In this document: positions 1-64,000 of the stretch, in pieces
Layout: every line of letters starts with the position of its first letter
Numbering within the stretch: position 1 is the first letter of the stretch
NCBI RefSeq assembly: GCF_040183065.1
Contig: NC_091128.1
Span: 171,898,244 to 171,962,243, forward strand
Length of the DNA stretch: 64,000 nt
Direction: 5' to 3'
Source of the DNA: Periplaneta americana
Taxonomy: Eukaryota > Arthropoda > Insecta > Blattodea > Blattidae
The notes under the pieces: generated by a model
What the model was told of the DNA's origin: nothing
Seen by the model: the letters and a program-made list of their open reading frames with translations, nothing else
The model's database searches: none
Position numbers and translations under genes: made by a program

Positions 1-617
1 CATTTCTAGTAAATGGTTTTTGCTATCTCTCTTTTTTTAAGTTTACACTAAATTTAATGAAACAAAATTCAATTAAATAATAACAAAATTATAATTAAAC
101 TTGTTGGTTGTTAAACTACGTATTTTTATGATACGTCAATATTGATATATTAATTACAATAATAGTTAAATAATATAGTTCGTGATGTTTTCAATAATAA
201 AATTAAAAATAAACAAAACATCTTAGAAATTCACAAACAATCTTAAATCTGGTCTCAAATTCTTTTCTCAAGTCCTTCAGTTCTTCAGTATATTTGTTAC
301 ACTGGTCTTGTTTCAAATTAGGTAACAATTATAGATTAATAAAGTGGTAAAAGTTACCTACTGAAACTTGCGACTCCCACAATTTCACTTTCCCTATAAA
401 AGCTTTTGTTTCTTCATACATTTGCTGTAATAAGGACATTCTTTCCTCGGAGATGGACACAACATCGTAGCGGTTGCAGATGTTTATTCAAACGTCGCGG
501 TCAATGACGTCATCCGGAGATACACGAACTGCTCCCGCATCTTGTTCCACTTTTACATAAAAAAAATAGAGAGCGGAGAAAGTGCTCCGAAGAAGCCCTA
601 TTGAGACGTCTGTTTTA
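1..617. other. AT-rich flank, no gene seen
   Basis: AT-rich sequence with scattered stops in all frames. I see no recognisable coding, RNA or repeat feature apart from the 8-bp duplication CTGTTTTA (610-617) belonging to the next element. Confidence 0.5.
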
Positions 618-1474
618 CAGTGGCGTAGCATGAAATTTTGAGCAGGGGAAGCTACCTCAAGTTGTCTTTCATGCAATATGAGAAAACGTATTACAAAAAT
701 ACAGTCTTAAAATAAATAGTAGTCAATTTCAAGTCAGCAGTCGAAGATTGGTTCGAACATCGTAAGTAACACCAATATGGCATGACCTCAAATGATACGT
801 AGTAAAATATGATTTCACGGTTTACACATATCTCTTAACAAATAGACACGTATAACATTAGCTCACTCCCTGTCATACTTAGAGAAATCACAATGTTAAC
901 GGTCAATAGATGCAGTATTAGTATCATTACGTAAGTATGCGTCTGTCTTTTGGTTGTGTCCATTGACAGCAAGGGAGTCGGTCATTTGTTTTTTAAATCA
1001 CACTTTTGTTCGTAAGTCAGTCTTGATAATACAATTGTCCTAAAAAAAATTCAAGTAAATTAGTGTCAGGAACTGTTATTTCGCTAATTATTTATTATAT
1101 CAGCCACAATGCACACTAACACTTCAACTGAACACAACTGACGAAAAGGGATAACTGGGAAACTACTTATTTTAAATGTTAAAGGTAGCTTCTTGCGAGC
1201 CTTGCGACTAGGGTAGTTTAGTTAGAAAGGATGGAAAATCTGCGGGGTGGATTACACAGAAGAAACCAGTCTACTTGGAAGCTGGTGTGTGCAGGTTCTT
1301 GTTTACTGCTGCATCACAAATCATCCTGAGCTGCCGCATCACAATATTTAACGCGTAAATATAAATTCTATTAAAATTAATAAATAATTTTCTCCATAAA
1401 CTGCAGGTTTATTATGAAATTATTATTAACTGGGGAAGCTAAGCTTTTTAGCTTACATTGACGCTACGCCACTG
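618..1474. mobile_element. hAT-type non-autonomous element (TSD CTGTTTTA)
   Basis: Terminal inverted repeats CAGTGGCGTAGC at both ends, flanked by an exact 8-bp direct repeat CTGTTTTA (610-617 and 1475-1482). An 8-bp TSD and a CA-G-type end are the hallmark of the hAT superfamily. It is 857 bp with no transposase reading frame, so it depends on a relative. Confidence 0.85.
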
Positions 1475-1595
1475 CTGTTTTAAAACATGATTTTGCCGAC
1501 CGATTGTTGCTCTGTAGGTTTCACTCTAAGCGTCACGTTGTCACGTCTACTTCCTCCATAAGAATAAGCACTAGTTTGTTATATTGTTGAATGGC

Positions 1596-1655
<60 letters not shown>

Positions 1656-2260
1656 TATTATTTCATATACGAGTACGTTGACATTCTTAACTCTTAATAA
1701 TAACTCTTTAATAATAATTTTTAATCACATACCTTAATGTTCGTCCTCAGCACAAGACATTGCAACCTCGGTTTTAGTCCACGTGGATTAGACAAGTAGG
1801 TGTCTTTTAATAATGGAAGCAGCTTATTGGTTGCAATATTGAAATTGAGGCGAGTGATTGGAGCGGAGACATAAGAAATTGAAAACAATAATACAATTAA
1901 ATTTCAAAGACGTGCCGAATGTTATGCACGAGGCCGCTCAAAGATCTGCCGAATGTTAACCATGAGAGCGCGGCGATAATACAAAGTAGAGATGAACAAA
2001 TCTACTGCCGCTCTCTCTCGCTGTATTCGTTGCACTTGTCTTTCGAGTCTCGTGTCGTCATTCTCGTGCGCTTCGAGTCTTGCTCATCATTCTCGAAATA
2101 GCATTTGGTCGGCGTGGAAAGATTTCATAACTTTGAATAACATACATCATTAAAATAAATAACATTAGAGATGTTTAATTGATACAAAAAGACGAAACAA
2201 AACAGTATTATCGTTATCAAAATGTTCTGATTCTATTATCAGATAATTATTATCCTATGG
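1475..2260. other. Intergenic with (ATT)n microsatellite at 1591-1660
   Basis: The ATT run at about 1591-1660 is a simple repeat. The rest holds nothing I recognise; the short frame at 1919-2101 has no family features. Confidence 0.5.
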
Positions 2261-3082
2261 CAGCGGATCCCAAACTTTTTTCATTGACGACACACTTTAC
2301 TGAAAGCCCACGATATCGCGACACACTTATTTGATTTTATTAATAATAATAATAATAATAATAATAACCAGTACTTTTTTTTGGAGAAAAAAGGTTATGG
2401 AACTCTGTGTAGAATATTTTATAGCGGACGGAGAGATGATTACTGTTCACTGCACGGGAATTTTGTCATTTTTAACCTCCTTTTCGTCCAACTAAGACTT
2501 TCAAGATCTAAGCGAAATTCAAAGAAAAATTATATTAAAATCATAGTTATTCATACATATTTCGGTTCCATGATGAAAAATGCAACAAAAAGGTGCCGGA
2601 ATGCCGTTCCAGCGCGTTCCGCCAGAAAAAAAAAGCACTGATAACTTCTATGTAGTTTCAGACATCCAGTGTTGTAGATAGGTTGATGTTAACACGCAAT
2701 CGAAAATTGTAAAAGAACAAACAGCAACTTGAGTGGCATTAGAAAAAAGAAAGATATATGTCAAAAAATCCCAACCTATCTATGTCGATGTCCGATAAAA
2801 GAATGTTATTATCGTTTTTGATAACTCGCCTATTTAAATTAATGTGAAGTCTGCGCTTGGTGGGTTGCACAGAGTTTCTCTATACGTGGCCTTATGGTTG
2901 AAAAACAACTGAGCATTGTTGCAGGTGTTCACGTTTCAGTGATAAAGTCTGTCTCAAAATAAAATGTACCATATCAAAGACTTTATTACAAATAAAAAAT
3001 GCGTTGTAAAGAGACTTTCTGGATCGCATAAAATTTATTTTTGAATTCCAAAATTTCGCGACACACTGGTTGGGAACCCCTG
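2261..3082. mobile_element. hAT-type non-autonomous element
   Basis: Ends CAGCGGATCCCAA and, inverted, CAGGGGTTCCCAA. The flanks are TCCTATGG (2253-2260) and CCCTATGG (3083-3090), an 8-bp TSD with one mismatch. It contains a short (TAA)n run and a GCGACACACT motif near both ends. No intact transposase. Confidence 0.78.
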
Positions 3083-3404
3083 CCCTATGGTAATATTCTC
3101 AGATAAATTTAAACATAAAATATAACATTAAATAAAGCGTTAATATATTTTTTTACTTGAGATTGTACACTTGATGTCAAACTTAGGAAAAAAATCCTAG
3201 CCTTTTAATAAGGGCCTAGTAATTAAATAAAGATTGGGGAATGGATTATTATATACTGAAAGGTAGAGATGAAGTTTCAAATATGCTAACGTTTATAAGT
3301 TAGTACATATATAACAGTTGTCAAAACAGACTAAAGTTCAGTCTGGTATAAACAACTGTGGCGATTTAAGGCTGCTTGATGTTCGATAATAGACCACTCC
3401 CGAT

Positions 3405-4167
3405 TAGAGATGGGTAAAAAAAGCTGGAACAGTTTATTTGAAACTGTTTCACAATTGAAACTGTTTCGTATCGAAACAGTTTCGTGATATAATCCATTCC
3501 AACTGTTCCAAAGAGTGTTACACTGCTCCAGTGATAACTTCAACGTTCCACATGGTTCCAACAGATAAACAGTTCAGTTTCTAAACAGTTTTCCTCTTCT
3601 TTGTTGCCTGCAAAGGCCACGTGTAGCGCTATCATCGACCTCCAATCGAAAGTAGATATAATATCGATGTTCCACACGGCCTTCGTGCAACAGTAGCTTA
3701 TGTAGGATCGCGCAATTTAATTGTACGAATCAAATTCCCTAATAAATCTCCTAATTATTAGCTGTCCATTGATGCAGAATATGTTCACGGTGCCTTGACA
3801 TAGTGTTAATTATTAATATACCGCGAAAAATATCATCGGCTGTCATCGTTATTAAACTCCCCTAGGGTTGTATGCGTTATTTTTACCAAAATCGATTTAT
3901 TTTGAATTGTAGTTTATTTACTGTACCCTTAACAGTAACCTACGAAAACTATCTTTCGTCGTCATAATACACTGAACAGCTGATTTAAAGACGATTCAAG
4001 AGCCTTGAAACATGTTCCTGAACCAGATGAGAGGTTGAAACACTTGGAACAGTTGGCACTGATGTTGTAAACATATTCTTATGAAACTGTTATTTTGGAA
4101 CAGTTTCGTTCATTAAACAGTTACAGTCGAAACTGTTTCTTAAAAAGAACAGTTTAGCCCATCTCTA
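3405..4167. mobile_element. hAT MITE with repeated GAAACTGTTTC motifs
   Basis: Ends TAGAGATGGG...CCCATCTCTA and an exact 8-bp TSD CTCCCGAT (3397-3404 and 4168-4175). Both subterminal regions carry many copies of the palindrome-like motif GAAACWGTTTC, likely transposase-binding sites as in other hAT elements. 763 bp, non-coding. Confidence 0.87.
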
Positions 4168-4284
4168 CTCCCGATGTCTTGAAAGTTCTCTTATAAAGCA
4201 GTCAACGACGTACGCAATACTGTCGTGCGGGTCTTCGCCTTTGCGGGCGCTGTTACTCTTGCTTTCTCGATCGTTGTTCAACTC

Positions 4285-5145
4285 TACTGGGTGTTCAGTT
4301 CAAAGCGTGTCATGGCTCGCTGTATGCCGTCATGTGGCTAGTCGATGAGCCTAGAGAATTCAATCTTCCTACACTTCCGCAGAGAAGTTGCCTAGCAAGT
4401 ACGGCGTTCATTCTGAAGAGTACTTACCGATACGTACGGTGACGCCGGTAGTGGCAGGAATGTGAACTGTTTCGAAACATGTACTGAGGTGAGTTTTTTT
4501 TCTTACTGTCGAGATATGGGGAGAGGGTTAAGACGATTACTTACGTATTTGTTGACATTAACTTCGACGGTCAAGTCCACACCTGTGGAGTAACGGTCAG
4601 CGCGTCTGGCTGCGAAACCAGGTGGCCCGGGTTCGATTCCCGGTCGGGGCAAGTTACCTGGTTGAGGTTTTTTCCGGGGTTTTCCCTCAACACAATACGA
4701 GCAAATGCTGGGTAACTTTAGGTGCTGGACCCCGGACTCATTTCACCGGCATTATCACCTTCATATCATTCAGACGCTAAATAACCTAGATGTTGATACA
4801 GCGTCGTAAAATAACCCAATAAAATAAATAAAATCGACGGTCAACATGGACACGGAGCATTTGATTTGTATTGTGGAATGTTACCGTACGCAACCGATGA
4901 TAACAAATACCCTGCGTGCGACTTGGCCGCGCAAAACACAGTTCGAAAGAAGTTATGGTAGCACACAGACCTTACAGACCGCCATCTGTTGCTACGACGT
5001 TCAAGTTATACCGTACACGTTCTCAAGTTCAGATTGAACGCCTTGATTAATAGGCAACTTCTCTGACATAAAAGCTGAAACTCGCTTCAAATCGCTGACT
5101 CATCAACAGTGACGTCATGACACACTTTGAAATGAACACCCAGTA
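4285..5145. mobile_element. DNA element with TIR TACTGGGTGTTCA, carrying a SINE
   Basis: The inverted ends TACTGGGTGTTCA then TTCAAAGYGTGTCATG match over about 29 bp with few differences. No clean TSD was found, so the superfamily is open. A SINE-1 insertion with its own 11-bp TSD sits inside, so this element is the older of the two. Confidence 0.55.
4575..4833 (+). mobile_element. SINE-1, tRNA-derived
   Basis: The 5' part resembles a tRNA gene with A-box-like TAACGGTCAGCG and B box GGTTCGATTCC. The 3' part ends CAGCGTCGTAAAATAACC and an AAATA-type tail. The exact 11-bp TSD TCGACGGTCAA lies at 4564-4574 and 4834-4844. Four copies of this family are in the window. Confidence 0.9.
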
Positions 5146-5462
5146 GTACAAAGGGTCAGCGGGTTCCTACAAGAAAGGGAAGAAAGAAGTTTATGCGAAG
5201 AATGCCTACACAGGGGACTTCAGTGAATACCAGGTAGACCTACTAAAGAAGAAATCAGCCAATAATTGGAGGAAGTCTTAAACGTTGGTGAACGCAGTAC
5301 AGGTGTGCAATAAGTTAAGCACACGGAAGAAGAAAATGTTGAATCACTCACTTTTGAAATTTGTGCCTCTGCCGAACGAGCTCAAGTATACAACTAGGCT
5401 CTGCGAAATGTCACAAACGAGGACGATATGGTAGGTCATACTGAACTAAATTATGCTGAAAA

Positions 5463-5758
5463 TGGAACTCTCTGCATCAAAATCCACAGTTAATTCCCGA
5501 TTTACCACGAAAATCGTCTGTAGCTGCATTTAGATTGGCAACAGGCCATGATTGTTTGGCTAAACACCTGCATAGAATTGGAATATATCAGTCCCCTATC
5601 TGCCCATTGTGCAACTCAAACCAAGAAATGGATTTGGAACACCTCAAAATCTGTGCTTCAGTGGCTGGCCATGATAATATCTTTGAAAAATATTGGAGTG
5701 CAAGAGGTCAAATGACTTTATTGTCAAACGCCTGGCATTAGAAAACAACAACAACAAC
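5463..5758 (+). mobile_element. LINE-E 3' fragment (RNase H-type LINE, AAC tail)
   Basis: A 5'-truncated insertion with 13-bp TSD ATTATGCTGAAAA (5450-5462 and 5759-5771). It encodes the C-terminal zinc-knuckle-like tail [18 protein letters not shown] of a Jockey/I-like pol protein (frame 5535-5741) and ends in an (AAC)n tail. Other copies lie at about 36.0, 51.1 and 28.7 kb. Confidence 0.85.
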
Positions 5759-6261
5759 ATTATGCTGAAAAAGAACGATTTGTGTAATCTTATAGTGCTG
5801 TGAATTTTTAGTTTTATGATGTCTTAAAAAGAAGAGACGTAAACATTTTTTTTTCAACTTTGGTAATTTTAAAATGAATAATTATTGTTTAGCCTTCAGT
5901 TATGTAAGTATATAATGTCTTGTAAATCTGTCATTTTCACGTCCCTCTCTTCATATTATTCAAAGGAGCAAAGTTAAAAGTTCAGGTACGTAAAGTCATT
6001 AAAACCACTTATTTGCATGACTACCAGTTTTCTCCATAAAATAGACATATTGTCTAGAAAGGACTTTTCTTCCAAAACTCACTAAGTCCGAAATAATTTT
6101 CCAAAATCGATCTAAGTCAAGTGACTAAGTTCGGATTTGGAAAAAAAAATATTCATAAAATCTATAGGCTAATATCTCAGAAAGAGAATTTTATTTGTTC
6201 ATTTATTGTTTATAATAGTTTTACATATTGTTAATCACATAATACGACAATAAAGAAATTG

Positions 6262-6488
6262 GTATCGGCCTGGTTGGCGCAGTTGGTATAGCGCTGGCCA
6301 ACTATGCCCGAGATTGCGGGTTCAATCCCGGGCCAGGTCGATGGTATTTAACTGTGCTTAAATGCGACAGGCTCATGTCAGTAGATTTACTGGCATGTCA
6401 AAGAACTCCTGCGGGACAAAATTCCGGCACACCGGCGACGCTGATATAACCTCTGCAGTTGCGAGCGTCGTTAAATAAACCATAATTT
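6262..6488 (+). mobile_element. SINE-2, tRNA-derived
   Basis: Has A-box TGGCGCAGTTGG and B-box GGTTCAATCCC in a tRNA-like head, then a body ending GAGCGTCGTTAAATAAAC. The exact 15-bp TSD ACAATAAAGAAATTG is at 6247-6261 and 6489-6503. Confidence 0.9.
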
Positions 6489-6503
6489 ACAATAAAGAAA
6501 TTG

Positions 6504-7951
6504 TGTGTAATTAGACTGAGAATCAAAAAATCGTTTCCCTGAAAACTTAGGTTTTTGGACTTTGTTTTGGAAACGAGCTCTTCAGTTTTGATATGCGTAA
6601 ACCGCCTGATTTCAGAGTCTCGTACGATAACATGATAACGTAAGTAATGATTTCTCCATTGGACTTTTTGCTTGTCTAGGATAAAGTGTAGGCTACGTAA
6701 TTCACTTTAGCGTCGTCAACATTTTTCTTTCTCTTCGCGTTCTCCAGAAATTCGTTTCTACAGCAAAAAATGTATTCTTGTAGGCCTATGGCTATATTAC
6801 ACTTTTCATCTTTTATACTTCGTATTAGTCACTAGCTTCATTTTCTTTTCATTCTGTCCATTATTTCTTTGTCTGACACCCACTATTTACGTATGGATTT
6901 TCCTTCGTTCTTTCAGTGGAAGCAACGTACTTGCGTTGATTGGAAGCACATGTCCGAGTCTCGTTTTGCGTCACGTCCTTCCCCACCAGAGCCCCGCGCG
7001 CCGGTCTCTACGCAACTTCCTGTTCAGCGGCAGCTCCCAAATACCTCCTCGTATATCATGTTACCCTACGCGCCATGTCTCATAATTCGCTGAGCGATAA
7101 TGGCGGGTAAACAAGACGGGGAAGCTATGGAGAAAAAGAAATCAACAATGGACTTTACGAATAAAAATGAATCATGTTTTATACGATATCATTTAGGCTT
7201 AAGTAGCGATAAATATATTAAATATGGACGCGAAACATTAGTTGCATTATGTTAATATTGCGCTCATGGTTTGTGAAAGATCAGAGGACTGTTTTCTCTG
7301 TGTTGTACGTACATAGCAGAACAAGTGAACAAAATACATGAAAGGATCCTTTATAGATTTCCCTCTATTTCATTCTACTCTGCCCCAATTTTCTCACACA
7401 GTTTTTCGAAGAACAGGAAATGAAAAAGTTATGAAGGTTGAAATGAATGGTTGCGGAGCGAGACAAACGCTCAACGTTCGTAACTCTTCATTCTTCATGT
7501 TATGCCAATATAACAGATTTGCCAACCTCTCTATTACTGTCAATCATATGACACTCTCGCTTAGCCTGCGTGAATTTTGTCGGAGGTTTGGTCTGTTACG
7601 AAGTGATCTGATGATGATGGCCTTTACTATTTCTTTCGCCAGACTTCGCTTGGTAATCTGAATTTATCTTATCTCGGTTCTTGATATTATTTTTCTATCT
7701 GCTACTTACTGTATGTTACATAAGTCTGCATCGCATTTTTTAGTTTGTCCCGGATAACTTCGTCTCCGATTTTATACGTTCGCCAGAATTCGTTAATGAT
7801 TTGGATGGATTTCATTATAGTGTTAACAATCCACAACTAACAAATTGTAATTAACTTAAATTCGGAAGTTAAATCGTATTTAATTCGTTTCTATTTCACC
7901 AAACTAATACGCATTTAAAATAAAGTAAATTAATTTCATATAGAACTAGTT
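6504..7951. other. No recognisable gene
   Basis: Contains open frames of 74 aa (6869-7093) and 107 aa (7338-7661) on the plus strand. Neither shows a known motif, splice context or repeat match, so I leave them uncalled. Confidence 0.4.
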
Positions 7952-10720
7952 CGATTAATTAAAATGTGTCTCAGTGAAACGTACAGCAGAGTCCGTATAG
8001 GCCAGTTTCTGTCTGATGCTTTTCCAATTCACTGCGGGCTAAAGCAAGTAGATGCATTATGATATTATCATCTTTACTTTTTAACTTTGCTCTAGTACAG
8101 CGTTTCTCAAACTTTTCAGAAGCGGGGACCACTTTTTTAAGTCAGAACAGTTCCGCGGACCACCTATTGTTCCCTTCGAAAGTAAATTTATCATTTTTGT
8201 AGCATATTTTAATACCAGTATATTTATATATTAAAATAGAATTAATGGTGAATGTAGAGTATCCAACGCCCACTGAACGAATATTTCACTATTATCACTG
8301 CCAATGTTGCGCTATAATCGTATATGCAAGGTAGGCTATAACAAAAACCTAAACTAACCAAACCTAACCTGTCAAAGAAGCAACAAGTTATACTAAATAT
8401 GTGTAAAATTGGCCTATGTCTCTATAGTGGGTGGGACATAAGTAACATTGACCGAATTAATTAATATTAATTAATTAAAATTAATTTATAATTCAATTAA
8501 TTTTATATTAGTATTAGCTAATTAAGTTAATGTTAATAGAAGAAAATTCATTTTCGTTTTTTTTTTTTTAATAATGCAATGCTATTAGAGTTTGGATAAT
8601 CTTTAACTTATTAACTAAAAAAAAAAAAAAAAAAAAAAAAAAAATGTTGGTACTCACATTAATGAGATGGATGAGCTTGCCGATTCTTGCACAGTTCTAT
8701 ATTTGGACGTCTAGATATTTCATTAATGGCACTAGAATCACTGATATTAATATCTTCACACACAGCTTCTGAACTATTAGCACTGCCTAAATGAAGCGTA
8801 TCATCACGCTCCTTTCTTTTCAAAGATCCGGATCGAAGCCAGTTTTTCATTATGTATAATGGGCACTATTTAACAGAGACATAGACAACTACAAGCTTGT
8901 ACCACATAAGAAGGATTTCAAATAATTACTAACTGCTAACGAAGAAACGAATCGACAATGCACAGAATCTGTTATAAGTTACTTGTGATTGGCCACAAAA
9001 AAGATATTTAGAAAAGTATTGTAATTTAAATTTCTGCATCTGATTCGCCCGGATTTTAAAATAGGTGGAGTGTAAAATTTCTTATATCGTTAACTGAAAA
9101 AAAAAAGCATTAATAAAAAGAAATAACGCAGAAACAAGTAAAGATGCAATTTGGCACGTTCTATTTTGGTGTAAGACGTACAGTATGTCAGGGGCGGTTA
9201 TCCAGGTGAAGTAGGTGAAGTGCTACTTCTCCTATTTACGTGTAAAACACAATTTTATCTCGTATTCTAGTTATTACCCGTACCGTATTTATAAAATGAA
9301 ATAAGTTTTCTTTTCAGTCGTTATGAACAGTGTAGTTGTATAGGACATCATTTTATTTTTACTTCAATTTTTATTGTACCTGAGTTTTTGAATGTACTTC
9401 ACTCCCACCCCTTCTACTAATGAAGTTCCAACTCCACACAGAACCAAGACCGCAGATAGTAAGCAGTACTGAGTTACTGAGTATAGTACGTTCCAGAAAT
9501 ATGTTCGCGTTTTCCAGTGACGAAAGAGCTTTCAATATTGAATCATATTTTCGCACAGATACTGTCCGTTTGCCTACGTCGCATCCCGATTTCCCCCACC
9601 TGCTTCTGCTCGCCCCTCTGTAAAAGCTGGGCTGTCTTAGCTCCTTTCTGAAAACATTAATTTCTCTTAGGAATTGGACGTTTACGTAATATTATACAGC
9701 TGTTTAATTTAACTTAAATAAAAGGGCCTCGTTAAGTAATTAACTGTCACGTGATTTCCTCCCTTTCTACAATCCTGCGGCATAACCACTTGGACGGACA
9801 GTAGACAGCATGTCTGAGTAATTTTATATTTTCGGGTCGGGCAGAAGTGAAGATTGAATTTACAGTACGTAGAGTAGGTACAGAATTATTTCAACATGAG
9901 TTACTAATACGAAGGACGAAACTGGCAATTGGAATTAGATGCAATAGTCTATAGTGCGATAATATGCACAGAACTGAAGCCTGTATCGAAATGAACGGCC
10001 ACCATTTTCAAAATTGTGTTTAAATATTCATATTATGATTATTTTTCAATTTGACTTCTTTCTCTATATTGTACGCTAATGTGCTGTAGACAGTATAATA
10101 TACACCGCATAATGAATACGTTCGCATGGATAACTCACTTCGTGAGTAAAAACACTTATTCTTAATACAGTACTGTACTTTGATTAAAGAAAAACCTAAT
10201 GAAAATTATCAAACTCAAAATCGCGATATTTCCTAGTTTACGTAAATGGATTAACTACTTTTCTTCCTTCCTATACCTAGTAGAGTGATTTGTGTTTTAC
10301 GCCAGTATCATCGAACTCCAGTCTTGGAGGAGGGAGCAAGCGGTGTTTCCGGTTCTCTAAAGGTACAGACAGGTTAATATTAAAAATGTTAGTAAAAATA
10401 AAATGATGTCCCTGTATAAATTGCACCTGTAACCGTTCGCTGAATAGAATAATGTCAACTGTTACGAGCGCCGAACGGTGTCTATTGGAACTTACGATAC
10501 TGTAGAGGTGAAATTATTTGGTTTCCCATTCTCATACAACACTTGGTTTCCATGGTAACGTGACGTCACTCACTAAAGAAAGATTGTATGACTGAAGTGC
10601 GTTTCTGAATCTTTCAGCTACGGAGAATTGTCAGACTTGTGGTGGAGTAATCAGTTTGCAGATCTAACGGTACTAATAAAAGAGAAGGATTGAAACTGGT
10701 CTCCAAGACCGGGGCATGGA

Positions 10721-11205
10721 TTAGATTAGATTAGATTAGATTAGATTAGATTAGATTAGATTAGATTAGATTAGATTAGATTAGATTAGATTTAGATTAG
10801 ATTAGATTAGATTAGATCTTTATTAGCCGAATAGAATTACAAGCATTCATGGCGTCGTCAGTACACAAGAAAAATGACATAACATACAATATAATACAAA
10901 AATAGACTTAATTCTAAATAAATTTAACAGTTTAATATTATAGGACAAGCTTGATCTTCAGTCTCCACTGTTCTATCTAGTATCTTCTCTTTTTGCTTTT
11001 CCCTGCCTTTTCTTCAACTCTGAGTTACCTGAAACATAAATGGTCAAGGGCAGTATCAAGAAACGTTAAATTCTAAAATTTTAAATTTAGATATTCATTT
11101 GTGCAAAATGGCATATGTGTCAATAAAATGTTCTTTACCTCTTTTTTGAATTTTCTTATGTTAAGTTCTTTGATTTTCTGTGGAAGTTTATTATATAATA
11201 TATAT
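10721..11205 (-). pseudogene. LINE-F 3' fragment with (TCTAA)n tail
   Basis: Read on the minus strand, 11205-11073 encodes YNKLPQKIKELNIRKFKK and onward to a stop, the C-terminal signature of CR1/Jockey-like reverse transcriptases. A 3' untranslated part ends in AATAAAGA followed by about 19 TCTAA units (10721-10816; TTAGA on the plus strand). The pentamer is the LINE tail. Confidence 0.72.
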
Positions 11206-11675
11206 GGATAAAATTATATATTCATCCATGGCCGGGGCCTATTGTTTAAGGGCTGTGAAATTTTACAGTATGTACTACCTGACTCGAGAATACTATTCTC
11301 ATTCCCTGTGTCCAAGCAGCCACCCCTGCAGTGGTAAATTAGCTGGCTCCATGTTATTATATTGTGAATACACCTCATATACATGTGAAAAGTTTAAAAG
11401 TTGTTTTCCGCGGCGTGTATTATTTCTTCTCATGAGCTCAGCAGTTTTGTTCGAGCTGTTATATTTGAAGGTTTAACGCGCACGTAAATGTAGATATGTA
11501 GTTTAATACTGTGTACGTGTATATTAACTTCTTATTTAATGTGTTTCGAGTATGTTAGTGATAAGTATATATAGTGCATTAATCCTACATCTAAGTGTAT
11601 ATTATATGTTTAATCACCATAGTGCTATTATACAAATACGAGTACTTAGGTACCAGTACACCGAAAATGTTGATT

Positions 11676-12290
11676 GTATTGTATTGTATTGTATTTATTA
11701 ACATTTCATGGTATTCATACATGCTTACAGCTAGAATATGGAACAAGTCAAAAAACTTAATACTATTATAAAATATTAATTTATAGTCACAGTCTAGATC
11801 AAATATATACAGACGAGATTTACAATATAGTCTACTAGTACAACACATAGTTTTAGTATCAATTTCATGAAGTGTTATTGAATGTCATGAATTCACCTAC
11901 AGAATAGAAGGCGTGAGAAATTAAGTACTTCTTTAATTTGGCCCTAAATAATTTTATGTTTTGAGTTTCATTTTTTATATCGATAGGGAGGCTATTATAA
12001 AAATTTTACTGCCATATAACGCACTCCTTTTTGATAGCACGATAGACTTGCCGATGGAGTATGAAAGTCATTTTTTGACGTGTATTTATGCTATGAACTA
12101 TTGAATTAGTTACAAAGTTTTCACGATTACATACGAGGAAGACTATTAATGAAAAGATATATTGACAAGCCATGGGCATTATTTGTAGTTTTTTGAAAAT
12201 AGTCCTACACGATTCCCTAGATTTGGCACCTAATGATAAATGAGTGCGAAATATGTATTCCGAAAATGACATAGTTGTAATTTATTAGAA
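11676..12290 (-). pseudogene. LINE-F 3' fragment with (ATACA)n tail
   Basis: The minus frame 12272-12006 gives CRTIFKKLQIMPMACQYIF then NSIVHSINTRQK, the familiar end of CR1/Jockey-like pol proteins. A frameshift near 12015 moves to FNSLPIDIKNE-type sequence. The 3' end has TTAATAA followed by an ATACA repeat (11676-11695). Different tail units in the two LINE-F copies suggest tails are added or slipped during insertion. Confidence 0.7.
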
Positions 12291-12304
12291 ATGCCGTTTT
12301 GTAC

Positions 12305-12600
12305 ACTTAATTAGGAACTTGAAATCCAGACGTTTGAGATGGGCAGGGCATGTAGCACATATGGGCGAATCCAGAAATGCATATAGAGTGTTAGTTGGGA
12401 GACCGGAGGGAAAAAGACCTTTAGGGAGGCCGAGACGTAGATGGGAGGATAATATTAAAATGGATTTGAGGGAGGTGGGGTATGATGATAGAGACTGGCT
12501 TAATCTTGCACAGGATAGGGACCGATGGCGGGCTTATGTGAGGGCGGCAATGAACCTTCGGGTTCCTTAAAAGCCATTTGTAAGTAAGTAAGTAAGTAAA
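12305..12600 (+). pseudogene. LINE-A 3' fragment (AAGT tail)
   Basis: Encodes the C-terminal 83 residues of LINE-A ([20 protein letters not shown], later [16 protein letters not shown]) and ends in the tetranucleotide tail AAGTAAGTAAGTAAG. The protein pattern is that of RTE-like endonuclease/reverse-transcriptase elements. Confidence 0.82.
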
Positions 12601-13610
12601 ATATGAGGACAAAAAAAAAGATGTTTTAAATTCTGAACGACCTACAGTCCATTGTTCCTTGTTTTAAAAAGTTCTAAGAAAATAGAGAAGTTGCATAAAT
12701 TAACTTTAAAAAAAGTCTCCCTATGAAAGAAGTTTTTCTTTTTGAAAATATTGAAAATTTCACTCGAAATGCTACATCAAAGGAGAGACTTCCGTCACTA
12801 GCCCCATGGCTTTGCATAGAGATATATTGCCCAACCTTAGTGTTAAACTCAGACATTTTAAGAAGACACCGTCGACAGGCTTGCTGCTTTAAAAGATAGG
12901 AGGATTGACTTGGTATGCAAGAAATTGGGTGAGTCCTGAAATAAATTAGTTTTCCTGTTTGCATGTATTCTAGAACTAGTAAAATTGAACGTAGTTTACG
13001 GATAGTAGGCCTACTTATTACATTGGTAAAACTGTTCATACATTTAGGCTATTTATGTGAAAGCACTTCACCTATTTCTTTTACGGCGAGCCGCTACTGC
13101 AGTATGTGACGATTTGCCATTTCAATGTGCAGACTGGGTGTCGGCAAAACTATCAAGAAAGTCATAAATACATGAAAAGATTCAGTACTTTGGTCCTCTG
13201 TTATGAATTCGGGTGGTCCCTGGCTAGGTTACAGGTGCGGCGCCAAATGTGCAGGAAAAGATGGCGAGAAATCCCACGTTCATAGTGCTTTAAATCCCTC
13301 TTTTGTTACTGAGAGTAGAGTGGGAAGTCGGTAGACGGGTAGGGTAATAAATTTCATAAAATGTCAGTACTGGGAGAAAAAGTGAAAGGCGATTGCCATG
13401 TGTCATTTCCAAACTCTGGAATTTTCAGCTATAGTGTGATATGCAGTTCGTTTGAATTTTATTTTTTCTTCTGTATTTTTCGAAGGACCACAAGGGCAGA
13501 CCTCGAGGACCACAGGTGGTCCGCAGATAATAGTTTGATAAACGCTGCTCTAGAATATGTCAGTGGAAAAGTTCAGGATAACGGAGGCTTGGAATTGCAA
13601 GGGTTACATC

Positions 13611-14349
13611 AGCGAATAGGGATTATAAAAAATGGACACTGAGCGAATTTTCTTGTGTTTTGTTTCTCTGTGTGCCGGCATTTAGTTCCACTTTCAAGTG
13701 CTAGAGGTTAGTGTAATCGAGCATACGCTAAGATAATAATTGAGAATAGAGCTGAGACACAGGATCCAAACATCGCCTACCTTATTGCATAATCCAGTAA
13801 CGCTTTGCTTCAAATAAATTCAAGTTAACAGCTTTTCCTTATTTCTCAGTGACAAACTAGTTGTAATAATAATTGTTTTAATTTCAGATATAATAAATTA
13901 TATTATAAAATAATATATATTATAAAATTATGTATCAAAGTCGTTTAATATTTATATATAATATAATATAGGGATATGGTTTTACTTCTCATAAGAGTTT
14001 TGTTTTTGCATTTTCAGTGCTATCAAATCATTACATATTTTAATTGTTGTTGAGGTCAACGTCTCAACTCTCATTATAAAGGAACTCTAGAGTCTAGACA
14101 TTACAGTTAATGACGGATTTATTATTTTATGGATCCAATTTATTTTATTTGAGTACATAATGTACCTAGATGTATTAATTATATGTGTTATATTTTCGCT
14201 GTGTCGACTACTAGCTGGTGTGATGTCAGCGCCAACTCAAGGGAGAAAGCAGAATCTCACGCTCTAGCTGGCTTGAAGGTCATTGAAATCAGTCCGGCTA
14301 CATCAAAGGTACCGACGCGAAGTGTCCATTCTTTATATCCCTATTCGCT
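13611..14349. mobile_element. TIR element with 9-bp TSD (Mutator-like MITE)
   Basis: Ends AGCGAATAGGGAT and its inverse, with similarity continuing through ATGGACACT. The exact 9-bp TSD GGTTACATC is at 13602-13610 and 14350-14358; that sequence belongs to the LINE-A copy it entered. A 9-bp TSD is typical of Mutator-like elements. No transposase frame seen. Confidence 0.7.
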
Positions 14350-14584
14350 GGTTACATCAGCTGTGAACTAAATTGTGTATGTTATAAATGTGGTCAGGAG
14401 TCTTGGTTATGTTCACGCAACGAGTTAGATAGCCTACTATAGAGAGGCTAAAGACCTCTGATAAGCGCTCCCTGCGGAGGCCAACAGTACTATGGATCGT
14501 TCCCTACAAAATATGGCGGTCTATAGTACCACCAGCCTCCGCAAGGAGTGCTTATCAAAGGTACACTGCCTCTTTGAATAATAA

Positions 14585-15556
14585 CACAGTCTACTATATA
14601 CAGTCGCGAAGCTTGAGGTGATTTTTTGCAAATCTCGTGATAAAGCGCTCCAAGCGGTTAGCAACTAGAAGCAATAGACTGTCCACGGTCGACTTTGGAC
14701 TGTGTCGTATTTCCATCGAGTGCTAGCTCGTTGCGTATTTCACATTGATGCTTGTGAAATGTTCGTTATTGGTTGTAATGAGAATGTTAATGGCTAAAAT
14801 ACAATAATTGGAATAATAATATTTTACTAGAGACGTAGAAAAATTAAGTTTGTTTTAATGAAATTTATTGATCACGTTTTATTTTCAATTCTGGTGGGAT
14901 TATTATTGCTTAGGCCTACTTTTTTTTTTCAAAGGATGTTTTTAATTATAGCTGTTAATTTTGTTGTTATTTTTATTTGTTACTTTACTAGAGACGTAGA
15001 AAAAGTCTGTTACAATAAAATTTATTGATCACGTTTTATTTCCAATTCTGGTGTGATTATTATTGCTTAACTTCATCCCACTATGTTAACTACGTAAGCC
15101 TACACTACAAGTACCGGTACACGTAAGTTACTCCATTAATTCATATTTCCATTATTATTGCTGGAAAGGGAAATGCAAATTAATATTTATTGGTTTCATA
15201 GTTAATTATCGCTATAATCTTGAATGAGTGAAGCGATTATAGTAAATTTGAGTTCGTTTTGCACAAACAAAAATTATATTAACCTATTTCTTGCAGGTAT
15301 CTTCGAGTTTATGGTGGAATTTAATATACTTCATTAAAATAATAAATTAACTTTATGCATTTAATATTTCAATAATGGAAGGAAGGTGTTAATTTTTCCA
15401 AAAGAACACTACAACGAAAGTGTAACATATTTTGTTGTCTGCTAGGAGAGAGATCTGCGATGATGAGGCGATAGTAGCGATCCTAGTGGTGGGCAACTAC
15501 CCATGTTTGCATTTTTACTACATATTGAGCTTCGCGACTGTATATAGTAGACTGTG
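14585..15556. mobile_element. MITE-E copy 1 (972 bp)
   Basis: Inverted ends CACAGTCTACTATATACAGT of at least 28 bp. It is nearly identical to 23720-24689 along its whole length. Flanks ATAATA and ATCATA are a weak 6-bp duplication. Confidence 0.78.
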
Positions 15557-15644
15557 ATCATAAGGTGTCCCGTAGTTTCCAATGAATACTTTATTTCATA
15601 TTCTTGTATGATACACTTTCAATAATAATATTTCACAACAACAT

Positions 15645-15654
15645 ATTATTATTA

Positions 15655-15728
<74 letters not shown>

Positions 15729-15800
15729 TTGTATTAATTGTAGACTTGGGTCAGTGGAAGAGCAGGCCTTAACTCTGCCAGGTAAAATAAAATAAAATAA
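15645..15800 (+). repeat. (TTA)n run and LINE 3' tail fragment
   Basis: A long TTA microsatellite at 15645-15725 is followed by GGAAGAGCAGGCCTTAACTC and TGCCAGGTAAAATAAAATAA, matching the LINE 3' end also seen at 21600-21650. The frame at 15604-15795 is mostly translated microsatellite. Confidence 0.6.
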
Positions 15801-16745
15801 TATTTTTCGGATACATCAATATTTAATTTAAACATTTCGCTATAGGTTTTGTAAAAAGCTGATTTATAAATGAAAGAGTAATAATTAAGACTTTTTTTTA
15901 TTCTGAAAAAGCCTCTGCTCAGTTGCGAGACACGTGTGAGATCAATATTGGTTTCAAACTATATTAGAGTACACGATGTCTCCATCACGCGAAAAGAAGT
16001 GTAGCTAGCTGTGGCTCCTATTGTTTGTGATAACAATGTTAATCGTAAGTATCTTATCGTTTTAATAAATGTGGTGAGTTATGATCACGAGTAACTTTCT
16101 ATTAGTGTCATTCTTTAATTATTATGTTGCATGCTAAGAGGTTATTTGTAGTTTTAATAATTTCAGTTTTCAAAAGTTCTCTGTGTTAATTCCAATTTCA
16201 AATGAATTTTTCTCAATAACTTAATAATTGGATTTTTTTTTTTAATTTTCGCCACTACCTTTCCTATATTTTACTCCTATTAGTTACATACGTCGTCTCT
16301 CTTGAAATCACCTGGTGAGCACTGAATTACATGATTTCATATTAGGTTAGATTAGCTGTAAGGTCATTAAATTTGTGACGAAGTCAAAAAATTATTTATT
16401 TTTCTTCTGCCGAATACATTCATCCGTCTTTAGGTGCTTTGCTTTGGTTGCATTGTAAGCTTGTCATTTAATATCTGGGCTATATTTAGTGAAAGTAATA
16501 AAAACATAGGCCTACAGCTGTTATAAAACGTAAAGTTTTGTGTGTATTTTACTTTTTACTTATTAACATAGTCTTAATATGTAACTCAATTCACAATAAT
16601 ACTAACTTCATCACAGTCTTTTCCTATAACATCCGAGCCACGCCCCTTTGTTTTGACTAACCAAAATATGGCGGACCAATGTTCAATTGTCATCAACTTT
16701 CAGAAGTCTTTAGCCTCTCTATAGTATCTAGCTCGTTGGTTCACG

Positions 16746-17099
16746 GCCTTCTGGATTATTTGAGACAAGTTACAGTTTAATCCTGAGAGGATAAAAAGAT
16801 CTTAATCTTATATGTTGGTAGCTCCGTAATACGTTGTGATCAGCTGTTGTGCTTATCATTTGGTTTTTTTTTTCCAGCGTGAACTATGAAGAAAAGTTGT
16901 ATTTTTTACTGTATTGCAAGGTATTATTTAGCTTAGGCCTGTCCAGACTTTGGGTCCCAGGCACGCTACTTAGCTGCGCCAGTGCGCTACAATCAGAGTA
17001 GTAGTGGGGACACCACAAACTAACCCTCCGAAAATGGTTAGACTGATTTGGCGATTTTTAAGGATATTTTGTAGCTCGCACGGACTCGTCACCTCAGGT
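16746..17099. other. No feature recognised
   Basis: AT-rich sequence between two mobile elements; no coding or repeat signal that I can support. Confidence 0.4.
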
Positions 17100-17443
17100 T
17101 CCTGCAAAAGCAGACGCACTACGAGCATGTCAAGCTGTTAGGAGGGTGATTGCACACACAAATTGAACACTTCGTCGTAATGTCCATGTTTCTGCCCCAT
17201 ACAATGGCACGCTCCACACAAAGCACTTCACTAGTCTCATAGTCTTTTTCCAGAGGTCCGCAGAAGATGCTCCTTTTTCTATTAAAAGCTTCCTTGGCCA
17301 TTGCTATCCTCCTTTTGACTTCCTTGCAGCAGTTCATGTTACTGCTTATAGTACACCCCAAATATTTGAAGTTGTCGACTTGCTCTACTGCCTTATTTAG
17401 AATTCGCAACATTACTTTACTTTTCTTCATATGATCATGGTCT

Positions 17444-17886
17444 TCGTCTTGTTGAGATTTATCTTCATCCCATACTGCTGACAGCTGTCGTTTATCTTCA
17501 GTAGCATATCCTTAGTATCCTCTCTTCTTCTGCTAATTGTTGAGATTTATCTTCATCCCATACTGCTGACAGCTGTCGTTTATCTTCAGTAGCATATCCT
17601 TAGTATCCTCTCTTCTTCTGCTAATTGTTGAGATTTATCTTCATCCCATACTGCTGACAGCTGTCGTTTATCTTCAGTAGCATATCCTTAGTATCCTCTC
17701 TTCTTCTGCTAATTGTTGAGATTTATCTTCATCCCATACTGCTGACAGCTGTCGTTTATCTTCAGTAGCATATCCTTAGTATCCTCTCTTCTTCTGCTAA
17801 TTGTTGAGATTTATCTTCATCCCATACTGCTGACAGCTGTCGTTTATCTTCAGTAGCATATCCTTAGTATCCTCTCTTCTTCTGCT
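17444..17886. repeat. 88-bp tandem array, 5 copies, inside LINE-B
   Basis: Five consecutive copies of an 88-bp unit beginning TTGAGATTTATCTTCATCCC. Copies appear identical. The unit covers the LINE-B coding stretch just after the FADD motif. 88 is not a multiple of 3, so the expansion broke the reading frame. Confidence 0.9.
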
Positions 17887-18513
17887 AACAATGCCATATC
17901 ATCAGCAAATCTTATGCACTTTATTCTTCTTCCTCTTACTATCACTCCTCCCATGTTCTGAAAACAGTTCTTCACTAAATCCTCCAAGTAGACGTTGAAC
18001 AGGGTAGGTGATAAAGGGCATCCTCGACATACTCCTCTTCCTATTTCACTTCCTTCTGACATTTCTTCTATCCTGACTTTGACCCGTTGTTTCGTATAAA
18101 GGTTACAACAGCTTCTCTCTTTCCAATTCACACCAATTTTCTTTAGAATCCCCAACAGTTTATTCCAATCCACTCTGTCAAAAGCCTTTTCTAAGTCCAC
18201 TTCTTTATTCTTCTCGAGGTATCTTTTGCTGATTGTTCATAGCTGTCCAATTGCATCTCTCGTATCTTTTCCTTCCTGAAGCGAAATTGCTCTTCCATCT
18301 TAGAATATAAACGTTGATTCAGTATTCGCAGAGAATCTTCACTGAGTGCGATATCAGGCTGATAGTCCTGTTACATTGCTTGGTATTATATTTTTTCGGT
18401 ATTGGCAGTAACACTGTTTCCATAAAATCTTCAGGCCATTTGCCTTACTCATATATTTCGTTGCATAATCATAGAATTCTCTTCTTGTCTTCACCCAAGC
18501 ATTCACTACTTCA

Positions 18514-18742
18514 GTCGATCTGGTTGGCAAGTTGGTATAGCGCTGGCCTTCTATGCCCAAGGTTGCGGGTTCGATCCCGGGCTAGGTCGATGGCATTTAA
18601 GTGTGCTGAAATGCGACAGGCTCATGTCAGTAGATTTACTGGCATGTAAAAGAACTCCTGCGGGACAAAATTCCGGCACATCCGGCGACGCTGATATAAC
18701 CTCTGCAGTTGTGAGCGTCGTTAAATAAAACATAACATTTAA
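18514..18742 (+). mobile_element. SINE-2 copy inserted in LINE-B
   Basis: tRNA-like head with B box GGTTCGATCCC and the family 3' end GAGCGTCGTTAAATAAAA. Exact 14-bp TSD CATTCACTACTTCA at 18500-18513 and 18743-18756. Confidence 0.9.
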
Positions 18743-19089
18743 CATTCACTACTTCAATGGGGATTCCATCAACTCCTGCTGCCTTTCCAGTCTTCATTTC
18801 CCTGAATATTAGTAAGATTAGATAATTCATAAATATCTCCTTGCTAACCAGTACATTCTATGACAGCCTCTAGAATGACATCACTTGGAAAGGAACGTGG
18901 CTAACGAGAAAGACAGGCTTCGGCACGAATCGGAGTCACGTGGTTATCATGGTCTAGTCATGGCCATCTTGACAATCGCCTAATATAAATACATGTTCTG
19001 CATTCCAAAAAACAAAGGAATTCCTGTATTAAACTCCTGTTAAACGTGCATTTAAATATAAACTTATTCAATGTTGGCCATGTTAAGAT

Positions 19090-19830
19090 TAGAGAGCGGA
19101 ATTTTAGGCCCTAAAAAGTGGCATTTTAGGCGCTTAAAATAGGCTCTTAAAGTCCTTTATTTAGGCTCTATAAAATAAAAAGTAGGCTTTTTTTGTTAAA
19201 GAATGTCACTAATATAAGAGTGTTTTTCATTCACATTTCCGTAGTTATAGTCCCGTCACTCTAATTTCCGGCAGCCAATCGCGTTGCAGGTCGGCTACAT
19301 TTAAACGTTTGCGTCTTTTGATTCGCTGAGGAAGACGTTATTCATTTCTTAAGGCTCGATAAATACTTAATATAATCGCCCGCCATTTTGGCTCTTTCGT
19401 TGGCGTTCGCAGAAAGCACATGAAGACGTTATTTGCCACTCAATTATTTGCTGAATTACAGTGCGTTTGATTTATTATCATAGGAGCTACGACATGATAA
19501 TGTTTAACGGTGTGGCAAATAGATTCCTCGTATGGTAGCTCGGCAACGAAAGAACAAAAATGGCGAACGATACTACCTACCTAGACTTTATAGAGCCTTC
19601 ACTTCCTAAGACATAAGCAAAAAGGAGGAGTCACGCCGGGAATAACAGTGTCGCAACTATAGCTTCACAGTAGATGATCAGCACCTGTTGTGGCTATTGT
19701 GTCACTTACTGCTGTACTTACAAATGGTGAGAAAAAAGGAAGGGGTTGTTATCTGTCTTGGAATGTAAGAGAATGCTTATTCGGGTACAACCCAGCGAGT
19801 TTGTGTTAAATTGCTGACAGACAGAGGAAG

Positions 19831-19870
<40 letters not shown>

Positions 19871-20363
19871 TTGTCCCGCAGGAGTTCTTTTACATGCCAG
19901 TAAATCTACTGACATGATCCTGTTGCATTTAAGCACACTTAAATGCCATTGACCTGGGCTGGGATCGAACCCGCAACCTCGAGCACAGAAGGCCAGCGGT
20001 ATATCGACTATGCCAACTGAAAGTTGGAATTTTAGGATTGAAAGATTGTAATACTGAGAAGGGGGGGGCCTGAAGGTACTTCTCTGTTGTGTTGTTGACT
20101 GCTGCCCGTTATCTGTCTTTGAATGTAAGCAGTACAGGATATTAACAAAAACAGTAAATAGTTACGAAAAAGATGCAAAAATTAAAAAAAAAAAGAAAAG
20201 AGACTTAAAAATAGGTACTAACGTTGAAATAGGCATTTTTAGGTACTATAAAACTCCTTTATTTGTACCTATATTTCCATGAAAAATGTAAATATTAAAT
20301 CTCGAGCCTGTATGTACCAAGGAAAAAAAAAAAAAAAGGTTTCTGCCTAAATTCCGCTCTCTA
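19090..20363. mobile_element. hAT-like element with AAAATAGGT subterminal motifs (inner)
   Basis: Ends TAGAGAGCGGAATTTTAGGC and inverse. Flanks GTTAAGAT/GTTATGAC match 6 of 8. TTTTAGGC/AAATAGGT-type repeats near both ends resemble those of the element at 46091-47322. It contains a (TAA)n run and a SINE-2 fragment. Confidence 0.6.
19868..20021 (-). mobile_element. SINE-2 fragment
   Basis: Minus-strand copy: B box GGTTCGATCCC followed by the SINE-2 body, ending in an (ATT)n tail at 19831-19870. 3' truncated relative to the copy at 6262. Confidence 0.8.
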
Positions 20364-20426
20364 GTTATGACTAAGAATGTGACGTCACGCCGTAACCTGT
20401 CTTTCTCGTTAGCCATGGAAAGGAAG

Positions 20427-20909
20427 CACATCTGTAAAGTACAACAACCCATCCCACAGTATAATGAATTATATAATCTTATGGTAAATATATTTTAAAT
20501 TATAATTCTTTCTGTAACATAGATTTTATCACTTCATAACATAATCTATTTGAAGATAAAAAATAAACAGTAAAATATCAAATATGATATCAGACTATAT
20601 TTTTTCACTGAAATGTGTACTGTGGTAGACAATCATAAAACATCACAACACGTGCATTTAGATGGATAACAGTTGTTTACAATTATTATGTAAAATCCAT
20701 TCAAGTTTGTATAATTTTCGATAATTTCCTGATATTCCCTTAATTTTACGAAAGGCAATTGGTAATCTTACACAATAGGTGTGAGCCATATTATTCAATG
20801 CAAAAGTGATTTCAAGACATGAAATTAAATTTATTTTTAATAAAGCTATGCTAATATTAGAACTTCAACAATACAGGTCATACAGGATAAGAAGTTAGAA
20901 GTAGCTAGT
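20427..20909. other. AT-rich, no feature recognised
   Basis: No coding, RNA or repeat signal that I can support. Confidence 0.4.
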
Positions 20910-20959
20910 TCATTTATTTCTCTCTTTTTTTTTTTTGAATTACTGCTATTATGTGAAAT

Positions 20960-21222
20960 CTAATTCAGTGTAGAACTAATATAATGGCACATCTTTCGAC
21001 TCTGTGTTGCTTGTTTGTGGTGACGATCTACATATTCTTCCGAACGTGGTTCCATGTTGCGTTCCGCTGCACACATACGGCACCTGATTCGAGAGTGCTT
21101 GGTATCGGGGGCACTGTACTCGCTCTGCGTAACAGTTCGTGTGGAGGGCAGGGTTTTCACACTACTAGACCATGATGTGGAGGTCAGTGTCCTGCACGAA
21201 GCAGAATGATCTTTGAAACCTG
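20960..21222 (-). CDS. Possible terminal exon of an unknown gene
   Basis: A strong acceptor (CACTTTCCGTTGCAG) at about 21223 is followed by about 86 open codons to TAG at 20960 and an AATAAA about 45 nt further on. The peptide is Ser/Thr/Arg-rich with a CRMC pair and EPRSEEYVDRHHKQ. I do not recognise a family; the Cys pair is vaguely like the tail of piggyBac-type proteins. It could also be chance. No partner exon was found upstream. Confidence 0.3.
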
Positions 21223-21359
21223 CAACGGAAAGTGCAAAGAAACAGTTAAACATTCTAGTTCGTGGAATTGTTTGTTGAACACATGTCGGGTTGCGCAACT
21301 TCACCTTAACCCATGAAATATAGTAAATATTGTAACTATGCTGTTGTAAAATTGAAAAT

Positions 21360-21371
21360 TAATATGTAATG

Positions 21372-21424
<53 letters not shown>

Positions 21425-21649
21425 GTCAGTTATCAATATCATCATTGCTATCTCTGTTTTCTTTCTTTTCGTTGTGTTAGCTCGATGAGAGCACTATAAT
21501 GTACTTTTGACTCTGTTGACCCTCTATAGGGCTTTAACTTAATTTGTATCATTTTCATCAGTGTTTCTATTTCTTTTTTGTATTTATATGTGCTATCTGG
21601 TAGGATGGAAGAGAAGGCCTTATGGCCTTAATCCTGTCAGATTAAATAA

Positions 21650-21690
<41 letters not shown>

Positions 21691-21700
21691 AGTGTCAAAA
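21360..21700 (+). repeat. LINE 3' tail fragment between TTA microsatellites
   Basis: (ATT)n at 21372-21425, then a LINE 3' region ending GGAAGAGAAGGCCTTATGGC, AGATTAAATAAA and another (TTA)n at 21645-21690. Similar to 15735-15800. Confidence 0.6.
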
Positions 21701-21833
21701 TCTACTTCTGAAAAAAAAAAAAAAAAAAACTAGCGTTATGAAAATGCAGGGGCAGTGAGTTATTAAGGGCTGAAGGGACTTAGCCTCACCAGATTTTTGT
21801 ATATAAGAGTTTAGAATTTTCACATTATTTATA

Positions 21834-23165
21834 CGAGGGGGATCCAGGAAATAACGACCGTTTTGTTGTAATAATTAAAAAAATATATATTTATTTGAAA
21901 AAACAAAGTCTGTTACATAACTGAAGCTTCCTTTCTTCTCTACATAATCACCACCTACATTTAAACATTTGTCGTATCTGTTCACTAGCTTTAGAATTCC
22001 CGTGTTATACTCCTCTGCCGCCAGTTCACTAAACCAGGTGTTCACTGTCTTCTTCAACTCTTCATCACTTCCAAAACGCGTACCACCCAGAAAGTCTTTC
22101 AGCTTAGTGAAAAGGTGAAAATCGCTAGGAGCAAGGTCTGGACTATAGGGCGGATGATCAAAGATTTCCCAACCGAATTGATCCAGCAATTCTCGAGTTG
22201 AAGCAGCAGTGTGCGGGCGGGCGTTGTCGTGAAGAAGCACAACTCCTCTCGAAAGCATTCCTTGCCTCTTGTTTTGGATGGCTCGCCGTAGTTTTCGTAA
22301 AGTCTCACAATAACGATTTGCATTGATCGTAGTGCCTTTTGGCATGAAATCCAGCAAAAGAACACCTTTGCGATCCCAAAAGACAGTAGCCATGACTTTT
22401 TGTGTTGAGAGAGTCTGTTTGAATTTTCTCGGTTTCTTGGGTGATGAGGGATGATGCCACTGACGTGATTGGCGCTTGGTCTCTGGGGTGTTGTGAGACA
22501 CCCAGGTCTCATCACCAGTCACAATTTGATCAAGAAAGGCGTCTCCATCTGTGTGATATCGCATCAAGAATGTCAATGCTGAGGCCATTCTCTGAGTTTT
22601 GTGTTGGTCACTCAGTTGCCGTGGAACCCATCGTGCACAGATTTTGTGGTAGCCAAGATGTTGCGACACAATTTCACCAAGCAAAGAACGAGAAATGTCA
22701 GGAAAGGCAATATGCAATTCGTCGAGTGATGTGCGCCTGTCTTGCAAGATTCTGTCGTTCACTTTAGTCTTCAGGTCTTCTGTGATGAGTGATGGGCGTC
22801 CGGGTCGAGTTTCATCGTGAACATTTGTTCGCCCATTGTTGAACATTTCGCACCATTTTCTCACATTTCTTTCATTCATTGCAGTATCACCATACACTTC
22901 TTTCAATTGCCGGTAAATTTCTGCAGGTTTCAAACGTCGGGCATTCAAAAATCGAATCACACTCCTCACCTCACAGTCGGCGGGATTATCAATCACGTCG
23001 TTCATTTTGAAGTAACACAAATGCACAATGGCGACTTGTTGCAACCAGTACTCACAACATTATGAGAACACATGTTAAGGAAGCCAGTTGACCTTCAAAC
23101 AAGGAAGGGGAGTCAGCTGCGCGGAGGGTATGCGCGAATGGTCGTTATTTCCTGGATCCCCCTCG
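21834..23165 (-). mobile_element. Apparently complete mariner element
   Basis: Perfect 26-bp inverted repeats beginning CGAGGGGGATCCAGGAAATA (21834-21859 and 23140-23165), flanked by TA at 21832-21833 and 23166-23167, the Tc1/mariner target. The length of 1332 bp and a single long transposase frame are normal for an autonomous mariner. Confidence 0.93.
21875..23005 (-). CDS. Mariner transposase, DD34D
   Basis: Cut-and-paste transposase acting on its own TIRs. From the Met at 23005 it is 376 aa (an upstream in-frame Met at 23044 would add 13). Two N-terminal helix-turn-helix regions, WVPRQL (usually WVPHxL), then the catalytic triad: TGDETW, LLHDNARPH and YSPDLAPSD, with 34 residues between the second and third Asp. 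No stop or frameshift. I chose the inner Met because mariner transposases are usually about 345-375 aa. It is a candidate active copy or a very recent insertion. Confidence 0.92.
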   Translation of the reverse strand: MNDVIDNPADCEVRSVIRFLNARRLKPAEIYRQLKEVYGDTAMNERNVRKWCEMFNNGRTNVHDETRPGRPSLITEDLKTKVNDRILQDRRTSLDELHIAFPDISRSLLGEIVSQHLGYHKICARWVPRQLSDQHKTQRMASALTFLMRYHTDGDAFLDQIVTGDETWVSHNTPETKRQSRQWHHPSSPKKPRKFKQTLSTQKVMATVFWDRKGVLLLDFMPKGTTINANRYCETLRKLRRAIQNKRQGMLSRGVVLLHDNARPHTAASTRELLDQFGWEIFDHPPYSPDLAPSDFHLFTKLKDFLGGTRFGSDEELKKTVNTWFSELAAEEYNTGILKLVNRYDKCLNVGGDYVEKKGSFSYVTDFVFSNKYIFF

Positions 23166-23167
23166 TA

Positions 23168-23475
23168 TTTCAGATAATTAATTTAAAGAGAGCAAATTTA
23201 TATCTGAGTACCATTATGCTGAAGTAATTAATGATATGCGAAAATGAATGCAAGTGTGATGGTGTTACATGTTTTGTATGTTTATCCTGACATATGGGCT
23301 AATTCACTCATAGTCCTCACAGAGAGCAAGTTTCAAATATGTCTTAAAATGTCAAGCTAGGGGATAGTTTTGGCATGCCTGCAAGCAAGAAGAACAATGT
23401 ACACGGAGCTGTAGCAGCGGGAGGTATAGTAATGTTATTGTAAACTCACTTATATTCTTCTAATCTCATGTAAAA
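23168..23475. other. No feature recognised
   Basis: AT-rich sequence between the mariner and a tRNA-like repeat. Confidence 0.4.
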
Positions 23476-23718
23476 TCTAAGTAAAGATGAATTTTTTTGT
23501 CCTATAGAATATATCAGTTATGGTAACAATGGTTATTAGAGGAGAAAAATTCGCTCCAGAGCCGGGGATCGAACCCGGGTCCTTGGTTTTACGTACCAAG
23601 CACTCTAATCCCTGAGTTACGCATAAGTTTAATCCACAGTGCTGGATCAAATCCCCCTCCTCTAGTGTTTTTCCCTTTGTGGCCTTACTCCATGTTCGAC
23701 ATATATGTTGACATATTA
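23476..23718 (-). repeat. SINE-4-like tRNA-related repeat
   Basis: On the minus strand: GCGTAACTCAGGGATTAGAG, a TTGGTACG...ACCAAGG arm, B box GGTTCGATCCC, and a TTATTAGAGGAGAAAAATT-like flank on the plus strand. Same family as 24790-25300. MITE-E copy 2 follows directly. Confidence 0.6.
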
Positions 23719-23719
23719 A

Positions 23720-24689
23720 CACAGTCTACTATATACAGTCGCGAAGCTTGAGGTGATTTTTTGCAAATCTCGTGATAAAGCGCTCCAAGCGGTTAGCAAC
23801 TAGAAACAATAGACTGTCCACGGTCGACTTTGGACTGTGTCGTATTTCCATCGAGTGCTAGCTCGTTGCGTATTTCACATTGATGCTTGTGAAATGTTCG
23901 TTATTGGTTGTAATGAAAATGTTAATGGCTGAAATATAATAATTGGAATAGTAATATTTTACTAGAGACGTAGAAAAATTAAGTTTGTTTTAATGAAATT
24001 TATTGATCACGTTTTATTTTCAATTCTGGTGGGATTATTATTGCTTAGACCTACTTTTTTTTTCAAAGGATATGTTTTTAATTATAGCTGTTAATTTTGT
24101 TGTTATTTTTATTTGTTACTTTACTAGAGACGTAGAAAAAGTCTGTTACAATAAAATTTATTGATCACGTTTTATTTCCAATTCTGGTGTGATTATTATT
24201 GCTTAACCTCATCCCACTTTGTTAACTACGTAAGCCTACACTACAAGTACCGGTACACGTAAGTTACTCCATTAATTCATATTTCCATTATTATTGTTGT
24301 AAAGGGAAATGCAAATTAATATTTATTGGTTTCATAGTTAATTATCGCTATAATCTTGAATGAGTGAAGCGATTATAGTAAATTTCAGTTCGTTTTGCAC
24401 AAACAAAAATAATATTAACCTATTTCTTGCAGGTATCTTCGAGTTTATGATGGAATTTAATATACTTCATTAAAATAATAAATTAACTTTATGCATTTAA
24501 TATTTCAATAATGGAAGGAAGGTGTTAATTTTTCCAAAAGAACACAACGAAAGTGTAACATATTTTGTCGTCTACTAGGAGAGAGATCTGCGATGATGAG
24601 GTGATAGTAGCGATCCTAGTGATGGGCAACTACCCATGTTCGCATTTTTACTACATATTGAGCTTCGCGACTGTATATAGTAGACTGTG
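23720..24689. mobile_element. MITE-E copy 2 (970 bp)
   Basis: Inverted ends CACAGTCTACTATATACAGT and a 6-bp direct repeat ATATTA (23713-23718 and 24690-24695). Only a few differences from copy 1 over its length, so the two are young relative to their surroundings. Confidence 0.8.
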
Positions 24690-24699
24690 ATATTATATT

Positions 24700-25330
24700 A
24701 AGTCAACTGCCATTATACAAGGAGTGCACTCAATTGAGTGACTTGATGGCTGGGATTCCACAATATATTATGCACTGTTGGGCGAAGAATCTAAGTAAAG
24801 ATTAATTCTTTTCGTTCTACAGAATATATATGTTATGATAACAATGGTTATTAGAGGAGAAAAATTTGCTCCAGTACCAGAGATCGAATCCGGGTCCTTG
24901 TTTTTTTTTTTTATTAGGTTATTTTACGACGCTTTATCAACAGCTTAGGTTATTTAGCGTCTGAATGAGGTGAAGGTGATAATGGTGGTGAAATGAGTCC
25001 GGGGTACAACACCGAAAGTTACCCAGCATTTGCTCATATTGGGTTGAGGAAAAACCCCGGAAAAAACCTCAACCAGGTAACTTGCCCCGACCGGGAATCG
25101 AACCCGGGCCACCTGGTTTCACGGTTAGACTCGCTAACCGTTACTCCACAGGTGTGGACCTGGGTCCTTGGTTCTACATACCAAGCGCTTTAATCACTGA
25201 GTTACACCAAAGTTCAATCCACAGCACTGGATCGAATCCCCGTCCTCTGGTGTTTTTCCCTTTGTGGTCTTACTCCATGTTCAACATATATGTTGACATA
25301 ATATATAAATGGCAGTTGACTTAATATATG
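24700..25330. repeat. SINE-4-like repeat with inverted flanks, split by SINE-1
   Basis: tRNA-like portion as at 23.5 kb (ACATACCAAGCGC arm). Outer flanks ATATTAAGTCAACTGCCAT (left) and its inverse (right, about 25301-25321) form a TIR-like pair. Split at 24900 by SINE-1. Confidence 0.55.
24901..25161 (-). mobile_element. SINE-1 copy inserted in another tRNA-like repeat
   Basis: Minus-strand SINE-1 with B box region reading GGTTCGATTCCCGG. Exact 9-bp TSD GGGTCCTTG at 24892-24900 and 25162-25170, within the tRNA-like arm of the older repeat. Confidence 0.88.
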
Positions 25331-25542
25331 CGTTAAAAATGGACAAAACATAGTGCATTTATGCTGACAAATTTTTAAAAATATCCTCAAAAATTATATA
25401 ACTACATATGCTACAAATATGCACTAAATATATGTGGTTTCTAGACCTGTTCACATTGAATGTTCCTCCTTAAATGTCTTCCTGGTGGATGTAATTTGAT
25501 TTGCTGCATACAAGTGATTTTCTCCAAGTTTTCAGTATTAAA

Positions 25543-26567
25543 CAGGGGCGGCTTTTATTAAGGGGCACATGGGCACGTGCCCTCCCAGTGATTTTTATTA
25601 TCGTATTATGACTATATTATAATACAATTTAATTGCATTATGAAATAATACCTTAAAGAGTTTCACATTTTCATTGCTACTAATGTTTTCAGAATCTGTA
25701 GTAGTCTACGAAACCCAAGTTTTCTGAACAGGTAATAAAATGGGCTCTCTCTTCTCGTGCCCAGCGATGGACGAGGAAGGGGTGGGGGTGCGAGTTGTAA
25801 GAAGGTGGAGCTCTTTGCCTCAGACCGTGTGCTTTGGGCACTGTATTTGCCGTGCCCACCAAGTCTCTTTGGTTTAGGAACAGTCCAATTAGCTGCGTGC
25901 CATTTTTAGGGGTGTTGATACTTGCTGTATAGCAGACGACATTTTACAGCTAAACTTGACATGAAAAACGTTAAATGTAAGTTTACTAATTTAGAAGCTC
26001 GACTCATTGTATAAATCACGTGTATATATATATATATATATTCATTTGTCACAGTTATGTTGTTAATGCTCCCTGTAAACTTTTATGCTTCCATCGTATC
26101 CAAAAAAGAAAGTTTACATTACAATACATGAAGTTGGCAGTTCTCAAAAAGCTTTGTCAGTGACAGAGAATCTTGGCGGGCGTTTTGCTGCCTTCAGTGC
26201 ACACTACAGTTTTCAACTGAGTTTCCCCAAATCTAGTGCTGCGGTAGTAAGAAGGCAGGCAGTTGCGTGATCTGTGAGTACGAACGAGTGAGAATCAGCG
26301 CATTTCTGTGAATTACACTTAGAATTCCATTTAACTTGCCTCTGGGCGTAGCAGTGCTCTCAATTGAGAGAAAGATGGCACATTCTATTCCGAACTTCAA
26401 CAATAGAGTTATAGAGGTTTTTGCTCGCAGAAAGAACCGAAAAATGGAGCTCATCTACAAAAATTAGAAAGGTTAGTGCACATAAATTGGTTTGATATGT
26501 TTTTAAATTTCAGGGTTCATCATTAAGGTTGTGCCCCACTTGACAGAATGGCCTTCGGCCGCCACTG
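25543..26567. mobile_element. hAT-type non-autonomous element (TSD GTATTAAA)
   Basis: Ends CAGGGGCGGC and, inverted, CAGTGGCGGC; exact 8-bp TSD GTATTAAA (25535-25542 and 26568-26575). Short frames inside (26085-26270 plus, 26454-26233 minus) show no transposase motif. Contains a (TA)n run at about 26022-26041. Confidence 0.85.
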
Positions 26568-26892
26568 GTATTAAATATGTTAGGTTTATCGTTTAGTATG
26601 AGTTTGTATACCTCTCAACATACAGATGTGTTTGGTAAGCACCAACAAGTTTTGGAGGAATTTCCTATGGAAGTTCTACACTGTCACTTTACAGACATTT
26701 GATTACAAAGTGTAACATTTTAAAATAAGGATTTATTTGTAAAATACTGCAGTTTTTCACTAAATATTTCTGCATATTTTACAGCGCCAAACTTAAGTTC
26801 TTTGCACCTTCTCAAGGAATGATATCACCTGAAGTTGTCACATACTCTGAAGAAGAGATTCATTAGGGATTAGAAGATCTGCAAAACCATAT

Positions 26893-27139
26893 CCTATTTT
26901 TTTTACTTTATTATTTAATGATGCTGTATCAGCTACTAGCTTATTTAGCGTCATTGGAATTGGTGACAGTGAGATGATATTGGGCAAAGTGATGCCGAGG
27001 ATTAGATTACCTGACATTTCGGAAAAATCTTGGAAAACCCCAACCAAGTAGTCAGCCCAAGCAGGGATTGAACCCGCACCCGAGCGCAACTCCGGATCGA
27101 CAGGCAAGCACCTTAACCAATTGAGCTACACCATTGGCT
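26893..27139 (-). mobile_element. SINE-3, tRNA-derived
   Basis: Minus strand: A box TAGCTCAATTGG, B box GGTTCAATCCC, then TAAATAAGCTAGTAGCTGAT and a poly-A end. Short TSD ACCATAT (26886-26892 and 27140-27146). Confidence 0.82.
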
Positions 27140-27589
27140 ACCATATTCATATTCATACCATCATAAAGAATAATGTTATTATGCTTTAAAACTTTTCGTA
27201 TGCGTACATGCATAATGCATGCCAAAATCATAAAACATTCAATACCATAAATATGTAATTATATACATCATAAAACTTGACATATGGAAGGAGGTGAATT
27301 TAAAACATATTCCGGACTTTTTCCCCCATATCATACTTAAAAGCAGACAATATGCATTTGCATATAAATTTCCAATGTCTAGGTTAGAGCATTGGTCCCT
27401 ACAGGAATGTGTTATTGCAGCAGAAAAGTTTATTAGAACAAACTCAGCTACACAGCGGGAGTTTCGGAAAAATTATAACAAATAAAATGCACCTTCTAAG
27501 AACACTTTCTTACTGCAGGTACCGAAATGGTATAGACAGAGTCAAAGCCTCCTAGCTGGAGACATGCAAAAAGTCTACCGTGTGCAATG

Positions 27590-28085
27590 GAAGCCTTTAA
27601 TAGGAAAAGAAGCATTTCCTTTGGCAAAAAACTAAGAAAGAGATTAGTGAAGTGCTTTGTGTGGCATTGTATGGGGCAGAAATGTGGACATTACAATGAA
27701 GTGAAGAGAAACGATTGGAAGAATTTCAAATGTAGATATGGAGAAGGATGGAACATGTGAAATGGACGGAAAGAATAAGAAATGAGGCAATATTGAAAGG
27801 AATGGGTGAAGAAAGAATAATGCTGAAACTGATCAGAAAGAGAAAAAGGAACTGGCAGGCTTACTGGCCAAGAAGAAACTTCGTGATGAAGGATGCACTG
27901 GAAGGAATGGTGAATGGGAGAAAAGTTTGGGCAAAAGCTATCAGATGATAGACAACATTAAGATAAATGAATCATATGTGGAGACTAAGAGGAAAGTGGA
28001 AAATAGAGATGACTAGAGAATGTTGGGATTGCAGTGAAAGACCTATCCCTGGGCAGAAAACTATGAATGAATATGTAAATTTTAA
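27590..28085 (+). pseudogene. LINE-B 3' fragment
   Basis: Frames with stops and shifts encode EAFNRKRSI, then RMEHVKWTERIRNEAILKG and RKRKRNWQAYWPRRN, the C-terminal region of LINE-B downstream of the part at 17.1 kb. Ends GCAGAAAACTATGAATGAAT. Confidence 0.75.
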
Positions 28086-28737
28086 TTAATGTCAACAGAG
28101 GCGTGAAACCTTAATACCATTAGTTTTATTCTATTGAAATATAATGTAGGCTACAAAAATGCAACTCGAGATATTTTTCTCTATATGGTGAAAAAATCTG
28201 AAAATCACAAACACTCCTGACACAAAACTAGTTTTCAACAAATGAAAAATAACGTGACAGCATAAAATAAGCTTCATAAGCAAAATACAGATAACTATCA
28301 ACTTATAATCAACCACACTTAAGACAGAGGGTCGAATAGCTGTGATAAACCAATATAGTCTAGACTTAATAGTGTGCAAAAATCTTACATCATCTTAAGG
28401 CTCATTCACAATGAAAATTAAACATAACCGTAACATAAAAACAAAAGTTCGCGTCCAGGCTACCAAATGGGATCATTCACAATGATTCACATAAGCATTG
28501 ACATAAACATTACCGTAAGATGTTAACATGAAAGTTTGCAAACTCCAAACTTTCATGCTTACGCTTATGTGATTTGCAAACAGAACACAATCGTGGAGTG
28601 CTTAAGTATACAACAGGATGAGGAAATGGCGTTAGTGTTATGTTTCCATGGTTACCAAGTATGTTTGCTGTTATGTTTATGTTCCCATCGTGAATGATGG
28701 TATGACTTCTTGATTTTACCGTAATGTTTACATTCTT

Positions 28738-29361
28738 GTTGTTGTTGTTTTCTAATGCCAGGCGTCCACATCTGTGGAGTAACGGTCAGCGCGTCTGGCT
28801 GCGAAACCAGGTGGCCCGGGTTCGAATCCCGGTCGGGGCAAGTTACCTGGTTGAGGTTTTTTCCGGGGTTTTCCCTCAACCCAATACGAGCAAATGCTGG
28901 GTAACTTTCGGTGCTGAACCCCGGACTCATTTCACCGGCATTATCACCTTCATTTCATTCAGACGCTAAATAACCTAGATGTTGATACAGCGTCGTAAAA
29001 TAACCCAATAAAATAAAAAAAAAATTCTAATGCCAGGCATTTGACAATGAAGTCATTTGACTGAAAAATGGCAAGTTGTAGCCGATTTAAGTGAACACCA
29101 TATTTTAACATTTTGGTGGCTACTTCATTCACACACAACCCCCAGAATGTCTGGAGGACCACACCTGCTGTTGGTCGATGAGTCCATTGGATCTAGCTGG
29201 GAGATCTTGTTGATCACCAGCTTTCCCTCCTTAAGCCACTGGAGGACGATTTTAGTGCCATAGCAGGTCAGCACTAGGAACAGAAAAGTAGAAGAGGAGG
29301 AAGGAAAGGGAAATGAACCCCTAGGCCTCGAATGCTCTAATGCCGTCGGGGTCGAAGAAAG
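28738..29361 (-). mobile_element. LINE-E-tailed chimeric insertion
   Basis: 9-bp TSD TACATTCTT at 28729-28737 and 29362-29370. The minus-strand 3' end shares the LINE-E tail (CTGGCATTAGAA plus AAC repeats), but beyond about 29060 the body is unrelated to the LINE-E coding region seen in the other copies. Either a SINE borrowing a LINE tail or a divergent LINE 3' region. SINE-1 is inserted in it. Confidence 0.6.
28764..29024 (+). mobile_element. SINE-1 copy
   Basis: Complete SINE-1 with B box GGTTCGAATCC and A-rich end. Exact 14-bp TSD TTCTAATGCCAGGC (28750-28763 and 29025-29038), taken from the LINE-E tail. Confidence 0.93.
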
Positions 29362-29418
29362 TACATTCTTAAGTTAACGCTTACGTTATGTTTGCTTTTC
29401 ATTGTGAATGAGCCTTTA

Positions 29419-30125
29419 GATTGAAGTCATTCTTTTGGAAAACGAAAATTTATGAGATAGCAGATCAAACCTGATAAATCAAAATACTACTCGAAAAATT
29501 TTAAAAACGTCCAAATGAAATTCATCATGATCCTTGTATATATGTCGTGAAAAAATATTCGGACATCTCGTATTAAAACCATCTTTCCAGTAAACGAATA
29601 TTTACATGGCAGTAGGCCAAACTTGGTAAATATATTACTCGAAAAAATTCTCAAAACAGACAAAATTCCTTTCGACACATGACGAAAAATTCTAACCTAA
29701 TAAACTTCTTAGACTCTAGTCACTTTTTCAACAAATGAAAAACAACATGACAGCAGAGAAATCCAATAAATTAATACACCTTTCGAAAAACTCTGAAGCT
29801 ATAAAAAATAAATTTGATACAATCCTGCTATCTTCAGCTAGACGAATATTAAGAATCACAAACATCTCTTGATGCCACTGTTTAAAAAAAATTACAAAAT
29901 AACAAATAAAAAAATATAATATGGCAGCAACCCAAGCATAATAAACACGTTAAAAAATTCTGAAGACAAATTAAACTCGATGTTCTGAAAGATCATATGT
30001 AGGCTACATTCTGTGTTTGTAATATTCACTACATTGAATGCTAGATGTTTCGTGTGATAACACACTGAAAGACTACTTAGTACGTTTTTCCTACTGAAAA
30101 ATCATGCATATATATATATAAATAA
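29419..30125. other. 3' flank of the RAP1-like gene
   Basis: AT-rich sequence downstream of the gene's stop codon. No clear AATAAA on the minus strand close to the stop, so the transcript end is unknown. A short (TA)n lies at 30109-30120. Confidence 0.4.
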
Positions 30126-32995
30126 TCAAAATACATCACCATTCTTTGCTATGTGTTTGAGTTCAGAATCTCTATCTGAGACTTCTTGTAAGAGGTCCTC
30201 ATTCATCAAGGCCATCAAATATTTCAAATCTGATTCACTACTGTCTTCCTCTTGTATACTACAATGTGACAGTCTGCGCTCTGGAATATGACGACCCTTT
30301 GCTGAAGTACCACTGGTTCTGTACTGACTTCCACATGACGCATCTCTTTTGCTAGTACCTTCTTCTTCTTGTCTACTACAATGTGACAGTCTGTGCTCTG
30401 GAATATGATGACCCTTTGCTGAAGTACCATTGGTACTGTACTGACTTCCACATAGCACATCTCTTTTGCTAGTTCCTTCTTCTTGTGTACTACAATGTGA
30501 CAGTCTGTGCTCTGGAATATGATGCCCAATTGCTGAAGTACCATTGCTACTGTACTGACTTCCACATAGCACATCTCTTTTACTAGTTCCTTCTTCTTGT
30601 CTACTACAATGTGACAGTCTGTGCTCTGGAATATGATGACCCTTTGCTGAAGTACCATTGGTACTGTACTGACTTCCACATAGCACATCTCTTTTGCTAG
30701 TTCCTTCTTCTTGTCTACTACAATGTGACAATCTGTGCTCTGGAATATGATGACCCTTTGCTGAAGTACCATTGGTACTGTACTGACTTCCACATAGCAC
30801 ATCTCTTTTGCTAGTTCCTTCTTCTTGTGTACTACAATGTGACAGTCTGTGCTCTGAAATATGATGACCCTTTGCTGAAGTACCATTGGTACTGTACTGA
30901 CTTCCACATAGCACATCTCTTTTACTAGTACCTTCTTCTTCTGTACTACAATGTGACAGTCTGCGCTCTGGAATATGATGACCCTTTGCTGAAGTACCAT
31001 TGGTACTGTACTGACTTCCACATAGCACATCTCTTTTACTAGTACCTTCTTCTTCTGTACTACAATGTGACAGTCTGCGCTCTGGAATATGATGACCCTT
31101 TGCTGAAGTACCATTGGTACTGTACTGACTTCCACATAGCACATCTCTTTTGCTAGTTCCTTCTTCTTGTGTACTACAATGTGACAGTCTGTGCTCTGGA
31201 ATATGATGCCCATTTGCTGAAGTACCACTGCTTCTGTACTGACTTCCACATAGCACATCTCTTTTACTAGTTCCTTCTTCTTGTGTACTACAATGTGACA
31301 GTCTGTGCTCTGGAATATGATGCCCATTTGCTGAAGTACCACTGCTTCTGTACTGACTTCCACATAGCACATCTCTTTTGCTGGATCCTTCTTCTTGTGT
31401 ACTACAATGTGACAGTCTGTGCTCTGGAATATGATGCCCATTTGCTGAAGTACCACTGCTTTTGTACTGACTTCCACATAGCACATCTCTTTTACTAGTA
31501 CCTTCTTCTTCTTGTCTACTACAATGTGACAGTCTGTGCTCTGGAATATGATGACCCTTTGCTGAAGTACCACTGCTTTTGTACTGACTTCCACATAGCA
31601 CATCTCTTTTACTAGTTCCTTCTTCTTGTGTACTACAATGTGACAGTCTGTGCTCTGGAATATGATGCCCATTTGCTGAAGTACCACTGCTTTTGTACTG
31701 ACTTCCACATAGCACATCTCTTTTACTAGTACCTTCTTCTTCTTGTCTACTACAATGTGACAGTCTGTGCTCTGGAATATGATGACCCTTTGCTGAAGTA
31801 CCACTGCTTTTGTACTGACTTCCACATAGCACATCTCTTTTACTAGTACCTTCTTCTTGTGTACTACAATGTGACAGTCTGTGCTCTGGAATATGATGAC
31901 CCTTTGCTGAAGTACCATTGGTACTGTACTGACTTCCACATAGCACATCTCTTTTACTAGTACCTTCTTCTTGTGTACTACAATGTGACAGTCTGTGCTC
32001 TGGAATATGATGACCCTTTGCTGAAGTACCACTGCTTTTGTACTGATTTCCACGTGGCACATCTCTTTTACTAGTACCTTCTTCTTGTGTACTACAATGT
32101 GACAGTCTGTGCTCTGGAATATGACGACCCTTTGCTGAAGTAGCACTGCTACTGTACTGACTTCTACGTGGCACATCTCTTTCGCTAGTTCCTTCCACTC
32201 GTGTACTACAATAAGAGAGTTCGTGCTCTGGAATATGACGATCCTTTCCTGAAGTGCCATTGCTACTGTGCTGACTCCCATCTGTTCTGCAACTCCTTTC
32301 TTGGTCATCCTTCAGATTGACGCAACTTCTATTACTGTTTGGCACAACTTTTAATCTGTCCGTTATGTAAGAAAGACTACTAGTGTCCTGTTTATCACTA
32401 CATTGTTTTTTCGAATTTTCACTAAAAAGTTTGCCATTATCTGAAGAAGGCTTGTCACCCTGTTCTGTTTGCCTACCATTAGATCTCTGTTCTAAAATTC
32501 CAGAGTTGTAATCACTATCAGACAATGACACCTGCGGACAATGACTGTTGTCTGATTCACAGCTCGCCTCTGAGTATTCTGCCCTCATTACCGCGTCAGG
32601 AGAACTGGGTTCACATTGTTGTAATCTTTCTTGTATGCTTGTTGGCTTGTTTCGTGTCGCATTGATAGCTGCACTATTTTCAGTAGCAGTGTTACCATCC
32701 TTCTCTTTGTCTTCATTCTGCTTTTGTCTCTTAACACTGTCAGTGAAATATGGACACACTTTAAGCTGCTGGCTTCGCTCGTCAGAGACTGGTGTGACCT
32801 CGACCACTGATTGTTTCTGCGAGAAGAGCTTCTTGCGTTTGGTGGTGCGGATACGAGTCTGGGGAGGCGCAGATTCATAGGAAGAGCTAGAAACTGTACT
32901 GCTCTTGAAGCAACATGTGCACTCATTTGCACACATCTTTGACAATGGCTCTTTCAACTTAGAGGATCTTCTCTTCTTGTTTTTCAGCTTGGAAC
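30126..32995 (-). CDS. TERF2IP: RAP1-like exon 10: basic region, 18x38-aa repeats, C terminus
   Basis: Residues 347-1301; the acceptor is TCTGTTTCCAG. It opens with basic patches ([13 protein letters not shown], then TTKRKKL) that look like nuclear localisation signals and a Cys cluster (CANECTCC). A Ser/Asp/Gln-rich, probably disordered stretch follows to about residue 595. Then come about 18 tandem units of 38 (sometimes 39) residues with core [11 protein letters not shown] and [12 protein letters not shown], one HH, one H, one HC and a second Cys per unit. The last 35 residues ([19 protein letters not shown] onward) are not repetitive and may be helical. I cannot match the C terminus to the RAP1 RCT domain. 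Codon-level variation between units is low, suggesting recent amplification. Confidence 0.8.
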
Positions 32996-35900
32996 CTGGA
33001 AACAGAAAACCCAGACAAATCAGAGGTTGGCACTAGAATTTGTCAATTGAAAGACTTTTTTTATGTAGAACTTCTTCTTGAAGGTGAAGGGGGTACATAG
33101 TTTGTTAAGAAGCGATATCTGCTCTCTATCCAACTATAAGTGGAGTAAGCATTTAAAATGTTGTATTTTTTTTGGGAGATCTGAAATTACTATTATTATT
33201 ATTATTACACCAAGATAATATATTATTGATATCTACTTGTAAATATGCAATCAGTGTTACTAGGTATCCCGATTCCCCTGGTGAAATCCTTAATCCTGAT
33301 TATAGCCAGTCAGGATTCCTAAAAATTCCGATTTTACAGATATTAGAGCATATTTAAAGAAATTTACCTGTATTTCCAATTCTCTAATATTTTGATTTAT
33401 ACATTGACTCAAGTAGTATCACTGTAAAAGAGGTAATTCAGCTGATGGTCATAAGGCAATGCTACTTGCAAGACGATGCTTCCCAAAGTTCTATTACAGT
33501 GTTGGCTAATTTGTTTCAATATCTAGTCGCTGTTCTTGCAGTTAGTAAACGGTGCATATTTTAAATTCGTTCAGCGGCAAAAAAAGATAGCACCTTTGAC
33601 ATCGTATTTTACACTAATGACAAGCATTATATATTACTTGTGTTTTATAGTTTAGTGAATTATTTAAACATGCCCTTATCCGACAGTGAAACTACTGCAG
33701 TTCCAGTTCCAAAAAAAAAAAAAGTTGCTAAGAAAATTTAACAGTGAATGGTTAAACATATTCGTGGTTAATAAAATGAAAAGACGATCATTGAGCTTAC
33801 TGTACTGTGTGCCCTTCGTATTTTAGTATTTCTCATGGAAACGAAAATGACATTAAAAAGCATGCTAACACTTTAACATAAAAGTTCAATTCTACAGTCA
33901 GCTGTTTTGTCTTTCATAGTAATACAGAGCTATGGTTGTGAAACTTTAACTCTCATTTTGACAGAGGAACAGAGGTTAAGGATGTTCGAGAATAAGGTGT
34001 TTACGAAAATATTTGGGGCTAAGAGGGATGAAGTTACAGGAGAATGGAGAAAGCTACATAACGAAAAACTGCACGCATTGTATTCTTCACCTAACATAAT
34101 TAGGAACATTAAATCCAGACGTTTGAGATGGGTAGGGCATGTAGCACGTATGGTGAATCTACAAATGCATATAGAGTGTTAGTTGGAAGACCTTGGGGAG
34201 GCCAAGACGTAGATGGGAGGATAATATTAAAATGGATTTGTGGGAGGTGGGATATGATGGTGGGACTGAATTAATCTTGCTCAGAATAGGGACTGGTAAC
34301 GGGCTTATGTGAGAGTGGCAATGAACCTCGGGGTTCTTTAAAAGCCATTTATAAGTAAGTAGTACAGACAAAGAAAAGGTGATAGTTGCTGAAGCGTCAT
34401 TTGTGTATCATGTAGTTCAGCATAGTCGTAGTTATGTGTCCCCAGACTGTTTAGCAATTCATTCCTGCAGTTAATTTCAGATTCGAAAATTTGTAAGAAA
34501 TACTGATGTGGACGCAGAAAGGCAACAAAAATGAAGAAAGAGAAAATCTTGGAAATGTTTTAAGTTAGTTCCTGATATCCCAATTTCGCTTGGAGGAAAC
34601 TTGGCAACCCTACATATCCTTAATACAAGCTATTGTTTAAAATAATTTTAAATCATCAGCGAGCAATAAGCATTTAGAACAGGCCTGCACAAGGTTTGCG
34701 CTCTCCGAGCCGGCTTACAGCTCATGAGCGGAATGCAGATATTAGCTGTGCTCTGTATAAGGGTGAACTGGAAGAAGGGGTGATCTCGTACAAAATATAC
34801 ACAAAAGGAAGTATTATTATGAGTGTTTATGAAATGAATTCCCGTTCAGTGTTTGCAAAACTATCTTGGACTATTATTAATTAATAAAAAAATATTTATT
34901 TTACAGAAGTACCTAATAGAAATTCTATAGCTACTTAAATGTGCAATATCATTTTGTTACGTTTTTATTTATCTATCATTTTGTTATATTTTTATTTATC
35001 AGTACATCAAAACGAGGTTTTATGCTGTTGGCAGCTGAAAGGAACAGTAGCCTACTGATCGTAATGAAACATCAGTTACAGATGTTCGATGTCTGCCTTT
35101 ATTAAAGTTGATTATAGAAAACAGTTGCTCACAAATATAAATGTTGAGCCAAACATAGCAATCATTTTCACAGCCAGCCTGTGTAGTCGTGGACATTATT
35201 GCTAATGTTTAGTCCTGTACAACTCAACAAGGCTAGTAGTATTATTCAAACGATCTTTAGCTCTTAGGTCACATTGAAGATCAGTAAGTTCGAGCTGTAA
35301 ATCGTTAAATGTTACGTACCGTCTTTTAGATTCCTCCATACTGTACTGTAGCAGTAGGTAAGCAACGTGAAACAATTACTGAGAATAGGCCTACACACTG
35401 CACTCCACTAGATAACTGAGTGGTTGTTTCCCCTCTCCTCTACCTATAGCACGTCTATGTCATTCTGACGTATCTTCCTCTCCGTTTCGGCAAGCTGTAA
35501 ACACCGCTCTCCCGCTGCGAAGAAGCGCGGGCACTCGTTGAGCGCTGTTTGTGCAGGTATGATTTAGAATGAGATTCATGCTTCCAGATCTAGTGTCACT
35601 AGTAGATACTGAATACTGCAGCAGCCAACAATTCCGACCCACCTGTTGCTGTGCTGTGCATCATTTTCTGCACTGTTTCAGGTGGCAGATACCTGTCCAA
35701 CTTGTTGACTAAGACTTTTCGGTATCTCTCTTTCATGGAATGCCAAGTACGACCTGAAAAGTAAAATACTGTGAGAAATGTATTGCTAGTAAGTGAGCAC
35801 ATTAATATATCGTACAGAGTCACTTACCAGGGACAGCCTGCTTGCGTTCCATCAGCTTCCACAATTGCACACCTCCCACTTCTTGGTACCGTTTATTGCG

Positions 35901-38900
35901 TGCAACAAAATTGAGAAGAGCCTTGTCCTCGTCTTCTGTATAATAGTTTCTGTTCCTGAAAGATGAATAAACAATGTATTCATTTCTGTAAGTGTTGTTG
36001 TTGTTTTCTAATGCCAGGTGTTTGACAATAAAGTCATTTGACCTCTTGCACTCCAATACTTTTCAAAGATATTATCATGGCCAGCCACTGAAGCACAGAT
36101 TTTGAGGTGTTCCGAATCCATTTCTTGGTTTGAGTTGCACAATGGGCAGTTAGGGGACTGATATATTCCAATTCTATGCAGGTGTTTAGCCAAACAATCA
36201 TGGCCTGTTGCCAATCTAAATGCAGCTGCAGACGATTTTCGTGGTAAATCTAACTGTGGATTTTGATGCAGAGAGTTCCATTTTTTTCCCTTGGGATTGT
36301 GTTATCAAATTTTGTTTGTTGAAGTCTAAGTATGTAGATTTAATAAATCTCTTCACAGAGTAATACGTACATTTAGTAACAGGTCTGTAAGTAGCAGTGC
36401 TGCCCTTCTTTGCTAAAGCATCCGCATTCTCGTTTCCCAGGATTCCACAATGGGATGGTATCCATTGGAATACAATTCTTTTATTGAGTGATATTAATTG
36501 AGAGAGCATTTTAGTTATTTCTGCTGTTTAAGATGAAGGTGTGTGTTTAGAGACTATTGATAGAATAGCTGCTTTGGAGTCTGACAATATAACTGCATTC
36601 CTAAATTTATTGATGTGGCATAGAAGATTCCTGAGACATTCACTTATTGCAATGATTTCACCATTGCAATAAGTGAATGTAATTGCAATGGTGAAATCAT
36701 TGCAATAAGTGAATGTCTCAGGAATCTTTCTGTAAGTGTAAAAGAGTACATACGGGCTGTTCCGTATGAAATCGATCAGTAAAAAACCTCGCATTTTTTT
36801 AATACTCCAATTTATTCCCTACTTATACAAGGTGCTGAGGGGAGTGCATCTGCAAAAATATACTATCGAAAGTCAAACGGTTTTCATATTGTTGAGCGAC
36901 AAATTTAGCGTATTTTATAAAAACAAGCCTCTTTCAGCGCTCAGAACTCTGGAACCATTTACTGCAGAACATTGAACGAGAGCTTATTTTGAAGCTGACA
37001 TTTAGTAGGTTATGTTAAGAAGCAATCCTTATTTTTATTGTACACAGAGAGACAGATAATCTGATTTTACTTGCTTTTAGGCTTTTTGACAATTTGTAAA
37101 AATGTAAAACAATATTGAGAAAAAACCTTGCATTATTAAGAGGGATTTGGCATTGTTTGCTTAGTGGCTTGGCAATAAGTTTCGAGGGTATTAAATAGAT
37201 TATTTTCACACGTCTAGACTTGAACGGCGCAGTACCGCAAGCACTGGCCGAGAGCTGAAGATAAGCGAGCATTGGGCGTCATTTTACTCCTGTGTTTATG
37301 AAAACCTGTGATAAAGCTAGCACAGCCATGACTGCTAGACGACACATCACATGTTTATGTCTACTGGCCTTGGTTCCCTTGGCTAGCTCCCGCCTCACAG
37401 TCAGCTGGTTAGTTCACGCGTGTACTATTTATTTGCTTTATTTGATATTTTCAATACTTTCTTATCAACGTCCTACCAGTAAAAATATCTGTTTATTTGT
37501 ACTTTCAATGCGGAATCTAACCATATATTTTAAAAATATTTTTTCGTGGCCAAAGGTGTCTTAATGAAGAAAAATCTAAATTTCTCCATTTCTATAAAAA
37601 GTAAGAAAAACTGTTTACATGTCAATATAAACTTTAACTTCTCAGCATCAAAATAAACCATGATTTTGATCATTGGGTGAAAGGGTTTCGGAGTCACAAC
37701 AGTTTAAAGTTGCTAATTTTATGAAAATACGATAAATTTAAATATTATTAATTTAAACACTATTTCAAACTTTGCACAAAGCATTATATCAAAGTTGTCT
37801 ACAGACAGAAAGAGTTTTATTGTATTTAAAAAATTGCAAGGTCAATTTTCTCTATATTTCGGTCGATTTGAGATGGAATAGCCCATACAGTAAACCCTCC
37901 ATATAACACTCCCAATTATAATGCTATCCTGATCTTTAACACTAATTTTTTTCTGGTCAATTGACCCACTCCATAAGGAATGTTAAAATACCCCGCATAT
38001 AACACTCCTGTTCTTAATGTTTTCCTGTTTATTACAACCTTTCTTCCAGTCCTGGGCAAATGTTACCACATAATATGCGGGTCACTTATGGCAACTATTT
38101 TTTTCAGCAATCTATCACTTTTTACTTTTACCAAGTTAAATGTTACATTTTGAAAATGTTATGTCAGGAACAATGCTAAAAGGCCACCAACTTTAAGAAA
38201 TCTTTTTGGCAACAGACGAGGCTGTTTCATGTATTTTTTCTTGCTCAACTAAAGGATGACAGCAGCCAAAAATAGTGTCACACTAATTGTCTTAAATCTG
38301 AGGAAAAATTACTAATTTGTGTATGCGTTTTTTAAATTAATAAAAAGGTAAAGGTATCCCCGTAACATGCCATGAAGGCACTTGGGGGGCATGGAAGTAG
38401 AGCCCCATGCTTTCCATGACCTCGGCACTAGAATGAGGTGGTGTGGTCGGCACCACGCTCTGACCGCCTTTTACCCACGGTACTCAATTTTATAGGAGGC
38501 TGAGTGAACACCCATTAATATTCTAGTAAAATTCTATTTAATTTGCATCATTCCTAGTTGAATTGACTCATTGATACTAAACATGAAAAAAATCCAACCG
38601 CTTAGAAAATACTGAGTACGACAGCATGCCAGAAACCAGTTTTTCAGGATCATGGATGCTAGCATGTATTTCTGTATAAATCTCGAAATTAAAATACTGC
38701 AACACAATACCTTCTCATTCTGTTTTATGTATTTACTTATGCCTTTTAGAAAACCTGGAGGTTCATTGCCAAACTCACATAAGCCAGCCATGGGTCCCTA
38801 TCTTGAGCAAGATTAATCCAGTCCCTACCATCATATCCCACCTCCCTCAAATTAATTTTAATATTATCCTCCCATCTACGTTTTGGCCTCCCCAAAGGTC

Positions 38901-41900
38901 TTTTTCCCTCTGGCCTTGTAACTAACATTCTAGATATATGCATTTCTGGATTCACCCGTACACCTAACTCAAACGTCTGGATTTAATGTTGCTAATTATG
39001 TCAAGTGAAGAATACAATGCGTGCAGTTCTGCATTGTGTAACTTTCTCCATTCTTCTGTAACTTCATACCCATTTCAAACGTCTGGATTTAATGTTCCTA
39101 ATTATGCCAGGTGAAGAATACAATGCGTGCAGTTCTGTGTTGTGTAACTTTCTCCATTCTTCTGTAACTTCATACCCATTTCAAACATCTGGATTTAATG
39201 TTCCTAATTACGTCAGGTGAAGAATACAATGCGTGCAGTTCTGCATTGTGTAACTTTCTCCATTCTCCTGTAACTTCATCCCCATCTCAAACGTCTGGAT
39301 TTAATGTTCCTAATTATGCCAGGTGAAGAATACAATGCGTGCAATTCTGTGTTGTGTAACTTTCTCCATTCTTCTGTAACTTCATAACCATTTCAAACGT
39401 CTAGATTTAATGTTCCTAATTATGTCAGGTGAAGAATACAATGCGTGCAGTTCTGCATTGTGTAACTTTCTCCATTCTCCTGTAACTTCATCCCCATCTC
39501 AAACGTCTGGATTTAATGTTCCTAATTATGCCAGGTGAAGAATACAATGCGTGCAATTCTGTGTTGTGTAACTTTCTCCATTCTTCTGTAACTTCATAAC
39601 CATTTCAAACGTCTAGATTTAATGTTCCTAATTATGCCAGGTGAAGAATACAATGCGTGCAGTTCTGTGTTGTGTAACTTTCTCCATTCTCCTGTAACTT
39701 CATACTCATCTCAAACGTCTGGATTTAATGTTCCTAATTATGTCAGGTGAAGAATACAATGCGTGCAGTCCTGTGTTGTGTAACTTTCTCCATTCTCCTG
39801 TAACTTCATACCCATCTCAAACGTCTGGATTTAATGTTCCTAATTATGTCAGGTGAAGAATACAATGCGTGCAGTTCTGTGTTGTGTAACTTTCTCCATT
39901 CTCCTGTAACTTCATACTCATCTCAAACGTCTGGATTTAATGTTCCTAATTATGTCAGGTGAAGAATACAATGCGTGCAGTCCTGTGTTGTGTAACTTTC
40001 TCCATTCTCCTGTAACTTCATACCCATCTCAAACGTCTGGATTTAATGTTCCTAATTATGTCAGGTGAAGAATACAATGCGTGCAGTTCTGTGTTGTGTA
40101 ACTTTCTCCATTCTCCTGTAACTTCATACCCATCTCAAACGTCTGGATTTAATGTTCCTAATTATGTCAGGTGAAGAATACAATGCGTGCAGTCCTGTGT
40201 TGTGTAACTTTGTCCATTCTCCTGTAACTTCATCCCTTTTTTTAAATATCAGCAATAAAAAGTATATGTCAAATACTGTGTGTACAGGAGATAAATTGGT
40301 ATAACTTAACCTGTTCTTATTAAGCAATTTTAATTAGAGGATACTGACCTAGCTTGCATACTGTCAGACTCTTGGGACTGCTTTCTCTTTGAATTCTCTT
40401 TTTGATGCTCCTCCATTAATGTGTGTTTCCGAATGCTAGAATGAAACAGAATTACGATAGGTCATTATTTGTAGTCTATCATTTAGACTTAATACTTCAT
40501 TTGAACATGCATGCATGTAAAATATTGTGAGAGATAACTTGGCATGTTTAAATAACAATACTTCTTGAAGGTACTTCAATTGTTCCTAGGATATGTAGAA
40601 ATTTTTGGTCCTAATTTTATACACACAGTGGTCGAAATTGATGGCAAGAAAGCTAGTACAAAAGTCATTAGGAGTAACTACTGAAGCTTTCCTGGCAACG
40701 TGATAATTCGAAATTTTCTCGGGCTTCCAGCCAGGTCATAAGTTGGTGATCCAGCGACGTTTTGAGGATGTTCATCTTCCTCATCAAGATGAACATCCTC
40801 GAAACGTTGGTGGATCACCAACTTATGACCTGGCTGGAAGCCCGAGAAAATTTCGAGTCATTAGGAGTGTTTTGCAATGTCACTATAATTTTCATAGTTT
40901 TTCAAACTAATTCCCACCACACGATACATTTCTCCATTCTTCTAAACAAGTCACTAAATCAACTCCGCCATTTATCTTCTAGCAGTTTTGCATACTTCTC
41001 TTCCCATACTGCCAGAAGCTCATCTGCTCTAAAATGTTGTGTTGTTCACTACAGTGTATGTATTATGTGTAATTTTTCCTGAATAAAACAGAAACTGTCT
41101 GCTACTGTTCAAAACGGAAACAATATTTTGGACACACACTATATTTTGTAACTATATTTTGAAACAGCGTGTAATTTCAAGGAATATACGAAATATGTAG
41201 GTCACTAAGATAAAAACAAGTTTTCTTTCCAAAATTCTAGAGGGTACGAGGATGTGTTGGCCTGTCGGTCATAAATTTTATTACCCTGTTGACTAGGCAG
41301 ACGAGTCCCTTCAGAGATTTTCAATGCTTCACACCCGTATACTGTCGTAGGTAAACAGAGAGCAAGCGTAGTGATTTCCAGGTAAAAAAAAAAAGTTGCA
41401 TAAAATGTGGCATTAACATTAAGTGATGAAGTAAAAGTTATCGAGATAAAGGAAAATTAGAAACAAAGTCTATGTGAAATAATATTGAAGTACAGTTGTG
41501 GAAAACTCAGGTGTGACACTTTAAAAAATAAAGCTCATAATGAGTGAGTGGTGTGCGGCCAATATTGGTGACACAAAAGGAACCAGAAAGCAACTGTTTA
41601 TGTGAAAATAAATGTACTGTTGTGGGATTGGGTTCTTCATGACCTTTCAAAGAACAAGCCAATTTCTGGATCTGTTCTGCAAAGCAAGCTATTGAACTGG
41701 GAAAGAAATTAAATAAACCAGAATTCAAGGCTTCTAATAGATGGCTCCTAGTCCAATTAATTAATAATGTGCAGTGATATGCAGTACAGTATTAGAGTAT
41801 AGTGTTAGATATTAAATAGAATGAGATTAGTAAACTTTAGTAATGGTTAATGACTAATGAGTGAGTTACGATAATATTTATACAGAAAATGAGATTTTAA

Positions 41901-44900
41901 TCAAGATGATTCATCAACGTAATGAGCGACAGAAAGCTGATTTAATGTGATGAGTGTTAAATGGAATATTTTGTACTTCTTGCAGTTTGCGGCGTGCCAT
42001 TTTGTTTTTCATGTATATGAATGACAAAATATTCCATTTTAATGTCACACCTGAATAATACGGAAACCTGTCCACAACGGGGAAAAAAAATTAGGACCAT
42101 GTCACTTCCGTCTTGAACAGGTTTCACTGTACTAAATTCCTTATTAAAATTACTTTTTTTCATGTTGTAGTGTAAATACACCATCATGAAACACAAGTTC
42201 ATTGAATGATACCTGGGCTCATGGTGACTTTGCTGCTAACAATATTCTATCAATGTAGCTGGTATGAGACTATTTACGTCAACTTTCAGTGGTCAGCTTC
42301 CATATAATGGAGATTGTGCGAGCAGGGCCAAGTTTCATGATTCATAGTGGAAGAGGAAGGAGGGGAACTGGTATTAGTGTGGGACCCTGAACCCTTAAGG
42401 TGAATATCATCTTGAAAAAAGAAAAACTATTGTGTTGTTATTGAATTAAAAACACTATTTTATTGAATAAAAACATCACGGTATTGTTTAAAATCACATG
42501 TACCAGTACATCTGATACACTGAAGTCGATATTATCTGACTACTGGACCAGTCCACGGAAAGATGATTGGTCTAATTTCGTCAGCAGCCAGTACTGTTTC
42601 TCGCACATTCGATTTTGAGAGTAAAGGTACAGTACTTTGTGTTGCATGTTTTTTTTTTTAATATTTCTAGATCGTGATAAACGGAAATGTTCATGCAACG
42701 ATTATGAGGTGAAATATTAAAGTCCTGATCAGTTTACCTATAACTATGGTTGCGCCCATTATGTGATGGCGAGAATTATGCAAATTTAATTTAATTCTCT
42801 TATTTAGTGCCATAGGTATTACTATTATTTAAGAAGCTATTATATCTCTAGAAAAATTGGAGGACAGGTAATTAACTTATGCAATTTCTCTCATTTGAAT
42901 GTTACATAGCCACTAGCATAGCTCGGTCGGCTGAGGTGCTTGCCTGCCGATCTGAAGTTGCACTTGAGCATGAGATCGATTCTTGCTTGGGCAGATTACC
43001 TGCTTGGGTTTTTTCTGAGGTTTTCCCCAACTATATGGCAAATGTCAGGTAATCTACAGCGAATCCTCGGCCTCATCTCACTATCACCAATCATATCGAC
43101 ACTAAATAACATAGTAGTTGATACACCAACCAATAATCAACTAAAAAAAATGTTAAGTGATACTTCTTGAACAACTGCAATTCAGATATGAAGACTGTTT
43201 ATAAAGAAAACACGTTACACACTTCATACTGTTATTAATACACACACATAATTACATGCTTCTGAACTCCGACAGCTCTGTTTCTGCCAGGTTGAAAGAT
43301 GTGATGGCTGGCAGAATCGTTCTGAAGAACTGTTCCTTCATGGACAGCCACTTCCTTGGCTTGCAGACCTGAAAGTTTAACACAAATTTGGTGAAATGCA
43401 GCACCTCAGAAGAATAATTTCTCCTATTGTAAAGATGATTCTAAAATGATGTGACAAATTTCCAGACACTATAAATGTATACAAAATTTGCGTATCTGAA
43501 CAATATCAGTGTTAAAGGTATAAGAAAAGAAACTTGTGACTGGATTTAGATAGATTAGGATATATCGTGTTTTATTAGTGGATATTTACAAATATAATTA
43601 TTCAACAAAGAAAATAATAATTAAGAGGTTATATGCTGATACTGATTTTTGAGCTGCCTAATCATAAAAGCCTTTGGTGCTTTCTATCTCGAACATTGAA
43701 GTAATCTAGATACACATTATTTTATTAACCTTTTGATCGAATTTGTATGTGACTTACGCTACTTTTGATCTATCTCTTTAGCCTGATGTATGCCTGCCAA
43801 GAGAGAGAAAACGCATTGGGTTTTGATATGTATGCAGTGTAGGGTATGTCATTTATGTGTGGCCAACATAACCAGCCTAAAGTTACATGTTCAAAACCCA
43901 GATACTACAGTCAATTGAAACCTGCGCCAAAGTGGAGAATTACCTATGGTAGCTTTCAACTGTGCTGTTACAGTTTCGACCAAATAGAACTAAATACATA
44001 ATGTCGCCAACATAAGGGCATGACTTTGGCTTATGGCACTGTTAGGAGGAAAAATTTGTTTCTCTCTCTACATATCCTTCATTCTGAACATTCCCGACAG
44101 ATAGCACCACTCTTAGCAACAAGGTTAGGTAGGGTTTGATGAGCAGATACGTATATTAGTCTAAATTAGACACATGGACAGTGATAAGGCTTATTACTAT
44201 TTTGAAATATACTGTTGTTAGGATTATGTTGTTCTTTAAAAATATTTTGAAATATATTCTCATTAGAATTATGCTGTTCCTTATCAATATTTTCAAATAT
44301 ATTAGATACTGTTATTTTTCTCATTTTTTTCTTTTTCTGGTTACACACCCTGCATATACGAAGGTTAGTTTTGGTTAGTTTAGGTTTTTATTAACCAAGT
44401 CTGCTCATGCGCAGTTATCATCTCACAGCCAAACTGTTCCTGTTGCGAGCTCACATGACAAAAACTTATTAATTTAAACATAAGATTTAATTTCAATCTC
44501 CATGTACTAATTTAAATTATATAATAATCCACAAACGATTAGGGAAAACGCGGAAATTCTAGTTGAAGCAAGTAAAGCGATTGGGTTGGAAGTAAATCCC
44601 GAAAAGACTAAGTATATGATTATGTCTCGTGACCAGAATATAGTACGAAATGGAACTATAAAAATTGGAGATTTATCCTTCGAAGAGGTGGAAAAATTCA
44701 AATATCTTGGAGCAACAGTAACAAACATAAATGACACTCGGGAGGAAATTAAACGCAGAATAAATATGGGAAATGCCTGTTATTATTCGGTTGAGAAGCT
44801 TTTGTCATCGTCTTCTGTCAAAAAATCTGAAAGTTAGAATTTATAAAACAGTTATATTACCGGTTGTTCTGTATGGTTGTGAAACTTGGACTCTCACTTT

Positions 44901-47900
44901 GAGAGAGGAACAGAGATTAAGGGTGTTTGAGAATAAGGTTCTTAGGAAAATATTTGGGGCTAAGAGGGATGAAGTTACAGGAGAATGGAGAAAGTTACAC
45001 AACGCAGAGCTGCACGCATTGTATTCTTCACCTGACATAATTAGGAACATAAAATCCAGACGTTTGAGATGGGCAGAACATGTAGCACGTATGGGCGAAT
45101 CCAGAAATGCATATAGAGTGTTGGTTGGGAGGCTGGAGGGCAAAAGACCTTTGGGGAGGCCGAGATGTAGATGGGAAGATAATATTAAAATGGATTTGAG
45201 GGAGGTGAGATATGATGGTAGAGACTGGATTAATCTTGCTCAGGATAGGGACCGATGGCGGGCTTATGTGAGGGCGGCAATGAACCTCCGGGTTCCTTAA
45301 AAGCCAGTAAGTAAGTAATATTGCACTTAATAATTTGTAACTTTAAACATAAACTGTTTCATTTACATATTATTTGTATGTAATATAATAATGTTATATG
45401 AAGAGGTATTTTTTCTAGACCAAAAATAAAATGGCAAATGGTCATAATTACAATATAGTTATGCTTTGGCAAACATTAACTGCAAATTTACTTTCGTTGA
45501 TTTCAATGATATTCCCTGAATCACACTTTTTTTCCTTTATTTCGTTGTGATAACCTACTATAAGATCTTACTACGTTTGCATTTTCTTTCAGTGTATTCA
45601 AAACACCGTCGTTATAGTCTGTAAACCTTAGACTTGACTAGTGGAATCAATTATTTAAGAATATAGTCGTGAATTTTACTACTACCATTTCGATTGTCAT
45701 TTGCTTCACTAAATAGTTTCCTTGCAAATACTACCAGTTCATTACATGCCATATTATGTAGTGAGTGTAAATCTTTACCTCCTGTTCCTCCAGCATCTTC
45801 CAGAAGTCAGTGCCATGTACCAGAGTGTATGCTTTGTGTCTCACTACACAATCCACAATATTCATTTGTTCTACTCTCGTGTATTTTCTGCAATGTCAAA
45901 ATTAACAATCACAGTATCTGGAATTGCAAAAACATAGCAAAAGCGTTTTTCATCACTGAGAGGATCACAATGGGTGGAGTCACAGTTGCTGTTTACATTG
46001 CTGATATTGTGTTTCAACACTCGAAACTGTTGGATCAGTAGAGTACAAAAAGTTTCACCACAACTTCATCATTTGTTTTTCTTATGAGTCTAGACCTCGG
46101 ACTTCTAGGTCCTAAAAATCTTAAATTAGGTACCTAAAATAGGTTCTATCACAAATCAAAATAGGTTCTAAAATTACAAAAATAGGTGAACAAAAAATGA
46201 CATTATTTCATTTCCCATTACAAATTAGCCGAAACATTTGACATTATTTCATTGTACATGTCCATAATTAGAGCCAGAGTAAACAACTAACACCTTTTCT
46301 AAGTTTTCCATTGAGAAACTGCATCGCTTCTCAGATAACACCATCTTATATGCCGAAAATGAGCGTTCCACATCAACTGATGACACCAGAGCATATTTAA
46401 ATGTTGGTATTAGATGCACGGGAACAGCACATTCATGTTCAGGTGCTTTGCCAGCCAAGATGTCAGCGACTATGCGGACAACTGTCAGTCGTGGGTTTTT
46501 TTGAAGCAATGATTTGAGTTTTTCAGAAATTTTTTCACCAACATAACCAGGAACCAAGTTGATTTTTTCTGTCACCTCTTCTATCAATCCCAGTTGCGTG
46601 TAGACCGGTTTGCCTGAAGACTCTAGAGGATTAATAATGGGGACCAGAAATACATAATGTGATTTGATGAATGCAATATCCCGGGCAATTGTTGGGTCCT
46701 GTAGACGTTTTTTAGCTGAAGTAATGCTCACTGCATCCTCCCCCAGTTTCAAAACAAAGTTCTTAATGTCCTCCAAATGCTTGCTGTAATATTCCATGGC
46801 CTGTAACTATGTTTCCCATCGGGTAAGAATAGGTTCTGGTGGAAGTGGCACATTGGGAAGCTGCTCTCGAAATAATTGAATCCTCGTAGGTGCTTTAATA
46901 AAAACCTTTTTAATTGTGGAAACCAGCTTATTCACTTGTGGATATTCAAGCCGTATCGTCTCAGCTACGCGATTCATGGCATGGGCAAGACAAGTAATAT
47001 GGAGCAAGGCAGGGTAAAATACTTTAAGTAATTTAACGGCAGCAATCATGTACGGGGCTGCATCAGTGTAGATTACTAGCTTCGATTGTTGTCAAGGCAC
47101 GACTGACATACAGAATTACACAGCGTTTCCATATTACCAACTGTAGAAATTGGAAAATGTAAAATTAGGTAAAAATAGTTCCTAACGTGAAATTAGGTAT
47201 TTTTAGGTTGTATAGGACCACCATTTTCGAACATATATTTCCATAATTCGTATATATACAACTTGTCTTTTGTATATATCATGAGGAACAAAATAGGTTT
47301 TTACCTAAAAATCCGAGGTCTACATGACTTTTAGAGGGCATGCTCAGCATCCTTTCAAATGAGTTTACTGGAGACTCCTTGTGCAAAGTTTAGACAGCAA
47401 TAGTAGAGGTGGGGTGTGACAGCATTTTGCAGTCACAGCTCTGGAAAAAATCGCTATGACAGATAATTTTGTCATAGTGCACAGTGGGCCAGAATCTCAA
47501 TCTAGCTGGAAAAAATTACATTTTTCAAAGTCACTGAAGTTGGTTGGTGTTTCTACTCTATAAACACTAACCAGACGTCTGTACTTCATAAATCCGCAAT
47601 GCAGGAAGGGATTTGGAAAGATTAATAACAGTAAATACATAGCGGAAGTTGATGATTGTTAAACATTCAGACAGTCCGCACCCAGTTGTGAGTCAGAGCG
47701 ATGCAAAGAAAGATCATTCTGTATTGTGTTTAAGCAAGATATTTTGTAAATTCCAAGTGGAAAGTCTGCCCAAAGGTATGTACTTTTGGTTTACATAAAG
47801 TTTAATTAATTTATTCCATGTTAAAACTGTAATACTGAATTGAAAATTAAATTTTCGGTCATGAAGTTCATTTTTGTAGAGATTTAAAAAAAAACTTGCT

Positions 47901-50900
47901 CTTACTCACACGAAATTTTTGTGACCAAAATACAAAACAACATTTGAGCTTTAAATCCCATATTGCGGTTCAACTACAAACACACACCTTTTTTCAAAAT
48001 ATATATATATATATATTTTTTATTTTAGGTGACAGCCAGCAGTCCACACCTGTGGAGTAACGGTCAGCGTGTCTGGCTGCGAAACCAGGTGGCCCGGGTT
48101 CGAATCCCGGTCGGGGCAAGTTACCTGGTTGAGGTTTTTTCCGGGGTTTTCCCTCAACCCAATACGAGCAAATGCTGGGTAACTTTCGGTGCTGGACCCC
48201 GGACTCATTTCACCGGCATTATCACCTTCATCTCACTCAGACGCTAAATAACTTAGATGTTGATACAGCGTCGTAAAATAACCGAATAAAATAAAAAATA
48301 AAGACAGCCAGCAAAAGCAGCCTTCAGTGTGGGATTGCCAATTTTTGAAAACAAAATGTTGGGAAAACTTTTATAAACGACATTTTCGACTTGAAAATGA
48401 AAAGATAACCTGAACAGTGTACTGTGTACATTGCGCAATATGAGTATATCCCCCTCTGGCTCATGTTAAGTTAACTTATATTGCAAATACATACTAAAAA
48501 AAGCAAACAAGAGTAGAATCTGAATACCAATCCTTTATTAATCCAACTTACAGTTGTAAAATTATGAATTCAACTTACATTACTATTATTATTAATTATT
48601 TGTAAAATTACTAACATTACACTGTAGTAGTAACATGTCACAAAATATTTAATATTTATCAACAGATGCCTCTTTCAGAAATTTTGTGTTACTTTTATAT
48701 GTTTAAAAAAATCCTTGCAATTCATATTGAAATGAACAGTGACCTGAAGATCTGATTTTATTAATTCTGTTGCACATCTGTTTCTACACTCTACCCATTT
48801 AGCTTTCATTAAAGAAAAAAAACTCTTTGTAAGTGAGTGTTAGGCCCAGGGATACTGAAAACAAAGGATATTAGATATTAGCCACAAGTTGTGATATGAT
48901 TAGGTCTTATTGGATGAGTATCAGGAAAACGATCTTTCTGCTAATGTCTGAGACTGGAAAAGAGAAATATATGTGAAAATCGGGATTTCCTGCTAAAATC
49001 AGTATCGTTGACATCACTGCTTCAGTGACGCTTAAAGAGTTATTTGAAGTAATGCTGGAGAAGAAAAACTCCTCTGAATCATTATATGAATATATTTTGA
49101 ATAGATTATAAATAGGAGTGTGTTTACAGAGCATTTTAAGGCAATTAAGAAATTTATTTGTTATTTTATGAATGATTTTAAGAAACGGTGGAAGTTGTGT
49201 TGGACTTTTGACAACTTTTTGGTGAAATATTCGGAATGGTTGAAGGTTGAAGTAAAGTTTCTTCAATAGACACTCATTGGTATAGCTAAGGAGCCTTAGG
49301 GGAGAGTCGGGTAGTATCGGACATCGGGTAGTATCAGACAGTGCATTTCTTTCATCTACCACCATACGGTAGTACCTGACTGACATGGTTACGTTTCTCT
49401 ATGCGACATCACAGAAACGTAACCGTGTCAATCAGGTACTATCATCGTGTGGTAGATGAAAGAAACTTACTGTTCGATACTACCCGATGTCCAATACTAC
49501 CTGACTCTCCCCTACATCTCACTTACCAGAGGAACAGAGGGACATTTCAGTTGCTAGCATAATTTCTTTTTCAGAAAATTCCTTTGTAATCGAAAGAACA
49601 ATAAATTGTTTCGTTTTTGAGTCCTGCCCCATGAAAGAATTTTTTGGGCCTCCCAACACCCGAAACTGATAGAAATGAATCTCGTAATGTTACATGTAAG
49701 CCATGTGTTATAAATTGCATTATACATGATGGACACTTTCATAGTTGGTCACATCTGTCTAATCACACATACTTACCTTTGCCTGCTCAGTTGTAAACTG
49801 TCTTCTTCATCCTTATCATTATTATTCATATCATTGTTGCCATCACTTTTACCCTTATTCTCAGACGTAATCGACGGAGACTGGAGCAAGGTACTAGAAA
49901 AAAGCAAACAATTGAATGAGTTAAGTGGTATAAGCAATTTCTGTAAGGCCTATATTACACTATCAAATTTATGTGTCACAGGAGTGTGATAAAATATATA
50001 TGATAAAATCTTTTACAGTATAATATAGCATATATGATCACATCTAGCTGTGACATAGTTCTGTAATAAAAGTTATGGTCGTCATCATCATACCTTTGAT
50101 AAAATCTGTGACTGACAAGAAAGAAAATGGCGGACATGAAGTACACATGGTTCGTGAAAACCACAAAACTTTCAATATCACATTATGAATCACATGAAAT
50201 GTTTCATCATCCATTATTAAATACTTAGTATATATAGAATTTCACATCTTTACACTGAGGTTCTCTCAATAGAGTTTGATGGGTTTCTTTTGTATCTTTT
50301 CTCCCTACCCCAATCTCTAACCCAAATCGTCGAATTAGAGCTTAAACCTGCTAACTAACGAAAAGGAATTTTGCAGGGGAAACAAAAAATTGAGTATATA
50401 TTAACTCTGAAACTTCACCACCTGTACTTTGGATTTGACTCTAAAGCTTCAGAGTTAATTTATACTCGGTTTTTTTGTTTCCCCTGTAAAATTGTCATTC
50501 TGTTGGTTAGCAGGTTTACACTCTAAGCGGACGAAATACGTTTGTTTTTTCTTTGACTTCTTCTTTGGTATTAATGCAATAACAATTGGTGCATATTTTA
50601 CAGTTACAACAAGCATAGAACTATTGTGAACCCATTATTAGAACTGTGATGAAAGATATGATAAAAGCTTTGACATAGTGTAATATAGTCAAAATCTTAC
50701 ATTTGATCATAGTGATCAAAAATTTTATCATATTTTGTGACACAGAAATTTGATAGTGTAATATAGGCCTAATTCTGCATGATTAGTAAGAAGATGGCTT
50801 CATTTGTTCACCACAATTCGAGTGGTTGAGGGTTGCGATTGTTAATTCTGGTCAATATTTCTTCTGACTGTGCTGAATTTTAACTTAAGGGTACTTTGTA

Positions 50901-53517
50901 CGTAGATGTGATAGGGGAAGGGAATGTTAAATCATCTTGATTACACCATAACCAAATCACAAAACACATCAACATACGCAAAACACATCACAAACACCAA
51001 CCACACTTACAGCAACATAGACACAGACATGGAAATTCTACATATCCAACCAAAAAACCAGAAACTAAACACATTAGAACAATACGAAATATGTTGTTTT
51101 CTAATGCCAGGTATTTGACAATAAAGTCATTTGACCTCTTGCACTCCAATATTTTTCAAAGATATTATCATGGTCAGCCACTGAAGCACAGATTTTGAGG
51201 TGTTCCGAATCCATTTCTTGGTTTGAGTTGCACAATGGGCAGTTAGGGGACTGATATATTCCAATTCTATGCAGGTGTTTGGCCAAACAATCATGGCCTG
51301 TTGCCAATCTAAATGCAGCTACAGACGATTTTCATGGTAAATCGGGAATTAACTGTGGATTATGATGCAGAGAGTTCCATATTTTCCCTTGAGATTGTGT
51401 TATCAAATTTTGTTTGTTGAAGTCTAAGTATGTAGTTTAATAAATCTTTTCACAGAGTAATACGTAGATTTAGTAACAGGTCTGTAAGTAGCAGTGCTGC
51501 CCTTCTTTGCTAGTGCATCCGCATTCTCGTTTCCCAGGATTCCACAGTGGGATGGTATCCATTGGAATACAATACGAAATATACAAATACACAAAAACAC
51601 ACCCACAACAAATCCTCAACACACAACTGAATTTCAGAATACACACACTGACTCCACACTACACAACACAAACGCACCTCAGGAAAGAGGGAGGAAGAGG
51701 GGGGGAAAGAAGAGGAGAAGGAGGAAGAAGAGATGATAGAAATTTTTTTAGATGTGCGTGAGTGTTGAGAGCAAGAACAGCATAAGTGAACGTCGATCCA
51801 ATCATCCTGCTACATCCTTGCTATTACCTTCTCTGTGCGTTTTCAACTGGAAGTTGAACATTGTTATTTTTAGGAGCTTTAGATTTACATTCTTTGTAAA
51901 ATGCAGACATTTTATCACGTCTGTGGGATGTTCCTTTCGTCTTCGTATGATTGTTATCCAGTGATGAAGTTATCTCCTGTATTCCACCGTTTCTATCCAA
52001 CCTGCGATCAATAAGAACAGAAATTAATAGAAGATCGTTAAATAACCAACTAAAAAAAGTATAAATATTGACTTATTTCACATCTTAAAGCTACAATGCT
52101 GATATAAGATGTATGGAATTATGTCTGGATAGCCAGGTGTAATAGAACATGACTATGCAACCGGTCACACTACTATTACCCTTCACCACAACTTTCATTC
52201 ATTCATTCATTCATTCATTCATTCATTATTAGCACTACAGCCCATGAAGGGCCTGGGCTTCCTTAATCAGTAGAAACCATTCATCTCTATCTTGAGCCCG
52301 TTGTCTCCATCTCTTGCATCCAACTCTCCGCAGATCATCCTCCACATCCTGAAGCCTCCTCAGCCTTGGTCTTCCTCTCTTCCTTAATCCTCCTGGGTGT
52401 CCATATAATGCCCGTTTAGGTAGTTGGCCTTCTGGCATACGTTTAAGATGTCCCAACCATCTAAGTCTGCCTTTCTTAATGAAGGAAACTATACTCGGCT
52501 CTCCATACAGTTCCATTAGTTCTTTATTTGTTCTACTTCTAAACTGACCATTTTCAAAATGGGGACCATATATCTTTCTCAGGACTTTTCTTTCCGAAAC
52601 TGCTAGCATATTTTCATTATTTATTGTTAAAACCCAAGCTTCGCTAGCATATGTAACCACTGGTCTTAGAATAGTTTTATAAATTATTTTCTTTGCAGAT
52701 CTGGATAATGAACTGAGTTTAAATAGTTTTCCAAGCCCAAACAGGCACCTATTACCGGCCATTATTCTTGTCTTTATTTCTGAGGATATATCATTATTGT
52801 TTGTAATCATTGTACCTAAATATTTAAAACTTGTACAATTATCAAAATTATTCACCACAACTTTAGAAGTGAATATCCGAACACAGAATGCGTGTAGGAG
52901 GTCACCTGAATTGTTTCGAGAGTGATATTTTTTAACATGTGCAACCCACTTGCTCACCCTAAATACCACATTTCCCTTTATACCTTTTGTCCCAAAATTA
53001 AGTTTACAATATATATTTCCCAATATTATGAAATAGTTTGTACATAACACATTATTCACTTTATTTTTTCACAGAGTCTCCATGGCGATTGATCCATTTG
53101 TCTAACCATGAGACAAGTTTATGTCACTCTTGTAAAATGTGGTGTCTTGACTGTTGAGCCAGTGTTTCACTGCTGAAATATCGTGTACAGCTGCATTAAT
53201 TGTTGCTCCCTTCTCCAAGAAATCGACCAACAACACACAACACACCTTTCTGGTCCCAGAAGACTGTAGCCATCACTTGGCCACATAAAATATATACATA
53301 CTTCTCGAAAATATGAAATCCTTGCTAAATCTTTGTATTCACATAATAAAATACTGAGTAATTTCATCGGCCTACATACAGGACTAACGTGACCATTTAC
53401 ATACAAAATAAATGCTGGACACTTTTAAATTTATCTCTGTAATGTATTCTCAATTCTTGAAACTTTTAAAAATGGATTAAACCAAAAGTGTCTCAATTAT
53501 TGTAAGTAGTAGTAGTA

Positions 53518-53571
<54 letters not shown>

Positions 53572-56500
53572 TGAGAAAAATTAAAAAAAAAAACATGCTG
53601 AAACTTTCCTTCTGGAGTGTCAAAATGGCTTTAGAAAAGGAAGATCATGTGTAGATCCATTATTTAGTATCAAACTATTGTTAGAAAAAAGAAGAGAATT
53701 TAATTTAGAAACCCATATAGCTTTTATTGATTTTGTGAAAGCTTTTGATAAAGTCCGAAGAGACCTTTTATTCGACATATTACAAGATAAAAATATTCCA
53801 AATTTGCTATTGCAAAATATAATAGAAATCTACACAGACAGCAAAATAAGTGTCAAAATAAATAACTGTATATCCGAAAGAAAATTAGTTAATAATGGAG
53901 TTCGACAAGGTTGTCCACTATCACCAACTTTATTTAATATTTATATAAATGAAATTATTTTAAAATGGAACCAAATCTACACATCAGGAATCAAAATAAC
54001 CAGTACCCTAACATTAAATACCTTACTCTATGCCGATGATCAAGTCATAATTTCCAATTCAGAGGATAATTTACAAAGAGGATTGTATACATTAAATAAA
54101 ATATTAAAAGATTTTGGGATGGAAATTTCAGCACAAAAATCAAAAGTAATGGCATTTTTAGGACAAGACCCAGTCAGAAGTAAGATAATACACAATAACC
54201 AATGCCTCGAACAAGTGCAAAATTTCAATTATCTGGGTTGTGAAATATCTTATCAAAATGAAAAAGATGTGAACAAGAAAATTACCAAATTTACACAAAT
54301 TCTAGGAATAATAAACAATGCATTAAAAGCTAAATTAGTACAAAAATCTACAAGAATAAAAATATATAATACACTAGCATTACCCACCCTTTTATACGGA
54401 AGCGAGATTTGGTCATTAAAGAAAAAAGACATGAACAGAATCAAAGCAACGGAAATGAAATTTTTGAGGAGGACAGCAGGATATACTCTTTTAGACCGAA
54501 AAAGGAATGAAGAAATTTTAGAACAATTAGAAGTAGAGTCAGTAGAAGAAAATTCAATTGGCTAGATCATGTAAGAAGAATGGAAAAATTCAAGAATCCC
54601 AAAAATTATGATGCAATATAAACCTAGAGGACATTGTCGACCAGGAAGACCTTTAAGAAGACTGCTAGATGGGGCCGAAACAGGTCTACAGAGGCCTAAT
54701 TCGTGAAGGATGATGATGATGATGATGAATATGATAAAATAATAAAAATGTCCGAAGTAAACTGCAGCATCTTTGCAATGATGGCTCTAGCATTCTGAAT
54801 TGGTGACAGAACTTAAGATGGTCAACTTTCAGTGATATCACAATAGACACTATAAATCAAGCAGTGGTACAGAGAGCATATTACTACAGAGGATCGGAAA
54901 GTAACGCACAACAATTTCTTTACAGTATACTATTTTGGTTAGGACGTTCAAAGTTGGCAGATAATTAGTTTGAATCCTGCGCTGCAGACAGCAATGGCTC
55001 AATTAGGTGTCACCCTGGCGGAATAGCGGTAAGTACTGAGTAAAGACAGAACGTGTGCTAGCATCGTCTACTTGTGCAGAGCACTGAGGTGTAGTCCGTT
55101 TTTTCTAAGCAAAACAAAAAAGTCCAAGTGAAATCCACCCAATATCAGAGGCATTGAGGTGGCAGTCACCCATCCTACAGCCCAGACCTCGCACTGTCTC
55201 AGTTTCACCTCTTCGGACCAATGAAAATATTCCTAGGAGGCCAACGCTTTGATTCGGATGAAGAAGTGAAATCAGTTGTGCGCAGTGGCTATATGCCCAG
55301 AAAACGGAGTTTTATGAATGAGGTGTACTGAATCTGGTGTCATGATGGGAGAAATATGTTCAGAGACTTGGTTCTTGTGTTGAAAAATAGATCAAACCTA
55401 TAGCTTTTTTCTGCATTATTTTGTTTTGCTTACCTATTAAATACGTTGCCACAAAAAGTTGTTGTGCATTACCTTTCGATCCTCCCTTGTACAATCCGAC
55501 ATCCGATTTTTAAGAACTACTGCTGAAGTTAAACTATGTGTATTTTTGTCTTTGTTGCAGCTGAATCACCTTTAACTGATTTCATTAAATATTTTCAGAA
55601 TCAAACAATGTGAAGTCACTAATTCTTGTTAGAAACAGGTACAATAAATGCAGCCATCCCCGTCACAGTGAGTGTAAATAGAGCTTCTGTGAATGGAAGC
55701 ATATGCTCATTTCTGCCAATCCTAGACAATGATCTATGCTGTTCTTTATGTCAAAAAGCAACAACTTGATGTTCAGCGAAGTGATATGTTTTGTGATATG
55801 AGAAAAGTGACAATGCAAATTTTCAGAACGTTTAGTAGATAATCTATACTAATAATAACTCTGTAGCCGAAATTTTTCTGGTGATTTTCGATTTTCCAAA
55901 AATAATTGCTCCTAACATATATAATTAACCACCCTGAAACCGAAAATCGCTTTTTTGACATTTTTATTTGTATGTCTATCTGTCTGTCTGTCTGGATGTT
56001 TGTTACCTTTTCACGCGATAATGGCTGAACCAATTTATATGAAAATTGGATTATAAATTAAGTTCGTCGTAACTTAGAATTTAGGCTATATGGCATTCAA
56101 AATATTTTATTTAAAAGGGGGGTTATAAGGGGGCTCGAATTAAATAAATCGAAATATCTCCCTTATTATTAATTTCCATGAAAAATGTTACATAACAAAA
56201 GTTTCTTTAAAAATAATTCCCGATAAGTTTTATTCTGTGCAAAATTTTGATAGGACCGATATTTAATGAGATAAATGAGTTTTAAAATTACAATAACAAA
56301 GCCATCAAAGGCGGTGTAATGAAATAAAAAACAAATGACTTCGTCTATAAGGGGCCTTGGCCAACAACAATTGAAAGCTATGAAACATAGTCTACAGAGA
56401 ATGTTTCTGTATATGTATGAAGTAATATCGGAAGCTAAATTAACCAATTTGTATAATTAATTATTGTTTCACCATTGGAAAGTGTAGTTTCTCTAGATGG

Positions 56501-58337
56501 ACATAATGCTATAATGTTATTACAGTAACTTCTGAGTGAATCCAGGACAGGTAAGATTAAAATAGCTTCTTATGCACAAACAACTTGATAGGCTATTCTG
56601 TACATTCGTTACCTGTATTTCCTAAAATAATGTTTATGTCTCTGGATCAAAATGATCACATTTTAATTTTTTTTAAATACAATTTAAATTAAGTAACATA
56701 CTAAACGACTTATTCTTCTATCAAACACGAATGTTCCCTGGATCAAATGTCGTATTTTAATTATGTAATTACTTTAGATTTATTTCTAACGGGTGCAGCG
56801 GAGCGCACGGGTACGGCTAGTTAAATATATATTATATTGTGTAATTTTTGTCTCTTTTGTTGAATTGTTAAGAAATTGGGCTTGTAATGCTGTCCAGTTA
56901 ATACTATAAACAGTAATACATATACTTGCCTTAATAGAGTTCCGCATTCTGATTCTTATATAGACAGACCTAAATAAGTACGAGAATTTTGATAGGTTCG
57001 TTCTTTGGCTATCACAGTCCTGACTAGCTTCCAATAGGTCACCAGCATCAATCAACACCACAATTTTAAAGGTATCACCACAGGAAATCATACAGTTGAA
57101 CTCCTTCCTTTCCTTTCACAACAAACAGTTGCATTTAACCAACATTAAAAATCAGATTAATGGACATGTAACACAATAGCTACAAATACACGTTTCTTTT
57201 TCATATATTTTAAAATGCATGACACCGAACACTGAAACATACCAGTGATTATCATCTTATACAGGAAATATGGTGGCAGGCATACCACCACATCAATATG
57301 TCTGTGACCAATTTAGGTTGGTGGTAATTCATGCAGTTTCCTTCTGGGTTATTCCTATGATACTACACTAGACAAAATGTATAATGTTATCTTCTAGCAA
57401 CCCAATGCTATGTTGTAATTTATGTTCATTGCTGAGGACAGAGATGTGGTCAACTCCTGCATACAGGACACTTGTTGCAAATCAAGCTTTCAGGTATAAC
57501 TCCCTGTAAAGTTGATTTGCATAATTTCGAGGGAAAAATTGTTCCGGGACCAGGCATCGAACCCGGGACCTTTGGTTTAACGTACCAACGCTCTACCAAC
57601 TGAGCTACCTGGGAACTCTACCAGTTGGTAGAGCGTTGGTACGTTAAACCAAAGGTCCCGGATTCGATGCCTGGCCCCGGAACAATTTTTCCCTAGAAAT
57701 TATTCAAATCAACTTTACAGGGAGTTATACCTGAAAGCTTGATTTGCATAATACACGTCACTGTTCGTTAACAGAAAACCACAATTTAAGTCACACGGAG
57801 TTAGTGTGCACTCAACATTGGTTGCTTGACGGTTGTCAACCCACTTTGAGGTCTGTGGATATAGAGGGAAAAATTGGATCGGTGTCTGGTAGAGTTCCCG
57901 GGTAGCTCAGTTGGTAGAGCGTTGGTACGTTAAACCAAAGGTCCCGGGTTCGATGCCTGGCCCCGGAACAATTTTTCCCTCGAAATTAATCAGGACACTT
58001 GTTACTAAAACATGTCCTAAATCTTATAACTTGCCTGTATTTTTCTGCTTGTGACCACGTAAGAAAACCTTCGAGCACGTCCATCGGTTCGAACTTGTTG
58101 CTATATCTTGAAATTTTATTGAGCCTGAAAGATAAAGGGAAATGATTGGTCTGAAAAGTCAGGATTTCAGTCATGAATAGGATTACCATAAATTCGGGAC
58201 AGGACATCAAATGCGATCTAAATTTATATAAAAGACAAAGTACAATATTGAATGGCAGGTGTATAAGCAAGACTGTTGTCTAGTTAGCTGGCAAATTATC
58301 AGCTGCTAAGTGAAAAAAAAAAAACACGCACACTCGT

Positions 58338-58371
<34 letters not shown>

Positions 58372-61300
58372 CCCCCCCCCCCCCCCGCGCGTGCGCTTGG
58401 ATCTGCCCATATTCCTTCCTAAAACTATCCTTATGTTATGGGTATTAAAAACTATACATGAAAGACATTGTGGTGCCTTGTTGCTATCACTTGTGGGGTT
58501 CAGACCTGTCTTCGGACAGTTGACTAAACAACAACAACAACAAACTCAAAACTGTTGTACTTCAGTATTAAAATTATGCTTTATCATAATACAAACCAGG
58601 CCACTGGCATATCTCAGTCAGATGAGGTGCTTGCCTGCTGATCTGAAGTTGCGCTCGGTCATGGGTTCGATTCCCACTAGGGCTGATTACTTGGTTGGGT
58701 TTTTTCCGAGGTTTCCCCCCAACCATAAGGTAAATGTCAGGTAATCTATGACGAATCCTCGACCTCATCTTGCTAAATACTATCCCGCTAACACCAAATC
58801 TATCGACAGTAAATAACATAGTTGATACAGCGTTGTTAAATAATCAAGTAAAAAAATACAAACACCAATGAAATTTTGCATCAGTAATGCGAAATAGTAC
58901 GAAATGGAACTATAAAAATTGGAGATTTATCCTTCGAAGAGGTGGAAAAATTCAAATATCTTGAAGCAACAGTAACAAATATAAATGACACTCGGGAGGA
59001 AATTAAACGCAGAATAAATATGGGAAATGCGTGTTATTATTCGGTTGAGAAGCTTTTGTCATCTAGTCTTCTGTCGAAAAATCTGAAAGTTAGAATTTAT
59101 AAAACAGTTATATTACCGGTTCTTCTGTATGGTTGTGAAACTTGGACTCTCACTTTGAGAGAGGAACAGAGATTAAGGGTTTTTGAGAATAAGGTTCTTA
59201 GGAATATATTTGGGGATAAGAGGGATGAAGTTACAGGAGAATGGAGAAAGTTACACAACACAGAGCTGCACGCATTGTATACTTCACCTGACATAATTAG
59301 GACCATAAAATCCAGATGTTTGAGATGGGCAGGACATGTAGCACGTATGGGCGAATCCAGAAATGCATATAGAGTGTTAGTTGGGAGGCCGGAGGGCAAA
59401 AGACCTTTGGAGAGGCCGAGACATAGATGGGAAGATAATATTAAAATGGATTTGAGGGAGGTGGGATATGATGGTAGAGACTGGATTAATCTTGCTCAGG
59501 ATAGGGACCGATGGCGGGCTTATGTGAGGGCGGCAATGAACCTCTGGGTTCCTTAAAAGTCAGTAAGTAAGTAAGTAATGCGAAGTCCTGCAAGACTAAG
59601 AAAAAGACAGAAAATCAGAAAGATTGGAGAATGCTGGGTTTACAGTGAAACATCTGCCTTTGGCAGAAAACTATGTATGAATGAATGCAAAGTCTAAAGC
59701 AGAGGCATAAAACAAAATTTTCCTCATTAATTGTGGTAACTTTCGAGGAATATCACTTTTGTTGACGTCGTACAAAATTTTGTCCAATATTCTTTTGAGA
59801 AGATTAACTCCGTACGTAGATGAAATTATTGGGGATCATCAGTGCGGCATAATAGATCGACTATTGATCAGATTTTTTGTATTCGACAGATAATGGAGAA
59901 AAAATGGGAGTATAAGGGTACAGTACATCAGTTATTCATAGATTTCAAAAAGGCATATGACTTGGTTAAGAGGGAAGTATTATATGATATTCTTATTGAA
60001 TTTGGTATTCCCAAGAAACTAGTTCGATTAATTAAAATGTGTCTCAGTGAAACATACAGCAGAGTCCATATAGGTCAGTTTCTATCTGATGCTTTTCCAA
60101 TTCACTGCGGGCTAAAGCAGGGAGATGTACTATCACCTTTACTTTTTAACTTCGCTCTAGAATATGCCATAAGGAAAGTTCAGGATAACAGGCAGGGTTT
60201 GGAATTGAACGGGTTACATCAGCTTCTTGTCTATGCAGATGACGTGAATATGTTAGGAGAAAATACACAAACGATTAGGGAAAACACGGAAATTTTACTT
60301 GAAGCAAGTAAAGTGATCGGTTTGGAAGTAAATCCCGAAAAGACAAAGTATATGATTATGTCTCGTGACCAAAATATTGTACGAAATGGAAATATAAAAA
60401 TTGGATATTTATCCTTCGAAGAGGTGGAAAAATTCAAATATCTTGGAGCAACAGTAACAAATATAAATGACACTCGGGAGGAAATTAAACGCAGAATAAA
60501 TATGGGAAATGCATGTTATTATTCGGTTGAGAAGCTTTTATCATCTAGTCTGCTGTCCAAAAATCTGAAAGTTAGAATTTATAAAACAGTTATATTACCA
60601 GTTCTTCTGTATGGTTGTGAAACTTGGACTCTCACTTTGAGAGAGGAACATAGGTTAAGGGTGTTTGAGAATAAGGTTCTTAGGAAAATATTTGGGGCTA
60701 AGCGGGATAAAGTTACAGGAGAATGGAGAAAGTTACACAACACAGAACTGCACACATTGTATTCTTCACCTAACATAATTAGGAACTTAAAATCCAGACG
60801 TTTGAGATGGGCAGGGCATGTAGCACGTATGGGCGAATCCAGAAATGCATATAGAGTGTTAGTTGGGAGACCGGAGGGAAAAATACCTTTAGGGAGGCCG
60901 AGACGTAGATGGGAGGATAATATTAAAACGGATTTGAGGGAGGTGGGGTGTGATGATAGAGACTGGATTAATCTTGCACAGGATAGGGACCAATGGCGGG
61001 CTTATGTGAGGGCGGCAATGAACCTTCAGGTTCCTTAAAAGCCATTTGTAAGTAAGTAAGTATTAATAATTTCTTACAAGATCCGTAATTCATTGTTGTA
61101 GTACATTTAAGCAATTGCACATAAAATTTCTAAGTAATGAAATGTGCAATTTTTTTTATTTTCAAATTTCCCTAGGTAGTTCATTTAAATCCTACCTGAA
61201 ATCCTTGATATCCAATATTTTATATCTGTCCGGCCTCCAGGCAAGAATGTAGTCTATTGAAAATACTTCATCTTCTCCAGCTGCAAATCCTGGTGTGGCA

Positions 61301-63485
61301 AGAACCAAAGTGTGTTCACCTGTCGAGGAACTCTCCACTGTACCAAAACCACGCTAGATTGCGGAAGAAAAATTTACACTACTCATAATAAAATTATTTG
61401 TAGGTTAAATATTTAGAATACAACAAATTAATATAGCCTACAGTTCTTGGAACTAAAATGATTCTTGCTTGAAATCGAATAAGTAAAAATTTCAAGGTTT
61501 TTAAAAATCGAAAACACTTTTTTTAACAATTTGGTTAATGCAAAAAAGTTGTAGGCCTAATTTTTTTGTAATTCGAAGATGGTACCGGTAGCACTAAATT
61601 TCTAAATCACCACAGTTAGACCAAAGTTATTTCAACGTCAAAATTATCTATAATGGATTTCAGCTTACTTTACCCATGATTATAGGAATTGACAACAATA
61701 AAACAAAATACTGTTGAATTTAATGAACATAATTAACTAATTATATTGTATGAAAATCATTGATATTGAAAAAAAAAATAAACATAAGAGTAATAGAAAA
61801 TAATGTTACAGATTTCAGCTAGAACTACTTTTTTACTTCTGCATTTTTAATTTTCTTTCTGCAGTAAGCCATAGGAGTACAATGTCATACAATTCGTTTG
61901 ATTCTGAGCCGGCACATACTTCACTACCTTTTTCACATGTAAGTACTTACTTTATGTGATAGACCTACATGGTAGTTAAGTGTTAGATAGGTACTTCAAT
62001 TTTTCCTGACATTTTTCAGAGGAAAGGTATAGGATACAACTCTTGAATAAATTTGTGAGCAACTAACTCTCCAGATGGAACACAGCAGAACTCCTTAAAA
62101 CTGAATGGGGCAAACATAGCCCTTACATTAAGTATCAAGTTTTCCTAAGTACAGTAAACATCTCTGTCAACAAAAAAGAAACAGTTTAACCGAAACATGT
62201 AAATCGTATAAATGGATTTATATAAAGATATTCCAAACTTACGCTATGTACTGTATTTAAGAAATACAAAATTTACATAATGATGTACGGTACACTCATA
62301 TTAGGCCTATATTTATTTTTAATTTAACAATTTATTGGCAAAATATAATAGCAAGGTAGAAGCATTTCCGAAGACAAGTAGTCACGAAGCAGGTTTAGAG
62401 GAATGTATGCAAGGGCAACAACATATCCCATTGCTTAAGCAAGCTGACTAAACTCATTTATAGCACTAAACAGACACTGTAAGTAGTATGATGTTAATAA
62501 ATTGTGTGAAACAGACGTATAACCAGAGCTACTTGATCAGCCTTAATACATTTATTTTATTCTTGATCCTGTTTCAGGCATCCATACCGCAATTTACACC
62601 ACTTGCAAACATAATATTTCAAAGCTAACACTGCCCAGATAGGTCTACATTTTATGTAAAGTTACATTATGGATGAAGAAAGATTAATATATGGTAGTCA
62701 CATTTATTTTACAATTAATATGTACCTATTTCTTTCATACTGTAAATTTACCTTCTAGCACTGTCAAAATTATCAGCATTTACACAAAAGTACACTAATT
62801 TGAGACTGGGTGCCAACTGTAAGAAGTCCCACTGTTCCCTAATTCTGCTTAGGCCTACATTATTAATAATTAACTATTAATTTAATGTAGCCTAGGCCTA
62901 AGCTTATTCCTGCTGAAAGTGTTCCACAATTTTTATTTGTGTAACATTTGGAGTTCTTAGGAAAATATTTTAACATTTGTAACGAAACTATAGGACCTAC
63001 ACAACCTAAATAGGAATTTGAATGACAATAATGCTTATTATTACAAAAGGGTTTTATATAAAAAATAAATAAACAACAGAAAGATCACGAGCATCGTGTG
63101 ATGTTACAGGAGCAGGCCTTCAGTCATGAACCAAGTTTTACGGTAACACGTTTCACAGGGCTTGAAGAAAATAAATTGTTAGTAGCAATATTTCCGCAAA
63201 TGTATGCTAGGAATGATACATCCACTGTCATAATTTATATACGTATTTATCCTGTGTTATGAAACTTCATCACCAAATACCATGCATATAGCTTGTTTGG
63301 TTATGTCATGAGAATGTTATGTAAACAACGTTACAAAAAGTTCTATAGGTTATTGTACTTGCTTCAATTATTTCTGCAACTTTTTTCTTTTCTGGACAAT
63401 CGTGTATAAAGAATCGGTAGGGATCGCCCTTATAATTCCTGAAAATCGGTATTTCAAAGGATGGCCCAAACGATTCCTCTTCCAT
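30126..63485 (-). CDS. TERF2IP: RAP1 (TERF2IP)-like telomere protein, 10 exons, 1301 aa
   Basis: Spliced gene assembled by eye. Coding exons on the minus strand, 5' to 3': 63485-63363, 61353-61196, 58124-58035, 49893-49777, 45887-45779, 43368-43256, 40435-40349, 35955-35828, 35753-35643, 32995-30126. They total 3906 nt, 1301 codons plus TGA, and all nine junction phases agree. Domains: BRCT about residues 14-120, Myb-1 about 163-217, Myb-2 about 268-328, basic patches just after 346, and tandem 38-aa repeats about 595-1266. RAP1 proteins bind telomeric chromatin in the nucleus; BRCT followed by Myb with this helix-3 pattern is their hallmark. The start is the first ATG after an in-frame TGA at 63545-63543. 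Introns 1 and 3 use GC donors, and intron 8 is only 74 bp. Odd points are two Mybs (vertebrate RAP1 has one), a very long repeat exon, and no recognisable RCT domain. Identification as RAP1 is from remembered family features; function is inferred. Confidence 0.83.
30240..32310 (-). repeat. Coding minisatellite, about 18 units of 114 (117) bp
   Basis: Tandem DNA repeat inside exon 10 of the RAP1-like gene. Each unit is 114 bp, or 117 bp where an extra Glu codon (EEE instead of EE) is present. Length is always a multiple of three, so copy-number change keeps the frame. Sub-variants ([24 protein letters not shown]) recur in blocks, pointing to unequal exchange of multi-unit segments. Confidence 0.9.
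33920..34370 (+). pseudogene. LINE-A 3' fragment
   Basis: Encodes [20 protein letters not shown], then [20 protein letters not shown], and after frameshifts the C-terminal region; ends TAAGTAAGTAG. Several indels (for example after [10 protein letters not shown]) mark it as old. Confidence 0.82.
34680..35561 (-). mobile_element. hAT relic with decayed transposase C terminus
   Basis: Ends CAGGCCTGCACAA and, inverted, CATACCTGCACAA; exact 8-bp TSD ATTTAGAA (34672-34679 and 35562-35569). On the minus strand, fragments read [17 protein letters not shown] (about 35310-35250) and, with a frameshift, AMFGSTF then [18 protein letters not shown] (about 35160-35080), the dimerisation region of hAT transposases. 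Confidence 0.83.
35643..35753 (-). CDS. TERF2IP: RAP1-like exon 9: second half of Myb-2
   Basis: Residues 310-345. The acceptor is ACTTTTCAG and the donor [24 protein letters not shown] is the recognition-helix motif of RAP1-type Myb domains. It is separated from exon 8 by a 74-bp intron, much shorter than the 2-8 kb introns elsewhere in the gene. The intron interrupts Myb-2 between helices 2 and 3, nearly where intron 5 interrupts Myb-1, though phases differ (1 versus 0). Confidence 0.84.
35828..35955 (-). CDS. TERF2IP: RAP1-like exon 8: first half of Myb-2
   Basis: Residues 267-308. The acceptor is CATCTTTCAG and the donor [25 protein letters not shown] is a textbook RAP1/Myb helix 1, and [10 protein letters not shown] carries the helix-2 Trp. 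The intron before it holds a LINE-E insertion whose TSD lies about 27 bp from the acceptor, leaving the polypyrimidine region untouched. Confidence 0.85.
35995..36726 (-). pseudogene. LINE-E fragment with inverted 5' end
   Basis: 12-bp TSD TTTCTGTAAGTG (35983-35994 and 36727-36738). Minus strand encodes the RNase H end ([18 protein letters not shown], 36470-36410) and the [18 protein letters not shown] tail, then an AAC tail at 36000. The 5' end is a hairpin: 45-bp arms 36626-36670 and 36682-36726 around an 11-bp spacer. Confidence 0.85.
36739..38727. other. Intron 7 sequence, mostly unassigned
   Basis: CAGTAAACCCTCCATATAAC at about 37887 looks like a pogo/Tigger-type terminal repeat, but I could not find its partner. 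38341-38520 (CCCCGTAACATGCCATGAAG onward) is GC-richer than its surroundings and probably an old SINE or repeat fragment. Open frames here (37015-37272, 37292-37564) show no motif. Confidence 0.35.
38728..40240 (-). pseudogene. LINE-A 3' fragment whose coding part became a satellite
   Basis: Minus strand C-terminal LINE-A sequence ([20 protein letters not shown], 38870-38810) leads into a tandem array built from the preceding LINE segment, and resumes at about 40235 with [20 protein letters not shown]. It lies in intron 7 of the RAP1-like gene. Confidence 0.82.
38965..40240. repeat. 107-bp LINE-derived tandem array, about 12 copies
   Basis: The marker AATACAATGCGTGCA recurs about every 107 bp from 39011 to about 40180. 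In the distal half, units with CAGTTCTGTG and CAGTCCTGTG alternate, so the effective repeat there is a dimer of about 214 bp. The unit spans the LINE-A codons for [19 protein letters not shown]; 107 is not a multiple of 3. Confidence 0.88.
40349..40435 (-). CDS. TERF2IP: RAP1-like exon 7: charged inter-Myb linker
   Basis: Residues 238-265. The acceptor is TTCATTCTAG and the donor GCTAG|GTCAGT. The peptide is highly charged and probably helical ([12 protein letters not shown]) and links the two Myb domains. It fits both neighbouring phases (2 in, 2 out). The 107-bp LINE-derived satellite starts about 110 bp downstream in the gene's direction. Confidence 0.7.
40676..40855. mobile_element. Foldback element (near-palindrome)
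   Basis: Arms of about 70 bp (CGAAATTTTCTCGGGCTTCC from 40709, inverse ending 40855) around a short centre CCTCATC. Flanked by a 13-bp direct repeat AGTCATTAGGAGT (40663-40675 and 40856-40868), so it is an insertion. A 33-bp non-palindromic lead precedes the left arm. Confidence 0.75.
41095..42140 (+). pseudogene. Pogo/Tigger-like transposase relic
   Basis: Plus-strand fragments read [15 protein letters not shown] (about 41415-41460), like a CENP-B/pogo helix-turn-helix, and [19 protein letters not shown] (about 41685-41735), like the second DNA-binding domain. The right end carries, inverted, CAGTGAAACCTGTTCAAGAC (about 42136-42117); a weaker counterpart ACTGTTCAAAACGGAA lies near 41105. 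Boundaries are approximate. Confidence 0.5.
42905..43148 (+). mobile_element. SINE-3 copy
   Basis: A box TAGCTCGGTCGG, decayed B box (GATCGATTCT), body to ATAGTAGTTGATAC and an A-rich end. Short direct repeat AATGTTA flanks it. It ends about 108 bp before the exon 6 donor region in plus coordinates. Confidence 0.78.
43256..43368 (-). CDS. TERF2IP: RAP1-like exon 6: second half of Myb-1
   Basis: Residues 200-236 plus two bases. The acceptor is [24 protein letters not shown] is a RAP1-type third helix, the counterpart of SW-x-SLKDRYLKHL in vertebrates. The donor is AGCAT|GTAATT. If intron 6 is retained, the frame reads ATG then TAA at the junction, giving a protein that stops right after Myb-1; spliced, it continues in exon 7 with Ile. 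Confidence 0.76.
43369..44529. other. Intron 5 sequence, nothing recognised
   Basis: 44166-44348 is a diverged short tandem (ATATTTTGAAATATATT-like units) that yields spurious open frames on both strands. Otherwise no feature. Confidence 0.4.
44530..45319 (+). pseudogene. LINE-A 3' half
   Basis: Encodes the RT thumb and C-terminal region: [39 protein letters not shown], a frameshift near 44810, then [18 protein letters not shown] to the stop at 45300 and an AAGT tail. Lies in intron 5. Confidence 0.88.
45779..45887 (-). CDS. TERF2IP: RAP1-like exon 5: first half of Myb-1
   Basis: Residues 164-199. The acceptor is GACATTGCAG and the donor [23 protein letters not shown] aligns with helix 1 of RAP1 Myb domains, which start with an aromatic-Thr pair and carry an acidic/Asp-rich helix. 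[10 protein letters not shown] aligns with the conserved Trp of helix 2. The acidic ED pair of helix 1 is weakened here to VEQ, so this domain is more divergent than Myb-2. Confidence 0.78.
46091..47322 (-). mobile_element. hAT-like element with CGGBP1-type transposase relic
   Basis: Ends TAGACCTCGG...CCGAGGTCTA with AAAATAGGT-type repeats next to both. Flanking 8-mers TATGAGTC and CATGACTT match only 5 of 8. It resembles the element at 19090-20363 in layout. Lies in intron 4. Confidence 0.65.
46249..47100 (-). pseudogene. hAT transposase relic, one in-frame stop
   Basis: Reads [20 protein letters not shown], then [22 protein letters not shown], stop TAG (46804-46806 region), and continues in the same frame with [18 protein letters not shown] to [20 protein letters not shown]. 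The stop replaces what is normally a Trp codon (TGG to TAG). The N-terminal half with the zinc finger and first catalytic residue is missing. The family resembles the CGGBP1-related hAT group. Confidence 0.75.
47331..48030. other. Intron 4, nothing recognised
   Basis: AT-rich; a (TA)n run lies at 47999-48016. No coding signal. Confidence 0.4.
48042..48302 (+). mobile_element. SINE-1 copy
   Basis: Complete tRNA-derived SINE with B box GGTTCGAATCC and A-rich tail; exact 11-bp TSD GACAGCCAGCA (48031-48041 and 48303-48313). Confidence 0.92.
48314..49298. other. Intron 4; unexplained 130-codon minus frame
   Basis: The minus frame from 49298 to 48907 is open for about 130 codons ([20 protein letters not shown], later [16 protein letters not shown]). 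I do not recognise it, and it runs into a foldback element upstream. No convincing splice signals; could be chance in AT-rich DNA or an old gene fragment. Confidence 0.3.
49299..49512. mobile_element. Foldback MITE, 214 bp, TA-flanked
   Basis: Almost fully palindromic: GGGGAGAGTCGGGTAGTATC at the left and its inverse GTATTRCCTGACTCTCCCC-like at the right, continuing through CATCTACCACCATACGG-type sequence and CGTAACC. TA on both sides (49297-49298, 49513-49514) suggests a Tc1/mariner-type mover. Confidence 0.75.
49777..49893 (-). CDS. TERF2IP: RAP1-like exon 4: acidic/Asn-rich linker
   Basis: Residues 125-162 with split codons at both ends. The acceptor is TTTTTTCTAG and the donor is AAAG|GTAAGT. 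The peptide is low-complexity and hydrophilic (runs such as [13 protein letters not shown]), as expected for the loop between BRCT and Myb in RAP1. A Harbinger-like element with TAA target duplication begins only 53 bp upstream of this exon. Confidence 0.7.
49947..50769. mobile_element. Harbinger-like MITE next to exon 4
   Basis: Inverted ends GGCCTATATTACACTATCAA of about 48 bp with few mismatches and TAA on both sides (49944-49946, 50770-50772). Contains an inner inverted repeat (50337-50523, AACCTGCTAAC arms). Starts 53 bp upstream of the exon 4 acceptor. Confidence 0.7.
50915..51720 (+). pseudogene. Penelope-like element C terminus, split by LINE-E
   Basis: [20 protein letters not shown] then [20 protein letters not shown], interrupted at 51093-51569, resuming [20 protein letters not shown]. 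This matches the end of the GIY-YIG endonuclease domain of Penelope-like elements (AKHI..NH, EILHI, LLEQYEI pattern). The purine-rich GGAGGAAGAGG tail after 51670 is non-coding. Confidence 0.7.
51093..51569 (-). pseudogene. LINE-E fragment
   Basis: 13-bp TSD CAATACGAAATAT (51080-51092 and 51570-51582). Encodes [20 protein letters not shown] (RNase H) and the [18 protein letters not shown] tail with frame breaks. 5' truncated; no inverted 5' end here. Confidence 0.86.
51765..52196. other. Intron 3, nothing recognised
   Basis: No coding or repeat feature that I can support. Confidence 0.4.
52197..52865 (-). pseudogene. LINE-C 3' fragment (CATT tail)
   Basis: Minus frame 52862-52235: [59 protein letters not shown], ending QALHGL-stop. 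The 3' tail is a TGAA/CATT repeat at 52197-52226. The C-terminal RLRWLGH pattern is that of RTE-like LINEs. The frame stays open for about 209 codons, so it is relatively young. Confidence 0.85.
53060..53290 (-). pseudogene. Internally deleted mariner transposase relic
   Basis: Minus strand: ATVFW-like start, [11 protein letters not shown] (middle of a mariner transposase), then directly [16 protein letters not shown] (near the C terminus) and a stop. The part carrying the second and third catalytic Asp is missing. TIRs not found. Confidence 0.6.
53500..53576. repeat. (TAG)n(TAA)n microsatellite
   Basis: Simple trinucleotide run immediately upstream of the LINE-D fragment. Confidence 0.9.
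53600..54730 (+). pseudogene. LINE-D reverse-transcriptase fragment (GAT tail)
   Basis: The plus frame 53678-54565 stays open 295 codons: [39 protein letters not shown], catalytic [44 protein letters not shown] frameshift near 54545 leads to [10 protein letters not shown] and [12 protein letters not shown]; the 3' end is a GATGATGAT tail at 54709-54727. Upstream frame ([10 protein letters not shown]-like, 53620-53650) is joined by a shift. Intron 3. Confidence 0.87.
54887..55489 (+). pseudogene. Decayed mariner, 603 bp
   Basis: TA-flanked ends CAGAGGATCGGAAAGTAACG and, inverted, CAAGGGAGGATCGAAAGGTA. Only the last third of the transposase remains: [16 protein letters not shown], where the third catalytic Asp (normally APSD) is now Gln, then [15 protein letters not shown]. 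Distinct family from the intact mariner. Confidence 0.78.
55843..56820 (+). mobile_element. Non-autonomous Helitron
   Basis: Starts TCTATACTAATAATA after an A and ends in CTAG before a T. The 3' end has a short GC-rich hairpin (GTGCAGCGGAGCGCAC, 56793-56808) about 8 bp before CTAG, the standard Helitron terminator. The internal CTGTCTGTCTG and ACCTTTTCACGCGATAATGG-like lead are typical of insect Helitrons. 978 bp, no Rep/helicase. Confidence 0.78.
56821..57478. other. Intron 3; open minus frame 57091-56786 not called
   Basis: The 101-codon minus frame [18 protein letters not shown] has a GCAAGT after SIK at about 56938, but no good acceptor and no fitting phase. I do not include it in the RAP1-like gene. 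Confidence 0.35.
57479..57750. repeat. Large inverted repeat with two tRNA-like units
   Basis: Arms of about 130 bp from AAATCAAGCTTTCAGGTATA (57480) to the inverse at 57746. Each arm contains a tRNA-like unit: TAGCTCAGTTGGTAGAGCGT (complete only in the left arm's inverse), a TTGGTACGTTAAACCAA arm and GGTTCGATGCC. The anticodon-type loop ACGTTAA lacks the usual T at position 33, so I do not call functional tRNA genes. Confidence 0.75.
57845..57990 (+). repeat. Third tRNA-like unit, direct orientation
   Basis: GTTCCCGGGTAGCTCAGTTG, the TTGGTACG...CCAA arm and GGTTCGATGCC in one piece, followed by GGAACAATTTTTCCCTCGAAA as in the inverted pair. It folds as a cloverleaf-like tRNA relative of about 75 nt. 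Ends 45 bp from exon 3. Confidence 0.65.
58035..58124 (-). CDS. TERF2IP: RAP1-like exon 3: linker after BRCT
   Basis: Codes for about 29 residues between BRCT and the first Myb, including [17 protein letters not shown]. The acceptor is TATCTTTCAG. The donor is ACAG|GCAAGT, a second GC donor with strong flanking match. Phase 2 joins exon 4 in frame, whereas the nearby GT would give a stop in exon 4. No domain is recognised in this exon alone. A third copy of a tRNA-like repeat sits immediately downstream, at about 57890-57985. Confidence 0.68.
58320..58392. repeat. (CA)n and C-run microsatellite
   Basis: CA dinucleotide run followed by about 16 C and GCGCGTGCGC. Likely unstable and hard to sequence exactly. 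Confidence 0.9.
58597..58854 (+). mobile_element. SINE-3 copy
   Basis: tRNA-like head with B box GGTTCGATTCC and 3' end CAGCGTTGTTAAATAATC; exact 9-bp TSD AATACAAAC (58588-58596 and 58855-58863). Intron 2. Confidence 0.88.
58864..59695 (+). pseudogene. LINE-B tail fragment split by LINE-A
   Basis: Sequence after 59585 (AGATTGGAGAATGCTGGGTT, GGCAGAAAACTATGTATGAA) is the LINE-B 3' end as at 28.0 kb. Its 5' remainder lies before 58894. Confidence 0.6.
58894..59576 (+). pseudogene. LINE-A 3' half with TSD
   Basis: The frame 58942-59556 stays open 204 codons: [20 protein letters not shown] to RAAMNLWVP-stop, then AAGT tail. 8-bp TSD AATGCGAA (58886-58893 and 59577-59584). Few lesions, so fairly young. 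Intron 2. Confidence 0.88.
59720..61066 (+). pseudogene. LINE-A longest copy: RT domain to C terminus
   Basis: Starts in [20 protein letters not shown] (59725), a one-base shift near 59845, then 398 open codons (59842-61038): [39 protein letters not shown], catalytic YADDVNML, the thumb [15 protein letters not shown], and the C-terminal [11 protein letters not shown] region. Ends with the AAGT tail. The endonuclease domain is absent (5' truncation). The family looks RTE-like. Best reference copy of LINE-A in the window; intron 2. Confidence 0.9.
61196..61353 (-). CDS. TERF2IP: RAP1-like exon 2: second half of BRCT
   Basis: Residues 42-93 plus two bases of codon 94. The acceptor is CAATCTAG and the donor is CAG|GTAGGA. 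RGFGTV continues the glycine turn of the BRCT fold. [10 protein letters not shown] matches the final BRCT helix, where vertebrate RAP1 has a YILDC-type motif. This exon and the Myb exons are the strongest evidence for the RAP1 identity. Confidence 0.82.
61354..63362. other. RAP1-like intron 1, no feature recognised
   Basis: About 2 kb of AT-rich sequence with no recognisable element; unusually free of SINEs and LINEs compared with the other introns. Confidence 0.5.
63363..63485 (-). CDS. TERF2IP: RAP1-like exon 1: start codon and first half of BRCT
   Basis: Encodes residues 1-41, starting [10 protein letters not shown]. The stretch [13 protein letters not shown] matches the first strand and helix of the RAP1 BRCT domain, where vertebrate proteins have an FYxRP-type motif. 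An in-frame TGA lies 60 nt upstream with no ATG between, so this is the first usable ATG. The donor is GAA|GCAAGT, a GC donor in otherwise ideal context; it ends on a whole codon. A GT donor four bases further on would put exon 2 out of frame and hit a stop. Confidence 0.78.
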
Positions 63486-63598
63486 AACAGCACAAATTCC
63501 GGCAATGTTTATTTGTTTACTATAGCGGAGATTTAATTTAAATCACGCCAAAGAGTCTATAAATTCAATTCAACTACGGTTAAGGTTTTTTTCCGGGG

Positions 63599-63786
63599 CA
63601 CAATCTAGTATATAGTCACGATCTCACGAAGCTCAATACGTAATAAATACGCATCCACAGATAGTTGCTAACCACTAGGATCGCTACTATCGCCTCATTA
63701 CAGACAATGCGAAATGCTACCGGCACAGTCTATTGTTCCTAGCACGCACACAACTCAAGCTTCGTAACTGTATATACTAGACTATG
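63599..63786. mobile_element. MITE-E short derivative upstream of the RAP1-like gene
   Basis: Ends CACAATCTAGTATATAGTC and, inverted, CATAGTCTAGTATATACAGT. The interior AACCACTAGGATCGCTACTA matches the inverse of the MITE-E right end. 188 bp, against 970 bp for the two full copies. It ends 114 bp upstream of the start codon, within or near the promoter/5' UTR. Confidence 0.68.
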
Positions 63787-63984
63787 TTTCGGGGTGTGTT
63801 GCAAAACCGATCGTGTATTAATAGCAATGGGCTTGCTCAGGGCTCTGGCTTGCTTGTTCACATTTTCTTTCATTGTTTCGGTCACAGACTTCTGACATGC
63901 TTCAATTTTGTATGAACGCAGTAATTGGCGCAAGATTGTGAAATACAATTGTCTGAAGGGAACATTATGCATACTTTCCTCCAT
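63739..63984 (-). other. Open frame upstream of RAP1-like gene, unknown
   Basis: 81 codons beginning MEESMHNVPFRQLYFTILRQ. The first 60 or so residues look protein-like (amphipathic, charged) but I recognise no family; the last part is MITE-E sequence. It may be part of an upstream gene cut by the window edge, or chance. Confidence 0.25.
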
Positions 63985-64000
63985 ACTTTAATTTTGTATG

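Follow-up and report, generated by a model that had tools for sequence, protein, structure and literature searches.

A RAP1 relative with two Myb domains in the cockroach Periplaneta americana, a candidate coat protein of insect telomeres

Rap1 proteins with two Myb domains bind DNA directly, whereas the single-Myb Rap1 proteins of human and fission yeast are tethered by TRF2 and Taz1, respectively, via the RCT domain (PMC4416457). According to the available text of PMC10813129 every known RAP1 has an RCT, whereas that of PMC4416457 describes the Rap1 of C. albicans without one. In human RAP1, K39, R40, R41 and R55 form a patch that faces KU, and R133 belongs to the DNA arm (PMC12221994). As for arthropods, the available text of a 2014 survey reports shelterin genes including RAP1 as absent from those searched by BLAST (PMC4296714), and in a 2022 survey covering 129 insects the characterisation of hymenopteran telomere-binding proteins is still named as a task (PMC8977481). 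Here we describe a gene found in a window of 64,000 nucleotides of the Periplaneta americana genome; its short exons are scattered over 33 kb, which would explain why such a gene has been overlooked.

The RAP1 gene and its exons

The RAP1 gene of Periplaneta americana runs on the minus strand from 63485 to 30126 and consists of 10 exons and 9 introns, one of which is of the GC-AG type (Table 1). The ten-exon model gives a CDS of 3990 nt encoding 1329 amino acids, with a single stop codon at its end and phases matching throughout. As in the original prediction, the joined product has a BRCT domain, two Myb domains (Myb1 and Myb2), a basic region and long repeats, in this order; a linker separates the BRCT from Myb1, and the repeat is a 38-aa unit present about 18 times. 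It had also been claimed that ten minus-strand exons have good splice sites and matching phases; a chain of ten exons with matching phases was obtained here as well, and its end points (start codon from 63485, stop codon ending at 30126) agree with the predicted ones, the only coordinates available for comparison, but the donor of exon 1 is GC and several sites are only moderate. Scored with a splice matrix, the acceptors of exons 2, 5 and 6 fall in the top 9.2%, 5.6% and 7.3% of AGs, respectively, and the donor of exon 6 in the top 9.6% of GTs, and the GC donor of exon 1 is flattered by this matrix since the +2 base is unscored. The acceptor of exon 10 ranks second among 2042 AGs, and the exon has a stop-to-stop frame of 968 codons, compared with 204 codons for the longest one in 100 shuffles of the window.

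Eight of the ten exons are firm, and as an eight-exon chain they have matching phases at 7/7 junctions. When the seven introns of this form were scanned for phase-compatible cassettes, two were found, both in the 15.3-kb intron between the BRCT and Myb1; these linker exons, 3 and 4, are probable on the basis of splice sites and phase, the chance rate of such cassettes per 15.3 kb per phase being 1.2 on the minus strand and 1.5 on the plus strand. The gene is indeed hidden among mobile elements, as had been predicted, with introns that carry RNase H, hAT-like and tandem-repeat debris, together with plus-strand frames which, from their appearance, we take to be reverse transcriptases. Matches to Cas12f1-like_TNB in three frames of one intron were rejected (zero stretches in each), and they fit a 106-bp tandem array. 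In addition, no Pfam match was found on the gene's strand in the 9.9 kb upstream of the window. Matches of exon 10 to SSB_1 (1.8e-21) and PriB_gamma (1.1e-18) were discarded as artefacts, since zero stretches pass alone and the scores add up the contributions of about 18 repeats. There are 26 S/TQ sites against 8.5 expected, a count that does not represent 26 separate events because one unit was copied many times.

Table 1. Positions in the window of the exons of the cockroach RAP1 gene and of the repeats in its last exon
Feature	Position	Strand	Description
Exon 1	63363..63485	-	ATG start and first half of BRCT; donor GAA/gcaagt of the GC-AG intron; in BRCT join control
Exon 2	61196..61353	-	Second half of BRCT; donor CAG/gtagga; best PDB match of the joined BRCT is human RAP1 7oz0, E 0.0025
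Exon 3	51828..52001	-	Probable BRCT-Myb1 linker exon, phase 2 at both ends; evidence: splice sites and an open phase
Exon 4	49777..49893	-	Probable linker exon, acidic, phase 2 at both ends; donor AAG/gtaagt; row 2 of 15 minus-strand cassette rows in the window; without homology support
Exon 5	45779..45887	-	Myb1 helices 1-2 (...FWKMLEEQE)
Exon 6	43256..43368	-	Myb1 helix 3; score 99 when joined automatically to exon 5, Myb2 being the query
Exon 7	40349..40435	-	Myb1-Myb2 linker, phase 2 at both ends; one of the 15 minus-strand cassette rows
Exon 8	35828..35955	-	Myb2 N-terminal arm and helices 1-2; donor CTG/gtaagt; best of the three PF08914 places listed genome-wide
Exon 9	35643..35753	-	Myb2 helix 3; top minus-strand cassette row
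Exon 10	30126..32995	-	Unique basic part of 239 aa, then the repeats, a short tail and the stop
Tandem repeats	30245..32280	-	114-bp (38-aa) unit, 17.8 copies, within exon 10

Membership of the RAP1 family and controls

The profile Myb_Rap1 (PF08914) matched the N-terminal 374 aa of the ten-exon product at 2.7e-16 in two stretches (6.6e-16 for the eight-exon form). Myb2 alone reached 4.3e-13 with 49.9 bits (cut-off 27.1), while Myb1 alone stayed under this cut-off with 17.7 bits and had no match among the PDB sequences. BRCT_2 (PF16589) matched the BRCT alone at 0.0052, under Pfam's curated cut-off, and was also under it in the ten-exon N-terminus, yet human RAP1 is the only BRCT protein up to E 10 when the joined exons 1 and 2 are compared with the PDB (its BRCT at 0.0025 and 0.008). 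Moreover, when the 374 aa were compared with 177,635 PDB sequences by phmmer, all three matches with E<1 were human RAP1 (best 4.7e-10), in collinear order, and for the eight-exon form, too, all three such matches were human RAP1. The original prediction had placed the gene in the RAP1 family on the combination of a BRCT with this type of Myb, and the profile searches against both families, together with the PDB comparison, bear this out, with both domains present and the BRCT ahead of the Myb. Myb1 also has a match to DUF7589 at 0.012, and a search of NCBIfam gave nothing relevant.

With human and yeast PDB chains as the family comparison set, Myb2 alone matched yeast Rap1 weakly (0.18 to 0.41), with an eIF2-alpha row ranking above at 0.038. 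At the positions of the KU patch, K33, K34 and K35 correspond to human K39, R40 and R41, and human R55 is replaced by serine; in the N-terminal arm of Myb2, R296 aligns with human R133. Because Myb1 is far closer to Myb2 (score 99) than to the human Myb (score 47), the sequences suggest that Myb1 and Myb2 arose by a duplication separate from budding-yeast Rap1. Judged from its sequence, the gene product is well supported as a RAP1 relative. The label 'TERF2IP-like' suits the order of BRCT and Myb, which is as in human RAP1, but not the two Mybs and the want of a recognisable RCT, and because of these two features the protein would be unlike vertebrate TERF2IP in its possible route to the telomere.

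Automatic joining of candidate exons selected precisely the pairs of the model, with a score of 74 for the BRCT pair (exons 1 and 2; best shuffle 47, 0/500), 101 for the Myb2 pair (exons 8 and 9; best shuffle 45, 0/300) and 99 for the Myb1 pair (exons 5 and 6) with Myb2 as the query (best shuffle 49, 0/500); with the human Myb as the query, the score of the Myb1 pair was reached in 2/500 shuffles. The mean number of candidate joins in the shuffles was 84, 82 and 77 for BRCT, Myb2 and Myb1, respectively, against 198, 294 and 263 on the real strand, but in six runs elsewhere on real sequence, which yielded 115 to 287 joins, the scores were no higher than 27 to 42. A BRCT run with tighter site thresholds excluded exon 2 and joined exon 1 to an incorrect partner (score 46; best of 60 shuffles 36). 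The scores above were obtained at thresholds relaxed far enough to admit the known sites, with GCAAGT donors allowed after one had been seen, and identical settings applied to the shuffles. Taken one by one with the human BRCT, neither exon 1 nor exon 2 stands out from the shuffles, and the score of exon 8 alone with the human Myb was reached by 0/100. Pfam scans of the gene's strand without joining found only exon 8 (Myb2, E 0.001) and missed the exons of Myb1 and the BRCT. A third Myb at 45637-45524 (-) was rejected, its score being reached by 75/100 shuffles, and a profile of the human Myb, Myb1 and Myb2 found in the window only the four known exon segments, with which it had itself been built, the rest having E of 1 or more.

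In the genome (3.23 Gb in 17 large contigs), PF08914 found nothing at E 0.001, and at E 10 three places were listed, with exon 8 as the best at E 0.076, below the cut-off, and the next at 1.23. The 513-aa eight-exon query had eight matches inside the window and a single one outside it, at E 4.74, and no second RAP1 copy was found in the 3.23 Gb by exon-wise search. Furthermore, TTAGG/CCTAA runs occur at 11 of the 35 contig-end stretches (8 of the 35 are all N), and the telomerase RNA-binding domain was found in two exons; the word 'insect' in the predicted identity fits the genome and its TTAGG ends. In low-power exon-wise searches of the genome, the TRF dimerisation domain gave at best E 1.49 with stops, and the human TRF2 Myb found a single place, SNAPC4, and no TRF; a weak exon-wise search for POT1 gave nothing. 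That TRF, POT1 and the RCT are missing is weak evidence, because even for the RAP1 gene, which is present, PF08914 gave just E 0.076.

Proposed role and its alternatives

We read the locus as the single RAP1 gene of a TTAGG-telomere insect, whose product probably binds double-stranded telomeric DNA directly. We infer both its DNA binding and its residence at telomeres, and it is a candidate coat protein of insect telomeres. Myb1 and Myb2 would jointly grip the TTAGG repeats, taking the job of vertebrate TRF2, with the arm arginine R296 of Myb2 entering the minor groove; the BRCT would contact KU via K33, K34 and K35 and hold off ligase 4, so that ends are not joined; and the repeat tail, with its S/TQ sites, may act as a flexible arm to which partners bind or which is phosphorylated. 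On a broader scale, we put forward with some reserve that insects, at least the lineage here, independently evolved a yeast-like telomere, in which TRF was lost or replaced, the Myb of RAP1 was duplicated to coat TTAGG, the TRF-docking RCT was swapped for a repeat tail, and the BRCT block on KU-driven joining was kept.

The strongest alternative, although we hold it to be rather unlikely, is a true RAP1 that depends on a carrier protein to reach the telomere, either an undetected TRF or an unrelated substitute, with the second Myb binding a protein or non-telomeric DNA. Human and S. pombe RAP1 act in this way (PMC4416457, PMC10813129), Myb1 has diverged, and the absence of TRF comes from weak exon-wise searches; against it, searches of exon 10, the tail, the scanned minus-strand frames and the whole genome for an RCT (Rap1_C, PF11626) found none, with profiles that may miss divergent RCTs, the stretch behind the last repeat has 33 to 38 aa as compared with 84 positions in Rap1_C, and the net charge of Myb2 (+6) and Myb1 (+4) is above that of the human Myb (+2). 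It is improbable that the gene is RAP1-derived with its main work off the telomere, as a transcription regulator or as a regulator of KU/NHEJ at breaks; transcription regulation is also reported for yeast and mammalian RAP1 (PMC4416457) and three of the four KU-patch positions are basic, but the genome, which has TTAGG ends and telomerase, yielded no other RAP1-Myb gene. Still less credible is that the gene has decayed or is not expressed: the 33-kb span is crowded with mobile elements and the repeats are without clear purifying selection, but 1329 codons are free of stops, every junction matches in phase, and the repeat units are of 38 or 39 whole codons (38 aa in 14 of the 18 units, 39 aa in four). 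Silent differences among the repeats are in mild excess, calculated on the 14 units with the four of 39 aa left out, and we make no claim of selection since a shifted frame gives an equal excess. Least credible is that the exons were picked by eye out of noise, for although the single BRCT exons are unremarkable against shuffles, linker exons occur at about the chance rate and the join thresholds were loosened after the first run, none of the 500, 300 and 500 shuffles at the same loosened thresholds reached the scores and exon 8 is the best PF08914 place listed genome-wide, and for the eight core exons chance is in practice refuted.

The direct-binding reading offers three separable predictions in one gene, namely DNA binding by two Mybs, KU contact via KKK and TRF-free recruitment, and they can be tested in cockroach cells, which have both telomerase and telomeres of TTAGG (PMC10590340). 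If it is true, this would be a second case of RAP1 becoming a DNA binder where TRF is not.

Comparison with known RAP1-like systems

Human RAP1 (TERF2IP; 8rd4_D, 1fex, 7oz0) shares with the cockroach protein the BRCT followed by a Rap1-type Myb, basic residues at three of the four patch positions (K39, R40 and R41 as KKK) and the R133 arm, but the cockroach protein has two Mybs instead of one, no recognisable RCT and a long repeat tail, and its setting differs in that TRF was not found in the cockroach genome by a low-power search. By description, the RAP1 of Trypanosoma brucei is similar in having BRCT, Myb and Myb-like domains, but it has an RCT, and its homology to other RAP1s is given as weak (PMC10813129). 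TEBP-1 and TEBP-2 of C. elegans, too, have several predicted RAP1-like homeo-/Myb domains and are ecdysozoan binders of double-stranded telomeres (PMC8113555); a BRCT, which the cockroach protein has, goes unmentioned in the available text of that source. Budding-yeast Rap1 differs in its weak sequence similarity (0.18 to 0.41), and the cockroach telomere repeat is the short TTAGG, but it shares the BRCT and two tandem Mybs and is the analogue in the way of working, above all in C. albicans, whose Rap1 is also without an RCT (PMC4416457).

Structure of the RAP1-like gene

The gene model was rebuilt from the sequence independently of any earlier exon list, using the minus-strand open frames and the sequence at the frame edges. 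The original prediction of a ten-exon RAP1-like gene on the minus strand (63485-30126) is upheld: eight exons are in phase across all seven junctions, and two more (exons 3 and 4) are probable. Donors are GT at six of the seven junctions of the eight-exon form, the first being GC in the context gcaagt. By a splice matrix that holds no score for the +2 base, and thus flatters the rank of the GC donor, every site falls within the top 9.6% of all GT or AG of the gene, the best within the top 0.1%. Searching the introns for open cassettes that preserve the phase (acceptors in the top 4%, donors in the top 6%) yielded exons 3 and 4, which share the long intron separating BRCT from Myb1, and the ten-exon model that includes them encodes 1329 residues with no internal stop. 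These two are graded as probable because about 1.2 such cassettes per phase on the same strand, and 1.5 on the opposite strand, are the background in that length; exon 4 ranks second, after exon 9, among the 15 cassette rows of the minus strand.

Exons of the RAP1-like gene, in gene direction
Exon	Position	Strand	Encoded part	Basis
1	63485-63363	-	BRCT	open frame, edge sequence, phase
2	61353-61196	-	BRCT	open frame, edge sequence, phase
3	52001-51828	-	probable linker	cassette scan of introns
4	49893-49777	-	probable linker	cassette scan of introns
5	45887-45779	-	Myb1	open frame, edge sequence, phase
6	43368-43256	-	Myb1	open frame, edge sequence, phase
7	40435-40349	-	linker	open frame, edge sequence, phase
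8	35955-35828	-	Myb2	open frame, edge sequence, phase
9	35753-35643	-	Myb2	open frame, edge sequence, phase
10	32995-30126	-	basic region, repeats	open frame, edge sequence, phase

The stop-to-stop frame of exon 10 spans 968 codons; in 100 shuffled versions of the window with dinucleotides preserved, no frame exceeded 204. Its repeat units are histidine-rich, most carry two cysteines, and SQ occurs in 17 and TQ in nine of the 18 listed; as a guess, the repeat tail could serve as a flexible, phosphorylatable arm. A second minus-strand frame of the repeat region (30224-32311) is also open for 695 codons, as expected from the 114-bp period.

Several mobile elements and repeats lie in and around the gene. 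The second intron holds a 404-codon plus-strand frame (59824-61038), reverse-transcriptase-like by eye, with related frames at 58888-59556 and 44511-45300. Exons 4 and 5 are separated by an intron with a minus-strand transposase fragment (46252-47091; DUF659, E 0.0032, under the cut-off), which we take to be hAT-like. Between exons 7 and 8 the intron contains a 106-bp tandem array (38968-40233, 11.9 copies, 94% matches). Its minus-strand reading, [26 protein letters not shown], recurs in the window's reverse-transcriptase frames. Downstream of the gene, a mariner-type transposase was placed from its matched residues at 22250-22969 on the minus strand (Transposase_1, 3.5e-23; HTH_48, 3.7e-6). 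An 88-bp unit is repeated five times at 17449-17888, probably very recently, since the copies match at 100%.

Domain matches and chance controls

The predicted RAP1-type Myb domains were recovered in Pfam profile searches of the joined protein, the N-terminal 374 residues of the ten-exon form matching Myb_Rap1 over two stretches (2.7e-16); the same residues matched BRCT_2 at 0.031, under the cut-off. The eight-exon form matched Myb_Rap1 at 6.6e-16. Taken alone, Myb2 reached 4.3e-13 with Myb_Rap1, and Myb1 (0.0049) and BRCT (0.0052) stayed under the Pfam cut-off. Against 177,635 distinct PDB sequences, phmmer gave three matches at E <1 for the eight- and ten-exon forms alike, all to human RAP1 (ten-exon form: 8rd4, 4.7e-10; 1fex, 3.5e-5; 7oz0, 0.0069). 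These are collinear, with BRCT residues 5-91 of the eight-exon form lying on human 11-97 (7oz0) and Myb2 residues 189-263 on human 123-197 (8rd4). For BRCT alone, human RAP1 was the sole BRCT match up to E 10 (0.0025 and 0.008), the other four rows being melanin-pathway oxidases (0.66 to 0.82). The nine rows for Myb2 alone were headed by 1fex (2.2e-6) and 8rd4 (4.6e-6), followed by eIF2-alpha (0.038), yeast Rap1 (0.18 to 0.41) and PARP1 (from 0.35). Myb1 alone had no match in PDB, and its pairwise score was 99 against Myb2 versus 47 against human Myb.

With human Myb as query on single exons, the score of exon 8 was reached in none and that of exon 9 in two of 100 shuffles. With human BRCT, neither exon 1 nor exon 2 was among the six best rows, and the best row was equalled in 18 of 100 shuffles. 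Pfam scans of the gene's strand with unjoined exons detected exon 8 (0.001) and not the Myb1 and BRCT exons. Exons were then joined automatically. Within 64000-45888 (minus strand), ATG exons were paired with internal exons that had acceptable sites and the same phase, across introns <6 kb. The pair that best matched human BRCT was precisely exons 1 and 2, with a score of 74; the highest score among 500 shuffles was 47, and three other real stretches reached 27, 35 and 31. Joining two internal exons in 61100-33001 (minus strand) chose exons 8 and 9 (101 vs 45 in 300 shuffles). In 61100-36101, where these two are excluded, the Myb2 query chose exons 5 and 6 (99 vs a maximum of 49 in 500 shuffles), and so did human Myb (47, matched by two of 500 shuffles); three other real stretches gave 28 to 42 in the Myb1 control. 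Shuffles offered on average 84, 82 and 77 joins versus 198, 294 and 263 on the real strand. The other real stretches, which had 115 to 287 joins and still scored low, make a fairer comparison.

In the 3.23-Gb genome, PF08914 (Myb_Rap1) gave 17 candidates, three of them listed up to E 10; the best was exon 8 itself (E 0.076, 25.1 bits, under the cut-off of 27.1) and the next had E 1.23. The 513-residue eight-exon query matched at eight positions inside the window, and its single match outside it had E 4.74. A genome-wide search scoring only its best candidates found no second or processed copy, and the gene is single-copy as far as searched. Its identity as RAP1 is judged highly likely: it is a real insect RAP1 gene, of a two-Myb form with no recognisable RCT, the C-terminal docking domain. 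According to PMC4296714, BLAST detected none of POT1, TRF1, TRF2, RAP1, TPP1 and TIN2 in the eight species searched (two aphids, two mites and four further insects), and its authors concluded that the arthropod genomes of the time were without shelterin genes. The structure models added in PMC12221994 cover, in the excerpt available, salmon, sea urchin, anemone and Trichoplax sequences and no arthropod. No paper on an insect RAP1 was among the literature matches listed.

Telomeres and partner genes in the genome

The assembly totals 3,231,669,367 bases; it comprises 91 contigs, of which 17 measure 138-229 Mb. Among 35 contig-end stretches of 4 kb, 11 are rich in telomere repeats, eight consist entirely of N and the remaining 16 lack such an array. 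In telomere orientation, CCTAA runs stand at the starts of the contigs C4, C8 and C15, and TTAGG runs at the ends of C1, C2, C3, C9, C10, C12, C14 and C17. The window lies on C12, whose far end is among the 11. The genome profile search also placed a telomerase RNA-binding domain in two exons at about 153.46 Mb of C8 (stretches L053 and L054; 3.2e-9 and 8e-8).

In exon-wise searches of the genome, no TRF dimerisation domain exceeded the cut-off (best E 1.49, with stops), and POT1 and Rap1_C had no match. These absences are suggestive only, because exon-by-exon search gave PF08914 just 0.076 on a gene truly present. The one place matched by the human TRF2 Myb (E 0.068) was rejected as TRF and belongs to SNAPC4: this locus (L049:169-2772) has an 867-codon open frame and matches its closest SNAPC4 chain in PDB at 3.2e-60.

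Docking domain, key residues and mode of action

Scans for RCT were negative in exon 10 and its tail, and also in the minus-strand frames of the window, which were covered in all three frames outside 9901-10299, 30100-32999, 52800-53999 and 63900-64000. The tail after the last repeat has 33 to 38 residues compared with the 84 positions of RCT, and is therefore too short for it. In human RAP1, as described in PMC12221994, K39, R40, R41 and R55 form a BRCT patch on KU that excludes ligase 4, and R133 belongs to the minor-groove arm of the Myb. In the phmmer alignment of the eight-exon form, K33, K34 and K35 align with human K39, R40 and R41, a serine stands in place of R55, and R199 (R296 in the ten-exon form) aligns with R133. 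Judging from this alignment, the BRCT parts for blocking end joining appear to be mostly kept. The net charge is +6 for Myb2, +4 for Myb1 and +2 for human Myb. As for the route to the telomere, the docking domain would most likely have been replaced by a second DNA-binding domain, and direct binding to TTAGG seems, on balance, the probable working mode of the cockroach protein.

One review gives BRCT, Myb and RCT as common to all known RAP1 homologues (PMC10813129). According to PMC4416457, human RAP1 has a single Myb and is a poor DNA binder that TRF2 carries via RCT, whereas cockroach RAP1 has two Mybs and RCT was not found in it. The same paper describes Candida albicans Rap1 as lacking RCT, a likeness to the cockroach protein, and the budding-yeast Rap1s as binding DNA directly with two Mybs, the number also present in cockroach RAP1.
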